DNA of 64,000 nucleotides from Asterochloris sp. CNOR1 (Eukaryota; Chlorophyta; Trebouxiophyceae; Trebouxiales; Trebouxiaceae). Under the pieces are notes generated by a model. That model saw only the letters and a program-made list of their open reading frames with translations, ran no database searches and had not been told where the DNA came from. Below, in pieces: positions 1 to 64,000 of the stretch. Location: positions 1,922,001 to 1,986,000 of the forward strand of contig OZ017759.1 in assembly GCA_963969365.1 (NCBI GenBank), read 5' to 3'. The first letter of the stretch is position 1, and each line of letters opens with the position of its first letter. Position numbers and translations under genes: made by a program.

Positions 1-1164
1 CCAGCACGGCCCAGTCAGCGCTCTGGGCAGCAGTGGTGATCAGGTGCCACCGCAGGCAGCGCAGCCGGCGCTGCCCTCGCTGCTCCAGCAGACCACCATG
101 GCCATGGGGCAGGCAGCGGCAGGCCTGTCTGCAGGTCCCCCAGGTGCGCTTGCTCTGCTACCGTGCCTGGTGCACATTCCCACTGCAAGGACCTTGCATC
201 AATGCAGTATGCATGTTGCAAGGCAGCGGGTGGAACTGTCGTGAAGCAGGGAAAGCGCCTCAACAGACTGTCACTGGGTGCCAGGTCACTCTGCTTGGCT
301 CGGGCTGTCTCCCACCAGTGGTAGCTCAGCAGCAGAGCATGTGACACCCTGGATGCTTTGCTGGGAAGCGTGTGCTCGACCATGGACCTCTCTTGCTCAG
401 GAGCATGGTGCTCCTGGTAGCTTGGATGCGCTCCAGAGGCTCTCCAGGCAGGCTTCCAGTTCCCAGCATGCCTACAGGGGGTTCAGGCGCCAGCCCAGGG
501 CTCGGAGTCCTTGATGGCACTGCTGTGCGGCATGGCCAGGCTTCAGTGCTGCACCCTGCGTGCAGGGCTTGCAGTGACCTGCACACACCTGTCACCTGGG
601 GCAGGCAGGGCTCTCGGCCTGCTCCCTCACCAGAGGGAACACGCGGCACCCGGTGCCTGTGTGCAATCCTGTGGGCCACAAAAGCAAGGCCACTCTCTGC
701 AGATGTGCCTGCCTCCAGGGAGGGGTAGCAGCTGGCTGGCAGGCTGAGCCCCTGTCGTAAGTGGCAGAGGTGCAGGCCTCCATGCCACCTTGGGCAGGGC
801 CTGGCCAGGGGCCCAGAGCGCTGCTGTCTGCAGCAGCTCTGCTAGGGAACCTTCCTGATGGAAGAACCCTACCTTGCCCACAGGGACAATGCAGCACCAG
901 CGTGTGAGGCAGGGGTGTCAGGTTCACAGCACCTTCAGCATTGCTGGTCAGTGGTACCTGCGGGAGCCTAGGCTGCCGGGGGCGGCACAGCGTCACATGC
1001 CCGCAGGTGGCAGCGAGGGTGGCGAGTGCCTCTCTCTCTGGCACAGCTGCTTGCTGCTCACGTGGGGCAGCAGCCTCCCACCTTGCCTGCAGGTCCCCCA
1101 TTGCAAGCAGCAGGCCACTTGGTGCTCAGCTGTCAGACAAAGTCACGTGTCGCCTGGCCTGCAG
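1..1164. other. Unresolved upstream sequence of the first gene
   Basis: No exon could be placed here with confidence. Open frames exist on both strands, but they are rich in Trp, Cys, His and Arg, as expected of GC-rich noncoding sequence, and none joins in phase to the first clear exon at 1165. That exon begins with two bases of a split codon, so at least one exon lies upstream, either here or left of the window. A degraded copy of that exon's 5' edge lies at about 471-506, which suggests that much of this stretch is intron. Confidence 0.5.
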
Positions 1165-3051
1165 GGGTTCCAGGCGCCAGCACACAGCCAGGGCCCGAGG
1201 GTGATGACGATGAGCAGGGGATGCAGCTGCCAGAGGAGGAGGAGCAGAGCCTGGCAGACCTGATGAGCTCACTGACAGGCAAGCCAATGCAGCTGCCAAA
1301 GGAGGAGGAGCAGGAGCTGGCAGACCTGATGAGCTCACTGACAGGCAAGCCCGTGCAGCTGCATGCACCACTGCCTGACGGTCTGCAACGGTAAGCGCCT
1401 GGCTAGACCCTGGCAGGTGACCAATGGCAATGCAGTCAGAGGTGACCCCTGCTTGCCTCGTAGGCTGCCCTCGCTGGCAGCAAGCTGGACAACATCCTCG
1501 GGTGGCAAGGTAGACAGGACAGGACAACTTCTCACTGCTACACCATTGCTTTCGGGCAACTCCCCACTGCTACACCATTGCTTTCTTTGCCAGGGCACAT
1601 CGCAAGCAAGGCTTTGGCAGCTGCGGCCCTCGCCTGGTGCGCAGTTTGACCAGGAGTGTCTGAGCCCACCTGCAGAACATGTGGGTGCAGGTGGTGGAGG
1701 GCACGATGGCTCCGCTGCTGCTGGAGGTGGTGGTCATCCTGGATCGTCTGGCAACCAGGTCCCTTCAGTGGCTGAGGAGGCTACTGCTGCTGCCTCTCTC
1801 ATGGAGCTGGCAGGCCAGGCCAGTTTGCCAGGTGTGCCCCTGCATCCAGCCAGCAGGGAGCCGCGCATGGCCTAAGTGCTTCTGTGACTTTGACTCTGAA
1901 ACCAGCCTCTCAGCTGCCTGCCAAGTGCCTGCATACTTGCAGCTCAAGGTGGCTTTCTACCTGGTTCTACAGTGCTGCTGCAGTCCCAGCAGTGACACCC
2001 AAAGCCCAGAAAGCTCATGGCTGTGCTTGTCAACAGATGGCGACTTCAAATCATGCCTGTCTGCTGTGCGGGTGTCACTTTTCAGGGCAGGGCAGCTCAG
2101 CAAATGCCTAGGTCACATGCCTCTCTGCTGTGCAGGGAGCCCTCCAGCTGAGATGGAAGACTCCACAGCCCCCAATGAGTCGCCGCAGGCCTCCCCGCCT
2201 GCTGTCCTGCCGCAGCCAGGCCCTGCACCTTTCATCCGAGGGGGGACCCCTGAGCATCTGGTCCGAGACGCAACCCCTGAGCCTTTCATGCGAGAGGCAG
2301 CTCCTGAGCCAGAGGTCCAGCAGCCATCCTACCCGGGGCCGCCTGAGGGGGCTGTGGACGACCAGGTGGCTGTCAAGATTGCGGAGATGCCCCGGGGTGT
2401 CACCCTGAACGTGCTGGCAGGCTGGCTGTGGGAGCAGGCGTACTGGGGCGAGGAGGGGGTGGTCTCCATGGTGCATGTGTCGGCCCCTCAGGGCGACCAG
2501 GGGGAGCGGGTGGCCATCCTGCACTTCACCGACCGCACCGTCTGTGACCAGTTTGTGGCGGCCTTCACTGACTCCTCGTATGGGGAGCTCTTCCAGGGCC
2601 ACGGAGTGCACAGCACTTCAGTGCCAGAGGTGGAGGTGAGCTGTCGCGGCAGACAAGCAGATGACATGCACTGTAAGCATAAGCCATTGAGTTATGTTCA
2701 TCGAGCCACAGTGAAACTCTGAAGTGGCAGTCATTGGTGGACAAAGCAGCTGGTCATGCTTTCAAAGCAGCTGGCACACAAACACATGCATGTGCATGCA
2801 CAGGAGGCCGGCGTTGTCCAGGCAGTGTTTGCACAAATGCTCGGAGATGACCTGTCCGTGTTCCTGACGGCACTGCCTGACTAGGGAATGCGGCACTGTA
2901 GGAGTGCCCCTGGCGGTCTCAAGACGAGCTGCGGCAGAACCTGGAAACACTTCCCGGTGGCACAGCCCTCATGGACGCTTCCAGCTTTGGTGGGCCGAGC
3001 CTCTTGCCCGAACAGCAGGACGAGGAGGACATGGTCTGCTTCATCAATTGA
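1165..3051 (+). CDS. Acidic protein with C-terminal RRM-like domain (5' partial)
   Basis: Family not recognised. Exons that join in phase: 1165-1390, 1464-1509, 1594-1831, 2136-2635, 2902-3051; about 386 residues are visible, ending in MVCFIN and TGA. The N-terminal part has two near-identical 22-residue repeats (core ADLMSSLTGKP) after a run of Glu. Then come Gly/Ala and Pro/Glu-rich low complexity with short repeats (TPEHLVRDA, TPEPFMREA). A compact domain in the fourth exon starts near VAVKIAEM, and its predicted beta-alpha-beta-beta-alpha order (VVSMVHV, RVAILHF, CDQFVAAF) resembles an RRM; this is inferred from pattern only. The tail is acidic. A role in RNA binding or in protein contacts is a guess. 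The start codon is not seen. Confidence 0.7.
1221..1352 (+). repeat. 66-bp tandem duplication inside an exon
   Basis: Two copies of a 66-bp unit start at 1221 and 1287 and encode 22-residue repeats that differ at only a few positions (QLPEEEEQSLADL against QLPKEEEQELADL). The period is a multiple of three, so the frame is kept. A third copy starts (GTGCAGCTGC at 1353) and then diverges. High identity suggests a recent event. Confidence 0.9.
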
Positions 3052-4544
3052 AAGGAACAGGTGGGCTCCATGTCAGGGGACAGGATGTGCCTTGTAGCAT
3101 TCCCACACCCTCTCAAGTGCCCTGGCTGCAGTTGCATGGACAAGACAGGTTTGCTGTGTGTCAGGTAGATCCACCACAGAGGCTGCGCATCACCTGCCCT
3201 TGCTGCTCAGAAGCCTAGTGGAAGCTTGTCCATGCTTGCCATGCGGCTGATTCTAAGATGCTGTTGCCTGCTGCTGGCTCCATCAAGGTATCCTTCTCAT
3301 CTTGCTTCTATTGCCCTACAGATCACCTGCATTGGCAATGTCTGCCGAGCACGAGCTGTCAGCCAGGTCTGAAAGCCAAGCCCACAATCAAGCCTCAGAG
3401 CTAACTGCAATAAGCCATCAGGGCAGACCTGACACAAACATGGCATGTAACAGCTTTTAACTCAAAGGTGTTACAGGTCCTGCCTCGCCAAGGATGAGGG
3501 TATGAGGCCTCTGAGCTGAGTGGCTGTAGTCCTAGAGAGCAGGGCCTCTGCAGCTGCACAACTGCAAGGCCATCATAAAAGCACAGCTGTTCAATGAGGC
3601 AGCCCTGTTGCACAGCAGCCACTGAAGCATTGCTAAGCGGGCCCCTGGTGGCTCCCTCAACACTTGCTCCTGGAGTCCAGGGCACTTTTCATGCTCTGGG
3701 CCACCACGGCATTGGCAGGTTGCCTCCATCTGCTGCTAGATGTGCATGCACATGGTGGTGCCGCGCCCTGTGCATCATTGCCAGGTGTCCCCCTGTGGTG
3801 ATCGGCCAGCAGGTATTCATCTATGGGCCATACTGCCTAGCCCACTACAACAAGACTGGGTCCATGTTCTCTGCTGCAAACATGCTGCACTGCTTGCACC
3901 AGATGGCAAAATGGCGCTGTTAGCTAGCCTCCAGTTGCTGTTCACCAGCCGAGTCAACCTGCACTCCAAGCACATCTGTGATCACAGCAGCACTGCCAGA
4001 TGGCCTCTGCCTCTCAGTGCAGCACAGGTCTTCATGTTACAGGGCCAGTGGACTATGTGGCTCACTGGATCACCGCCAGACCAGCCTTGCGATCTGCCCA
4101 CAGCCACCTCTTTGCTCAGCCGGAGAAGGCACTGTCGAGAGTTTTCCTGCAACCTCCTAGCCAGATTGCCACCTTTGTGGGCAGCACTGATCCAGCATGT
4201 CAATGTGCCTCTCTCCTCAGCACCAGGGGTGCACCTGGGCCTAGATGAGACACCAAACACAATTATGTGACCTCTCTGTGTGTGTTGGGAATCCCCTGGT
4301 CCAGCTGCTTCTTTGACCTGCCAAGCAAAGTAAGGCTCTTCAACTTGCATAAGGCTGGAAACAACTAGCAGCACAGTATACTGATCTGTTTGCTCTGCAT
4401 GCAATTCAAGGCTCGTTGGGCCGTGGAATCTGAAATTAAAACAATCAAATACTATCTAACGTGCCAGAGCGCAGCTGCAGCCGCATTCCCACCGCAGCTG
4501 CATCACCACCGCTGCTGAGGAGAGAGAGGCTTTCCCGCCTGGAC
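3052..4544. other. Intergenic region between two + strand genes
   Basis: This should hold the 3' UTR of the RRM-like gene and the promoter of the zinc-finger/SDR gene. A TGTAA motif, the usual green-algal polyadenylation signal, lies at about 3446-3450. The longest open frame (3740-4270, +) has unnatural composition and no domain. The sequence just before 4460 is locally AT-richer. No gene seen. Confidence 0.5.
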
Positions 4545-7500
4545 ATGGAGCAGATTCCAGGGGAAGCTGGCATGCAGCCACATCAAGAGCTCAAGCCCGA
4601 GCTTGGACATCAGGAGGGCCTCATCATGGAGGGTAAGTGGCAGCTTGCAGTGGATGTGAAGCCTTTGTGAAGGGGTGACGCAATGCCCCAGGTCTGCCTG
4701 CCTCTCCTGACGTCCTATGAGGCCACAGCCTGCCTCCACTGTTAGGGAGGGAACCTAGATCAGGTGCTGCAGCTGTGGCCTGAATGTGGTCTTGTCAACC
4801 TCACGCCTGCGCTGGCAATTAAACTCAAAAGGCATGTTGCAAGCTTCACTCAAAATACAAGTTGCCAGGTTCAGTTTCCCTGCAGGCACCCACATGCAGG
4901 GGGGGTTGCAGCTGCCCCCGTCTGCGGAGTTTGACCCGGCCACCCTGGCAGCAAATGCAGCTGCACTGGCCGCAGCAGCTGCCCAGGCACAGGGCAGCAG
5001 CCTGCAGAGTGGCCTGCAGATGCACGCACTGCCGCCCCACCCCATGGACAGCGAGGAGCAGCACATGGCCGGGCCGTCCCGCAAGCGCAGCAGGCCAGAG
5101 CTGGAAGGTGGGGCGTCCAGGGCAGCCTAAGCACCACATGGCTGGTCCGACATATCTGTTACAGCGCACAACTTTTGTGGGACAGAGCTGCTTTGTGAGC
5201 TGTCAGGGCACCAGTGGCCAGATGAGTAGCATCAGGTGGTGAGTGAGGAGTGGCCTGCCTATCGTGCGCCACAGGCGAGCGTGAAACCTGGCCGTCATGC
5301 AAAGCAGGGCAAGAACAGTCGCCCCAATGGCCAGCGAGGAGCAGCACATGGCAGGCAAGAGCCGTAACTTGAAGCAGCTGCCTTCAGTGCGATGCATCAC
5401 TGCTGCGCAACTGTGGCTGAGTTTTGCACAAGAGCTGACAGAACGCGGCGGAGCACCTCTCCCAGCAGTCTAACTACTTTGACACTTCAAGGTGTCTTAT
5501 ACATCTGTACCAGTGTCCAGTTGGCTCCAATGCACGCCATCAGGGCCATCACTAGGCAGCCACCTTGGTGTTCTCCTGCTGCAGACTTCGGCCAGGGCGA
5601 GGCTTTGCTCTGCCAAGACCCACTTAGACAAGTGTGGTGACCTGCTGCAGACATGAGCTTCGGCCAGCAGCAGGCTCGCACCTCCAAGGGCCCCTACTTT
5701 GAGTACGCCAAGAAGCGCTGGGAGACTGATGACGCCTTCAGGTGCGCCTGTTGGACAGCACTGCACAAGCAGCAGAGCTCGCTGACAAGTGGCCTGACTG
5801 GACCTTGTTGGGCTTCACATCGGCAGCATTGCTGGTTCCCTTCTCCCCTTAGGTCTGCCTCCTGTCTCATGTGATCTGCTCGGTGGGATGACAGACCGGC
5901 AAGATTTCTTGGGTTGGGGCAAGGGCTGCAGTGTGCCTTTGAATGCACTGCTGCTCATGTCTGCGGTGACCTTTATTTCTGACTTGTGCTAATCCTGCTT
6001 GTGGGCAGTGGCCAGACAGGGAGGTTTGGTGCCGCTGGGCTCCAGCACAACAGCTTTGCTTGTGCTGAATGTACTCTGGACAGCGCATGCAGATACTGTT
6101 GTGACTTGCAAGCAGAATGGCCCCTGTGCACTTCCAAGGTGCTTCTTTGTGATGGCACAGTACCATGGGTTGCTGTGAGCGACTGCGCTGCCAGCATTGC
6201 TCGGTCACCAGTGCTGAGTGGTACCTGCTTTCGATGCAGGCTCCTCATCAAGGTGATTTGGCCTGGACCACTGCTGTGGGTGCCTGTGCTTTGTTGACAG
6301 CAGTGCTGGATCTGCTGATGTGAGATTCCCCCACTTGCAGACTCCCCGACGGCACCTTCTGGCCTGAGATCATCGAGGGCACCCACAATGTGGACCACGG
6401 CGTGGTTATATGCAAGCTCTGCAACCGCAACATGAAGGAAAACAATTTCACTGGTCACGGCTACAGGCAAGAGATTTCTGCCTGGGCGCCCATAGCATTG
6501 CTGGTGGATGCATGGTCCCTCAGGGCTGAGCTGGCCCCTTCTGCAGGCGTGGCCGGCCGTTTAGGTTGGTTTGGGCATGGTGGGCTGCTGAGATAGTGGC
6601 CATGAGAGTACTGCACTTGCCCTTCCCGCAAGCCCTGATGGACCACCATTCTGCACTGCTTTCTGCAGATCCCATAGCTCAAGTCTGCAGCTTCACCTGC
6701 CCAAGTTGCAGAGCAGCCCCCTGCTCACCTGCCTGCAGGAAGGGGAAGCGCAGCGCGCTGATGGACCACCAGATGAAGAACAAGGAGCACAAGCAGCTGG
6801 TGGCTGAGATGGAGGCCGGGCTCAAACGCGTCATGCTGGTTGGAGGGGTCGCCCACCGCCTGGCTGGGAAGGTGGCCATCATCACAGGTGGGCTTAGCAG
6901 AGCGGTTCTCTGGGGGGTGCCCACTGCCCGGCAAATGGCAACTGTTGCTCCAGAGGATTGCAGCTGGGAGTTGGGTGGGCTCCTCCTGTTGCAGCACAGA
7001 TTGCGGCAGCTGGGGTGTGTTGTTCGCTGCCTGACCCGCAAAGCTACATCGTCCTAGGCAAGATTGGTCGACCAGCTGGGGCAATCATCACTTTGGTGGC
7101 TGATCAGATGAGCTGCAGGGAGGCTGCTGCTGCAGCAGCAGATCAATCGTCTGAGCCGATGCGCCACCATGTGCAACCTGGCACCACAGCTTTTGAAATG
7201 GTTCCACGGACTCTCAACATTCTGTCAGCTCTGGACTTGCCAGCTGAGGCTCTGCAAGTGTGCGAGTTCTCAACAGGCAGCTGTTCAGACTCAGGGCATG
7301 GTACCTGAAGCTTCAGCAGAGCCTGGATCGCGCTTGAGCATTCACACCTCACTGCTGCAGGGGCCGCCAAAGGCATTGGTCTTGCCTGTGCCAACTGCCT
7401 TGGCCAGGAGGGATCCAAGGTGGTCGTGGCAGACATCGATGAGGAGGGGGCCAAAAGGTGACACCAGCGCATCGCAACCTGCTTGATCATTTCCTGTGGG

Positions 7501-10500
7501 CCGTTGGGTTGCTGCCTATGCAGCAAACAGTGCTGGGGAGGTTGCACAATGGCCTGATGTGCTGCAGTGCATGTGTGTCTTGCTGAAGTCAATGCGTTAT
7601 GACTATAGCTGTCTAGGACCGCCTCAAGATGCATGGCATGGGGTTGCTGCCTTGGATGGTCAAGTGTTTGAATGCCCTGCTGCCGCACACGGTGCGCCTT
7701 GCAGTGCAGCCCTGCATGCACTGCCAGCCTCCTGGCAGCATCAATGTCAGAGGTCACACAGGCACTTCTAGCTGCATGGTCCTGCGGCTCACTCCAGACA
7801 GATGCTGGTGATCAGGTCGGAATGCATCAGATCTGCTGGTTGGGCAGCCAGCACCCACAGCGTGCACCATATATGCACCATATATTATGGGCAGGTTGTG
7901 CTGCGTGCAGGGCCGTTGCTAGAGGCCCCAGTGCCCTATGATCATCTTGCCAGTGATGCACCTGCAGCTGTAGAGGTCCTTTTCTTACTGTGGGGCTGCC
8001 CCCTGCTGCAGGGCTGTGGAGGGCCTGCTCCAGGAGGGCATTGACGCTCAGGCGGTGCGCTGCGACGTCAGCAGCAAGGAGCAGGTGGGTCCCGGCCATC
8101 TCTGAGCTTTGCCCTGCTGCCGTTGCACAGGCGTAGCTTTGGTGCAGCCCCAGTATGGGAAACACAGATCGCCTCAGCTGCTGTTGCTGACCTCTGAACA
8201 CTCAATCCAAAGAGGCCCCTTGCTGATGCACTGGCACAACACACAGGCCGTCCCGGAAATGTGTGGTGGCACAGCTGCCCCTTGGAGCTCCTGCAGATGG
8301 TCGCTATGGCCGCCTGGACCGAGCAGGCCTGAGAAGCAATGGAGTCTTCCCACCTCTCCGCAAAGACAGTCGCACTCCCTGTGAACTGCAGGTGGATGCC
8401 ATAGCATGATGTTGGAGATGCTGCTGAACCAGGCCAAACTTGCTGGGGTTGGCCGTCCACCTCTGTCCTGCAGATGGATGACGTTTGGAGCAAGTGCAGG
8501 CCTCGGGAAGCAGAACCTGCCAATACCATACAACCCCGTCATGTCATGCGCAGGTGGATGCCATGGTGGCATGGACAGTGCAGGCCTACGGCGGCGTTGA
8601 CATACTGGTGGCCAATGCCGGCATTGTCAAGGGGGCCGAGTTCATGGAGATGGAGGAGGCTGACTTTGATGAGGTGCTGCGCGTCAATCTCAAGGGAGTG
8701 TTCCTGGTGAGCACTGGGCTTGCACTATCACTTGGCAGGACTATCACTTGATTGGTGTGCATTCATTGCAATGGCTGCAGCCTGCCTGGGCGTGGTGTCT
8801 GGGTCAGGCTCCTGTGTGCTAGGGTGTGCATTCATTGCAATGGCTGCAGCCTGCCTGGGCGTGGTGTCTGGGCCAGGCTCCTGTGAGCTAGGGTGTTGGC
8901 CCTGCATCACCTCGGTCACAGCTCTGCAGGCATGCATTCAGCAGTCACCTGGTGCACAGGGTTGATTGTGGCTAGGTGTGGCTGGGGACTTGCTTTTGGC
9001 CCTTGCATGTCAGGCGCTCTGCTTGCTGCCTGGAAGCAGGAAGCTGGGGGGAAAAATGGTGCTGTATGTCAAGTTGGAGGGATCATATCTGGTGGGTCTT
9101 CCCGTCTGCATGAGCTGGTTGGGGGTGCTGCTTGGAAGGTGGGCACCGCTGGCGACTGCCGCACGCCTGAGGCATGCATTCATCTGGGGAGAGCGCCAGA
9201 CCTTATTGAGGACGACAGTCTATGTGGGGCTGGGCTGGTCCCAGTTGCAGGTGCCTATCAGCACGTACATTGCCCAAGGCTTCAGGCATAGGAGCTGCAA
9301 CAGCGACAGACCCTGGCAGATGTCGAGGTGGCTGCATTGCTGCTCATCAGGCAGCATGTCAGGCAGGCATCAGCCAGCATTGCCTCTTAGCTGAGGCAGG
9401 TCTACAGCCGATCACAATCCTAGGCTACAAGAGCTGCAGATCCTTACTTTGCCCCCAGTCTTCTGCCCTGCAAGGAGGCTTGACAGGCGACACCAAAAGA
9501 GTGAACCCTTGACAGGGGGAGGTTCGACAGGAGCAGATGCAGACGTGAGAAATTGCAGAGAGAGAGAGACGTAGAGCTCAGAGGGCCCTGCAGTGTTGCC
9601 CTGCAGTGGCAGCAGGCCACAATGTGCTGAATGGGCCGGTCACAGGTCCAGATGCAGCCATGATAGCCGCAGAGCTCACACTGCCCTTGATGTTATGCTC
9701 TGCAGTGTGGCCAGGCTGCAGCCCGCCAGATGGCGCGCCAGAACGAGGAGCAGCCTGGGCGTGGGGGCTGCATCATCAACATGTCCAGCGTTAATGCAGT
9801 AATGGCTATCCCCACAGTAGCTGGCTACTGCGCCAGCAAGGGGGGCGTCAACAACCTCACCAGGTCAGCTGGGCTGCAGTGCCCTGTCAGGCTACAGGGA
9901 CTATATTGGTCTGCTTGCTGGCAAGCATCCTGTGCAGCGAGCTCGCTAAGTGTGCAGAACAGTCGTATTCTGTGCCGAGCAGTGGCTGCATGACGCGCCA
10001 GCTGCCTGGGGCCTGTGCAGAGCACCAGCTGATTTCGGCCTTGCGCTGTTTGAGGCCAATGCATGGCAGCCTGGCACACTGCTGGCATCTGCCAGCTTTG
10101 ACTGTCAAAGGGAGTCCCTGGCAGAGTGATTGCCCTTGCTGTGAGAGGCCGTCAAAGGTTGCTGTGTGACCTGCAGGTGCATGGCGCTGGCGCTGGCGCG
10201 GCACAACATCAAGGTCAATGCGATTGGCCCTGGCAGCATCATGACTGATGTGCTGCAGGCGGTTGCAGCAGACAAGGCTGCCATGGACAGGTCCGTCACA
10301 GCTGGCCCTTCTGACAGCCTGCCTGCATGTGCTACCCCACTGTTCCTCAGTGCAGCAAGTCTGTTGCTTGTTGACGCATGGTGACATTGTTACTGTGTTC
10401 TGGCCTGCATAGCTGCCTTTGTACAGACGAGCCATGGTGGCCCTTGCAGTGCCACCTGGTCTGCCCTGCACAACACAGCTGCTGGCAGGCCTTGTTTTCT

Positions 10501-11200
10501 GGGGATCCATAGTGGCTCTGCTGAGGCTGCCCGCCCTGCTCCCTGCACTGTGCTCTACTACTGTGTGCTGCCTGTCTGCGCTGCACCACCCACCAGAGTC
10601 ACCATGGGTCCACCCAGAGGCCTGCCACCTGCGCCTACATGCATGCCGCCAACCCTGAAAACCCCTGATGGTGACTCTGGTGGGCTGTGGTGCCGCGCAG
10701 AGAGGCCGCCGACGGGAGCGTGTCCGTGGCAGGCTTTCTGGCAATCAAGCTCAACCTCAAGTTCGAGTGATGTTGCACAGTTGCGTGTACATAATCGCTG
10801 TGCCAGGTGTGGGGAACTTTGCAGGGCCCACTTTGCATGGCACACCTGTGTCTGCCATGCTGGCCTCCGCAGGAGCAGGTTGTTCAGTACGGGAGCACAT
10901 TGCAGCGTCCTGCGCTTGAGCGCATGTGCAGTCTGCTCGGCTAGCCCTTGCAGGAGCGGCCTGCTTTGCTGCGCTGCACATGCCTTGTCTGCACGCTTGA
11001 AATCGCTGCTCATCTGCTGTCCCTCCCAATGGTGCAGGGTGCTGTCCAGGACACCCATGGGCAGAGTAGGGGATCCCCTGGAGGTCGGCCAGATCGCTGC
11101 TTTCCTGGCATCAGATGCCGCCAGCTACATCACGGGGCAGACGCTGTACTGTGATGGGGGCCGCATGGCTCTGAACTACACTGTGCCACTGCCTGAGTAG
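4545..11200 (+). CDS. C2H2-type zinc finger fused to short-chain dehydrogenase/reductase
   Basis: About 477 residues in eleven in-phase exons: 4545-4632, 4886-5107, 5651-5741, 6341-6466, 6739-6887, 7361-7457, 8012-8084, 8554-8706, 9706-9863, 10177-10290, 11038-11200. Residues 1-130 are Ala/Gln-rich with a basic patch (PSRKRSRPE) that could be a nuclear signal. Residues about 134-195 form a zinc-finger candidate: C158-x2-C161, then H186-x6-H193 (LMDHQMKNKEHKQL, like U1-type fingers), with H173 as a spare ligand. From about residue 210 there is a full classical SDR: TGAAKGIG cofactor loop, VADID, CDVSS, VANAG, then catalytic S361, Y374 and K378 (YCASK), and NAIGPG. It resembles FabG-type NAD(P)(H) oxidoreductases; the substrate is unknown. 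Finger end and SDR start share exon 6739-6887 in one frame, so the fusion does not rest on a guessed splice. The first in-frame ATG is at 4545; an upstream exon is possible. The intron after 6466 has a GC donor. An SDR-only product from an internal Met is conceivable. Confidence 0.88.
8387..8500 (+). repeat. Decayed copies of an SDR exon 5' edge inside the preceding intron
   Basis: The exon at 8554 begins gcgcag|GTGGATGCCATGG. The same junction recurs upstream as ctgcagGTGGATGCCATAG at about 8387 and, more weakly, as cctgcagATGGATGACG at about 8469. Both copies keep the acceptor-like cag but lose the coding frame soon after. Period is roughly 83-85 bp. Confidence 0.6.
8755..8892 (+). repeat. 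69-bp direct tandem repeat, two copies, intronic
   Basis: Two almost identical copies of a 69-bp unit (starting GTGTGCATTCATTGCAATGG at 8755 and 8824) lie in the SDR intron 8707-9705. Only a few differences are seen, so the duplication is young. No coding or structural role is apparent. Confidence 0.9.
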
Positions 11201-11345
11201 TTGTGGTTTTGCATGTTGCAGCTGACCTGTAGGTTTTGAAGGCATACCCTAACTGCACAGCCTGGCGAGAGAAATTCCCTATCGATCATGCTTGTATACT
11301 TGAAAACCACATATTGATATCTCACATGTATGCCTGACCTCTGCC

Positions 11346-11962
11346 ATGAGCAAAAGCATCAAGATCACTCGTGTGGTGCCCACTGAAGATGGGGGCAGCA
11401 AATTTGTTGAAGACACCAGGCACTTGACACATGAGACCACCATTGGAGCGCTGTCAGAAAGGGAGAAGGTCGCTGCCATCAAATGCTGCCGCATCAAAGG
11501 CTGCTTGCTGCTGAGCAATGTAAGGGGCCATCTGGCTCTTTTGTTCAGGTCAAGGACATCATCTTTCGCAGGACAGAAGGGTCCTATGATTTGGATTTCC
11601 ACACAGCTCCTCAAAGGCAGTACATTGTCATGCTGAATGGCGCGGTAGACGTCACCACAACTGACCATGAGACCAGGCGCTTTGCAGATGGAGACATCTT
11701 GCTGGTGGAGGACACCACAGGTGAGCAAATCAATGCACCATTTGCACACATCATGAGAGTGTCCAGCAGGTCCTCAGGGGAGACATGGTGCTCATTGAGG
11801 CAGCTGCTGTGCCATGCACCTACATGTGCTGCATGCACCACAGCCTCTGGCCACATAGTGCATGGGGCAGAGGTGCAGCGTCCCTGCGGTGCAGGCAAAG
11901 GCCACAAGTCAAAGGCTGTTGCTGGCGGCGTCAGGACGAGTCTCTTTGTGACATTAGAATAG
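11346..11962 (+). CDS. Small single-domain cupin protein
   Basis: About 120 residues in three exons: 11346-11468, 11549-11720, 11895-11962. The pattern is that of one-domain cupin_2 proteins: DIIFRRTEGSYDLDFH, then PQRQYIVMLNG, FADGDILLVEDTTGKGH and a final LFVTLE. His, Gln and Asp residues in the barrel strands suggest a metal site, but catalysis is not shown; family members include enzymes, sugar-binding and stress proteins. The first donor is uncertain: cutting at 11468 gives the spacing seen in relatives (LSEREKVKDIIF), whereas a donor at 11520 would leave a 29-nt intron, too short to be likely. The gene starts 145 bp after the SDR stop on the same strand, so its promoter is short. No targeting signal is evident. 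Confidence 0.85.
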
Positions 11963-12422
11963 ATTTTCACGGCCTCACACAGGCTGTGAATGCCTGTGAC
12001 CCATGCAGGGCTTTGACAAACCCAAGACCATGAGACATGTGGCTATTCAAGTTGTGCCTTAGGCTCAGTCTGTGCCTGGGCTGACATGTTCAGCACTGTG
12101 CTGGAGGTGTCTAGAGACTATAATGACAATAGGACGTATTTGCGTCAATCTCATGTATGAAAACAAACTCATGCAAGGCAAATGTGATCAGAGGAAGACT
12201 CCATTCACTGGAGGCATGCAATAGTCACTGGAGACATGCAACACTTATGCTGAGATGTCTAGGGCAAGGGCAGAACCTCTCACAGAGAGCTGAGTGGACC
12301 TATGTCATGTCATGTCATGTCATGTCATTTGACAAATGAAAAAGCCGGCCTTGGATAGAGAGTTCCTGATCTGTTTCTTGTCTTACTCTTGTGAACTACA
12401 CTTTGGTAGGCTCTTGAGTGGC
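11963..12422. other. Convergent intergenic region with GTCAT microsatellite
   Basis: This lies between the cupin (+) and the unrecognised minus-strand gene, so it should hold two 3' UTRs. Five perfect GTCAT units lie at about 12304-12328. Two related segments with the core catgcaatagtcactgg/catgcaacac occur at 12210-12250. No gene seen. Confidence 0.6.
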
Positions 12423-15400
12423 TCAGAGGGATACCACTGCCCGCCTGCCTCCAGCTCTCCCAAGGCGGCGGTGCTTCCTAGCAGGTAGCAAGTGTTCGGG
12501 CTCATTCTTGATTGCAGCGGCCTGCTGCTGCTGGTGCTTGAGGGCTGACTGCAGCGCGGCCTTGGGGTCCAGCTCTGATCCACTGGCGCTGCTTGCTGAA
12601 GCAGCAGCTGAGGACTGAGTGTCAGCTGCTGTTGCCTGCTGTGACAAGTCCGATTCAACCTGCAAAAGGGTACAGCATGGTCAGGTGTCTGCATCAAGGC
12701 AGCAGTGGGGGTGCTACCCGCTAGCTCCGCCCACCAAGCCAGGTGCAATGCCATGCTCCACAGAGAAAAGCTGGACAGCTCAGCTTCGATCTCTGTTTTG
12801 AAGCAGACTGTCAGCTGGCCAAGCACCTGTTCTGAGATGTCCTGAGGGGGGTCCTGTGCCCGAGTGTGTACAGCAGCATCCTCTGGCTGCTCGCCGACTG
12901 CTTGGGCAGCAGCCTCTCCACTGGCCGCAGCCTGTGCCACGCCATCTGCCTCCGCCTGTTGAGCATGTTGCAGCTCTGCAGCAATGTCCCGGGGCCCTGC
13001 AGCACACCAGGGGAGAGCATCAGAGCCTGCAGGCTCCGCACTGTGCGCAGGATTCCTGGCGCACTGCTGCTCAGATAGACATGTCAGGGGTAAGCCAGGC
13101 TGAAGGCAGGCTGGATCTGAGCCAACGAACAGCATCAAGCATCAGGACCTTGAGCCAGCAGGCGCCAAAGCATGTGCTTTGCTCTTCAGATTCCCTTTGT
13201 GCTGCACACGTCCTGCATGAGTCGCCGGCACCACAGTTTGGGTGCGTTGCATGTTAGCAACTGCTGATGCAGGAATCAGGACAGGGAGGTCAACATTGTC
13301 TGGCGTCAGTACAGAGGCCTCCCAATGTGCCCTGCTCACCCTGCTGCCCCTCACTGGTGGACGCTGCCACCTGAACCTCTGGCCTGTGTGCCGCAGGATC
13401 AGTTTCTTCTGCATCTGCTTCCTCCTGCAGCAAGCCAGATGGATTTGTGAAATGGTACCAGGGGCACAGGTGACAAGAAGGACAACACAGGGGCCCATGC
13501 CGGAGGCAAGCAGACTGGCAGGAAGGCCCCCCAGGGAGGCGTAAGCCGCTGCGCCAGGCAGCCCCAAAAAAACTTCGGGGGTTTGGGCAGGCCCACCTGT
13601 GGGGCGACCAGCCGTGCCAAGCCCCCGTGCCGGCGCCTGGGGTTCCGCTCCACAGTGTCGTCCACTTCAGGCGCCAGGGCCACAGAGTTGGCACGCCCCA
13701 CAATGAATGTGGCGCTGCCCTTGAGCGCCTGCTGGGCTGCTGCCCACGGCCGGTCTGTCTGCAGGTGCACAGAAGGGCTGAGTCAGCACCTGAAACTACC
13801 CACAAAGGCCACATGCGGAGCGGCTACGAATTTGGCACAGTGCAGCCTCCAGGGGTGAGGGAGCATGGTGACAGCCACAGCAGTCTGATGCAGCAGTGCA
13901 GGAAAATCTGAGGCCAGGATTATCTGTGATGCCAAGCAACCTCCACTGGTCCCCTGTTAGGCTTGGTCGACCCGCAGTGCTGCCTTGGTGTGCTTCAGAA
14001 GCCTGCTGAGGCAGCACTGCGGGCCAACATGTCTCACTCCTGCACCTGGTCCCAACTGGGCAGCTCAAGGCAGCGCTGCCAAGGCAGCGCTGCGGATTGC
14101 CATGCCCGACCACAGCCCTCTTGCGACTGCTCAGCTCACCACAGGCTGCTCTCCTGGCTGCCCCTGCTCCTCGCTTTCTGGGGACCTCTGCTTGATCAGC
14201 ACTGCGTCAACGCCAGACAGGTCGCCTGCGATGCCGCCCGGTGCGGTGCCATTGAGACTAGGATGCTGCTGCACTGCTGCCGGATTGACCTGCAGGGCAG
14301 CACAGCAGGGTTGACCATGGTTTTGCATTCGGGCCTTGCTTGCCTGCTGGCCTGCAGAGCACAGTACCTCAGCAGTGCCGCAGGCCACCCAAGACTGAGT
14401 GCTTGCCAACGTCTGTGCAAGCGGAGGACCCTTGAACTCAACAGGGGTTGCAGGAGGTGGGCCTGAGGGAAATCAAAAGCAAAGAGCGCGTAGCGGCATG
14501 ATGCTGGGAGCTGAGCGATGCAGCCGCAGCAGATGAGACTGTGTGGCACCATCCCAGCGGCTGTGCCATGCACCTGACCTCTGTCTGAGCTGCACTGCAT
14601 GCAGGGCCAGGCCCTGCAATTCTGATCAAGTGCACTGCAATGCCGGGCAGCGGCAACTTGCTGTCATACGTTTCCAAGCCACCAGCAAGCTTCCACCTCA
14701 CAATATCTGTCAATCATGTGGACTTTCCCGTTGCGCTGTCACCCAAGCAACTTGAGTGGCTGACCGCTGAGTAAGCACCATAGCAGCCCACTCAGTCAGA
14801 TGCTGCTCTCTCATGCCTCAGCGCAGCCTCAATGCAATCTCTAATTCTGCCACTGAAAACTTGCAGGCTGCCACCATTGCAAGTGGTCGAGATGTGGCTG
14901 ACCTCTGTCTGCGCAACGGCTGCATCCTCGTCCTCATCCTCCAGCTGCACTCGCCGCAGCTCTTGGACAGCTGCCTTAGAAAGCTTGAGCTGCCCTCTGT
15001 TCCCGAAAAGTGTGTCCACCAGTGTGTTCCCGTTTGTCTGCAGCCAGGGGGTCACAAGCTTGTCAGCTTTGGAGGACTACAAAGTGCAGGGAAAGCAGAT
15101 CAAGCTGTGTGCTCCCCAGCAGCAAGACGTGGCAGTGCATGGGGCTTCCTCAGGCTGCATGATCGGCAGATCACAAGGCATTCAGGACAACCATTGCAGC
15201 AGCGGTGCAGAGCACGGCAGTGTGGCAGCAGTGAGCGCAGCCCTGCCAGCATCAGCAGCTGATCACTTCACAAGTTGGTCTGCCACTGTGCCCCTTTGCC
15301 GCAGGTGAATCATGCATGCCTCAGGCCAGCTGCATGGCTTCCTCTGCCAGCACACCCTGGAAACAATACTCAAGGGCTGTCAAGACACAGACACTGCCAT

Positions 15401-15760
15401 AAGCGTGCTCAAGCTGCTCACCAGCAACAGCAGCAGAGACAGAATGCTGAGTATGATGAGGGCCTTCTTCAGGGCCTGCTGTCCCTGTGGCTGAGGCCTG
15501 CTGTGTGAAGGTGAGACCATCAGAGGCCCCAGATGTGTGGGGGTCGACCCTCAACACCAGGCCTCTGCCCCAACAAGCTCTGGCCTCTCCCCCCGTCCTG
15601 TTGTTTCTGTCTCGGCGCTGCAGCTCGTCTAAGTCTTCCTGCAGCGCGCGCTTCCAGCCAGACCTAATTGGAATGCCTGATTCGCAGCTTCCAAAGCGGT
15701 TGGTTGCATGCACGTTTTGAGAGTTGTTGATTCTCTGCAGCTCGTACTGGCGAGGGGGAC
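12423..15760 (-). CDS. Unrecognised Ala/Gln/Glu-rich protein, 5' end unresolved
   Basis: Exons that join in phase, from 5' to 3' on the minus strand: 15037-14903, 14289-14140, 13758-13597, 13424-13340, 12996-12827, 12659-12423 (TGA). An upstream coding stretch at about 15760-15570 (ELQRINNSQ, SGIPIRSGWK, ALQEDLDELQRRD) reads in one frame but has no in-frame ATG. Visible features: NTLVDTLFGNRGQLKL followed by an acidic run (EDEDEDAA); IVGRANSVALAPEVDDTVERN next to RRRHGGLARL; long Ala/Glu/Gln-rich coiled or disordered segments; and a basic C-terminus (ARKHRRLGRAGGRR) like a nuclear localisation signal. No catalytic motif is seen. A nuclear scaffold or transcription-related protein is plausible, but this rests on composition. 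Its 5' end runs to within 100 bp of the upstream gene's stop codon at 15845, so the true start may lie inside that gene. Confidence 0.6.
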
Positions 15761-15844
15761 TCTGCTGCCCGGGAACTGGAAACGGGGCGTTCAGTCACAG
15801 GTTTGCTCTCGGGGTCTAGCCGAAAAGAGAGGCAGGGTCACAGC

Positions 15845-18800
15845 TCAGGAGGCGCCAGGCGGCTTGGCGCCTGAGGCCTGGGTGATGAGCCACGAGGCTG
15901 CGTATGTCTTGGCTGCATCTGAGAAGTGGGACCTTATGAGGCTTTCATCCCCTGTGCGGATGGCCTTCAGCCAGTCCTCAAATTGCCGGTCATACATGTC
16001 CTTGCTGAGGTCCAGCTCAAACTGCAGGGGAGGGGTTCAGAGGCCTTAACCGGAGGCCTCCACCAGCGCAGAGGGGGCGTGAAAGGACGGTCCCAAGTGG
16101 ACTGTCTGCACGTGCTGAACTGATTACAGCAAGTAGCACTGCAGCAAGCTTGCCAGGACTCATCTGCTGGTAAGGTTACTGGTGGGGCAGCCACGTGTTC
16201 AGCCCAGGGTGGCAGCTTGCAACATGCAGCTGTGTGCATATGCCTCAAACCCACCCGACTGGCTTGGCTGCAGAATGTACAGCTTCCAAAGCGACAGCAT
16301 GCACCTACCAGCTTGGTTGGACCACCGCTGGCAACACTGCAAGTAGCACCGTATCAGACAGCCTGCAGCAGATGTGTCCCTGGCAGCTGACCTGCTGGTA
16401 CTTGTCCTGGCCAGGCAGCCGCACTCTCAAGCCAGGGTTCTGGTAGGGGTCTGTGACAATGGCATGGAAGCCATCAGCAAAGACGTCCAGCTCTGAAAAG
16501 AAGTCGGAGCCGTGCAGCAGCAGTGTGTGGCTGAGGGAGCCCACAGCCCCTGACTCAAATTTGAAAATGGCCACTGTCGCACGGTTGTTGCGGTTCTCAA
16601 AGGGCACCTGCAGGGCAGGCTGGACTGTGATGCTTGGAAGACCCGTTGCTTGCATGTGTGGCGGCAGCACATTGACTGAAAGGGCCCAGCCAGCAACATG
16701 GGCAAGTGTCCTCCAGTATCGACAAACAAAAGAGCAATGGACAAGTTCAGCAAGCCTCATATGGCCTGCTGCATAGCAAGCGTTATAGCCTCGGGGATTT
16801 TCTGCTGTGGCCCAGCAGAGATGTGCTAGCCCTGAGGATACCAAGGCAGCAATGTAAAACGATACCAGCTGCAATGCTACTTAAGGAACAGGTAGCCTCT
16901 TGTCAGTGTCTGGCAGTCACTGCAGGACGGCCCCCAGTGCAGCAGCCCAGTCCTCACTGTCTGCTCCCCGTGCTCCGGCATGTCGCTCAGCTGCATGTCT
17001 GGGCCCACACCCAGGGACTGAATGGAGTCTTGGATCAATGTCGAGCCTGACAGGTATCTGCACAACAGCAGAGACACCCTCATGATTTGCTTACTGCTTG
17101 GCAACTTTGGCTGCTGAGAGCAGGGCAGAGTCCACAAAGAGCTGCCAACATAGCCCTGTCAAGCGAGGCTTGCTCAAAGCGAGCACGCTGTAAATTGATG
17201 TGACAGAAAGCATCATGGACTTGGGACGCTGTCACATGCAGACTGCACAGCGGCAGGCTGCATGGTGAAGTGGCTACACAACAGCCAGCCCGCTCAGCAG
17301 AGCACAAAGGCCCGGCTATCTGAACACCGACCGACACCACAGCGCCTGCCTGAACCAGGACGCGTCACAAAGGGGAATGGCCTGTTCCACAATGGCTGGC
17401 AAGTGCAGAGATGCACAGGCAGCCTGCACATCAGCATGGCTGCAGAAGGGCTACCCCGCCGCAGAAGGGCTTGCCCGCGTGGAAAGACGGAGGGCGCCTG
17501 CGATGACCAACAGCATGGCTTCCTGTCTGCACCTGAACATGTCTACAAAGTGGGTAGCCTGCTCCACTATGGGCCCGCCCGACCGCTGCGCATCCCACCA
17601 TGCGGGTTTCTGGATGTTGTTGTAGGGACAGCTGTACCTGCCAATGATGGCGGTGGGCTGGACCTTGTACTGCAGCAGGCACAGGCACAATCAGAGTCAG
17701 GCTGCTCAGCATGTTGGAAGCGCTGCAGGCAGGAGCAGAGCTCAGTCAGGAGTCATGCTGGTGAACAGGGTTCTGGACGCAGCAGGCACAGGCAGGCCGC
17801 AGTCAACACTGAGCGGCTGCTGCAACAATGCCAGGCAGCAGCATCATGCTACAGCTGCTCCTCATGGTGAAGCAGGCAAGCGGCGGCAAGCTGCATTGAT
17901 ATTGCATGAACTGATGCTGCTCATGGCAGCAGGAAACTTTCACGTCTGGCCCACCTGTTTGAGCAGCTCCCTGAGCTTGTCAAAAGCTGCGTTGAAGCGC
18001 AGCATGTAGCCAACAGCCACAATGACTTTGTTCTGCGCCGCCACCCGCTTGAGCTCCTGCAGGCAGCATGCAGCAGCCTCCAGTACCCACTGTTTACACT
18101 GTGAACCAGTGCAGAGGTCTCTACACTTTCTATATCTGACTCAGCGCTTGATGCACTCCACAGCAATCCCACCATGCGCACAACCTAATACTGAAATCTG
18201 CACTTTGCAACAGACTAGCCTCAAGAGTTGTATGGACTGGCAGTGCCTAGCCATGGAGGGGCCGCCAAGTCCGGCAATCGTTGAAGTCCTGGAACTGTAC
18301 TCATTCGACAGGGTCATGACCTTGCCAGCCCCAATTAGAGTGCCAGACACCAAGAGGGTTGGTTGCTCACCCCCGCAAGCCTCACCTTTTGTGCTGTTGT
18401 CATTGTGTAGGGCTGTTGACTTTTGCTCAGTAAAAGAGACACCTGGGGTGCCTCCTCACCTCTGCAAGCCTCTCCACCTCCTCTGCTGTTGTCATGGTGA
18501 TGGGCTTCTCCACCAGCATGTGCACGCCAGCATGCGCAAAGTCTAGCTCAAGCGTCTTCTCAGGATCGTCAATGCGCCCTGCATGTCAATCCAAACTTGA
18601 TGGGTGAAGCTTGCAAGCTTGAGGCTTGCTCATCTGTCTGGAATCACCCGAGTGCTCTGCAGGCAGTGCAAGGCTGCTCATGTGCCCAGCTTGGGGGATC
18701 AAATTGCCTGGTGGAAGAGCTTTATGACCAGCCCGTCACAATCGGTGTGGTCCAGCTCAGGGGCCTGCTTCAAATGATGGATGCGCCCTGCAGGTGAGGG

Positions 18801-20518
18801 CGGTGCCGACACTGCAGGTGTGGACAGCGCCAACACTACTGCTGGCTGCTGCATTGCAGGCTCAGGAGGCATCTTTCACTGGTCAAATGCTGTAGGCTCT
18901 GCTGTCTGCCCAGTGGATGGCACACACACTGCAAATTGAGGCAGCCAGCTGAACAGCAGCAGCAATGCAGAGGACTGCATTGGCTACCAACCATGCAGAT
19001 GGCCCTGAAGGCCCGAACATACTACATCTGGCTTGTGCGTGGCCACCAGAGCTGGCACCTCAACACTGGAAGCATGCCAAGTACCCGCAGGGTTGGGTTA
19101 GCAGGTGAATTGCCCCAGATCCAACTGAACAGACGTGGCTGGAGGCTGGACTTGACACTGCAGCCCGATGAATAGCAGCCAGTACATTGCAGAGGCCATC
19201 TGGCAGAGTGGACTGACCATGCATACGGGTCTGAACACCCATCACCATTGTGTTAGGATTACGATAATTCAGCAGCACTGGTGCCTCAATGCATGAGCAT
19301 GCCAAAGTGGCCATCGGCGGCTATTATCAGGCAGGCATGCAGGCTACCAGCAAGCAGGTATGGGCTGCATGTGCCTGAGGAGTCACAGTATAAGACAGGC
19401 CACCACTGTGGAGGCAGTCTAGCAGGGGACTGACCGTGCAGGTGGGGCGGAATGCCCACCACCGCCGCATCTGGCTTGTGCTTGGCCAGGAGGTCCTTGT
19501 TGTTGCTGAGCACCTTGCAGTTGCGCCACTTGGCAGCAAACTTGCCATCCAGCCGCTCCCTTAAGCGTTTCTGCAAGTGAGGAACCAACGGAAACCGGTT
19601 CAGCAATGATTTCACTGCAGGGCAGCGCCAGTCAGGTGAGCGGTAGAAGGATGGCCTGGACTGTCAGAGTTGCTGACAGGGCTGCCCCCAGGCTGCCACA
19701 GGCCATGCTGCTGCAGGTGGAGGCAGGACATGCTGATCCTGGGCATCTCAGCCTGCCTCAGGGACAGCGTAGGTACTGTGCATGTGCACCCTGTGCATGA
19801 AGGCTCCGGCAATGTGCCAGAAGCATGGTGCCCACACCAAGAACCCTCACCTCTGCCAGCTCCGTGTTGGGGTCCACAATGGCGCTGAACTCCACTCCCT
19901 CCAGCTTTTGTATACGGTCAGCATGGTTCCATGGCCCTTGAGAGCAGTAAATGCACACATGCTTGCTGTGCATATGGACTGAGCACGGGTACGGGTACAT
20001 GAAGCTGTTGAGGCTGCCGGGCATGGCAGGCAGCGTCCCGACAGCGCCAGCTGTGCCAAGCCTCAGTATGGTGCTGATGCCCATCGTGCAGATAACACCA
20101 CAGCTGCTCAGACGGCATGTTTGCAGCTGCAATCTTGCAAATACAGTCTAAGCAGGCCTCGGCCTTGCTGTGGCATGCCTCACCTTCCAATGAACCAAAG
20201 TTGATGCCTCCTGAAACAGCAAAGGAAGTAATTTTGTGGTGGCCGCAAAGTATTGGCTTTGTCAGGTGCTGCAGCATGCTGCACAGCATGCTCAGCAGTC
20301 AGGCGTACCGCAGCCATCACTAGCGCAAAAACCCAATCTATTGCCTACTGCAAAGCTTACATCAGGCCCGTACCTGCTCCAATAAGAGCTATTTTGGTAT
20401 CAGAACCAGAAGTTGCTAAGCGTCTGGCTCCATTTGCTGCTGGACTGGCAGCAGCATAAGCAGCATCTACAAGCTGATGCCGTGCTTCAAACAGACTGGC
20501 TGCCAGGCGCCTCTGCAT
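15845..20518 (-). CDS. Gfo/Idh/MocA-family NAD(P)-dependent oxidoreductase
   Basis: 414 residues, ten exons that join perfectly in phase: 20518-20374, 20210-20184, 19936-19851, 19570-19435, 18578-18460, 18056-17955, 17669-17533, 17057-16958, 16607-16392, 16021-15845. The Rossmann start KIALIGAGG is followed by VEFSAIVDPN, PDAAVVGIPP and the family's catalytic-lysine motif (MLVEKPITM). The C-terminal substrate domain includes VAVGYMLRFN, GGPIVEQATHFVDMF and FELDVFADG. A typical member oxidises or reduces a sugar, inositol or related alcohol; the substrate cannot be read from sequence. The second exon is only 27 nt and carries part of the dinucleotide loop. The ATG at 20518 follows an in-frame stop, which fixes it as the first Met in the exon. 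No clear targeting peptide. Introns contain decayed exon-edge copies. Confidence 0.93.
18367..18412 (-). repeat. Decayed copy of an oxidoreductase exon 3' edge
   Basis: The donor end of exon 18578-18460 (plus-strand text ctcacctctgcaagcctc...ctgctgttgtcatggtg) is echoed at 18367-18412 (ctcacccccgcaagcctcacc...gtgctgttgtcattgtg). The copy lies just downstream in the intron and is out of use. Confidence 0.6.
18990..19262 (-). repeat. Two decayed copies of an oxidoreductase exon 3' edge
   Basis: The donor end of exon 19570-19435, read on the plus strand as gaccgtgcaggtgg...catctggcttgtgc, recurs at about 18990-19060 (accatgcagatgg...catctggcttgtgc) and 19203-19262 (gaccatgcatacgg...cacccatcaccat). 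Spacing is about 220 bp. Both lie in the intron downstream of the exon; neither keeps an open frame with the splice site. Confidence 0.65.
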
Positions 20519-20831
20519 CTCAATGTTCTGGTCAGATCACTTGCAATGAAGGTGTCCTCTTTGAACTGGCAATGTGGGCGAGTGAAGTGGTTGCGATCAG
20601 TTCTGTCGGGCCACTGACTTCAGCCTTCTCAGCCATTACTGTTTTACAGGATAAATTGACTTGACTGAATCTAAAATCAAACTGTACTGAAACATCAGTT
20701 GTCATGACCTTTGGACTGTGAAGTGCGCAGTGCTGCAGTGCTATAAAAGAGGCCGTACGACAGCAGTGACCACTGCTTGCTGTGAGTCCCAAATTCTTTT
20801 GGTCAATGCCGAGCAGTGCTGACTCATTCAC
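20519..20831. other. Intergenic region between two minus-strand genes
   Basis: This holds the oxidoreductase promoter and the glutathione S-transferase 3' UTR (both minus strand). The short motif ctataaaag lies at about 20740 on the plus strand. Nothing else is recognisable. Confidence 0.5.
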
Positions 20832-23011
20832 TCACTTCAGGATGTCATACTTGCCTGCAACGCAAGCCAAGTGTCAAGCAAGGCAAGCTAAGCGTAAAGC
20901 AAGCCAACACATTACATGTCTCACGGCTAAGCCAGTGGCAGGTGCTGGCTGACCACAAGCTGGTGCAAACATGAGCTTGGGAGCCACCGGAGCCACCAGA
21001 GCAGCCCGCAAGCCACCTACCTCCTTTCTGCAGAGCCACCTGGTAGGCAGGCCGGGCGTGCACGCGCTCCACAAAGGCGTGCATCTTTGGGTATTTGCTT
21101 GCTGGGAAGTCAGTGCCCCGCACTTGAATGACCTCCACGGGAAAGCTCATGATCACATCTGCACATGGAGCAGTGGCTGCAGGGTCCCTTTCCTGCTTGC
21201 TTCAGGAGAGCAATGTGCTGCCAAGCAGCCCAGCAGTAGGCTCAGGCACAAAAATTCTGGGCAGCACAGCTTGAGCCCAGGCTCCGCGGAGACTCAGTTT
21301 AACAGTCCCTCAAGTCCTCACCTGCGCCTGTGAGCTCCTCTCCAGCGAACCAGGAGCTCTTGCCTGCAGATGCAGGCAGCTTCTGAGGCAAAGGTCCTTG
21401 CAGGCTGCCCATGCAGACCCTACTGTATGCTATGGGCATATCCTCGACAAGATGGTATGAGTCATCAGGGCAAACTGTCTGGCCCAGGGGAGCCCCGGTC
21501 TGCCAATGGCTCTCCCTGTCAGCAACAAGGCCTTGAACACACACTGCTGATGAAGCAGGCAACGCCTGTCCTGCACTGCCATGCCCAGTCACAGCAGCCC
21601 TGCTCACTCAGCTCTGCCTCCAGGAAGTCAACATGCATCTTCAGCTGCTTGTCAGCAAACCCCTGCAGCCAGAATGGCAGCATGCCCTTGCTCATCATAT
21701 CAGGCTAGTGCGCTGCATGCTCTTAAGCGCGACCAACATCAAGTGAGGAACCCGAGCTGCTTCTGCACTTGCCCTTACAAGCTGCAGAGCACCAATCACT
21801 CCAGGATCAGGTGCTGAGGAAAGATTGCAGCAGCCCTGCCACCAAAGACGACCGCTCACAGAAGAGCCAGCAGCCCTGCACCTTCTTGATCTGCCCTGCC
21901 ACCCAGTAAACAAGTGAACTGACACCCCAGGGAGCTGCATCGCCTGCATGGTTCATCACCAGACCAAAGACCAGAAGGGGGGCCAAGCTGCCCTCTGCAT
22001 AGTGCAACCTGCAGAAGCAGACATTTCTGCGTGAGTGGTGTGGTGCCGCCTGCACTGTTGCACGTGTCTATGCGAGCTTGAGGGCAGCTGATGCTCACCA
22101 GAACTCATATCTCAAACGCTGGGCCTCACTACTGCGTGCAGGGGCCAGCTTCCCTTTCCCATACTTGTCAACGAGGTAGTCCACAATCAGACCTACAGGG
22201 CCAAGATCTCAGCTGCCAATCAGGTGGTGCCCTGCTGCTGGAGCGCCAAAATGGTGTCTAGGCACAGCCCCAGCAACTCTGCAGCTGTGTGTGATGGAGT
22301 CAGACTTCACAGCAGGCTGAGCTGACCCCCAAGTGGCAGATGCATTTGTTGCCAGCGACATTGTTTTGTGGCTCATCTGCTTTCAGTGACAGTGCTCTGC
22401 TTGGAGGTCACAGGTTTCCCATGCGAACCGTCAAGCACCTCTGCAGCTGTTTGTGATGAACCCCACCCTCACAACGGGCTCTGGTAACCTTCAAGTGCAC
22501 CCAGAAAGGAGGGGTGGCATGCAGGCATGCTGGCATGTGCTGCATGCAACACGCTTGCCTGACTCTGCAACGGTGAGGTTGCCATCAGTGATGACAGGGC
22601 TCTTGCCCAAAGGGTGCACAGCCTTCAGCTCCTTAGGAGCCACCATGGTCTGCATTGCCATGCACAGCCGATCTTCAGCAGGCTCATATGATGCATGCCG
22701 CGCGCCACCACCTGGTGATGGCACGTCTGCCAGTGTGGAGCAGCAGCCCTGACGGCACTCCCTGCAGTTTGTGGCATTTGGTGGCTTTGTCTAGCCCCTC
22801 AACTGACAATCAAGCTGCTGTACCTTGGGATCTCGTGCATAGTGCTTGATCTCATAGGGAATTTGCAGTTCCTCCAGAAGCCACAGGATGCGCTGGCTCC
22901 TGCAAGCATCAGAAATGGCCTGATGTCTAGGCCGTCCCCATATACACAGAGTGCCACCGGCATGGCACTCTCTTGCCTGCTGTTCTCCAGATGGTGCACG
23001 GTAACGGTCAT
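20832..23011 (-). CDS. Glutathione S-transferase, Gtt1-like
   Basis: 226 residues, nine in-phase exons: 23011-22977, 22899-22824, 22649-22559, 22192-22099, 22008-21882, 21662-21608, 21363-21322, 21158-21021, 20854-20832. The N-terminal thioredoxin-like domain reads TVHHLENSRSQRILWLLEEL and LKAVHPLGKSPVITDG, with AESG as the gamma-glutamyl contact. The helical domain includes HYAEGSLAPLLVFGLVM, HVDFLEAEL, WFAGEELTGADVIMSFP and a terminal YDILK. Order and wording match yeast Gtt1-type transferases, which conjugate glutathione to electrophiles and often associate with membranes. A serine in LENSRS is the likely glutathione activator. Introns 1 and 3 use GC donors (gcaaga, gcaagc). Full length for the family, with no targeting peptide. 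It is transcribed away from the methyltransferase at 23138. Confidence 0.93.
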
Positions 23012-23137
23012 GATGTTGTCCTGATGATCTGAAAGTATATGGTGTGGCCCAAGTGGTGCAACCGAGCCCAAGAAAAGAATACATAAAATATAAGACACAT
23101 GACCCTACGGTTGTTTGGCTGATCCACCAACAGAGCA
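23012..23137. promoter_or_regulatory. Candidate bidirectional promoter, GST / methyltransferase
   Basis: Only 126 bp separate the two divergent start codons. The centre is AT-rich with a TATA-like run (cataaaatataag) at about 23086-23098, 40-50 bp before the plus-strand ATG. Its reverse complement (tatattttat) could serve the minus strand. Both 5' UTRs and promoters must fit here or overlap the genes. Confidence 0.5.
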
Positions 23138-24790
23138 ATGCAGACAGCCACCCACAAAGCAGTGCAGGCAGCCTCCTTGATCCATGCTTCAAAACCCAGT
23201 GATGCAAGATGCCAGCAGCACATCTGGGCGGCCAAGAAGCCCCCCAAGCAGCACAGGAAGACTCCTCCAGCGCCGCCAGATGCCCAGCCTGGAGGGCCAC
23301 ATCATGCCTTGCGTCGCAGGGATATGCTGCTGGCAGGTGAGTGCACATGCTATTCGTGATCTGCCCAATCTCATATGTGCTGACCTGTGCATTGCTCTGG
23401 TGCAGGGAGCATGTGCCCCTGCTGCCTCAAGACCATGGCCCTGACACCTGCAGCATTGGCTGCCCAAGACAGCACTGCCTTGTCTCCAGCAGGGGCCACC
23501 TGGTACCAGCGCTATTTTGCCAGCGGCATGAAGAATTTCATGGTACGGCTGAGATCTGCCTTTGTCCTCATGTCAGTCGCCTTCCACCAGGTGCTGAAAG
23601 GCTGTCTTGTGGGGGCGACATGGGCAGCAGCTCACGATGTTGGACCCTGCTTCTGTGGGAGCACTGCCCTGCAAGCCGTCTCAAGTCCAGCTCTCTTCTC
23701 TGCATGGGTCAAGCAAAATAACTGGGTCGTCTTGCCTCAGATAGAAGCGCGTGGTGCAGAGGCTGCAGGGGTTCTGCTGAACCATATCATGATGTTCTGC
23801 AGGGGGAGTACTACCGGCGAATAGAGCCTGTGAAGGAGCGTCTTTTCAGGGAACTGTTCGCAGATGGGCAGGTTCACAGGCTTGCTGAGCTGGGCATTGG
23901 CACAGGCCCCAATCAGGGCTTCTACGCCCGTCAACAGGCAAGCTTGCTGCCAGAGGGTTGGTTGCTGAAGCTGCAGAGCTGCCTGTTGCACAGAATCCAA
24001 ACAGAGCTTGCACCAGACTGCAGGATGCTTGAGTGCCTGGCGCTGAGCCGTGCATCAGCATGCGGCCCCAAGGCCCTCTGGGACAGCAGAGCAGAGCATG
24101 GGGCTTCACGCCCATCAGAGCCGTGCCCACCAGCAGGCAGGGTCTTCCCTTGATGCCAATGATCTGGGTTCTGAAGGCCACCAGCCTGGCCGTGCAGGGG
24201 CTGCAGGTTACTGGCATCGAGCCCAACGGAGCCATGGCGCCCTTTGCACAGCAGGCATTCACAGCGCAGCCCATTCCTGGTGGATCCTTGAAGCTCCTCA
24301 AGGGCGTGGCAGAGCATCTGCCTCTAGAATCAGCCTCGCAGGATGCTGTTGTGACCACCATAGTAAGTATGCAAGGGGAGTCTTGGCCTGTGTGCTGATC
24401 CCCACACCCTGCTATAACCACCCGCCTGCACGCTGGGCAGACATCTGCCAACTTGACCAACATGCGCTCCTGTCTTGTCTGCAGGTGCTGTGCTCGGTCA
24501 AGAATCAACAGAAAGCGCTCAAGGAGGCCATGAGGGTGCTGAGGCCCGGTGGCAAGTTCCTCTTCATTGAGCATGTTCTGGCGCCTAAAGACCAGCAAGG
24601 AACTCGCTTCTTTCAGAATCTTCTCACCAATCTGCATATGCAACAGACACTAGCTGATGGGTGCCACCTGAACAGGGAGACACTTGCTGCAGTTGAGCAG
24701 GCTGGCTTCAAAGATGTTAATGCAATGAGATTTACTCTGGACGGCTTCTCTGTCATTGGCCCACATGTCGCTGGAATTGCAACAGTTTGA
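23138..24790 (+). CDS. Plastid-type class I SAM-dependent methyltransferase (METTL7/UbiE-like)
   Basis: 310 residues, five in-phase exons: 23138-23336, 23406-23542, 23803-23937, 24207-24362, 24485-24790. Residues 1-60 are basic and Ala/Pro/Gln-rich, like a chloroplast transit peptide. They are followed by RRRDMLLAG and, after a Cys cluster (MCPCCLK), ALAA, which looks like a twin-arginine thylakoid-lumen signal. The catalytic domain has AELGIGTGPNQGFY (SAM motif I), VTGIEPNGAMAPFA, LKGVAEHLPL, DAVVTTIVLCSVKN and LRPGGKFLFIEHV. This order matches the METTL7/plant UbiE-like family; the substrate is unknown (a lipid or quinone is plausible). The third exon ends in a GC donor. The start ATG gives the only in-frame targeting peptide. 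Confidence 0.88.
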
Positions 24791-25174
24791 GAGGTCAGCG
24801 CTACCAAACACGGGACCACAAGGACCCAGTCTGCCTGGAGGCCTTGCAAGAAGGCGTCTAGTCCTTCGCAGACTGAGGTTGGGCTGCTGCCATGACTCAT
24901 TCCACCTCTGCAGCTGACCACAAATCCCTCCTGGGCGGCTGCACTGCGCTGTGCCAGAGAACTGCCTCAGGGTCCAGTCTCTGCAGGCGCCAGAGATCCC
25001 CCTGCCATGTGTTTGGCATCCTTCAATGACCATGATCTGCCCAGGACTGATTATGTGGAGGGATATGCTGCTATGTGCCTGCTTCCACAACCTGCATCAG
25101 CCCTCCTCGCCTCTACTGTCCGCCTCTGCAGTGCGCTTGCCCGCCTCAGCATGCATGACGGCACAACTGCCACC
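24791..25174. other. Convergent 3' intergenic region
   Basis: Tail-to-tail spacer between the methyltransferase (+) and RadA (-), containing both 3' UTRs. No gene or repeat is evident. Confidence 0.6.
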
Positions 25175-28100
25175 TCAGTCTGCCTCCACAGGCTCAGTGC
25201 GTGTGAGATTGCCCAGCACAGCTGTCAATGCCTCCGAGAGATTCTGGCACCTGAACAGCACATGAGTCCGCTCTGAACTGCTGATGAGGTGGTGGCTCCA
25301 GAGCCGGCCCAACATGGACGCTATGACTTAAGTGTGCATGAACACCGGCAGAGGGCTGTGCCAGACCACTGTGCAGCCAATGAACGGCCGAGAGCACAGC
25401 CGGCATGCATCTAACCACAGGCAAACAGCTGCGCAAGGGCCACTGGGTGCTTGAAAGCACTCAGAGAAGGCTGTGTAAGAGGCCGTGTGTCAGCACTGAT
25501 AAGCAGTAGTCTTGGCAAGGGCAGCGCATCAGCTTGGCTGCAAAATTCATGTCGGTCGTTGACTGACCTGACAAACTCTAAAGCCTTCAGCCTGCTGGTG
25601 GTGGGCAGGCTGTGGGCAGCAGGCATGATCACGGTCTTGAAACCCAGCTTGGCTGCCTCCAGCAGGCGCCGCTCAATGTGGCCCACTGCTCGCAGCTCAC
25701 CCCCCAGCCCTGCATCAGGGAGCTGGATGATTACAGTTTTGCGGAGCAGCAGGCTGCCACATGGTGTGTTTCCTGAGCCAGATATTGCTTCATGCTGTGC
25801 AGGCAGCGCCTACTTAGCACAGGTCTCAGCAGTGCAAAGCAGTCTGTCGGGGTCAAGCAGTGGCAGCCTGCACCTGGGCCCTGCTTGCACCGGACAGGCT
25901 TGCACCACATAAAGTGAGCATGCGGACTCATAGGCTGCATCAGGCAGGCTCGCACCACGCAAAGTGAGCATGCGGACTCATAGGCTGCATCAGGCAGGCT
26001 CGCACCACATAGAGTGGGCATGCAGACTCATGAAGGCCCTTGCGCACCCTGCCAAAGTATTTCATAAGCCTCTCAAGGGCGGCCACGGCCCTGCCAATGG
26101 GCATAATGGTTGGTCCTCTGCCATGGTTCCTGACCATGGCTCCCTGAGGACTGCATTCCTGCCAAAACTCTAACAACTCTCTCAAAAATCTCACCTAGCT
26201 CCCCAATGACAGCAATGTCTCTGCCAATGGGTCTCTCATAGTAGCTGCTGGCAATGGCCATTGCCACAGCCAGGTCGGTGGCAGGCTCATCAATGGACAG
26301 GCCCCCGACCACATTAGTGTGCACCTCGACAGCGTACATCTGCAGGCAGCAGACTCTGCTGAGACAGAGACACAAGGAGCAGTGATGGCACAGGCTTCAG
26401 GCAAGTCCTGATCAAGAAGCACTGGTGATTGCACGCTGTACAGACACGCCAGAGCTGCGGTGCTGCTGAAGTGTCAGCAGCCTCCTTCTGGAGAGGAAAC
26501 ACACTACAGAGAGACTGGCAGCAGCCAGGCTACCTTGAGGCGAGCATGCTTTGCCAGGACAGCAGTGATCAGGCTGAACCTGTTGCGGTTCACGCCGTTT
26601 GGGAAGCGCTGGGGGGCTCCTTGGTGGCCCTGCAGGAGAGAGGGGCAGCCTCTCACACAACAGGGGCACTCAGACGAGTCAGCGACATGCTACTGGTTGA
26701 ATGAAGTGGTCCAGCAGTCGGAGGTGAGTCTGGGGAGCAGCTGTCAGCAGCCCTGTGACCTGACCACTGCATCAACTGCTGTGGGCATGTCTGCACCTCG
26801 AGGACTTTGTTGTCCACCTCAGTGTCATGTCACTGCCTCAAGTTGCCCCTTCTGGAGCAGCAGCTGCAGGACCAAAAGTGCACCTCCTTGACCACCGCAT
26901 GTGCCAATCAGTCTGCGTACCCAGAGAAGGGCCCAGCGCTTCGGCGCCTCCACTGGTACCGCCAGCCTTTCTGAGCTGGCTGGCAAATTGACAACCACGC
27001 TCACCTCACTTGTGCCATTGCACAGCGCCTGCACCACTTGTGGTCCTAGCAATCCTGTCAAGCTGGTTAAAGGTACACTAGCCATGCTCACACTCACCTT
27101 GCCCATTGGGGAGCACAGCGCCTGCACCTCCAGCAGAAGGGGGCGAGTGCCTTCGCAGGTCACGGTGACAGCGCTGCTGACCCCTGGGGCTGCAGCCCTG
27201 TCGCTGAGGAACAGCGCAGAGGGGTTGGCCACTGCATCCAAGCCACGCTCCGTCATGCTGAAGACCCCCACCTGAAGGGAACAGCAGCAACCTGGCTTGA
27301 AGCTGACGTCTGGCTGTGGGCTGCTAAAACAGTAAACATGCTGGCCAATGCATCCAGACCCTGCTCTGTCATCCTGACGTTGCCGCTCTGCAGAGATCAG
27401 CAGCAGCAGGACTGGCAGGTCTCTGCACTCCTGGCTGCTAGCAGCTCAAAGTCATGCCGAGGACATGCGCCTGCAGCAGACATGAACAGCCTGGCTCGAG
27501 GTCTCAACGATTGAGCTGCTAGCAGCTCAAGGACATGCGGAGGACGCTGAAGGCACCCACCTGCAGGGGACAGCAGCAGCACTTCCTGGGGACGTAGCGT
27601 TCAGCAGCCAGCGCATTGGAAGCCGAGAGATGTGCGGATGCGTCCAGGTCATGCTGAAGCCACCCACCTGAAGGGAACAGCTGGTGTATGGCTGGAGGCC
27701 AGTGCACGTGCAGCTGCTGGCGGCTCAAGTGCAAACTGACTAGAAGGCCCACCGGATGGCCTGACATGCAGAGCTGCCTTCATAAACAGGATGACACGCC
27801 TGTAAGCACACCTGTGACTGGGCAAAAGCCAAACCCCTACGCAAGCAGATCAGCTTTACATGCCAGTTTATGTACATTGCATGCAGCACTCCAGCACGCC
27901 TGCCACACGTCGTCCGTCTATGCAAGGCTGCACGCTGCTGCATGCTCAAGAGTGCTGATGCCACACAGCAAGAGCCAGGTGCGACTCAGCAACAGGACCC
28001 AGCACCTGTCCTGCAACTCAGCAATCCAGATCAGACCCACCTCGTCAGTGGCGCCATGGCGATTCTTGATGCCGCGCAGCAGCCTGTAGGCCTGGTGCTT

Positions 28101-31100
28101 CTCCCCTTCCATGTACAGCACAACATCAACAATGTGCTCCAGCACGCGAGGGCCAGCAATGTCGCCGGACTTGGTCACGTGCCCAACCAGGAAGACTGGG
28201 ATATCGTTCTGCTTGGCCACGTGCAGCAGTGCAGTGGCGCACTCCCGCACCTGCACAGAAAGGCGGGGTGTCCTGTCTCTGTGAGGGTCAGCCGAATTGC
28301 ACATGGGTGCAGGAAACCTCCCGAACCAGCACCTGGGTTCGGGTACTCCTGAGGCTGCAGGCACTCTCGGACGCCGGAGCTTGGTCAGCAGGCGCTCTGC
28401 ACTCTGCCTGTGCAGCTCTTCTGTGGGAGGCCAGCAGACAGCAGTCAGCAGGCAGGACGCAGGGAGATGTGTTGATCTGTTCAGCCGCAGGCAGCACAAT
28501 GGCTGCTTGCTTCTGCAGAGCAAGAAGTGGTCAGCAAGCAGTTGACGCAGCATCTGGGTGGCTTTGTGCATTGAGGCAGCCGCAATGTCCTGCATTTGCA
28601 CTGCACACAGAGCGGGCACAAGGGACACACCAAGCCATTTGAGACGAAGACGCCTGCAGTACTCTATAACAGTGCTTCAAGCTACCCTTCCAAGAGCCAG
28701 GTTGGCATGCATTTGCAGGATTGCCCGCTACCTGCACACAGCTACAAGCTCTGTGCAAAGGCCAATATCTGCTGCTCTGCATGTGCTGCCACTCACTAGT
28801 TTGCAGCAAAGTGGCAGCCACACCTTCACCGCCTTCAGCTCAGTGTCCCCTACATGGTCAGCCTGTTGCTGTACCACAATGGCTGCCCCAAAAGCAGCCG
28901 GCCCTCACCTGACTGACGCTGCCTGCGCTGCCTGTCACATGGTCCAAGTACACCGTCTGGATGGAGTCAACAATGATGGCCTTTGGTCGCAGACCCACCT
29001 GCAGAGAGTACTGCACCCGTTGAATTATTGACTTCCCCCGCAAGCGCGCTGCAACATGTTGTGCACACATCTGGGCTGCTGCTACGGAGCTGTTCTCCAG
29101 CACAAGCGCTTGGGCTCAGTCGACATGCAGCCAGACATTATGGTACCAGCAGAGGACGCACTGTGGAAGCAGCTGAGGTGGAGGGCAAGCATATCACAGC
29201 ACATCCATCAAGCTCACGTCAGCCGGCAGCCAGGCTGGCACGATCCTGCTGCATTGCTCCTGGGAGCCACCAGGCAGCTGCTTTGCCAACAGTCAGGCAC
29301 AGGCATATGCACATGCACAGGCACAGGTGCTCCGCACATAAGGTTGAGGAGCTGTCCAGTGCCAGGCTGGCATGCTGCTGCGCTGCTCCGGGGAGCCATA
29401 GGGTAGCTGCTCTGCCGACATTCAGCACAGGCGCCAAGGTCAGGTGCCAGCCCCTGAGCCAATTCCAGAGGCCAGGCTGGCAGCCTTGACCAGGCTGCCC
29501 CCCTTTTCAAAAAATAAGAGGGCAGCCGCTCTGCCGTCAGGCTCCAAAGGCACAGGGGCTTCAGGCACGCCCCTGCGCTGCTCAGTAAAGCCCGACAAAC
29601 CAGCCAAAAGGCTGCACAGGCCCAATTGCTCCACACGCCCCTGAGCTGCTTGCTGACAGCCCCCCTGCAAGGAGGCCCGCTTCAAGGCTCACCATCTCTG
29701 CCAGGATGTCTTCCAGCCTGGTCGCGCTGAACAGCAGGATGTTGGGGTTGCGCCCCAAGCCCATGCGCTCTGCACGGCTCCCGACCTGCAGATGGGCAGC
29801 TCATCAATTCCTGTGAGAAGCATGCCAGGACCTGAAGCACTGCCTTGCTTCCCACCTGCACTGAACACATGCAGGAAAGGCTGTCAAACTGAGTTCTCGC
29901 CTGTGACATGCGGATGTGGACCCCAAACTCATGTATGTGGCTCATGCGCGCTGGAGGCAGCTGGCAGGCATCTGTCTCGCCTGGAGCCACTGTGGACCTG
30001 ACTGCATGGCACAGCAGGGCAGGGGGATCAGAGCCAATGATTTGCTGCGTGTCAAGAGTAGTATTGCATGCTTGGGTTGGACAGGAGATGGCAAACACCC
30101 GTTCTGAGGCAGCCCTTGGCCACTGACCATACTTGCCAGCTCAGGCTTGGCTGACAAGCTGTCATCCTGAGCCAGCTTCCACTCAGGCAACAGCCACCCC
30201 TCCAAGCTGCCGCCATTCAAACTTGTGCCGCAAAGGGTGGGCTCACCTCCTGCATGCTTCTTGCACCAGAAAGGATGTTGGGCTGCACTGACGGCTGCAG
30301 GCAATGCTCTTTTCACTTGAAGCTTGGGTTCACCTGCTCTATGCTCTCCTCAGCTGAGACGTACAGCACCTCCTGGTTCTCCAGAGGGCTACTGGCCCCG
30401 TCTGCGGTGGCAACGTCTGGCACAAGGGGTGCATCTTCTGGCAGGGCTGAGTCTCCTGTGAGCATGTCGGCAACCTGCATGGCCAGCAGAGCCTATGTCA
30501 CAGATTGCTGAATTGGCCCATCAAGGAGCTGCTTCAATCATGCTGTGGCGCTGCCAGGGGCCCGGCTTGCACTTGCCACTTCCTGATGACATGCCTGGTT
30601 CGGTAAGGGACAGATGTGCTGCCTGTTGCGGTAGCACGCACAGATTGTCATGTTGCCGCAAGAGGTGTGCAAATTGCGCTGTACTAAGCATGAGTGGGGA
30701 GCAAGAACGCTTGTGGCTGCAAGGACAACAATGAAAAGCCCACAGAGCTGATGGGTCTGCAACACAATAATTCAGGAGGCAGCACTGCTAACCACCTGCA
30801 GCAGGAGCGTGCTCTTGCCCACGCCTGGGTCCCCGCCAACCAGGATCATGGCGCCTGGCACCACACCTCCCCCGAGGACGCGAGACAGCTCTGCGCCTGC
30901 GGGGCCTGCAAGCTGCAGGCGCCACTGGTTGCCGTAGCCGCGGGCACCAATCTCCGTCAGGCGCTGAGGCCCTGCAGCAGCCAGCAGGCGTTACCAGCCC
31001 AGCTCTGTCAGATGTTGCGACCTCGCAGCTGTCAGCAGGCAGCTCTAGCCAGAGCTCTGTCAGGCGCTGAGTGCATGCAGCAGCCAGCACGCTGCTCAAC

Positions 31101-32547
31101 CCAGAGCTCTGTCTGGTAATCTCTGTGGGTCAGCCAGCAGGCAGCTTGGTCCAGAGCTCTGTCGCTGCAGCAGGCAGCAGGCAGCTCCAGGTCACGTGCT
31201 GTCTGCCTGTGGCAGGCAGCAAGCAGCGCCAGCCAATGCTTCACAGGTTCTGGGGTCGTGCAGCAGCAAGCAGGTAGCTTGAATCCTGAGCTCTGTCCCT
31301 GCAATAGGCAGCAGGCAGCTTGAGCATAAGCTCAGTCAGGGAGTGTGCCCCTGTGCAGGTAGCTCCATCCAACCATTCTCAAGCGCTGTGGCTCTGGAGC
31401 AGCCAGCAGAGCTCTGTCAGTGACTGGGCCCCTGCAGCAGGCAGCCTCAGCCAACTATGGCCCACTGTGCACAGTAAAGGCTTGATGGCTGAGCTTGACT
31501 TCAAGTCTACAGACGCCACAGGTACCTGATGTCAGCGAGCAGTTCGTAGCTCACACACATTGGCAACCACCCAGCTTCCTGTGCGCGCCGATGGGCGCCA
31601 TAAACAACTATTGCCCTCAGCATCGCCTGCTGTCCTGGCTATCAGGGTGCCCCCAGCTGTACCACAGGCAATGTGGCAAGCGATGCCATAAGGCCCCAGA
31701 TTGCAGCTCACGATTGTCGCCAATCACCCAACTCCCCGTGCGCCTTCCCACAGCCAGCGGGCGCTCACGGCCATTGCTTTTCCCAGTGCTAGCCCTGCTG
31801 CTGCCTGCCATCCTGGCAGCAAGGGCACCCCCTCCACCACCACCGCTAGTGCCGGTAGTTACCTCTGGGGCATAGGCAATTTTCTCCAGCCTGCAAGTTA
31901 CAGTTGCCTGTGGTGCAACGTGGCTCAGCTCAAGCAGTGCAGGGACATTGCTTCTGCCAGGTCTTTGTGGCAGTCAGCCGACAAAGGTACCCAGCAGTCT
32001 GGTGTTCCAGCCTGCCCCAATGCAGCCCGTCCAAGTGCAGCATATCACAGGACCACAGCTTTGCATGTGGTGCTGTCCACACGCAGATTCAGAACCTGAG
32101 AGACAGCCAGAATGCGGTGAGCAGCAGTGCAAAGGGCTTGCATACGTGTTCCACCCATCACAGGAGGGGCAGCGTCCCTTCCATTGAGGCGTGACCTCGC
32201 CGCACTGGGAGCATTTGTATGTAGTCTTGAGCTTGGTGCCTGCATGGGCGCCAGGCAGTCATGCCAGGATATTTTGCTGCACCAGGGCACACAGAGCCCT
32301 CACCTGTTGCGCTGCCTGCTGCGACGCAGACATGGTAGTGCTGCCTGCGTGGTGCACTTGATCTAGAGCCTGCACGAAGGGCCCTGCCACACCAGGACAG
32401 GGCTCTGTGCTGCTGCAGGGCCCTCCCAGATATAGCACTCATCTTGTTCAAAGGCTCCACAGCATAATGAGACAACCTGGTGATCAGCAACCGGCACAGC
32501 ATGGGCTTCAGTGAGAGGCTTGCTGTGTACTCTAATGGCCCGATCAT
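25175..32547 (-). CDS. RADA: DNA repair protein RadA/Sms, organelle-targeted
   Basis: 604 residues, thirteen in-phase exons: 32547-32304, 32239-32146, 31845-31712, 30971-30796, 30474-30334, 29785-29693, 28998-28909, 28250-28041, 27271-27098, 26629-26534, 26339-26195, 25709-25568, 25250-25175. The first exon encodes an Arg/Ser/Leu-rich presequence. Then come the C4 zinc finger ([22 protein letters not shown]), a Gly/Ser linker, [10 protein letters not shown], Walker [34 protein letters not shown], Walker [34 protein letters not shown], and the RadA signature, here KNRHG rather than the usual KNRFG. The Lon-like C-terminal domain follows ([54 protein letters not shown]). RadA is a hexameric branch-migration motor in homologous recombination; here it presumably acts in plastids or mitochondria. 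Several introns hold decayed exon-edge copies. Confidence 0.95.
25898..26033 (-). repeat. 50-bp tandem repeat, 2.7 copies, RadA intron
   Basis: A 50-bp unit (GCACCACATAAAGTGAGCAT core) starts at about 25898, 25948 and 25998. The first two copies differ at very few positions; the third decays after about 35 bp. It lies in the intron between the last Lon-like exons. A shorter GCACCGGACAGGCT echo precedes it. Confidence 0.9.
27229..27690 (-). repeat. Array of decayed RadA exon 5' edges
   Basis: The 5' end of exon 27271-27098 (plus-strand text tgcatccaagcc...gtcatgctgaagaccccc|acctgaag) recurs in the preceding intron at about 27343-27410, 27528-27582 and 27620-27684. The last copy preserves gtcatgctgaag and cccacctgaagggaacag, including the acceptor. 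Spacing is 90-185 bp. Only the exon copy keeps the [10 protein letters not shown] frame. Confidence 0.75.
29210..29450 (-). repeat. Intronic tandem repeat of about 135 bp, two diverged copies
   Basis: Segments at about 29225-29310 and 29358-29440 share gccaggctggca, gctgc(t/g)ttgctcc, gggagcca and agctgctttgcc/agctgctctgcc blocks in the same order. A third weak echo (gccaggctggcag) is at 29470. No nearby exon source is obvious, which sets it apart from the exon-edge copies. Confidence 0.6.
30950..31475 (-). repeat. Long array of degenerate units descended from a RadA exon edge
   Basis: The 5' edge of exon 30971-30796 (plus-strand ctccgtcaggcgctgaggcc|ctgcagcagcc) is followed for about 500 bp by eight or so diverged units of roughly 50-60 bp. 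Each carries agctctgtca(g) and a (c)agcagccagcag or cagcaggcagc block. Units near the exon keep tcaggcgctgag (31065); distant ones keep only the flanks. The array fills most of the intron between 30972 and 31711. Confidence 0.75.
31540..31605 (-). repeat. Decayed copy of a RadA exon 3' edge
   Basis: The donor end of exon 31845-31712 (plus-strand gcagctcacgattgtcgcc then cccaactccccgtgcgcc) is matched at 31544-31595 (gtagctcacacacattggc then cccagcttcctgtgcgcg). On the minus strand the exon reads [10 protein letters not shown] and the copy [10 protein letters not shown], so the reading is recognisable, but the copy has no use in the in-phase chain. Confidence 0.7.
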
Positions 32548-32709
32548 GACCTCATGTGGGCTTGACCCTGCCTGATCTGTTGGGTTTTTATGTTCTTTTG
32601 TCTCACAGCGCTTGGCTGCTACACCCAGCTGACTGTTAGAGGCCCGTACTCACCCAGCAACTAGCTGCCAGCGCACCCTCCCCAAATCTTCCTGCCAACT
32701 ACTTCCGGA
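32548..32709. promoter_or_regulatory. Candidate bidirectional promoter, RadA / antiporter
   Basis: The divergent start codons of RadA (32547, -) and the Na+/H+ antiporter (32710, +) are 162 bp apart. A T-rich tract (ggtttttatgttcttttgt) at about 32582-32602 is the only marked composition change. If the RadA start is a later Met (MLCRLL, 45 bp in), the gap widens slightly. Confidence 0.5.
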
Positions 32710-35700
32710 ATGAAGATGCAGAGTTACTATGCAGTGCTGCTGTGCCTGCTGGCCATGATGGTGGCGCTTCAGGCGGTGGCCGCCCAGGCTGAGGCTGCAC
32801 CGAGCCCAGAAGCCGCTAAGAAGAAGGCCATAAGTAAGCCCATACATACAAGACGGCTGACTGCACATTGAGAGAGATAATTCTGTCGGCATGCTTTGTG
32901 TCGCGCAAGCACCCAAGCAGTACACAACTGGCGGTGCCCATCCTGCCTTGCATGTATGCTTCAGATGCTCAGCACTGATGAAGGGCTTCCCTGCTGCACT
33001 CATTGCGTGGAGTGCAAGCCAATATGCAAGCGCAGCCCCAGTGTGCACAGCTTCTTGTCCTGATTGTCTGCCCAAGTAGGTGCACCTCATGCACTGCAAG
33101 GATGGGCTCTTGCCTATCTGCCCAGAGAGCTGCTGTTTGGGAGGATGCTGCATTTGCCAGCGCCTGACGCTAGAAGGGTCAGGCTGACACACTATACATG
33201 CACCCTGCAGGCACCTTCACGTTGGGGATCACTCTAGGCCTTCCTGTGGCCTTGACCTTGACAGTGAGTGCACATAGAGCCTGCCTGCACTTCTGCCCAC
33301 AGCTGAGACATGGCAGGTGTGACCAGCTCACACACAATGCGCTTCTTTCAGGTGGCGTTTTGCCTGGCAGTCTTCTGAGTCAGAGAACAACTATCTGTAC
33401 AGCAGGGAAACAGGCAAGCAGCTCCAGAGTGTGTATGTCAACCATTGTCTTGACAATATGATTGACACTGCAAGCTTGCTTCCAGGTTGCAAAGGTGTAC
33501 CTGCCTGCACACACTCAGCCACTCAACCTGGTCCTGCAGATTTTGACCCAGATTTTGTCTTGGCAGCCACAGCCAATCTTTAGATGGAGCCTAGGAATGA
33601 ACGGACCTGTCCAGTGCAGTTAAACCTGTATATTGGCCCATGAACAACTTGAAACAGCAGCTTGCAAACAAATGTCTGAGGTACCTTGGAAGCTTCACAG
33701 GTGAATGTAGGTCAGAAATGACCGCTCAGCAGCGTGCTGCCTACAGGATGTGGCCAACGGCCATAGATCTTGAGTGAGGTAGCTGTCATGTGGCAGATAG
33801 GGGAGCTAGCTAAAGAGGTGCAAGAACAGTGCTCGGATGCGACATACAGCCATCGTATCAATCACCCAGGTACTGAAAAGCCCTGCAGAGGCACTGGGCA
33901 GACTTCATCATGTCCAGAAGTCATGTCAGCAGGGGCCCTGATCATGCCTATCATGACATGCTATGCTGGTCCCTGGTGCCACCAGCCCTCAGCTACCTGA
34001 CGCCACCTGCTGATGGCCTGCAGATGGGGGTCACTTCTGCATCGTGCCACACAGCGGCTACGATGCGGTGCTCTTTGCGGCGCTGGCCATTGTGCTGGCA
34101 TGCGTCCTGCAGGGCAAGTTCTTCTCCCTGTGGATCTTTGTGGCAGGTGAGACCACTGCTACAGGCAGGTGCCTGCAGGCAAGACACCTGCTGGGCATTG
34201 CAGCGCCTGATGCAGGCTGCAGCACACAACTGCATGAGGGGTGTTCCCTGAAGCTGCTGCCTCTAGCTGCTCCACTCTGAAAGTTCAGGTAGCACCAACG
34301 ATAGTGCAGCAGCTGCCTGCCGTGTCGCTGGCACCGAACACTTAGCCCCGGAGGTGCCCCGGGCACTCACCTGCACATTGAGGCGCACCTGACCACCCTC
34401 ATGCAAGCTAGCGTTGCATGTGCAGCCGGGCAGGAAGCAGACAAGCAGTGGCATCAACAGCGACCATGAGCGCTGCAGGCCATGCCACCCTGGCGGCCCT
34501 ACAGTGTGCTACTTTAGCACTTGGCAGCTCCGAGCCTGGCCGTCATGCAGTGTGCACATGGCACACAGTACAGCAGGAAGGCAGCATCACGTCTTTGCAC
34601 AATGCTGCCTTCCCGCATGCAGGCTGCATCTGCCAGGCCTGTTTCTGAGAGCCTGTCCATCATGCAGATCTGGCGTTCACACGGCACAGAGTACACCCCG
34701 GATGTGTAACGTTGCCGTCTGACATGCAGGCTGCGTCTGCCAGGCAGTGGACTTCCCCGTCAACTTCGGGCGCGTGTCTAATGCCCTGTCGCTGTGGCTG
34801 TCCATCGAGCCGCCAGATGTCTTCCTGTACGTCTTCCTGCCACCCATCCTGGTGGACTCAGCTGTCCGCCTTAACTTCTACATTTTTCGCAAGGTATGGA
34901 TGTCACCAGATGGTCCTGCAGCTGCGCGGTGGCTGCCAGACTTGCTGAGCAGTAGCCAAAAATTGCTGGCCATGCTGGCTGTGCTCACATTCTCAGCTGG
35001 TTGCTGCCAGTCTGCTGCACGCCAGACACTTTGACCGCTTGACATGGTGGAGCTGGTACACACCAGTGTGGCGCTTCTCTGACGCCCTTAGGCCTAGCAG
35101 CTGCCCCTGCTGCCCTTGATGCAACAGCTCCTTGTGGCTGCCGATTTTCATTCACTTCCTATCCGTTGCCTTCCGTTGCTGCCTCATTCACACTTGGCAG
35201 CATGGTTTCCCTGGTAAGATCCACCAGCTTGCACCCCAGAATACACAGCACTGGACTTGTCTACGCAACTACCTCAGGTAAAGTCCAGCAATCAAAGACA
35301 AAAGCACTTGAGCTGTGGCTGCAGCGCGTGGCACAAAAATCTGTCCTTTGCGGCTGACAGCTGCTGACCTGGTATCCCTGCACCTACCTCAAGCCAGCTA
35401 TGACAATAATCAAATCCCTGCGGCTACAGCTCATTGCGCACATCCTGTCCTTCGCCTTCATCATGGTGATTGCCTCAACGGCGCTGATGACCCCCTTGCT
35501 GCTCTACGTGCTGGGCCTGAAAGATGTGGGATGGCACTGGCAGCACGCAGCCCTGTTCTCATCCATGGTTGCCCCCACAGATGCTGTCGCGGTGTCGGCC
35601 ATCCTCAAAGGAGGTGAGTGCAATGCTGAGCTGCCTTGACTGCTGGCCAGGTGGCTGCAGCATGTGGGCTCCTGCACAACACAGCTCAGAAGTCCACAGT

Positions 35701-38700
35701 CGTGCCCCCCCCATAGATGCTGTCGTTGATGGCAGCCACCGTCAAGGGAGGTGAGTGCTGTGCTGAGCTGCAATTGCTGCTGGGTTTATGTCTGATAGTA
35801 GAATGCTCCTGCAAACTGCACCACAGAAGATTGACTGTGCCCCCAAATTTGAGGTCATAGTGAGCTGCCTTGCCCACTGGGCAGGTGGCTGCACAATCTG
35901 CGCCTGCATATACCATAGCTTAGAAGACCAGAGGAGCTGTGCAGATGCTGAGCATCCTCAAATGAGGTAAGCACTGTGCCTTGCAGTCATGCCTGGTATC
36001 TGGCTGGCTGCTGCTTTCATGGCTGCATGTGCCTTGCAGTCAGGTCAAGACATGGTCATTGACGTGCCCTGTGGAGCTTGCCTGTTGGTCGGTCTGATGC
36101 ATGCCACTCTTGTGCACCGCAGCTTGAGGAGATTATGGTGTTGTCATGTTTGCAGCAAACCACAAATCAGTCATTATGAATATATACACAGCAGGCAGAC
36201 CAGGTATCGAGCTTTGCAGTAATTAAGTGCGTGTCATGACTGTGCAGGGGGCGGCCCAGAGCACCTTGTTACGCTGATGGAAGGCGAGAGTCTGATGAAT
36301 GACGGTTCGTCGCTGGTGCTGTTTGAGGTCTTTTTGAAGCTGGTTCGGGACCTCAGCAAGGGCGGGACGGGGCTGGACGGGAGCCTGCTGCATACCTTTG
36401 GCACCATGGGCATGCACATCGTCTGGCTGTCCCTGGGTGAGGCTGTGTGCAAGGGGGCTCTGGCCAGTGCTGTATGGCAGGCCCTGGTTGTGCCGCTTGC
36501 CCTGCAAAACGGTGCTGCTGCACTCATGGCGATGCAGAATGCTTGGCTGTGTCTGGCTCAGGCAGGCTGGTGCAGACAATCCACTTCAAACCCTTGCACA
36601 TCCATTTATCCAGCAGCACAGTGACATACAGAGGCATGTACAGCAAAGCCATGTGCTTGCCAGGAATCCTACTGCTTTTTAGTGTGCTGGTGCTGCAGCA
36701 GCCCAGTGATGCTGTGGCCGGCTGGGCGGCGTAAGCCTGCTCGGTAAAGCTGTGCTGCAGCACCCTAATCTTTGTGCAGTGCCTGAGCAAACAGCATGCA
36801 CATGTGCCTGCAGGTGGTCTTGCCATGGGACTGGCTGCAGGGTTGGCCACTCGCTATCTGCTGAAGGCCCTCCACAGGCAGGGAGCAAAGCCGCCTCAGG
36901 TGGGCTGATGCATTGTAGCTGATGCGCTGTTGCTTCTGTGTCTGCTTGGTGGCAGTAAGCAAAGACGCCTCAAGCTGGCTGGGACTGCACTCCCTTAAGC
37001 GCTGCCAGGGCTGCAGTCTAGGTGGTAACCAAGACGCGGTGACTGTCGGCTCGGCTGCCATGCTGCCAGCTTTGCTACATTACGCTGGGTCAGAGCCAGA
37101 GCCGTCTGGGAGGATGACCATTTGCTGCCAACCTTGTGCTGGCAGCAGCTCGAGACAGACTCCCAGACCAAAGCAGCCTGCGCTGCCTGCCAGAGCGTCG
37201 AGCAGCCTGACTGCTGCCTCCACTGCGTGCAGGAGCTGGCACTTACACTAGGGATGGCCTACATGAGCTTCTACGTTGCTCAGGCAGGAGGTGAGCTGGT
37301 ACCAACAGCTGTGTCTGCCGTACTGCATACAGGTTGCTGCACAAGCTGCTAAAGGTCCAGGCAGTTTGTCGTGTCATATTTGTTTCATGTTGTTTCATGT
37401 TGTTTCATGTTTCATTAACATGCTGCAGTTGGAAGCGCCAGGCTGTGTATTGCTATGGCTGGCATGGTGGCCCCTTCTGTTCAGCATGTTGTGTTCCACT
37501 GGAGTGGTGTCCTGCAGCGGGAGTCAGCAGCATTGTTGTTTGCTGCACCTCTGACTGCTTCCCTTCTTGTGCTTCCTGACTCTGCTGAACTGCTTGTCTG
37601 CCGCGGGGTCAACAATTTCCATGCTGTGTAGACTTGTGGACTGCAGGAGTTGTGTTGTCTCTATGCTCTACCTGAATCTGCTGAAGCCGGTGCCTGCAGT
37701 GGGAGTCAGTGGCGTCATTGCTGTGTGCACCTACGGCCTGTATGGGTGTGCCACGACGCGCTGGGGCATGTCGCCGGCCGCCGCTGCATCGGGCGTGTTC
37801 GACTCCTTCTGGGACACCATTGGCTTCATCACCAATGGCCTGGTGTTCTTCTATGCGGGAGTGGCCACAACCAACTTCTTCGTACGCTCCACGCAGGTGA
37901 GGAGGCCTGCAGGCAGAGTCGCAACAAAGGCATTTTCAGAGACTTTCCCAACACCTTTGCTGTGGGTGCCTGTCTGTAACAACTTGCTGTGCTTGCTCTG
38001 CAAGATTGCTGCAGTGCCCAGGTTGCATCGCTTGAGCTGCGGCAGACCAAGCCGTGCCTGTGGCCTTCAGGTTGATGCTGCTCCTGCAGTGCCTTGCAGT
38101 GGTCTGTGCAGTGTGGTAGCTCTCCTGCTGAATTGCTGCCGGCATCACTGCCACTGCATCTGAACTTGCATCCTGTGTCTCCTGCACTGCCCGGGGGCTG
38201 CCCATGCTGTGACGGGGTGCACCAGCTGGGGGGAGCCATCTACTGCTGTCCCTGCTGGGCTGCCTCACAGCTGTGCCTGTCCTCTAACTGCATTCTTGGT
38301 TTGCTGCCTGTCTTGTTGGCAGCGGTACCCGAGTTTTGCTACCAAGGGTGTTTTTGAGTGGGCTAGAAGGACACTCCTTTTGGGTGAAATACTGAAGGTG
38401 CTCAGGTCTGTACCCCTGAAGGTACCCAAGGCTGCAGCCTTGCTGTTTTCCGAGTGGGGTGCATTACCAAGATGGAATGTCGGGGGCTTCTGCAGAGATT
38501 TCTCGGTGGCCTGTGTGCACCTCTGCTCTGTGGGTTTTTGCTTACACATGCTGGTCTGCCCCTGAGCGGCTGTCTCACAGTGCAGTGTGGCCGGACTTGC
38601 AGGAGCTGTACAAAGACTCAGGAGCGGCCAGCCAGATCCTCGTCACATTCTGGAGGCTGCCAGTCATCTACCTGTTCCTGGTTCTGACCAGAGGTTGGTG

Positions 38701-41700
38701 CTGCTTCCCTGCGTTCGGCTTGTTTGCGGTCAGCTGTAATGGAGGCCTGAACAGTTGCTCCCTGCAGCCTCTGCATGCTGGTAATGAGCCCAGTCCACGT
38801 TCTTGGTGTTTTGCTCAGATTGCTCAAAACCAAACTTGAAAGGATCTGGTGGTCGAGGTGCCCCAGCAGTGCCCCTCAGGGTTGCCTCTTGCCCTGCAGG
38901 CCTGTGCATCCTGGCATTCGACCCAGTCTTCAGGTTCTTTGGAGCCCATCTGGAGATGCCAGAGGTTATTTTCACCACCATGGGAGGCCTGAGGGGGGCT
39001 GTCTCCCTGATCCTCGCCCAGGCTGCGGTGGCTGAAGACAAGGATGCAGGCGTGAAGGCGCAGCGCATCACCGCACAGGTGAGCTCCCAACCTCTGAACA
39101 ATAAAAATATTTCATGGACGACAGGTAATCAGAGTGGCACGCGTCTGTGAGGCCGCCTTACGTGTGGGGCTAGGAGTCGGGGGGCGGGTCCCGCATGCTC
39201 CTTAGAGGTTGTGGTCTGAACATGAAATTACCTTCACGCCCCTGGGACCAGTCTGAGTTGAGGCCGACTGCCAGGTCGCAGCGTCTTGAGTCCAGAACCT
39301 CAGCCTTGAAGTGGCTGTCTCCCTGCAGGCTCTGCACTGCTTCAGTGTGTGTGCAGCCTGCCTTCTGTTAAACTCAGTCAATCAGGGCTTGCTTGTCCCC
39401 CTGTAGTAGATACTGTTCAGGTCCAGCCACTGCGGCTCCCAGGCCAGCAGCCGCGACTATGCATAGGGCTGTGTAAGTGCTCACACCTGATCTGCTGCGT
39501 ATGCCCATCATCTTGCGAACTGCTGGCATAGTTGCAGCTGAGCACACACGCATCTCTGCACAGGCCCCACATTTGGGCGCGCACTTGGGTGTACAGGCTG
39601 CTGCAAGCCACAATTTGGATTGCACCTGGGTGCAGACGCTGCTCGTCTGCCTCACCAAGGCTTTGCAGTAGAGACATGCCCTGCACAGAGCCACCCCACC
39701 CTACCCTGTGCTGCAGATCACGCTGTGGACCGCCGGCATTGTGGTGCTGACCCTGTTGGTCAACGCTCCTCTGATGCCAGTGCTCCTGAAGTGGACCGGC
39801 CTGGCGAAGGTGTCCCCTGTGAAGCGGCGCATCCGTGCCAAAGCTGCGCGTGCCCTGCAGCGCTATGCAGTCCAAGCTCTGCAGGAGCTGCAGGCAGACC
39901 AGGATGAGATGCTGCGAGGTAGGCCGCTTGATAGGTGCAACTCAGAGGGGATGCATCATGGCCCAGCTTGCACAGCATGCTGGCGGTGCATCTGCGCCAA
40001 AGACTGCACTGTAGCAGTAGGCAGGCCCAGGCTCTGCAGGGCCTGCAGGCAGACGAGGACGAGGTGCTCTGAGGTGAAGCACTTGCTAGATGATCCACCC
40101 ATGCATGGCCTGGAGGGGGGATGGTAGTGGGGGGGGGGGGGGGCGGGAGGGGGGGGGGGCTGCCATTTGCAGCATCCTGTCTGGGTGCGCACTGTGCGCA
40201 GCTGGGCAGGTCAGGCCAAGCTGGCTCAGGTGGGTCTGTTGATATTTGTTCACAAACCTACAGGATAGAGCAGAAAGTTACACAATGTACTTCTGGGGTG
40301 TCATGCAGCTGGGCTGGCCTTATTTTCAAGCTTTGTACAGCATGTCATGGTCTACATAACACTCTGGGACAGCTGGGATTGTGTTGCAGATGTCACTGTT
40401 TGCAAAAGGTTTACATTGTGCTGGCTGTGTGGCCTAAGTGGTGCGCCACTGTTCAAATGCTTGAGATGGACTGCATACATCTGATCAGCAGCATGCTTGA
40501 CACTGGTACATCTGAGCAGCAGTCCGCTCTGAGCAACAATAAGTGATTAGCATGCTTGGGCATCCTGATCTGGGCCTCCTCTTGGGAAAGGGAGGCATCC
40601 TGTGTAGCAGACTCCACTTTAGCTCTATGTCAGTGTGCGTAAAATGCATTTGCTCAGTGCAAAGCTCTGTTGTGCAGGTGTGGACTGGAAAGCTGTGGCT
40701 GATTATGTGGACATCAGCAAAGACCTCGAGATCTTTCTGCCACAGAGCGATGCCGTAGGGTGAGGCATTTGTGGCCTTGTCTGCAGCACTGCAACTTCAA
40801 GAGTGCATGGTGCCTGCTGTCCCCTGGACTGCTGCCAGTTGTCATGTGCTGCTCCTGACACTCTGAAGATTGTGCAAGCAGCATGCAAGATCTCATGGCT
40901 GACTCCTGCCTCTTCCTGGAGCGTGCATGCCTGCATGCAGCATGCATGATCACTGGGGTTTGCATGATGCCATGTGTGGCTTGCTGAGGGGCTCATGGTG
41001 CGCTTGCCGTGGACACTCTCCTCAACTCTGACACGCCAGAAGTCTTGCCAGCCTGTAGGGGTGATGTCACCTTTGGCGCAAGGACGCATCACCTTTTTGC
41101 TGTGTGACCCCCAATCAACCCAACGTGGCACATGTGGGCTGACAGCTGTTTGCCCTGACCTGCTCCCCTCTGGCTGGCCTGCAGGTCCAAAGCTGCCAAG
41201 GAGGACGTGCACCAAGCAGCCAAGACTGTCAAGGAACGCGTGGCAGAAGTTTCAAGCAAAGCTGGCAGTATGCTGCGCTCGGCAACCAGGCGGTGAGTGC
41301 ACTGTCACATGTGGCAGCACAGCAGCCAGGGGAAGCAAAACCTTTCTGTGTTGTCACAAGAGACAATGCACAGGCTGTCACGCTGCTGCAGGGAGGCAGT
41401 CAGGCATGGCATGGTCCTTGGATATCAAGTGGTTGTGCCTTGCCGTACATGCACTCGCACAGCAGAGTACCCAGAGCTTGGTGGCATGTGCCGATGCCTT
41501 TCCTGGACAGGCATATGCCTCAGGGCAGCATGAGCGAGGTCGTTCCCCTCCCTGTCTTGTCAAGAGGAGGGGGAACATCCATTAGTGAGCATGCTGCCCC
41601 TGGTCCTGTCAGCAATAATGTTGGGGCCTCTGCTTCCGCACGGTAACCCCCTCCGTCCCACCCTGCAGGGTTTTAAAGAGCAGCGGTCACAGCCTTTGCC

Positions 41701-44700
41701 TGTTGAAACAATGATGCCATTCCGTGCCGTGCTGCAGGAACCTCGAGGGCGTCAATCAATATAATATATAGTTGCTTCCTTCCCTAGCACTTGCAGGAAA
41801 GTCAAGGGTAATCGCCGTGATGGAGCCTTCCTGTCCCCTTGTCACCAGCGACAGAGGGTCTGATGCCCTCAATCTTGTTTGCAGCAACCTGCAAGAATCT
41901 TAAGGGGCGGAGCCACTGGGCAGCCCTGTTTGCCTGTGCTCACCAGCAACATGGGTAACACCGTTCTGCCTTCCTGGCATGCTGCAGGAACCTCAAGGGC
42001 AAGGTCGTTTAGCCAGTGCTCACCAGCAACCATGAGCCTATGCTTGCAAATAGGTAGATGGAAGGGCAGTGGCTAGGGCGCGGCATCTAGTCATCAGCAG
42101 AATCGAGCCTCTATCACTACACATCTCAATCTTCCTCCCTGGCCAAGTGCAGGAACCTCAAGAGCAAAGGCGAGGAGTCCTTGCCCCTGCTCACCAGCGA
42201 TGTTGAGCACTCGGACGACGGAGCCAATGGGGAGGCGGAGGCGTCCTCAGATGCAGCCAACGCCTCAGCTGAGGGCTTTGTGGAGGTTCCCTCCCTCAGT
42301 GATGTAGCGACAGGGCGCAATGCGGCTGCCCCCAACACTCGGCACACAGCGTGAGTCGTACTATACCCTGTGGCTGGTCAGTTGGTCGAGGACTCTGTAC
42401 AGGTTCCATCCCTCAGAGGCGTGGCCATGGGGCGCAACAAGGCTGCCTGTAGCAGCCGACACACAGCACAAGTGTGTCTGCTGTCTGAACAGTCAACTAG
42501 CTGTTGAGTTTGCACAGGTTCCTTTCCTCAACAGGTCAAGGCTGCAGGGCGCACAAGGCTTGCCACAGCAGCAGGCACGTAGTGCATCATTCTTTTAGTG
42601 CCTGAGGTTGCAGAGCACACATATCACTGGAGTGCACCGCCTGCCGCAAGTGTTGACCACTTCCGGGTGACGTGGCTGCTTGGCTGTCACATCTTTGACT
42701 GTGAGTCAGCGTTGCATGGCAGACCAGCTTGCAGCGTGACCTGTGCATCCAGCACCAGGCATGAGGCAGTGCTTGTCCTCAGCAGCGGCCGCCACACCCA
42801 CAGAGGACCCACGAACCACCAGGAAGTGAGGTCCTAGCTCAGGTTGCCCACGCTCAGAGTGCAGCTGAACTCCAGCTCTGGGCAGTGGAGCGTGAGCCTG
42901 TGCTGGTTGCCTGTGCCCCTGCATGTAGGGCAAATGCTGAGGCTGCAGCAGACATGTTGACCAGCTCTCCTTCAGCCCACCAGCAGCATGTCCACGTGCT
43001 GTCTGCCTCTGCCTGCAGGGCTGAGTCAGAGGCCGCAGCCGACACCATTGCAGCCTGCCACACCCCGCTGCGCCTCCAAGGCGCCACGAGGCTGGACAGT
43101 GCTGAGGGCGGGGGCAGCGGCAAGGTCCCCCCCCGCAAGGTCGCCAGGCACAGCGATGAGATGCAAAAGATGATGGAGGACCAGCATGGACAGGAGGACA
43201 CCCCCTTCCTGAGCGCTGATGCTGGGCAGGAACCCAAGAAGAGCGCTGCAGATAAGCAGCGCAGCGCTCAGGTGGGCTGAAGTCATTTTTTGAATGCATG
43301 TAATCTGTCAAACAGGAGCTTGACTGGTCTGCAGTCGGTAGACAGCGAAGCTCTCAGATGAGCCAGCGGGGTTGTGTATGCTGATCTGCTTTGTCATTCA
43401 GGACCACTGGTGGGAATGTCACCCTCAAGGTGACTCTGTGCCACTGCTGGCTGCATGCCACCTCAACACATCATGTCAGATACCGTGCTGTTAGCTCCAT
43501 GAGCCGCAGGCTCCACACAAGCTGCAGCCAGCAACTAGCCCCATGGCCGAGTGGCGGACAGCAGGTCAGGTGGGCCGCAGCTGACAAGAGCCTGCTCATG
43601 AGAGCAATACTCTCTGCTATGCTGAGCTCAATGGGGGAGCCTACATTTGGCAGGCGCCTGAGTGGGCTGCAGCAGCCTGGAAGCACCCTTTTGATGTCCC
43701 GCAGAACAGCACGCAGTCTGGGTGCTGCATCCAGAGAGGTGGTGCGTTCATGGCTAGAAGTTCAGCATATAAAAACTCAGCCAGGTCCTTGCCTGACAAG
43801 CAACCCTCACCTGCTGCGCAGGAGGAGCAGGATGCCCCCGTGGGAGCTGATGAGCAGCGCCCCGCAAGCCAGGACAGTGGGTCGACGACTCGACTGGAGG
43901 GCCAAGTCCCATTGGCTCAGGTGAGCAATGCTCAGGCTTGCATGCACAACTGGTACAGTACGTAGGTTCAGGGCTTTTTCTTTTCATGCCTCCACTGTCC
44001 GCACTATGGTTTTTATTTCATTTTTCTAGTAGCACATCTCAGACCCTCAGAACATCAGGTCAGTGCAATGGGCCCCAACATGGCATCACCCTGAGCACTG
44101 CTGTTGCATGCTCCATGCTGCACCTGCACTCGCTGTGTTGTGTGATGCTCCTGCCCGCCTGACATCCTGCGGCGCATGCACAAGCTGAGCACTTAAATGA
44201 GCCTAGCCATGCTGGCTGAGCAGTCGGAGGACCCATGCAGGATGTCGAGCATGCCTTCCTGTGCTGCTGGGTGGCATTCCGATGAGGCTGCTGACCAGCA
44301 GTGGAATCTGTTTGGATGCTACGCTGTAGCACATATGCCCTTTGGTGCAGGCAGGTGCTAGTGACCACATGGAAGGTGGTCTGGGGACTGCTGGCCACTG
44401 TTGCTAGCTGCCCAATGCACCATCTGTCTGTGTGCTGCCGGTGGCTCTCATCTCCTTGTGGGAGGCTGAGCAGCTAGCAAGCCCATCTGCTCCAATCTCA
44501 AGCATGCTCTCACCTGGTGCTGCAGGCGGCCCCACAGGGTTTAGATTGAGCAGCACCCAGAGCCCATGTGCGCAAACACAAAGCAGTCTTGCGCTTGGTG
44601 CTGCAGGTGGGCACAGATGATCGCTTGGGAGGGGGCCTGGAGGCTGTGGACCAGCAGCGCAGGCTATCAGCCGAGACCCAGAGGCTGCCACAACCGCAGG

Positions 44701-47700
44701 GCAAACCCCTGCCATCTGTGCGACTGCGGGGGCTGCGAAGAGCGGACTCCATGGGCCGCGCTTATGACGTGGTGCCGCAGCCCATCCTGGCCCCTCGCAT
44801 GGTCTCGCCAGGGTGAGCAGACGAGAGCCTGGTGGACTGCATTGCACGTTTTGCTACAGTGTGCCTTCTTGAACTGGCGGGTTGTGTGACGCAGATTGCA
44901 CGGCAGGCAATATGGTGAGCAACAGGGTGCCTACCTGTGCAATGCACTTTGGTGGAAGTGGGCACGCTCTCTTGACACAGTCTGCACGGCAGGCAATGCT
45001 GAGAGACCTAGGGATTTGGCATGTGGCCTGACGCAGACCCTGCACCTGCACAGGGTCTTGCCAGGGTGCGCAATGGGAAGCTTTGACGTGCATGGCACCT
45101 TGGTGACTGAGCATGTGGCCTGTAGCCTTGCGCATGACATCTCCAGGGTGAGCACCAAGGAGCCTGTCTGTGCAGGGCACCTCAAGATCTGGGCACGTGG
45201 CCTCACACGCACCCTGCCCCTGCGCCTGATTGCGCCAGGATGAGCAAACGGGCCTCACCTATACGAAATTGCCTTAGTGACTTGGACAAGTTGCGTGACA
45301 TGGACTGCAGGGCAGGCCTTGGGCAGACACAGAGCTTGGCATAGCAGCAATGAGCATGCTGGGCATGACCCGGTGGTGCACTCCCTGCTGTCTGCTTTGG
45401 CTGCAAAGTTGAGATTGGTGCAGCAGTCAGGGCTAACTTGAAAAGTCAGATGTAACCCTGCCAACATACGTTCAGGATCTGCATATGGACTATGCCACCT
45501 TCACACATGTGTTGCGCTGAAAGCTCCTTACTGTCAATGCAGGCAGCATGGGGAAGCTGATTTTAGCACGCCCACCATGAGCTGGCTGCATGTCGACCTG
45601 CCGGCCCTGCAGAAGCACCACAATGATAGCCTTGAGGGCGGCAAGGGCAAGCGCAAGGCCCAAAAGGACCAGGGCAACGACATGAGGTGAGGCTGTTTGA
45701 AGGACTGCTTGGTATACCATAGGCCCGTTCTGCACTCTCAAGTAAGCGCCTGTACTGAGCGGGAGGGGGCAGTCCAGTTCCAGCAGTCCTGCTTTGCGGC
45801 CCAAACGGCATATTCTGCCTGCAGACCAGCTATCTCTGGCCTCTCTTGTGGTTTTCAATGCTCGACAATGTTGCCCTCAATACAAGTGGGCGGCTCTGCC
45901 CTGTGTGTACAGCAGTGGCAGAGCTGTGGCATGCAGCAGAGCGGCAGCTGCAGCAGTCCTCCAATGTGAGCCTCATTCCAGTGATACTCTCCAAAGTGCA
46001 GATAGGGCTGTTGCTGCTGCATACAGCCCCCTGTGCCAGTTCTTGCATCTTGGGCTGCACCTGCCTGAGGGCGACATGGTGCTGAGGCAGCAAAGTGTAC
46101 TGATGACAACGCCCTGACCATGCGGAGGTGACGGAAGCAGGGGCTGGCAGGCACAAACTCGCTCTCAGGGCCACCACTGCCTGCAACAGCCCTGGCCCCC
46201 AGCAAATGCCTTGAGCCTTCCAGAGCACTAATGCCCCCACTCATCGTGCATGCATGAATAGGGCCAGGGCTCTAGCAACAGCAAAACATGGGCAGACTGC
46301 ATGTGTGTAGGGCACCCTTGAGGTGGCCTGCAAATCTAGTCACACAGAGCGCCACTGGCCCCAGATCCCAGGGCTGACGACACATGTCCCCCACCCATGC
46401 AGGAGCAACTGGGCCACGTCGCAGGCAACTCCTGCCGCCAGGGCTGCTGCGATCTGCAGTGCAACCACACCTTCCTCCAAGTCTGCCTGAGCACTGTACA
46501 GAAACTTCATGAACATGCAGGGCACTGGTGGGCACCTTGCAGCACCATGGAAAGTTGCAACCAGCAGCCTTAGTTTACACTGCCACTGCCTCTGGCCCTG
46601 CAGGAGCGACGGGGGCAGGGCATTGGCAGGCACCTCCCATGGCCAGGGCAGCCGCGGCCTCAAACGCAACCTCAGCGGGCCCATCAAGTGGGACGCCATA
46701 GAGGAGGACGAGGACCCCGACGCACAGCCTGTGGACGACCAGGAGATGCAGGGGCTGACAGAGGAAGAGGTACGCAAACAGCACAAGTGGCAGGAGTTGA
46801 GCGAGGCACAACTTGCTGCCTCAACAGCCATTGTTCCCACAGTAAGCAGGACAGATGCCTGCCTGCTGTGCATGCCAGCTGGCTACTTGTCTGCCTGCCC
46901 CTTGCTACAGGTTCTGAGGGCGCCCTCCCTTCGCCCTGTGACCTCGCTTCATCCGTTACACTAACCCTCATGCACAGGTCGTTGGTTTGAATGGTCATCT
47001 CAATGCAGAATATTGTAGAACCTGATCAAGATGCGCCTCCGTCTGCTCAGCTGCCACTGTTGCAGCAGCACGCCGAGGGTTGCTGTCCACTGTGAAGGCA
47101 GACTGACTGCCTCCCTGCCCAACTCATCCTGCAGTCTTTGATTGCAGCCTGGCACCCTTATTCCGCCTGCCGTTCCTGGTGTGACCTCACAATACATGCT
47201 GCTGCAGGTGCTGATCGAGACGCGCATCCGTTTGATCAGTGGCTTGAAGCGCTACTTCCACGACAAGCGCGCTGAGGGGCTGCTGTCTGCCCGCGGCATC
47301 CAGCTGCTGGACCGTGCCTGTGACGCCTCTATGGACAATGATAAGGAGCCCTTGCACATGCTGGAGATGATGTACACGTAAGTACCTTAGCCCAATGTGA
47401 TGTTACAACCTGTGACACCTCTCTGCACATCATCAACAAGCAGGCCCTGCGCATGCATGATTCACCCAAGAGTGCTGCATATGCAGATGCAAGCTGTGCA
47501 TGCACGCGCAGCTTAGGGGCATGCACACCTGTGGCTTCAATGTGCTGCACAGCTGCCGGCAGCCCTGCTCCCTTCACCCTGCGATGCTGGCCGTCGTGTG
47601 GCGGCTGCTGCCTGCCTCTGCGGCATGCCAGCGTTCCTGCATGTCGTTGGCCCACTGACTGCCCCGGACGTGACTGCCATCTCCTGGACGGCGGCATGTG

Positions 47701-50700
47701 CTCTCTGTGAGATGTGTGCAGTGGTTGCTCCAGCAACTGTGCCCTCTGCACTTGGACAAAGCTGCTGCTGCGGCACACTTCTGTCCTGATGGGGGCTCCC
47801 TGATGTGCCCTCAGGGACCTCTGTGGGGGGTGGGCCATCCGCACCCTGGCCCAGATGCTGTTCCTGCTGCGCCGGTACCGCATCGCCCCTAAGCGCGACA
47901 TCTTCAGCAAGGGGCTGTACAGCCTGGTCCGCTGGCCCTCTTTTCTTCTGGCGTCGGTGAGCGCTTGTCCTGCAGAACAGATGCTTGAGCATCCTCGCAG
48001 CGGTCTGATTTCTTTCTATGCGGCCGCTTGAGCAGCTCAGCAGGGGTTTGCTTGCTCTTCTGGTGTCTGTGAGGACTGGTCTGCTGCTTCAGGCCTGCCA
48101 GAGGCATCCGCATGGCCCGCTTTAACCCTCCACATTGCACTGCATCTCAGGCTGAAGGGGACTGCAGCCTTAGACTGGGACTTTGTGCCACTTGTGCGGC
48201 ACGAGTGGCAGTCGGACGTCTGCCACAGCTGCACAGCTTCAGCTGCTGCAGTTGCAGTTGATCTTTTGCACATGTGCAGCTTGACCAGGTGCCAGATGGA
48301 ACGCTGCTGCAATGTAGGGAGGGGCGCATCAGGGACTGCTGCAAGTGAACGCTTCCCATGCTGCAGCCTGATCCTGTGCTGTTCATGTGTACAGCTGCTG
48401 GGGCAGGTGTTGGGAGGCACGATGCTGCTGTCCATTGAGGTGGCAGTAGAGTACTGGCTGGCGCTGACCTGGTGCCCTCAAGCGCAATGGCTCAACGATG
48501 CAGCTCAGAAGGGGCAGCTGCAGGATGAGGTGTGCTCCCTCTGAAGTACTTCAAGTCTCTGATTTGTGCAGGCCATGAGTTCTGGCAGAGTGCTGAGCTT
48601 GCATGTCAGCCCCACATCTGCAGCTTCTCCGCTGCAGGGGGCTGGCACGTGGGTGCATCTGGCCCTGACTGAAGCAGTGATTGGCCGCCCTCAAATGCTG
48701 CCAAGTGCCGACAGCTGGGCATGTCAGCTCAATATATTGCTCATCTGCCATGTCCTTTCCCCTGTGGGCAACTTGCTGAGCTGAGGCGTGCTCTGCCAGC
48801 CTCAAGCAGTGCACTTGACGACATGCGCTCAACAGCTGGCAGCTGGGGTGCACGCTGTGCCATCCCCACAGCATCTGTTGCTGCGACTTTGCAGAATGCG
48901 GCCAAGGAACTTGTGTGGCCTTCAGCCACGCTGCCATGCCAGGCCGCACTACTGTTCAAGCTGCCTTCACATAACATCTGCCAAGTACACCAGCTACTCT
49001 CCACCCTGGTCCCTGCTGCTGGAAGTCAAGTTGCTGCATGCTGCATGTCAAGCTGGCAGCATGTGTCTGGGAACATCCACACTCTCAGCAATCATGCAGA
49101 TCAATGTCTCTGCTTGCAGCCGTCCGTAGCAAGGCCAGCTGGAAGCAAATGGACACAGGGCCTGTGGGTGCCCGAGCAAGTCTCCATGCAGCATGTGAGA
49201 GATTGTCCTGACCCAACATTGTGTGCATGCAGGTGCAGCATGAGAGCAAGAAGGCCTTCAAGTTCATCATTGACAGGGAGGTAGAGGCTCCAGCTCGCTT
49301 CCAGAGCATCCAGGCATACAGGTACCCCAAGCATGCAGCTCTGCCCTGGGCCCTAAGGAAGTGTAGTGTTCTGGTTTTCCTGGGGGATTCTGCCTGTCTG
49401 TGCCCTGCCTTGTGGAGGAGCACCTGCAGATTCCCTCACAGCCTGCTGCAAACATCTCTTTAGGTCGTCAGGGCACTGCAAACTACCAGTCTGTCATCAG
49501 TGGGTGGCTTCAGAGCGGTCCGGCATACAGGTGCACACTGCAGCTGCTGATCCGGGAGCACGCCTCTTGGCCTGACCTCATCCTGCAGAGGGCTTGCTGA
49601 CCCTGGAGGCACCCTGTGTGGACCACCAGCATGTTTAGCAACTGTCCAAGGTGCCAACTGCCACAGATGCGGCCCGTGCCTGCCTGCTGCACCTTTCTTA
49701 GTGACAGCGTCGCGGCCTTTGACAGATGCAGCACTGGTACCTGCAGGGCAGCCATGGCCCTGCTGCGCCAGGAGGCGCGCTTTGTGGACCACCTGTTTGC
49801 CTCAGGGATGGTGGACGAGGCTGAGCACGAGCAGCTGCTGAAGCCCATCGAGAAGCGGGAGCGCAGAATGCAGCGGCAGGGAGCTCTGTGGAGGGTGCCC
49901 CTCATCTCAGAGGTGGGCAATCGAGCAGGGGCTCCGCATCTTGCACCAAGTGTGCGGCGACTGCACAGCACTCCACCTGTTCTGCCAGCTCCCAGCTGCT
50001 GTCACGTGCGGCACAGACAGCATGCAGCGGCAGAAGCGCTGTGGCCGGGGCCCTCATCTCTGAGGGGGGCAAGCAAGCTGTGGGTGGGTCGGTGTGTGTG
50101 ACGGGGGCAGTGGCGGATGCGCAGCACCCCGCTTGCAGTGGGGAGGGCGGGCGATGTGGCAGGGCATGCCCCCCATCCTCAGAGGCAGAGGCATGCGTCT
50201 TCTGGGCCTGCACTGAGTCTGGGTCCTGCTCCTGTCTCAGGTGTGCTGCGAATGCACCGCACCCAACCTGTTCTCTGCCTGTTCTCAGCTGGTTGGCCGC
50301 CTGGTGAGAGCCGTTCCGCCATGCCATGCATGCCAGCTTGTCGAGCTGGGACCCAACTTCTCTGAGTTGAGTGGGCCAAAGGGCTGTCTACAGTTGCTAG
50401 CAAAGCTTGTGAGGCTGGGCTGTGCGCATGCTGTGCAGGTGCTGCGCAACCTGCCCTTCCTGAAGCATGTCCCTGAGGAGGTGTTCAGGGCAGTGCTCCG
50501 CCAGGGGACACTGGTGAAGTACAGCAGGGACGAAACCATCTGGTCCCCTCCACAGCGAGGTAGGCGGGTTGGGCCTGTCTGAGACTTTGACTTACTGGTA
50601 GCTGCCTGATGAGCCTGGGAGGTGTCTTCACTTGGGCTACAGCTGCACTCAAGCTCCTCCACAGGTTCATCGCTCACAAGCTTGCTGCAGGCCAGTCAGG

Positions 50701-53700
50701 TAGCAACGCCACATAATAAACCTGCCTCCTGAAGTGACGTAGCATGGCTGTCTGCAGTGAGGCAGGTGCATTCCCCATCCAGCTCACTGCAGCATCTGTC
50801 TGCAGGCCAATCTGGTAGCGACGGCCTGTATGTCATCATGGCAGGGCTGGTCAAAAGCAGCTTCGTCAGTCCAGATGGGCGCACACAGGTGACTACCTTG
50901 CTTGTAATGTGATCATGCCAGCCAGGCGACAAGGGGTGGCACCACAGCCTTGCATCAGAGCTGCCCAGGGACTTCGCCTCATAACAGTTGCTGGCAAGCA
51001 GCATCCTTCTTACGCCTGGCGGCTGTCATGATGGGCAGACGCTGCTTGCCATGTGCTGGCTGCTTTGCACGCTGCTGACAGCCCTCTGTGTGCTGCTGGC
51101 GCCCCCCTGGGCATGCGTCCTGACAGGCTTGGTGCCGTGTAGGAGTTCTTCCTGGGCAGCGGTGGACTTTTTGGACTCTTGCACGCCCTGGTGGATGAGG
51201 TTGTGCCCGGCAGTGGCCCCTGCTATGCTGTGGGCAACGCGCTCTTACAGGCAAGCCTAACACCCTGTCATCATGTCACATGGGCATGCAAAGCACCTGC
51301 TGCTTCGGGCTGCTACTGGGCTGCGCAAAGCCGCCAGCTTCTCTGGGCAGTTGTCCCTGCTATGCTGTGGGCAATGCGCCTCTGCAAGTGTGCCTTTCAG
51401 TGTCAGTGCGTAAGGAGGCCTGTGCAGTGCTCCTCACCACTGTCTGGCAGTGCACTTGCACTGCTACCTCCAACCAGCTGCTGCTAGTGAGCCAGAGGCC
51501 CAGTGATCGTAAGGCCTGCATGTGTTGGCGATGCTCTTTTGAAGGGTAAAACGATCATTCACGGTCCTACCCTCCCAGCTGGGTGGCATTGTTTGTCCTG
51601 CCACAGGACCTAGGCTTCCAAGATGCGGGAGCCACTGGTGTCCTCCCAGGGGCTGTTCTCTTTTCCTTGACCGATCTATTAGCGGCAGATTGCTGCTGGC
51701 TTGGCTGTCCTGTCTGCTGAGCCTATACAGCCAGAATGACTGGATACTGCTGCTGCAGGGGCCTGTGGTGTTCCACCTGCCCCAGGAGGTTGTCAACACC
51801 ATCAAGCGGGAGGCGCACAGCAATGTCGTCCTGCAGCAGATGCTGCTGGACATGTTCAGGTCAGACAAGAATATCTTTTGTTCTGACTCAGCCATCCCGT
51901 GTGTGTGACGCCAAGTGCCTTGCTGAAGGACGAACTGGGTTTGTCAGCGGGCCAATGCTGCCTGGCGGAGCTTCACTGCCAATCACTCACACAGATGCAT
52001 TGCTCACTTCTCGTCAGCTGCTGCAGGCTGTCTGGGCTGTACGTGCTGGAGCGCCTCAAGTCTGAGGTCATCGCCTGCGCAGTGACACACTACCAGCACT
52101 TGGCTGTGCAGCAGACGCGGACACAGACGCTGCGGCGCCTGGCAGCCCGCGAGAAGCGCCACAACAACGCAGGGCCCTTTGAGGTGGGCTGCACTGAGCT
52201 GCAGTCTCGCCCTGCAAGGCAGTGCCACTGATATCCATCCACCCAAGACAAGCCTGTCATGAAAGGCGGCGCGACAAAGCTTTGTGGATCCAATACTGAC
52301 TGCCTCAAAGCTGCACGCTGGATGCCTGCCTGCCGTCAGGCATGATGGGCGTGCACATGTCAGGCCTGAGGTGGCCAGCACCTGCTTGACCACATGTGCA
52401 AGCATGAGCAGCTCGCCGCCCTTGACAGGCACCACAACAACGCTGGCACTCTTGAGGCGAAGAGATGGTGTCGTCCCTGGCCAGCTCTGTCAAGGCTGAC
52501 CAAGTGGCATCCCAAGGCCAGCTGGTCATGCAGCCTCTGAAGTCTGCTGCAGACCTTGCGGCTGCTGCTGTCCAACAGCCCCAGCGCCGTGGAAGACCAC
52601 ACAGCAGACACCTTTTTCCAGTCCACCCCAAGCACGCTACCATTGTCTCCTGCAGACTGTGTGGGGGTGGCAATATGACAGTCATGGCATGACAGCAGTG
52701 CTGCACACGCTGCATCCATAGCACGACGTAAACAGAGACCCCCTCTGCTGTCTTGGGAGTGCCGCTGAGACAGCATTTGCAGCCTCCCGCCCTTGTTGTG
52801 ACACCATGCGGCTCACCAAGGAACCTCGTTGCCCTTGCTGAGATTGTGTGGGAGCAACTGCAGTAGGCCTCCACACTTTGGGAGCGCCACTGCGACAGCC
52901 CAATCAGGCGCATGCTCATGCTGACTGCACCAGTGTGGCCAGCGCTGAGGCGGCACCCCGCCTGTGCTGCAGACTGTGTGGGAGCGCCACTGCGACAGCC
53001 CCCGCGCACTGGAGATGGTCAGCCAGGAGTTTGGGAGGGCGCTGAATGCGGGCGGGGCCTCCGCTGTGACGGCAGGGCAGGCCTCTGCTGCGCCCAAGGC
53101 CCCCTCCTCCAGCAAGGGTGGGGCCAGGTCGCAAGTGGGGGAGCCCCAGAGCTCTCACCTGTCCAGCGTCAGCCTGGCCTCCCTGCAAAACGTGAGTTGT
53201 CAGGGGACGCCTTGCCGTGCTGGGAGGTTTTCATCATGTAGCTGCATCTGAAGATGGGGCAGGCTTCTGCTGCAGCTAAGTTCCTGTTCAGGGGCTGGGT
53301 GTGGGACACAGGTGCAGGAGCCTTAGGGCTCCTTTCTGTCCACCAGCAGCCTGCAAATTGCAAATCTTCATGAAGGTCTGCACAATAATTTCTACCAGAC
53401 AGTTTCTAACTGGCCTATGGGGGATTGCTGTGAGGGCTGCAGATTGCAACAGCTAATCTGTGGTTGTTATTGCTTGTTGGCAAAGTTGTGAACGTGGGGG
53501 AGGGCCAGGCGGGATGACATCAAGTTGTGAGGCTCCTTGCCGCTTACTGTGCCAGCATTTGGGCTGTCAGTCTGCCCACCTGCACACCTGCCTGCAAGAG
53601 GCTGCAGAGCTGTTCAGGGGCATGGAGGAGCCTTGCGACATGCCGACCCTCCCAGCCATGAGGGCATTGCAGGCCGTTCTCCATGTCATCCTCCGACCCT

Positions 53701-55598
53701 GCCTGGCGCCTGCCTGCAGGGTGTAGCAGTGTTATAAGGAGGGCCTGTAATGCCCCAACAGCTGCAGAATGCGGCTTATGTAAAGATTTTTGGAACCCCC
53801 GCAAAACATTTTTGTCTCTTCCCTGCAGGAAGACATCAAGCGGTCCAGAGCTTGGGCATGTGCCCATTCCCTGCAGCTGCGGGGGTCTTGCAGCCCGTTC
53901 TTTGTCAAACATCAAACTGCGCGTGTGCCTGTGTGCAGGAAGGGATTGAGCTGTCAAAGGCCATGGACGAGCCTCTGGACTTGCCCACACGCGCAGCCGT
54001 CGGAGCCGGCCCCACTGATGAGCAGATCCTGGGCAGCGTGCCAGCCCAGCAGGTCTGGCACAAAGTGCGGGAGCATGCGCTCGCAGGTGGGCCACTGACT
54101 ATGTGAATTCTGACCCATGAATTTGAGAAGTCCACTAGAGGAGCATCAGCCTCTGGCCCAACGCCAGTGGAAGCGGGGGCTTCCGCACTTAAGGCCAGAA
54201 CTTCGGACAAGTCATGTAAACCTGGGCAGCGTAACAGATGAGCATCCAAATGACTTGTCAGCAGGTCTCGCACAAAGTCTGCTGCAACACAGTGTTGCTG
54301 CCGTGCACTGCAGCCTGCCGAAACCTGTCAGATACAGCTGTCCCCAGGCTGGGCTCTTGCAAGTTTGCACATGTCAGCTGTGGAGCACTGATGTTGCCTC
54401 CCCTCCCCCTGCTGTGCAGTGCTGTCAGGTTTGCGCATGGAGCTGCGTGACGCAGAGCTTGTGAGGTTGGCGCCTGAGGAGCAGTTCGGCCAGAAGTCCA
54501 GCATCGTGCTGCTGCACGGCAAGCTGCGGGCCATGGGGCATGCTGCAGACGTCCCCCTTGCTGATCGCGTGCAGCCGGACGGCAGTGAGCGCAGCAAGGG
54601 TCAGTCTGAAGACGGCTACGAGGTCCGGGTTCAATTTGAGGGGCCCGCGGTGGTGCCGTGGCTGTGGAAGGTGTGTGGCTGCCCTGAGATGGCCGGTGTT
54701 GTGTAGTCATTTGCAATGTGGAGACCTGTATGTGCGCACTGACTATTGATTCCACTGGCCTGTCCAGTGCCTGCTTGAGCCTTGGGGACTCAGCAGCAGA
54801 GGGGAAGCTGACATGAGCACTCGGCTTCCATGCAGGACATTCAGAGACCTGGCGGGGAGGTCATGCTGGAGGCCGAGCCTGTCACGCTGACCGCTGGCGA
54901 TGCAGGTAGCTAGACTATCACTGTCTTCAATGGCTGCATGAGGCAGCCTGTTATAGTGACTGCAACAGACATCAAATGGCCTGGATGCCCTCCTTACTAA
55001 GGGCATGGTTGTACAGAGATTAGTGTCACACTAATTGGTGGGACACTGGTGAGCTGTAATGTCCTTCCTGCCACACCAGGCTGATTGCATCAGCGCTCCA
55101 GTCACGCTGGCTGTGGGGGACACAGATGAGCTAGCCTGTCCTCTAGACCAAGCTGTGTCTACGTGCACTGAGAGCAGGAGACGACAACAGTCAAACATGC
55201 CCTGCAGGCGCTGTCATGTTGGTCTGCCCTCAGTCACGAAACGATGACAGCAGCTCTGACCATGATGGGGAAGGATCTGATAGGGGACCTTCCAAGTCAG
55301 AAGCAGGCCCGAGCAGCAGCAGGACCCAGAAGACAAAGAGCTTCAAGTGAGCATGGGTGTTCCGTGTGTGCTCGTGTCCCTACCCCGTTGTATGTGTGAT
55401 GCTGCATATGGAACATGCTGCGTCCAGTGGGGAACACATTGTGAAGGGCATTGACTGAGTGATGGCTCACTTGTGCTTCCTGGCTGCAGGCTGCCCCACG
55501 CCCCAGAGACACAAGCAGGGGAGTTTGTAGCTCCCTCAGGCATCGCGCAGGCAGGCACCAGCCGCATGCAGTTGCTGAGTGTCATCCAGCGGCACTAA
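32710..55598 (+). CDS. SOS1-like Na+/H+ antiporter with cyclic-nucleotide-binding domain
   Basis: About 1,722 residues from 35 in-phase exons; anchors are 32710-32833, 34024-34146, 34730-34893, 35394-35613, 36248-36436, 37700-37896, 38900-39078, 39717-39918, 42153-42350, 46604-46841, 47815-47956, 50439-50559, 52973-53191, 54420-54670, 55490-55598. A hydrophobic signal-like start (residues 1-27) is followed by the CPA1 exchanger core: FLYVFLPPILVDSA, APTDAVAVSAIL, LMEGESLMNDGSSLVLF, GGLRGAVSLILAQ. Residues about 545-990 are a long acidic, disordered insert. A helical SOS1-type region follows (RTLAQMLFLLRRYRI, ALLRQEARFVDHLF). The cyclic-nucleotide-like domain lies at about 1222-1330 (LPFLKHVPEEVFRAVLRQG, GLYVIMAGLVKSS). 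A Ser/Asp-rich tail ends the protein. SOS1 exports Na+ across the plasma membrane in exchange for H+. Arabidopsis SOS1 is about 1,146 residues, so this one is half as long again. The N-terminal join across a 1.2-kb intron is less certain. Confidence 0.92.
34530..34750 (+). repeat. Decayed copies of an antiporter exon 5' edge
   Basis: The junction gacatgcag|GCTGCGTCTGCCAGGC at 34721-34746 is preceded by cgcatgcagGCTGCATCTGCCAGGC at about 34616, by a weaker catcatgcag at 34660 and by gtcatgcag at 34543. Flanking blocks (acggcacagagtac / atggcacacagtac) repeat too, giving a unit of about 105-130 bp. Confidence 0.65.
35570..35975 (+). repeat. Decayed copies of an antiporter exon 3' edge
   Basis: Exon 35394-35613 ends cagatgctgtcgcgg...catcctcaaaggag|gtgagtgcaatgctgagctgc. 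Copies follow at 35713-35770 (tagatgctgtcgttg...ccgtcaagggag|gtgagtgctgtgctgagctgc) and 35940-35980 (cagatgctgagcatcctcaaatgag|gtaagcactg). The first copy keeps a perfect donor but has lost the TDAVAV frame. Confidence 0.8.
37508..37645 (+). repeat. Decayed copies of an antiporter exon 5' edge
   Basis: The acceptor region gcctgcag|TGGGAGTCAGTGGCG at 37692 is echoed at 37510-37557 (tcctgcagCGGGAGTCAGCAGCA, then tgcacctctgactg against tgcacctacggcctg) and at about 37598-37632 (tctgccgcggGGTCAACAATTTC). Units are about 90 bp apart. Confidence 0.65.
40017..40094 (+). repeat. Decayed copy of an antiporter exon 3' edge
   Basis: The end of exon 39717-39918 (aagctctgcaggagctgcaggc...gatgctgcgag|gtaggccgcttgatag) is repeated at 40017-40094 (aggctctgcagggcctgcaggc...ggtgctctgag|gtgaagcacttgctag). 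The copy starts about 158 bp downstream and keeps a donor-like site. Confidence 0.75.
40131..40159 (+). repeat. Poly-G tract
   Basis: A run of G interrupted once by C and once by A (g12-13, C, ggg, A, g12) lies in an antiporter intron just after the exon-edge copy. It could form a G-quadruplex on the + strand. Length is likely to vary and to be prone to sequencing error. Confidence 0.85.
41731..42585 (+). repeat. Exon flanked on both sides by decayed copies of its own edges
   Basis: Exon 42153-42350 starts tgcag|GAACCTCAAGAGC and soon has CTGCTCACCAGCGA. Upstream partial copies begin at about 41732 (ctgcaggaacctcgagggc), 41791 (ttgcaggaaagtcaaggg, then gtcaccagcgac), 41888 (ctgcaagaatcttaagggg, then gctcaccagcaac) and 41981 (ctgcaggaacctcaagggc, then gctcaccagcaac). 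The exon 3' end (ggttccctccctcag...cggcacacagc|gtgag) is copied downstream at 42401-42470 (ggttccatccctcag...cgacacacagc) and 42518-42585 (ggttcctttcctcaac...gcaggcacgtag). Confidence 0.85.
42922..42962 (+). repeat. Decayed copy of an antiporter exon 5' edge
   Basis: The exon start ctgcag|GGCTGAGTCAGAGGCCGCAG at 43013 is matched at about 42922-42955 by atgtagGGCAAATGCTGAGGCTGCAG followed by cagacat (exon: ccgacac). Spacing is about 93 bp. Confidence 0.6.
45010..45260 (+). repeat. Two related intronic units resembling an exon 3' edge
   Basis: Segments 45018-45075 (catgtggcctgacgcagacc...cttgccagggtgcgcaatgg) and 45193-45250 (cacgtggcctcacacgcacc...ttgcgccaggatgagcaaac) match each other. Their ends resemble the donor end of exon 44607-44812 (gtctcgccagg|gtgagcagac). 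Earlier echoes (gcacggcaggcaat) are at 44898 and 44987. Confidence 0.6.
50023..50200 (+). repeat. Decayed copies of an antiporter exon 3' edge
   Basis: The end of exon 49747-49912 (atgcagcggcagggagctctgtgg...cctcatctcagag|gtggg) recurs at about 50028-50078 (atgcagcggcagaagcgctgtgg...cctcatctctgagggggg). A weaker copy is at 50101-50195 (catcctcagaggcagag). Confidence 0.7.
50685..50727 (+). repeat. Decayed copy of an antiporter exon 5' edge
   Basis: Exon start tctgcag|GCCAATCTGGTAGCGACGG at 50799 is preceded about 116 bp upstream by gctgcagGCCAGTCAGGTAGCAACGC. The copy soon meets a stop in the exon's frame. Confidence 0.75.
51340..51405 (+). repeat. Decayed copy of an antiporter exon 3' edge
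   Basis: The exon ending ggcagtggcccctgctatgc, tgtgggcaacgcgctcttacag and a GC donor (51212-51256) has a copy at 51346-51392: ggcagttgtccctgctatgc then tgtgggcaatgcgcctctgcaag. In the copy the splice site reads aagtgt. Confidence 0.8.
52425..52925 (+). repeat. Decayed copies of two neighbouring antiporter exon edges in one intron
   Basis: The intron 52184-52972 holds a copy of the upstream exon's end (cgccacaacaacgcaggg...gag against ggcaccacaacaacgctggc...gag at 52428-52462). It also holds several copies of the downstream exon's start (gcagactgtgtgggagcgccactgcgacagccc at 52968): gcagactgtgtgggggtggc at 52652, gagattgtgtgggagcaac at 52839 and tttgggagcgccactgcgac at 52876-52900. Confidence 0.8.
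53595..53850 (+). repeat. Copies of an antiporter exon 5' part, one still open
   Basis: The exon at 53939 encodes EGIELSKAMDEPLDLPT. At 53598-53670 a copy reads EAAELFRGMEEPCDMPT in an open frame after an aag acceptor-like site. A shorter copy (cctgcag|GAAGACATCAAGCGGTCCAG) starts at 53829. Neither is needed for the in-phase chain, but the first could be an alternative exon. Confidence 0.7.
55080..55135 (+). repeat. Decayed copy of a short antiporter exon
   Basis: Exon 54836-54905 contains gagcctgtcacgctgaccgc then tggcgatgcag|gtagctag. A match lies at about 55093-55132: gctccagtcacgctggctgt then gggggacacagatgagctag. Spacing is about 218 bp. Confidence 0.6.
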
Positions 55599-55930
55599 GG
55601 CTTCATAGCACACATTGTGTGCAAGCAACAATTCACATGACAGCGCCCCTGCTCCCACAGCGAAGATGGTTGCTTGAAAGGAGAGCAGTTCTGGGTTTGG
55701 TTCTGTTGCACTGCCCTGATACCATTAGACCATGAATTTGTTGATTCCTCCATGTGAATTGCACATGTGAAAGCACAGCTTGTTTGCGCTGCGGTTCAGC
55801 AGCAACTCATTCTGGTGCACTCTCAGACTGTATGTAGGCGCTCCTGCTTCTCAGCTATTTGATTAACAGACCAATGTAATGGGGTCAAACAGGAGGTGGT
55901 CTGCTCTCAAAGCTGTGGGTGTGCACTATG
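55599..55930. other. Convergent 3' intergenic region
   Basis: Spacer between the antiporter stop (TAA, 55596-55598) and the stop of the CFA-like gene on the other strand. It is AT-richer than its surroundings and contains both 3' UTRs. TGTAA lies at about 55873-55877 on the plus strand. No gene seen. Confidence 0.6.
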
Positions 55931-58900
55931 TCAGCTGGTGACCCCTGCAGTGAGGTCAGCAATGGGCATGCCATTGGCTGTTGCCATGTTGCCCGTCGCT
56001 GCAGCATTGCCGTGTGAGTCAGTGCCGTTTTTGTCCGCGTCTCCCTTGACTGTGAAGACATAGTGACAGACCCCCCACTCGTTCCCATGGTTGTAGTTGA
56101 ACAGCTCTGAGCAGGCCAGGTAGAAAAGGCGCCACCTCACAAACCACTTGAGGCCGTTGCTTTTGCCATAGGTCTTCTGCAGGCATGGTGACAGCAGCGC
56201 AGTCGTGACAGTTGTCTGCATGTGTGGCACCTGGTAGGGACAGTGCTACACCAGCTCGTGCAAGTTGCCAGATAGCACCAGGCATGCACATGTGACACTC
56301 CAAAAGTGGCCAGGGTGGCAATGCTCTGCTGTTCCATGTTGTTATGCTTGAAGCCCGCATGCTCACCATGACATGAAGCACCGCAACAATCGTGAAAGCC
56401 AGTGACATGCCAGACACCATGTGTTCAGGTGCTATCACAGCTCAGCAAGACCATGAGAACATCAGTGTCCAAAGCCGCACCCCAGTTGATTACCTCCATG
56501 ATGGGCAGAATCTGTTTGCGGTGGCGATCCTGTCGTTTTAGCCAGATCTCCAGGGTGCGGGAGTAGTTCTGCCCATTCAGGAACCAGTGCCTCTCCAGGC
56601 TCATGTGGTCCTGCACATGGAAGCAAAGCATGTGAGGCCAAGCCAACAGCTTCTTATGAAGAGCAGAGCAACTGTGGAGGGAAGGCTTCTCAAGTCCTGC
56701 ATGTAGAGCTGCGTGACCTGGCGGCGGGGACAAAGGACAGTATGGTGCTGGGAAAGAGGTGGCGCTGCATGCAGTGCCAAGGAAGCTAGCAGCTGGGCCC
56801 ACAGTCCACGAGGGACAAATGCAATACAGGCCAATGTGGTTCTGCCCTGAGGGGACAGCTGACATGGCAGATGACCAAACAGTCAAGCAGACTGGTGCAG
56901 TGAACTTGACTGGTGTGTCTCTAGGCTTTGGAATCCTGCTTGAAGAAGCAAGGGAGCTAATCAGTGACTTGGCTCATGTGACTCCTGCATGCTCAGCAAC
57001 ACTGCTTGGCAGCAGGCCAGGGAACCTGTGCTTCTCTTGGCACAGGTGGTCCTGCATCCCAGAGCTGAGCAAATGGGCTCCTGTCTGCGGCAACTGACAG
57101 CTGACAACTTCTGCAAAGTCAAGATGTCTCGTGGTGCAGGCGTGTGAAGACTTAACGTACGGTGCAGGTGGCTGCACAGCCAGACAGCTCTTGGCTACCA
57201 GCTGACTGTCCTCTGGATGTCTTGCTCGTGTTGCACATACTGAACTCTGCAGGCACCCATGCATGGCCCACCTGCTCTCTGGTGCAGAGCGAGGCTGGTG
57301 CCGACTAACCTGGAAGTACAGCAGCAGGTCTTTGGAGGGCATAGTCCCGCCTGAAAAGAAGTAGCGTGCCATCCAATCATCCACGTTTAGTTCCTGCAGT
57401 GACCTTGTTACATGAGGGAGCCCAGGCTGCTGCTGCTGGGGTCATGCCAGACCTAAGAGCCAGCATGGAGTGGGGAAACTCATGCTGCTGCTTTTGCTGA
57501 ATTCAGAACAAGAAGCACAGCGCCATTGTGGCATGAGGGAAGCCATGGTGCTGGGGTCTGGCGGAAGATTAGTGAGCCAGAATGGCATGAGAGCAGTGGT
57601 GCTGAGTTCAGGCAAAACGAAGTGAGCCGCCAGGGCGCAAGGGAACCAATGCTGCTGCTGTTGCTGGGGTCAGGCAGATGCCCTGCAGCATGCTGGCTGC
57701 CTTGCTGAGGCCCCAGTCCCTGTGGGCTACACAAGCAGGTGCTGTTGCAAGCCTGAGGCAGAATAACTCACCGTGAAGTGGTAGGCGAAGCGCTTGTGGC
57801 AGAAGATGTGCACAAACAGCTTGCCGTCTCGCCGCAGCCACGTGCTGACCCGCCGCAGAAGCTCCTGCACACACATCCCACATGTCATCATCTGCTGCCT
57901 TCCAGAGCCTTGCACATGTTGCAGGAGTGCTGCTGAGCACAGAGAAGACTTGCGCAGCATTTCAGGACAGTTCCAACTAGCAAGAGGTCGCTGTTGCCAG
58001 CCACAACAAGGCCTGCCCAGCACATGCAGAGATCGCAGCAGACGTCCATGCCATGAGACCACAAAAAAAGCTACAGCTGGGACAAGGGCTCACCTCTCGC
58101 CTGCTGCCTCAGGTCCACAGTGCGAAGCCACCTGACTGCATTGCATGGTCCCCGACACCGAGGCCTACCTGGTAATTCTTCATATGCTCAAACATCTCAA
58201 TGGACACCACACGATCCCACTTCTTGGTGGGCTTGAACTTGACGACGTCCTCAGTGATCACCTGCAAGCAGGTGTGCTGTGTGTCACAGCAGGGTTGCAA
58301 CAGCAAGGTGGGGCCAGGTACTGCGGCACAGCCACAGCAATATCAGGTGGGAGCAGATGTGTGCTGTGGCTACCAGCTGCCAGTGTGAGCTCACCACCGG
58401 AGAATCCCTGACAAGCCTGGGCAAGCAGCAAACTTTGATCAGCAATCTAAAGGCGCCATCAGGCAAGGCAGCATCCGGCTGCCTGCGCCTGCAGCAGTGA
58501 CTGGGCATGTCCCGGCTGTAGTTACAGCCTACTCACTCAATGCTGCACCGATTGTCTCAGACTCTGTTACTAGGGAGGGGTGACTGCAGCGCCAGGTTGG
58601 CACAACCTGCCAACTCCTTGGGATGCAAGCCCAATGACCCCTTGCCAATCATAGTCACCCTGTGTGACAGCCCATGACTCCCCTGGTTCATGGTTGCACC
58701 GTCAGGCAGTCTACGCTCTGCAGCCTGCACTGCTCATCCAAGCCCCGCTGCCCAGCACAGCAGTGAAAAGGCCCCTCCCCAGGGCTTGCACCTCGACAGG
58801 GTCCACTTGAGGGCAGTCGTGTGAAGTCTGCCCTGCCCAGCGCACGCATCGACACATCGCCACAAACCCACCATCAAGTTCTTGATGCCTCGCTGCTTGC

Positions 58901-60257
58901 ACTGCTCGTCAATGAACTTCTTCTGGGTCTTGCTATTAGAAACAGCTGTGACCTGGCTGCCGGGGTACTTGGCAGCTGCGTACAGGCACATGGATCCCCA
59001 GCCACAGCCCAGCTCCAGAATGTCCTGTCCATCTGCCAGCTGGGCGCGGCGGCAGCACAGCTCTGCAGATGGCGGATGGGACCTTCATCAATCAGGAGCC
59101 AGCGCGCAACAGAAGGCTGTGCAGTGAGAGCAACAGCGTCTCCCATGCTGGGCCACAGCTGTGCAGCACTGCATAATGTCAGCCCCTGATCAAAAGCACA
59201 TACTGTTTTGCAGGCAACACAGCTTCTGCCGTGTCCAGCAATAGGCTGCTATTGAGACTTGCTTGTGCAGAATTGTCTTGACCACATGTTCAGCACTGCT
59301 CACCCAGCATGGCGGCCTCTGCCTCGTCCAGCGTCAGGCTGCTGTCCGGCCACAAGCAGCTCGAGTACTTCTTGTGCTTCCCCAGGACCAGCAGGAAATA
59401 GTCTGTGGGCACCTGCAGAGGAGAATGAGACATGCCACTGCGTTGCAGCGTGCTGAGGTGTAAAGTAGTGCCTAGCTGTGCAGCGGTGACACTGCCATGG
59501 CAGTTCAACACGCTGACCTGGGCACAGGCGCCAAGCTGTGCAGAAGCAGGCAGCCTTTGCGGGAAGTGCTGTGCTGGCCAAGGTGTGTAGCAGTGAGGCA
59601 TGTTTATTGCCAAGCTGGCATGATTCCAGGGGATCTTGAGGCAGATACAGCGGCTGGTAAAGGTGCCGGTGAAAGTATAGTGCAGCATGTTTGTGGCTCA
59701 GCCAAGCACCTGACTGCCCTCTATCCAGGGGACTGAGCTGTCAGTCAATGATTGGCAGTGCACACAGGGACATTGGAGGCTGGCACATCAGCCAGGATGC
59801 CAGCAGGGTCATCCACAGGGCAGCACACCTCGTAATGCTGCTCATTGGCTGCCTGAGTCTGGATGGCGACAGGCATTGTCTTGAGCTCCTCCACAAATCT
59901 CTGCAGGCGCTCCTGCATGCCCTGTTCGCCACCCTTCTGTTCCTGCAGCCAGGCATGCAGACGTGCTGGGGAAGGGGCGGAAGGCAGGAGGCAGCAAGCA
60001 GCAAGCGTGACTCTGCAGCAAATACAATCACAACCTGGAGGTGCCATGGCCTGCAGTGTGCAGCATGCTCTCCCTGTGGCAGGCTCCGGCACATTTGTTG
60101 CGATTGGACTGCAGTGCCAGCTCACCGAGGCAATGCGCAGAGACAGCATGAGCCTTATGCCGCGCCGCACAACAAAATCAGGTATTAGGTCCCGCTCCAC
60201 AAAGGCCATGAAGAAGCGAAAAAGTTGCTGGTACACAAAATTGATGAGGGTCCCCAT
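55931..60257 (-). CDS. Cyclopropane-fatty-acid-synthase-like / coclaurine N-methyltransferase-like enzyme
   Basis: 392 residues, nine in-phase exons: 60257-60126, 59942-59829, 59412-59304, 59062-58872, 58261-58169, 57864-57772, 57393-57310, 56610-56494, 56176-55931. The N-terminus (LINFVYQQLFRFFMAFVERD) and the LVLGKHKKYSSCLW motif are typical of the plant coclaurine-N-methyltransferase-like branch. SAM motif I is ILELGCGWGSMCLY (about residues 133-146), followed by VTAVSNSKTQKKFI, WDRVVSIEMFEHMKNY, GKLFVHIFCHK, MPSKDLLLYF and HWFLNGQNYSRTLEIWL. Plants use this fold for N-methylation; bacteria use it for cyclopropane lipids. An alga probably does neither in the textbook way, so the substrate stays open. 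After the conserved WRLFYLACSELFNY and GNEWGVCHYVF, a 35-residue Gly/Asn/Thr-rich tail is extra. No clear transit peptide. Confidence 0.93.
57430..57685 (-). repeat. Intronic imperfect tandem repeat, about 60 bp, four units
   Basis: Blocks of the type (tgctgctg)ctggggtcaggcag/ctggggtcatgcc/ctggggtctggcgg/ctgagttcaggc, each followed by a gagccagcatgg- or gtgagcc-like block, recur between 57430 and 57685 in an intron of the CFA-like gene. The units are diverged, and no exon source was found. Confidence 0.6.
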
Positions 60258-60556
60258 GATGCTGGCTGTGATGACAATGCTGCGGTCTGATCCAGTGGAA
60301 AGCCAAGCCGGCAGCAGCTCATGAACTGAGTGCTCTCCGCAGGCAGGACATCAAAGATGTCTTTCAAGTGCTCTGCTTAATGAAGCCCTCTGGTTAATCG
60401 CAAGTCAGATCCGGACCCAGGACACCAGGGGGGTAATGTTTTAGAGGAAACTTATGGCAACTGACACTCGAGTGCCACCTTTAATGGGACGGGAAGCTCA
60501 TCCCATCACGCCATTTGAGCTTGCACTGTTGACTGGCAGTGCAACCGCAGTTCACA
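60258..60556. promoter_or_regulatory. Divergent promoter region, CFA-like / WLM protease
   Basis: 299 bp separate the two start codons. The middle (60410-60460) is AT-richer (ggtaatgttttagaggaaac). No TATA box or operator could be named with confidence. Confidence 0.4.
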
Positions 60557-63500
60557 ATGTCTGCTATGGGCGTTACTGTAGCGTTCAGAGGGAAACAGCA
60601 TGCCATCTCGCTGCCAAGCAATCCCAGCATGACCGATCTGGTAATAGCACTGCAGCAGCAGCTGCAAGTCAGCCCAGAGACCATCAAGCTGGCCAGGCCT
60701 GGCAAGCCAGGTGCATTCTTGAAGCCTGCTGAGATGCCAGACCAGCGCTTGCACGAAGCAGGTCAGCTCTCATGTTCTCTTTCTGCCGTGCTGTCCTGGG
60801 TGGCAAGGCGTTGATATCGCAACTTGAAGCTGACAGTGTTCCTGGACAAATCACGCCTCCTTGCTGCCCCTTCCACAGCCTGACTGTGCAGCACACAGGC
60901 GTTGCTGAGGGTCACCCTCTCACCAGCCTGCCCGCTGACGTTGGTCTGGCACCTTCTGCAATGGGCAATATCCCCGACGCTTGCTGCGCTGTGTGCAGGC
61001 ATCCCACCCACAGCCAGGCTCAGCCTCTTTGCCAGCCTAGCCTCTGAGGTGGAGCAGGTGCGCAGCAGCCGCGATCTGCCTGGCCTGGCCGACTTCGACC
61101 ACGACCTCAGACGAAGTGCCAGGCGGCAGCGGGGCTCACGTCCAGGCACACTGAAACTGCCCACAGGTGGGCGGGTGCTGTATGTGGCTGGCGCCCCACC
61201 TGCCTTGTGGGGTTGCCCATTGCCTGCTGTCTGGCAGGTGGGTCTGGAGTGCGTGTGCCTGAACTCCGCTGAGGATGTCTGGCAGCGTCTGCATGACCCT
61301 AGGCTGAGAGAGGCTTGTGCATGCCCAGAGCAGCCAAGTGCTCTTTTTGCAAGTCGCCTTGTACAAGAGTATGCCTCTCAATTGCTTGCATGTCTTGCCT
61401 GCAGCCCGCCTCAGCCCTGAACCGATAGCGATGACCTGTACCGGTCCTGCTGCACACAGAGGGAGATGGCAATCTGCACTGAATCGACCTGTGCTGCACA
61501 GATCAAGGATTGCTTCTGAGTGTGACGCATCCCTGGCTTGCAGGGCCCCACACATTCCAGCGGTATGAGGCATGGCAGCTGCCGATGCTGGCCCCAGCAC
61601 CCTTGGAGGCTCTGAAGCTACTGCACAGGCTGGCCGCAGACCCTGGCATTGTCGGGATCATGCAGAAGCACAGGTCAGTCTCTGCCCTGTCGCCTGACAA
61701 CTGGTGCTACCCACAAACATTGTGGGTCTCAGCTTCGGGCAATGTTTGGAATTGTTGGCCTGCTGCAGCAAGGCTTTGCATCGTACTTCGGTCACATGCT
61801 TATGCTGCAAGAACGCCCTGTGCAGTACTTCAGCTGCTCACCTGGCCGCTTTGTCCTGCTGCCCTGACCCTGCGTCTACCTATGCAACAGCCCTGGCCTG
61901 ATCTAAGCCCCACAACTAGCGCAGCAAGCTGCTGCACCGTCCCAAGCATCTGCTCAAGCTAAAGTGCTTACGAGGCCTTCCAGCTGTCCGCTCGCCTCCC
62001 CGGTGGTACCCATCAACCTCTTCCCCTGTATGATCTGATCACACTGCAAGCCAGGCCTGCCCACCAATTGGTGCTCTCATTCAGGTGGACAGTGGGGACA
62101 TTGTCAGAGATGCCACCAGAGGGTAAGGTGGGGGTGTCCCCGGTCTGCATCCTTGGCGTGAACATCAATGCTGGACAGGAGATCTCCCTACGCCTCAGGA
62201 CAGATGACCTGAAAGGCTTCCGCAGGTGAGGGTCTCCTGCCTCTTGCATAGGACTCGCACCGCAACCCGTTCGACCGCTGCTCAAGGGAGTGGACTGCTT
62301 CTTGGAAGCAATTCGTGTGCTGTCTGCGGCAAGACCCACAATCTGATGCAACCTGCCGGCACAGGAACATGTGGGCTCAGGTCATTCATCAGCACATAAT
62401 CGGGGCGCATTCTGGGTGCTTGTTTGCAATGGATCAATGCATGTCATGCCGATGAGGGTGGATGCACGCCAATCATCTGTGAGCTCTGAGGCAAGGGCGG
62501 GGCCTGCAGCGCTGGAACAGTGAGGAGTGCCTGTGTTGATCAGCACTGCTCATGGGGCCTTTCTTCATGCTTGCAGATGTGGGGTTACTAGCGCACCCTA
62601 TGCTGCAGCAAGCAAAAGAAGCCATACCTGCCGCAGGCAGCACGGCACGCAACAGGCCAGTTTGTTGGGATGCATCATGGTACACCTTTTGCATGAGCAC
62701 TGCTATTCTGGAAAGCCTTCTCCTGCCCGCTACAGGTACGATCGCATCAGGGAGACCCTGGTGCATGAGCTGGCCCACATGGTGTTTGGGGAGCACGACA
62801 ACAACTTCAAGGAGCTGAACAGCCAGCTGCTGCGTGAGTGCTCGTCCCTGGATTGGACTCGAGCAGGCACGCTGCCCAGGGCTGGGGACTTCTTTGAGCC
62901 GGGGCCCATGGATGTAGAAGAGGCTGCCCCTCAGGGTCGCACTCTTGGGTGAGCAGGGGTTCAGGCTGTACTGTCAGGGGTTGGGGGGCAGCAGCAGGGG
63001 ACACAGGCCGGTGTAACTTCGTGGGGGAAAGCGGGGGGTGGGAGAAAAGGGGATGGCTGCCGGGAGCCGAGATATCCCTCGGGCTTGAATCTTCTGCTGT
63101 GGACTAGTCTGCCCCTGGGGGCCTTGCTTGGGTGTGAGAAGGTGGTGTGTACGGGGCAAGCTGGAGGCTGTGGCTCAGGTGGGCAGGAGTGTGCAACGTC
63201 CTGGGGCCACATCTTCAGTCTCAAGCATTGCTGAGGGTGCAGACTTCAGAGCATGCACACGCAACGCGGCTGGTGTGATCCACCAGCTGGGTTCCTTCAG
63301 CGCTTCACACGGGCGCAGGCTGCCAGGGGTAGTGTAAACGTTGCGCCTGGTGCCAATGGATGATGATAAGGCTGCCCCTTGAGGTCGCAGAAGTTAGGAA
63401 TTCCTTGCAGGCAACATCTATGACAGCAGCAGCCACCCTACGGGACACACTCCCGGTTGAGAGCGTGCCTGAGGCGGGCTGTGCCAGGGTTGTGGGGGCA

Positions 63501-64000
63501 TCCTGGCAGGGGGTTCCCTGCCGTAACCACAAGGCTTCTGACAGCTGCATTCTGACTGGCACGGCTGAGGCTGTTGGGGTCTATGCACACTGTTCAGTGA
63601 GCAGGTCTTTTTGGCGTAGGGCTGGCTTGGGACACAATGACAGCTGAGCTTGCAGTTGTTCAAAATCAACTTAAAAGGGGTCAAACGTAGGTCTGAGTGT
63701 TTGAGAGGGTTGCTGGACCTCTTTGCCTGTCTTGTGCACTTATCACCAGGCCTCAGCCTGGACCACATCGCCCTCCACCTGCCCACTGCCAGTCTGGGCC
63801 ACTGCTGCTTTGCAGGCAGCCCGGCTCACAGGCTGGCCTGTCTCCGGCATCCGCCCGTGCAGCTGCGGCAGAGGCAGCAGCACGCAGGGCCACAGAGGCT
63901 GCCCAGCAGCCCCGGCCTGCCCCCACGTCACCTGATGCTGTACCACCAGCGGCAGCAGAGCCCACAGGCGCCTCTGCCATAGCACAAGCGTCTCCCCTGG
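60557..64000 (+). CDS. Ubiquitin-like plus WLM metalloprotease, Wss1-type (3' partial)
   Basis: In-phase exons: 60557-60761, 61014-61166, 61544-61673, 62085-62225, 62736-62948, and 63816 to the window end, still open. Residues about 5-80 form a ubiquitin-like domain (VTVAFRGKQHAISLPSN, LQVSPETIKLARPG, ARLSLFAS). Then come LHRLAADPGIVGIMQKHRWTVGTLSEM, VCILGVNINAGQEISLRLR and the zinc site HELAHMVFGEHD (H220, E221, H224, with H230), which defines the WLM family. Wss1/SPRTN-type WLM proteases cut proteins crosslinked to DNA and act with SUMO or ubiquitin. The UBL-WLM order matches the plant proteins. The last visible exon is Ala/Pro-rich; zinc-ribbon or PUB/VCP-binding parts may lie beyond the window. 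The ATG at 60557 gives a short leader before the UBL. Confidence 0.92.

What the first reader, a model, noticed from the sequence alone, without database searches (positions are those of the whole stretch)
471..55135. Introns filled with decayed tandem copies of neighbouring exon edges
In at least seven genes on both strands (RRM-like, SDR, Gfo/Idh, RadA, antiporter and others more weakly), intron sequence next to an exon repeats that exon's edge together with its splice site, in units of about 35-220 bp. Upstream introns carry copies of acceptor edges and downstream introns carry copies of donor edges. The coding copy is always the one that fits the in-phase gene model; the others decay, often with identity falling with distance. 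Known intron-gain models include tandem duplication across an AGGT junction, and introner elements spread introns in some algae. This pattern is different: local, exon-derived, repeated in many introns, and not a dispersed family. It suggests an ongoing local duplication process that enlarges introns, may create new ones, and leaves many decoy splice sites. I know of no named description for green algae.
Basis: partly seen in the sequence, partly recalled or inferred. Interest (0 to 1): 0.85.

Follow-up and report, generated by a model that had tools for sequence, protein, structure and literature searches.

The report
Introns hold old exon-edge duplications
In this stretch of DNA from an intron-rich organism, probably a green alga, about one exon edge in six has a worn copy of itself, splice site included, lying in the neighbouring intron; ordinary short tandem duplications that the cell splices out explain most of this.

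Summary
Local direct repeats (20-600 bp apart) are far above chance: 73 pairs at score 38 or more, against 0 inverted and 0 on sampled distant diagonals. With gene models built here (most supported by Pfam), 31 of 197 exon edges match their own flanking intron, against 0 of 174 for the opposite intron, 1 of 110 exon middles and 0.3-0.6% for introns of other genes. Best copies are 69-95% identical; 30 of 31 reach the splice junction.

The special interpretation is only partly supported. Intron interiors carry local repeats as often as edge-spanning tiles (14.4% against 12.1%). A neutral tandem-duplication model with a frozen coding copy comes near the edge excess if most events are old; at steady state it does not. 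I find no intron birth and little sign of current activity. Two misfits remain: copies rarely reach exon middles (0-2 of 110, against 3-15 in 42 simulations), and repeats look rare between genes (1 of 123 tiles). A duplication across an intron-exon boundary is published for one potato gene (PMC4974935); this density was not met in ten searches.

The parts
30796..30971 (-). RadA-like exon whose acceptor edge (30971) is the template of an array in the upstream intron
   Evidence: gene model; Pfam AAA_25, Lon_C, ChlI for the gene
30972..31445 (-). decayed array: 5 copies of the acceptor edge passing z 3.3 (27/34 to 37/43 identical), with further ~50-bp units between them
   Evidence: sequence; TRF period 52 at 30952-31113
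27349..27681 (-). three copies of the RadA acceptor edge at 27271 (47/64, 29/33, 32/34 identical)
26995..27035 (-). copy of RadA donor edge 27097 (36/41); it overlaps a 24-bp predicted exon (27005-27028) that I dropped as too short, so this one could be coding
31540..31586 (-). copy of RadA donor edge 31711 (33/47)
35710..35983 (+). two copies of antiporter donor edge 35614 (51/61 at 35710-35771, 43/56 at 35928-35983)
   Evidence: z 20.1
41775..42007 (+). copies of antiporter acceptor edge 42153 (34/43 at 41965-42007; 46/57 at 41775-41839); the model's 33-bp exon 41738-41770 is probably another decoy copy, not an exon
   Evidence: in-frame stop at that junction in the translation
42430..42478 (+). 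copy of antiporter donor edge 42351 (34/45)
34601..34638 (+). copy of antiporter acceptor edge 34730 (31/38); rest of the 107-bp unit also homologous, z 8.55
37499..37550 (+). copy of antiporter acceptor edge 37700 (39/51)
38760..38804 (+). copy of antiporter acceptor edge 38900 (37/45)
45029..45250 (+). three copies of antiporter donor edge 44813 (34/44, 34/46, 37/50)
46998..47050 (+). copy of antiporter acceptor edge 47208 (37/53)
50027..50083 (+). copy of antiporter donor edge 49913 (46/57)
52820..52901 (+). two copies of antiporter acceptor edge 52973 (30/33 and 33/39); a third probably lies at about 52650-52681
53587..53633 (+). copy of antiporter acceptor edge 53939 (33/47)
   Evidence: z 4.3, 5.3, not listed (under 4)
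18345..18407 (-). copy of Gfo/Idh donor edge 18459 (49/60)
19192..19246 (-). copy of Gfo/Idh donor edge 19434 (40/53)
17334..17395 (-). copy of Gfo/Idh donor edge 17532 (46/61); rest of the 177-bp unit homologous, z 5.54
8293..8330 (+). copy of SDR acceptor edge 8554 (29/38)
57021..57056 (-). copy of cyclopropane-synthase acceptor edge 56610 (30/36)
470..504 (+). copy of gene 0 acceptor edge 1165, about 690 bp upstream
   Evidence: Smith-Waterman score 44; no shuffle z was computed for this pair
8754..8896 (+). young intron-only tandem duplication, unit 69 bp, 97% identical, 5-bp overlap beyond the unit
25886..26031 (.). intron-only tandem array, unit 50 bp, 2.7 copies by TRF

Best explanation
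The introns are repeatedly enlarged by short tandem DNA duplications (unit roughly 50-200 bp) that fall anywhere in a gene. A duplication inside an exon usually damages the protein and is lost. One inside an intron is harmless. One that straddles a splice junction is harmless too, provided that the spliceosome keeps using the copy joined to the body of the exon: the extra acceptor-edge copy then falls in the upstream intron and the extra donor-edge copy in the downstream intron. The exon copy is held by selection while the intron copy drifts, so edge pairs stay recognisable longer than intron-intron pairs and dominate among old, worn repeats. Shown: locality, direct orientation, side rule, tandem contiguity in a third of testable pairs, decay, partly intact decoys. 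Inferred: replication slippage or microhomology repair as the cause; old age of most events; correct splicing in vivo.
For: Direct and local, no inverted or distant partners at score 38. Side rule: 31 of 197 own side against 0 of 174 other side. 30 of 31 copies reach the junction and alignments run on into intron sequence, so the template was genomic DNA, not spliced mRNA. The part of the predicted unit outside the local hit is homologous at z>3 in 7 of 21 testable pairs (10 of 31 not testable), against 1 of 14 for a third-copy control. Local repeats at z>4: 14.4% of 520 deep-intron tiles, 12.1% of 190 edge-spanning tiles. Simulated neutral process with mostly old events, best of three settings: edge 0.127, interior 0.074, ratio 1.82 (sd 0.44, max 2.56), edge-locus fraction at score 34 0.71 (sd 0.12); observed 0.162, 0.069, 2.36 and 32 of 42 = 0.76. 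Copies are not coding: of 30 readings from exon to decoy site, 24 hold a stop and 29 hold a stop or shift the frame (my tally). Splice dinucleotides are intact in 19 of 30 copies with an aligned site, about what 76% identity gives. Of 11 near-complete tandem repeats, 6 overlap their unit by 5-12 bp, 3 by -5 to 1 bp and 2 have more than two copies, which suits microhomology or slippage.
Against: A steady-state version fails: edge-to-interior ratio 0.64-0.84 against 2.35 (with fewer shuffles for simulated than real data), and edge-locus fraction 0.47-0.56 on average at matching unit length, largest of all 144 runs 0.72, against 0.76. An old-skewed version with a low continuing rate and fewer shuffles also stayed below (ratio at most 1.85). 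The fitting settings were chosen after seeing the data, and the best one still gives fewer edge loci (19.8 against 32) and deeper exon reach (median 37 against 27 bp). In all 42 runs exon middles are hit 3-15 times, observed 0-2 of 110. Local repeats are nearly absent between genes: 1 of 123 tiles, block-bootstrap expectation 15.9, P 0.002. Splice-consensus bases beside the AG and GT are better kept in copies than other intron bases (43 of 47 and 44 of 51 against 204 of 270): alignment anchoring or some constraint. Codon-position mismatch is 24, 23 and 28%, a faint third-position excess only.
Confidence: 0.72

Rival explanations
1. The duplication process is aimed at splice junctions or at transcribed, spliced DNA (for example through R-loops, co-transcriptional nicking, or splice-motif microhomology), so exon edges are true hot spots.
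For: Edge loci 32 of 42 and 27 of 35 at the two lower thresholds, above the largest of 144 steady-state runs (0.72); reach into exons of median 27-30 bp and exon middles 0-2 of 110; near absence between genes.
Against: Tile scan shows no edge excess over intron interiors; at high similarity the edge share falls to 13 of 21 and 7 of 13; old-skewed neutral runs reach the observed ratio in two of three settings (maxima 2.56 and 2.79).
Confidence: 0.15
2. Selection shapes the set: deep or strong exon copies compete with the true splice site and are removed, so only shallow, spliceable duplications persist. This can act together with the leading explanation.
For: Exon middles are hit less than in any of 42 simulations; no copies on the wrong side at first test.
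Against: Surviving copies still carry good splice sites: 19 of 30 score 3 or more and 11 of 30 score at least as high as the real site; AG/GT not depleted.
Confidence: 0.4
3. Intron birth by tandem duplication (Rogers model): copies are remnants of exon segments turned into introns.
For: Local exon-derived duplicates exist next to introns; donor and acceptor flanks match at z>4 in 2 of 109 introns, one at z 10.5.
Against: The other-gene rate is 1.2% of 815, and both cases read more simply as edge copies or a false exon. Copies include intron sequence.
Confidence: 0.04
4. The copies are real exons or alternative splice forms missed by the models.
For: Decoy sites score well; the gene finder itself took one copy (41738-41770) as an exon, and the copy of edge 27097 overlaps a dropped 24-bp predicted exon.
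Against: 29 of 30 would frameshift or add a stop if used as an exon extension.
Confidence: 0.04
5. Chance, composition or shared splice consensus.
For: CTGCAG-like words are common around acceptors.
Against: Shuffled introns give on average 0.0 edge loci over 5 shuffles against 27 (score 38); other-gene introns 0.3-0.6%.
Confidence: 0.01

Closest known systems
[quoted passage not shown] seen: parts 1 and 3 of 5 of the text)
   Same: Duplicated unit holds the 3' part of an intron and the 5' part of the next exon; splicing signals are inherited from the parental junction.
   Different: There one event makes a new intron with a donor from exon sequence. Here many events enlarge existing introns and no convincing new intron is seen.
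Rogers tandem-duplication model and its Drosophila cases (Lehmann et al. 2010, PMC2891723; seen: passages)
   Same: Local tandem duplication supplies splice sites.
   Different: That model duplicates an exonic AG/GT proto-splice site; here units straddle existing junctions.
[quoted passage not shown] not held; known from its citation in PMC4974935 and recall)
   Same: Frequent small duplications inside genes.
   Different: Not read here; as cited, it concerns internal duplications including whole introns.
Introner elements of Micromonas and fungi (PMC3879977, PMC4457414; seen only in a search listing)
   Same: Recent intron DNA, in one case in a green alga.
   Different: Dispersed families (recalled); here no repeat is shared between distant introns of the window.

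Membership tests
Local tandem duplication | copies direct and near each other | tested here: met
   73 direct near pairs, 0 inverted, 0 on sampled far diagonals
Local tandem duplication | copies head to tail, homology filling the unit | tested here: inconclusive
   z>3 in 7 of 21 testable pairs, control 1 of 14; 10 of 31 untestable
Local tandem duplication | event seen as presence/absence between relatives | not testable with these tools
   no genome held; one protein query in viral contigs found no relative
Rogers-type intron gain | donor flank homologous to acceptor flank of the same intron | tested here: not met
   2 of 109 introns at z>4, both otherwise explained; 1.2% of 815 controls
Introner elements | similar sequence in many unlinked introns | tested here: not met
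   no self-match farther than 396 bp at E 1e-3 within the window; rest of the genome not available
Tandem exon duplication / alternative exons | copy keeps an open reading frame when joined to its exon | tested here: not met
   stop or frameshift in 29 of 30; transcripts not available

The most novel reading that the evidence does not exclude
In this lineage introns grow by a duplication process tied to splicing or transcription: units straddle splice junctions, reach only a few tens of bases into exons, and are rare between genes, so each intron becomes a decaying archive of its own exon edges and the spliceosome must reject many good decoy sites.
Probability: 0.15. Interest if true: 0.8.

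Novelty: new variant of a known kind. Interest (0 to 1): 0.5.

Why it matters
If general in this genome, it gives a test bed for two open questions: how introns gain length without transposons, and how the true splice site is chosen among similar local decoys. It also warns gene finders: the one built here probably took a decoy copy as an exon. The frozen-exon effect is a useful caution, since it can make neutral duplications look aimed at exon edges.

Tried and rejected
A relative of the cyclopropane synthase in viral contigs: none (no other protein was tried). Long-ORF seeding of a gene finder was dropped because the longest ORFs did not look coding; a first parameter set merged genes and gave 408 exons; the set used gives 9 genes and 140 exons. 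For the edge tests internal exons under 25 bp were treated as intron (122 exons left, from the 113 introns), and exons under 40 bp or targets under 95-120 bp were not used as queries. One search measured the real data wrongly (whole window counted once per gene) and is superseded. Simulations used 25-30 shuffles per test and inflate weak hits; one search uses 60 for simulated and real data. Literature: 10 searches on intron gain, tandem duplication, splice-site duplication, intron expansion and algae listed no description of this pattern at this density; at most the first 12-20 results of each were seen, subscription papers are mostly absent, and two papers sought were not held.

Full report
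What was checked. The window has no held genome, so everything rests on these 64 kb. A scan of all diagonals finds 73 ungapped direct repeat pairs of score 38 or more at 20-600 bp; 0 inverted and 0 mirror pairs in the same range; 0 on 581 sampled diagonals at 5-20 kb; 1.0, 0.0 and 0.2 per 581 diagonals at 601-1200, 1201-2400 and 2401-5000 bp. BLAST of the window against itself gives 21 hits at E 1e-3, none farther apart than 396 bp, 19 direct and 2 inverted. E. coli, 50 kb, gives 0 at the same score and 2 at score 34; it is a bacterial control only. No eukaryotic control genome was available.

Gene models. A self-trained gene finder gave 9 models and 140 exons. Pfam supports seven: short-chain dehydrogenase, GST_C with Gfo/Idh, a methyltransferase, RadA-like ATPase with Lon_C, Na/H exchanger, CMAS, WLM. 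The cupin scores below its cut-off and the first gene matches nothing. The exchanger matches solved NHE7 and OsSOS1 structures (E 3e-41 and 7e-39), and the dehydrogenase aligns with FabG in two stretches. Three models carry an in-frame stop at a junction, so some small exons are wrong. Edges with splice score above 5 in exons of 60 bp or more give 22 of 133 and the rest 9 of 64, so doubtful edges do not drive the result.

Edge test. Each edge (40 exon + 25 intron bases) was aligned to its adjacent intron and scored against 100 dinucleotide shuffles. At z>4: acceptor 16 of 99, donor 15 of 98; same exon ends against the other intron 0 of 87 and 0 of 87; exon middles 1 of 110; mid-intron tiles 10 of 146 one-sided tests; reverse complement 5 of 197; introns of other genes 0.6% of 893 and 0.3% of 889. 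Reruns with fresh shuffles give 31 of 197 edges, 0-1 of 174 other side and 0-2 of 110 exon middles. Printed alignments run through the splice site; 30 of 31 reach it. A 1000-bp cap gives 30 of 197 in five of nine models, 22 of the 30 at 70-85% identity and 4 above 90%. Searching each edge repeatedly (further copies at z 3.3 or more) lists 34 edges, 9 of them with more than one copy, up to five at RadA 30971, where 30972-31445 reads as a worn array.

Nature of the copies. If a copy's splice site were used to extend the exon, 24 of 30 would add a stop and 29 of 30 a stop or frameshift. AG or GT is intact in 19 of 30 copies with an aligned site, about what 76% identity predicts; bases next to them are kept better, 43 of 47 and 44 of 51, than other intron bases, 204 of 270, which may be alignment anchoring or constraint. 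19 of 30 copies score 3 or more with the splice matrix, 11 of 30 at least as high as the real site. For 21 pairs the rest of a tandem unit could be tested: 7 are homologous at z>3, mean z 2.25; a third-copy control gives 1 of 14, mean 0.84; 10 of 31 pairs could not be tested. Since intron sequence is copied together with exon sequence, spliced RNA is an unlikely template (inference).

Is the process aimed at edges? Tiles of 65 bp against 400 bp on each side hit at z>4 in 14.4% of 520 deep-intron tiles, 11.1% of 588 near-edge intron tiles, 12.1% of 190 edge-spanning tiles, 10.9% of 266 other mixed tiles, 7.2% of 223 exon tiles and 1 of 123 intergenic tiles; inverted and random far controls are at or below 1.6%. 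Loci with exon involvement are 32 of 42 at score 34, 27 of 35 at 38, 21 of 28 at 42, 13 of 21 at 46 and 7 of 13 at 54, leaving out 2-4 exon-exon loci at each. A neutral simulation with exons frozen, duplications uniform and introns decaying gives, at steady state, an edge-to-interior ratio of 0.64-0.84 and a mean edge fraction of 0.47-0.56 at matching unit length, largest of 144 runs 0.72, below the data. With activity mostly in the past, three settings of 14 runs give mean ratios 1.82, 1.62 and 1.68 (maxima 2.56, 2.79, 2.34) and edge fractions at score 34 of 0.71, 0.65 and 0.61, against 2.36 and 0.76 observed. So a frozen exon copy produces most of the excess, at the price of assuming old age, and the best setting still has fewer edge loci than the data (19.8 against 32). 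Runs with a low continuing rate and fewer shuffles stayed below. Short-read collapse of young copies could mimic old age (inference).

What does not fit. Exon middles are hit in 0, 1 and 2 of 110 in three runs on the real data, against 3-15 in each of 42 simulations. Intergenic tiles are depleted, P 0.002 by block bootstrap, but this is only about 4 kb in nine pieces. Selection against deep, well-spliced exon copies and constraint on UTRs are simple readings; an aimed process is the bold one.

Intron birth. Flanks of the same intron match at z>4 in 2 of 109, other-gene pairs 1.2% of 815. The case at 41771-42152 (z 10.5) uses a 33-bp exon that is probably itself an edge copy; the one at 52667-52972 looks like an acceptor-edge copy near a weak donor.

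Comparison. A duplication across an intron-exon boundary is documented in one potato gene (PMC4974935, parts 1 and 3 read), exonic proto-splice-site duplication in Drosophila (PMC2891723, passages). The density here, about one edge in six, was not met in ten searches. I call it a new variant of a known kind.

Noticed in passing
3075-4525, 11985-12709, 22677-23302 and six smaller gaps: Local direct repeats are nearly absent between genes: 1 of 123 tiles, 15.9 expected from intron blocks, P 0.002. Small sample.
   Followed up: partly
1221-1362: Recent 66-bp tandem duplication, mostly inside a predicted coding exon (22 residues repeated in the translation, 92% identical at DNA level), an exonic counterpart of the intron events.
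   Followed up: no
41738-41770: Predicted 33-bp exon is probably a decoy copy of the acceptor edge at 42153, showing how such copies can mislead gene finders.
   Followed up: partly
32755-55598: Large SOS1/NHE-like antiporter model with 50 predicted exons; holds 19 of the 30 edge hits at the 1000-bp cap.
   Followed up: partly
39872-40092: Two small predicted exons (39885-39918, 40049-40063) lie in a direct repeat of spacing 155 bp; possibly a duplicated small exon.
   Followed up: no
62867-62941 and 63315-63389: A copy of the end of a WLM-gene exon lies beyond the gene's predicted end (448 bp away), so that gene may continue past 63107.
   Followed up: no
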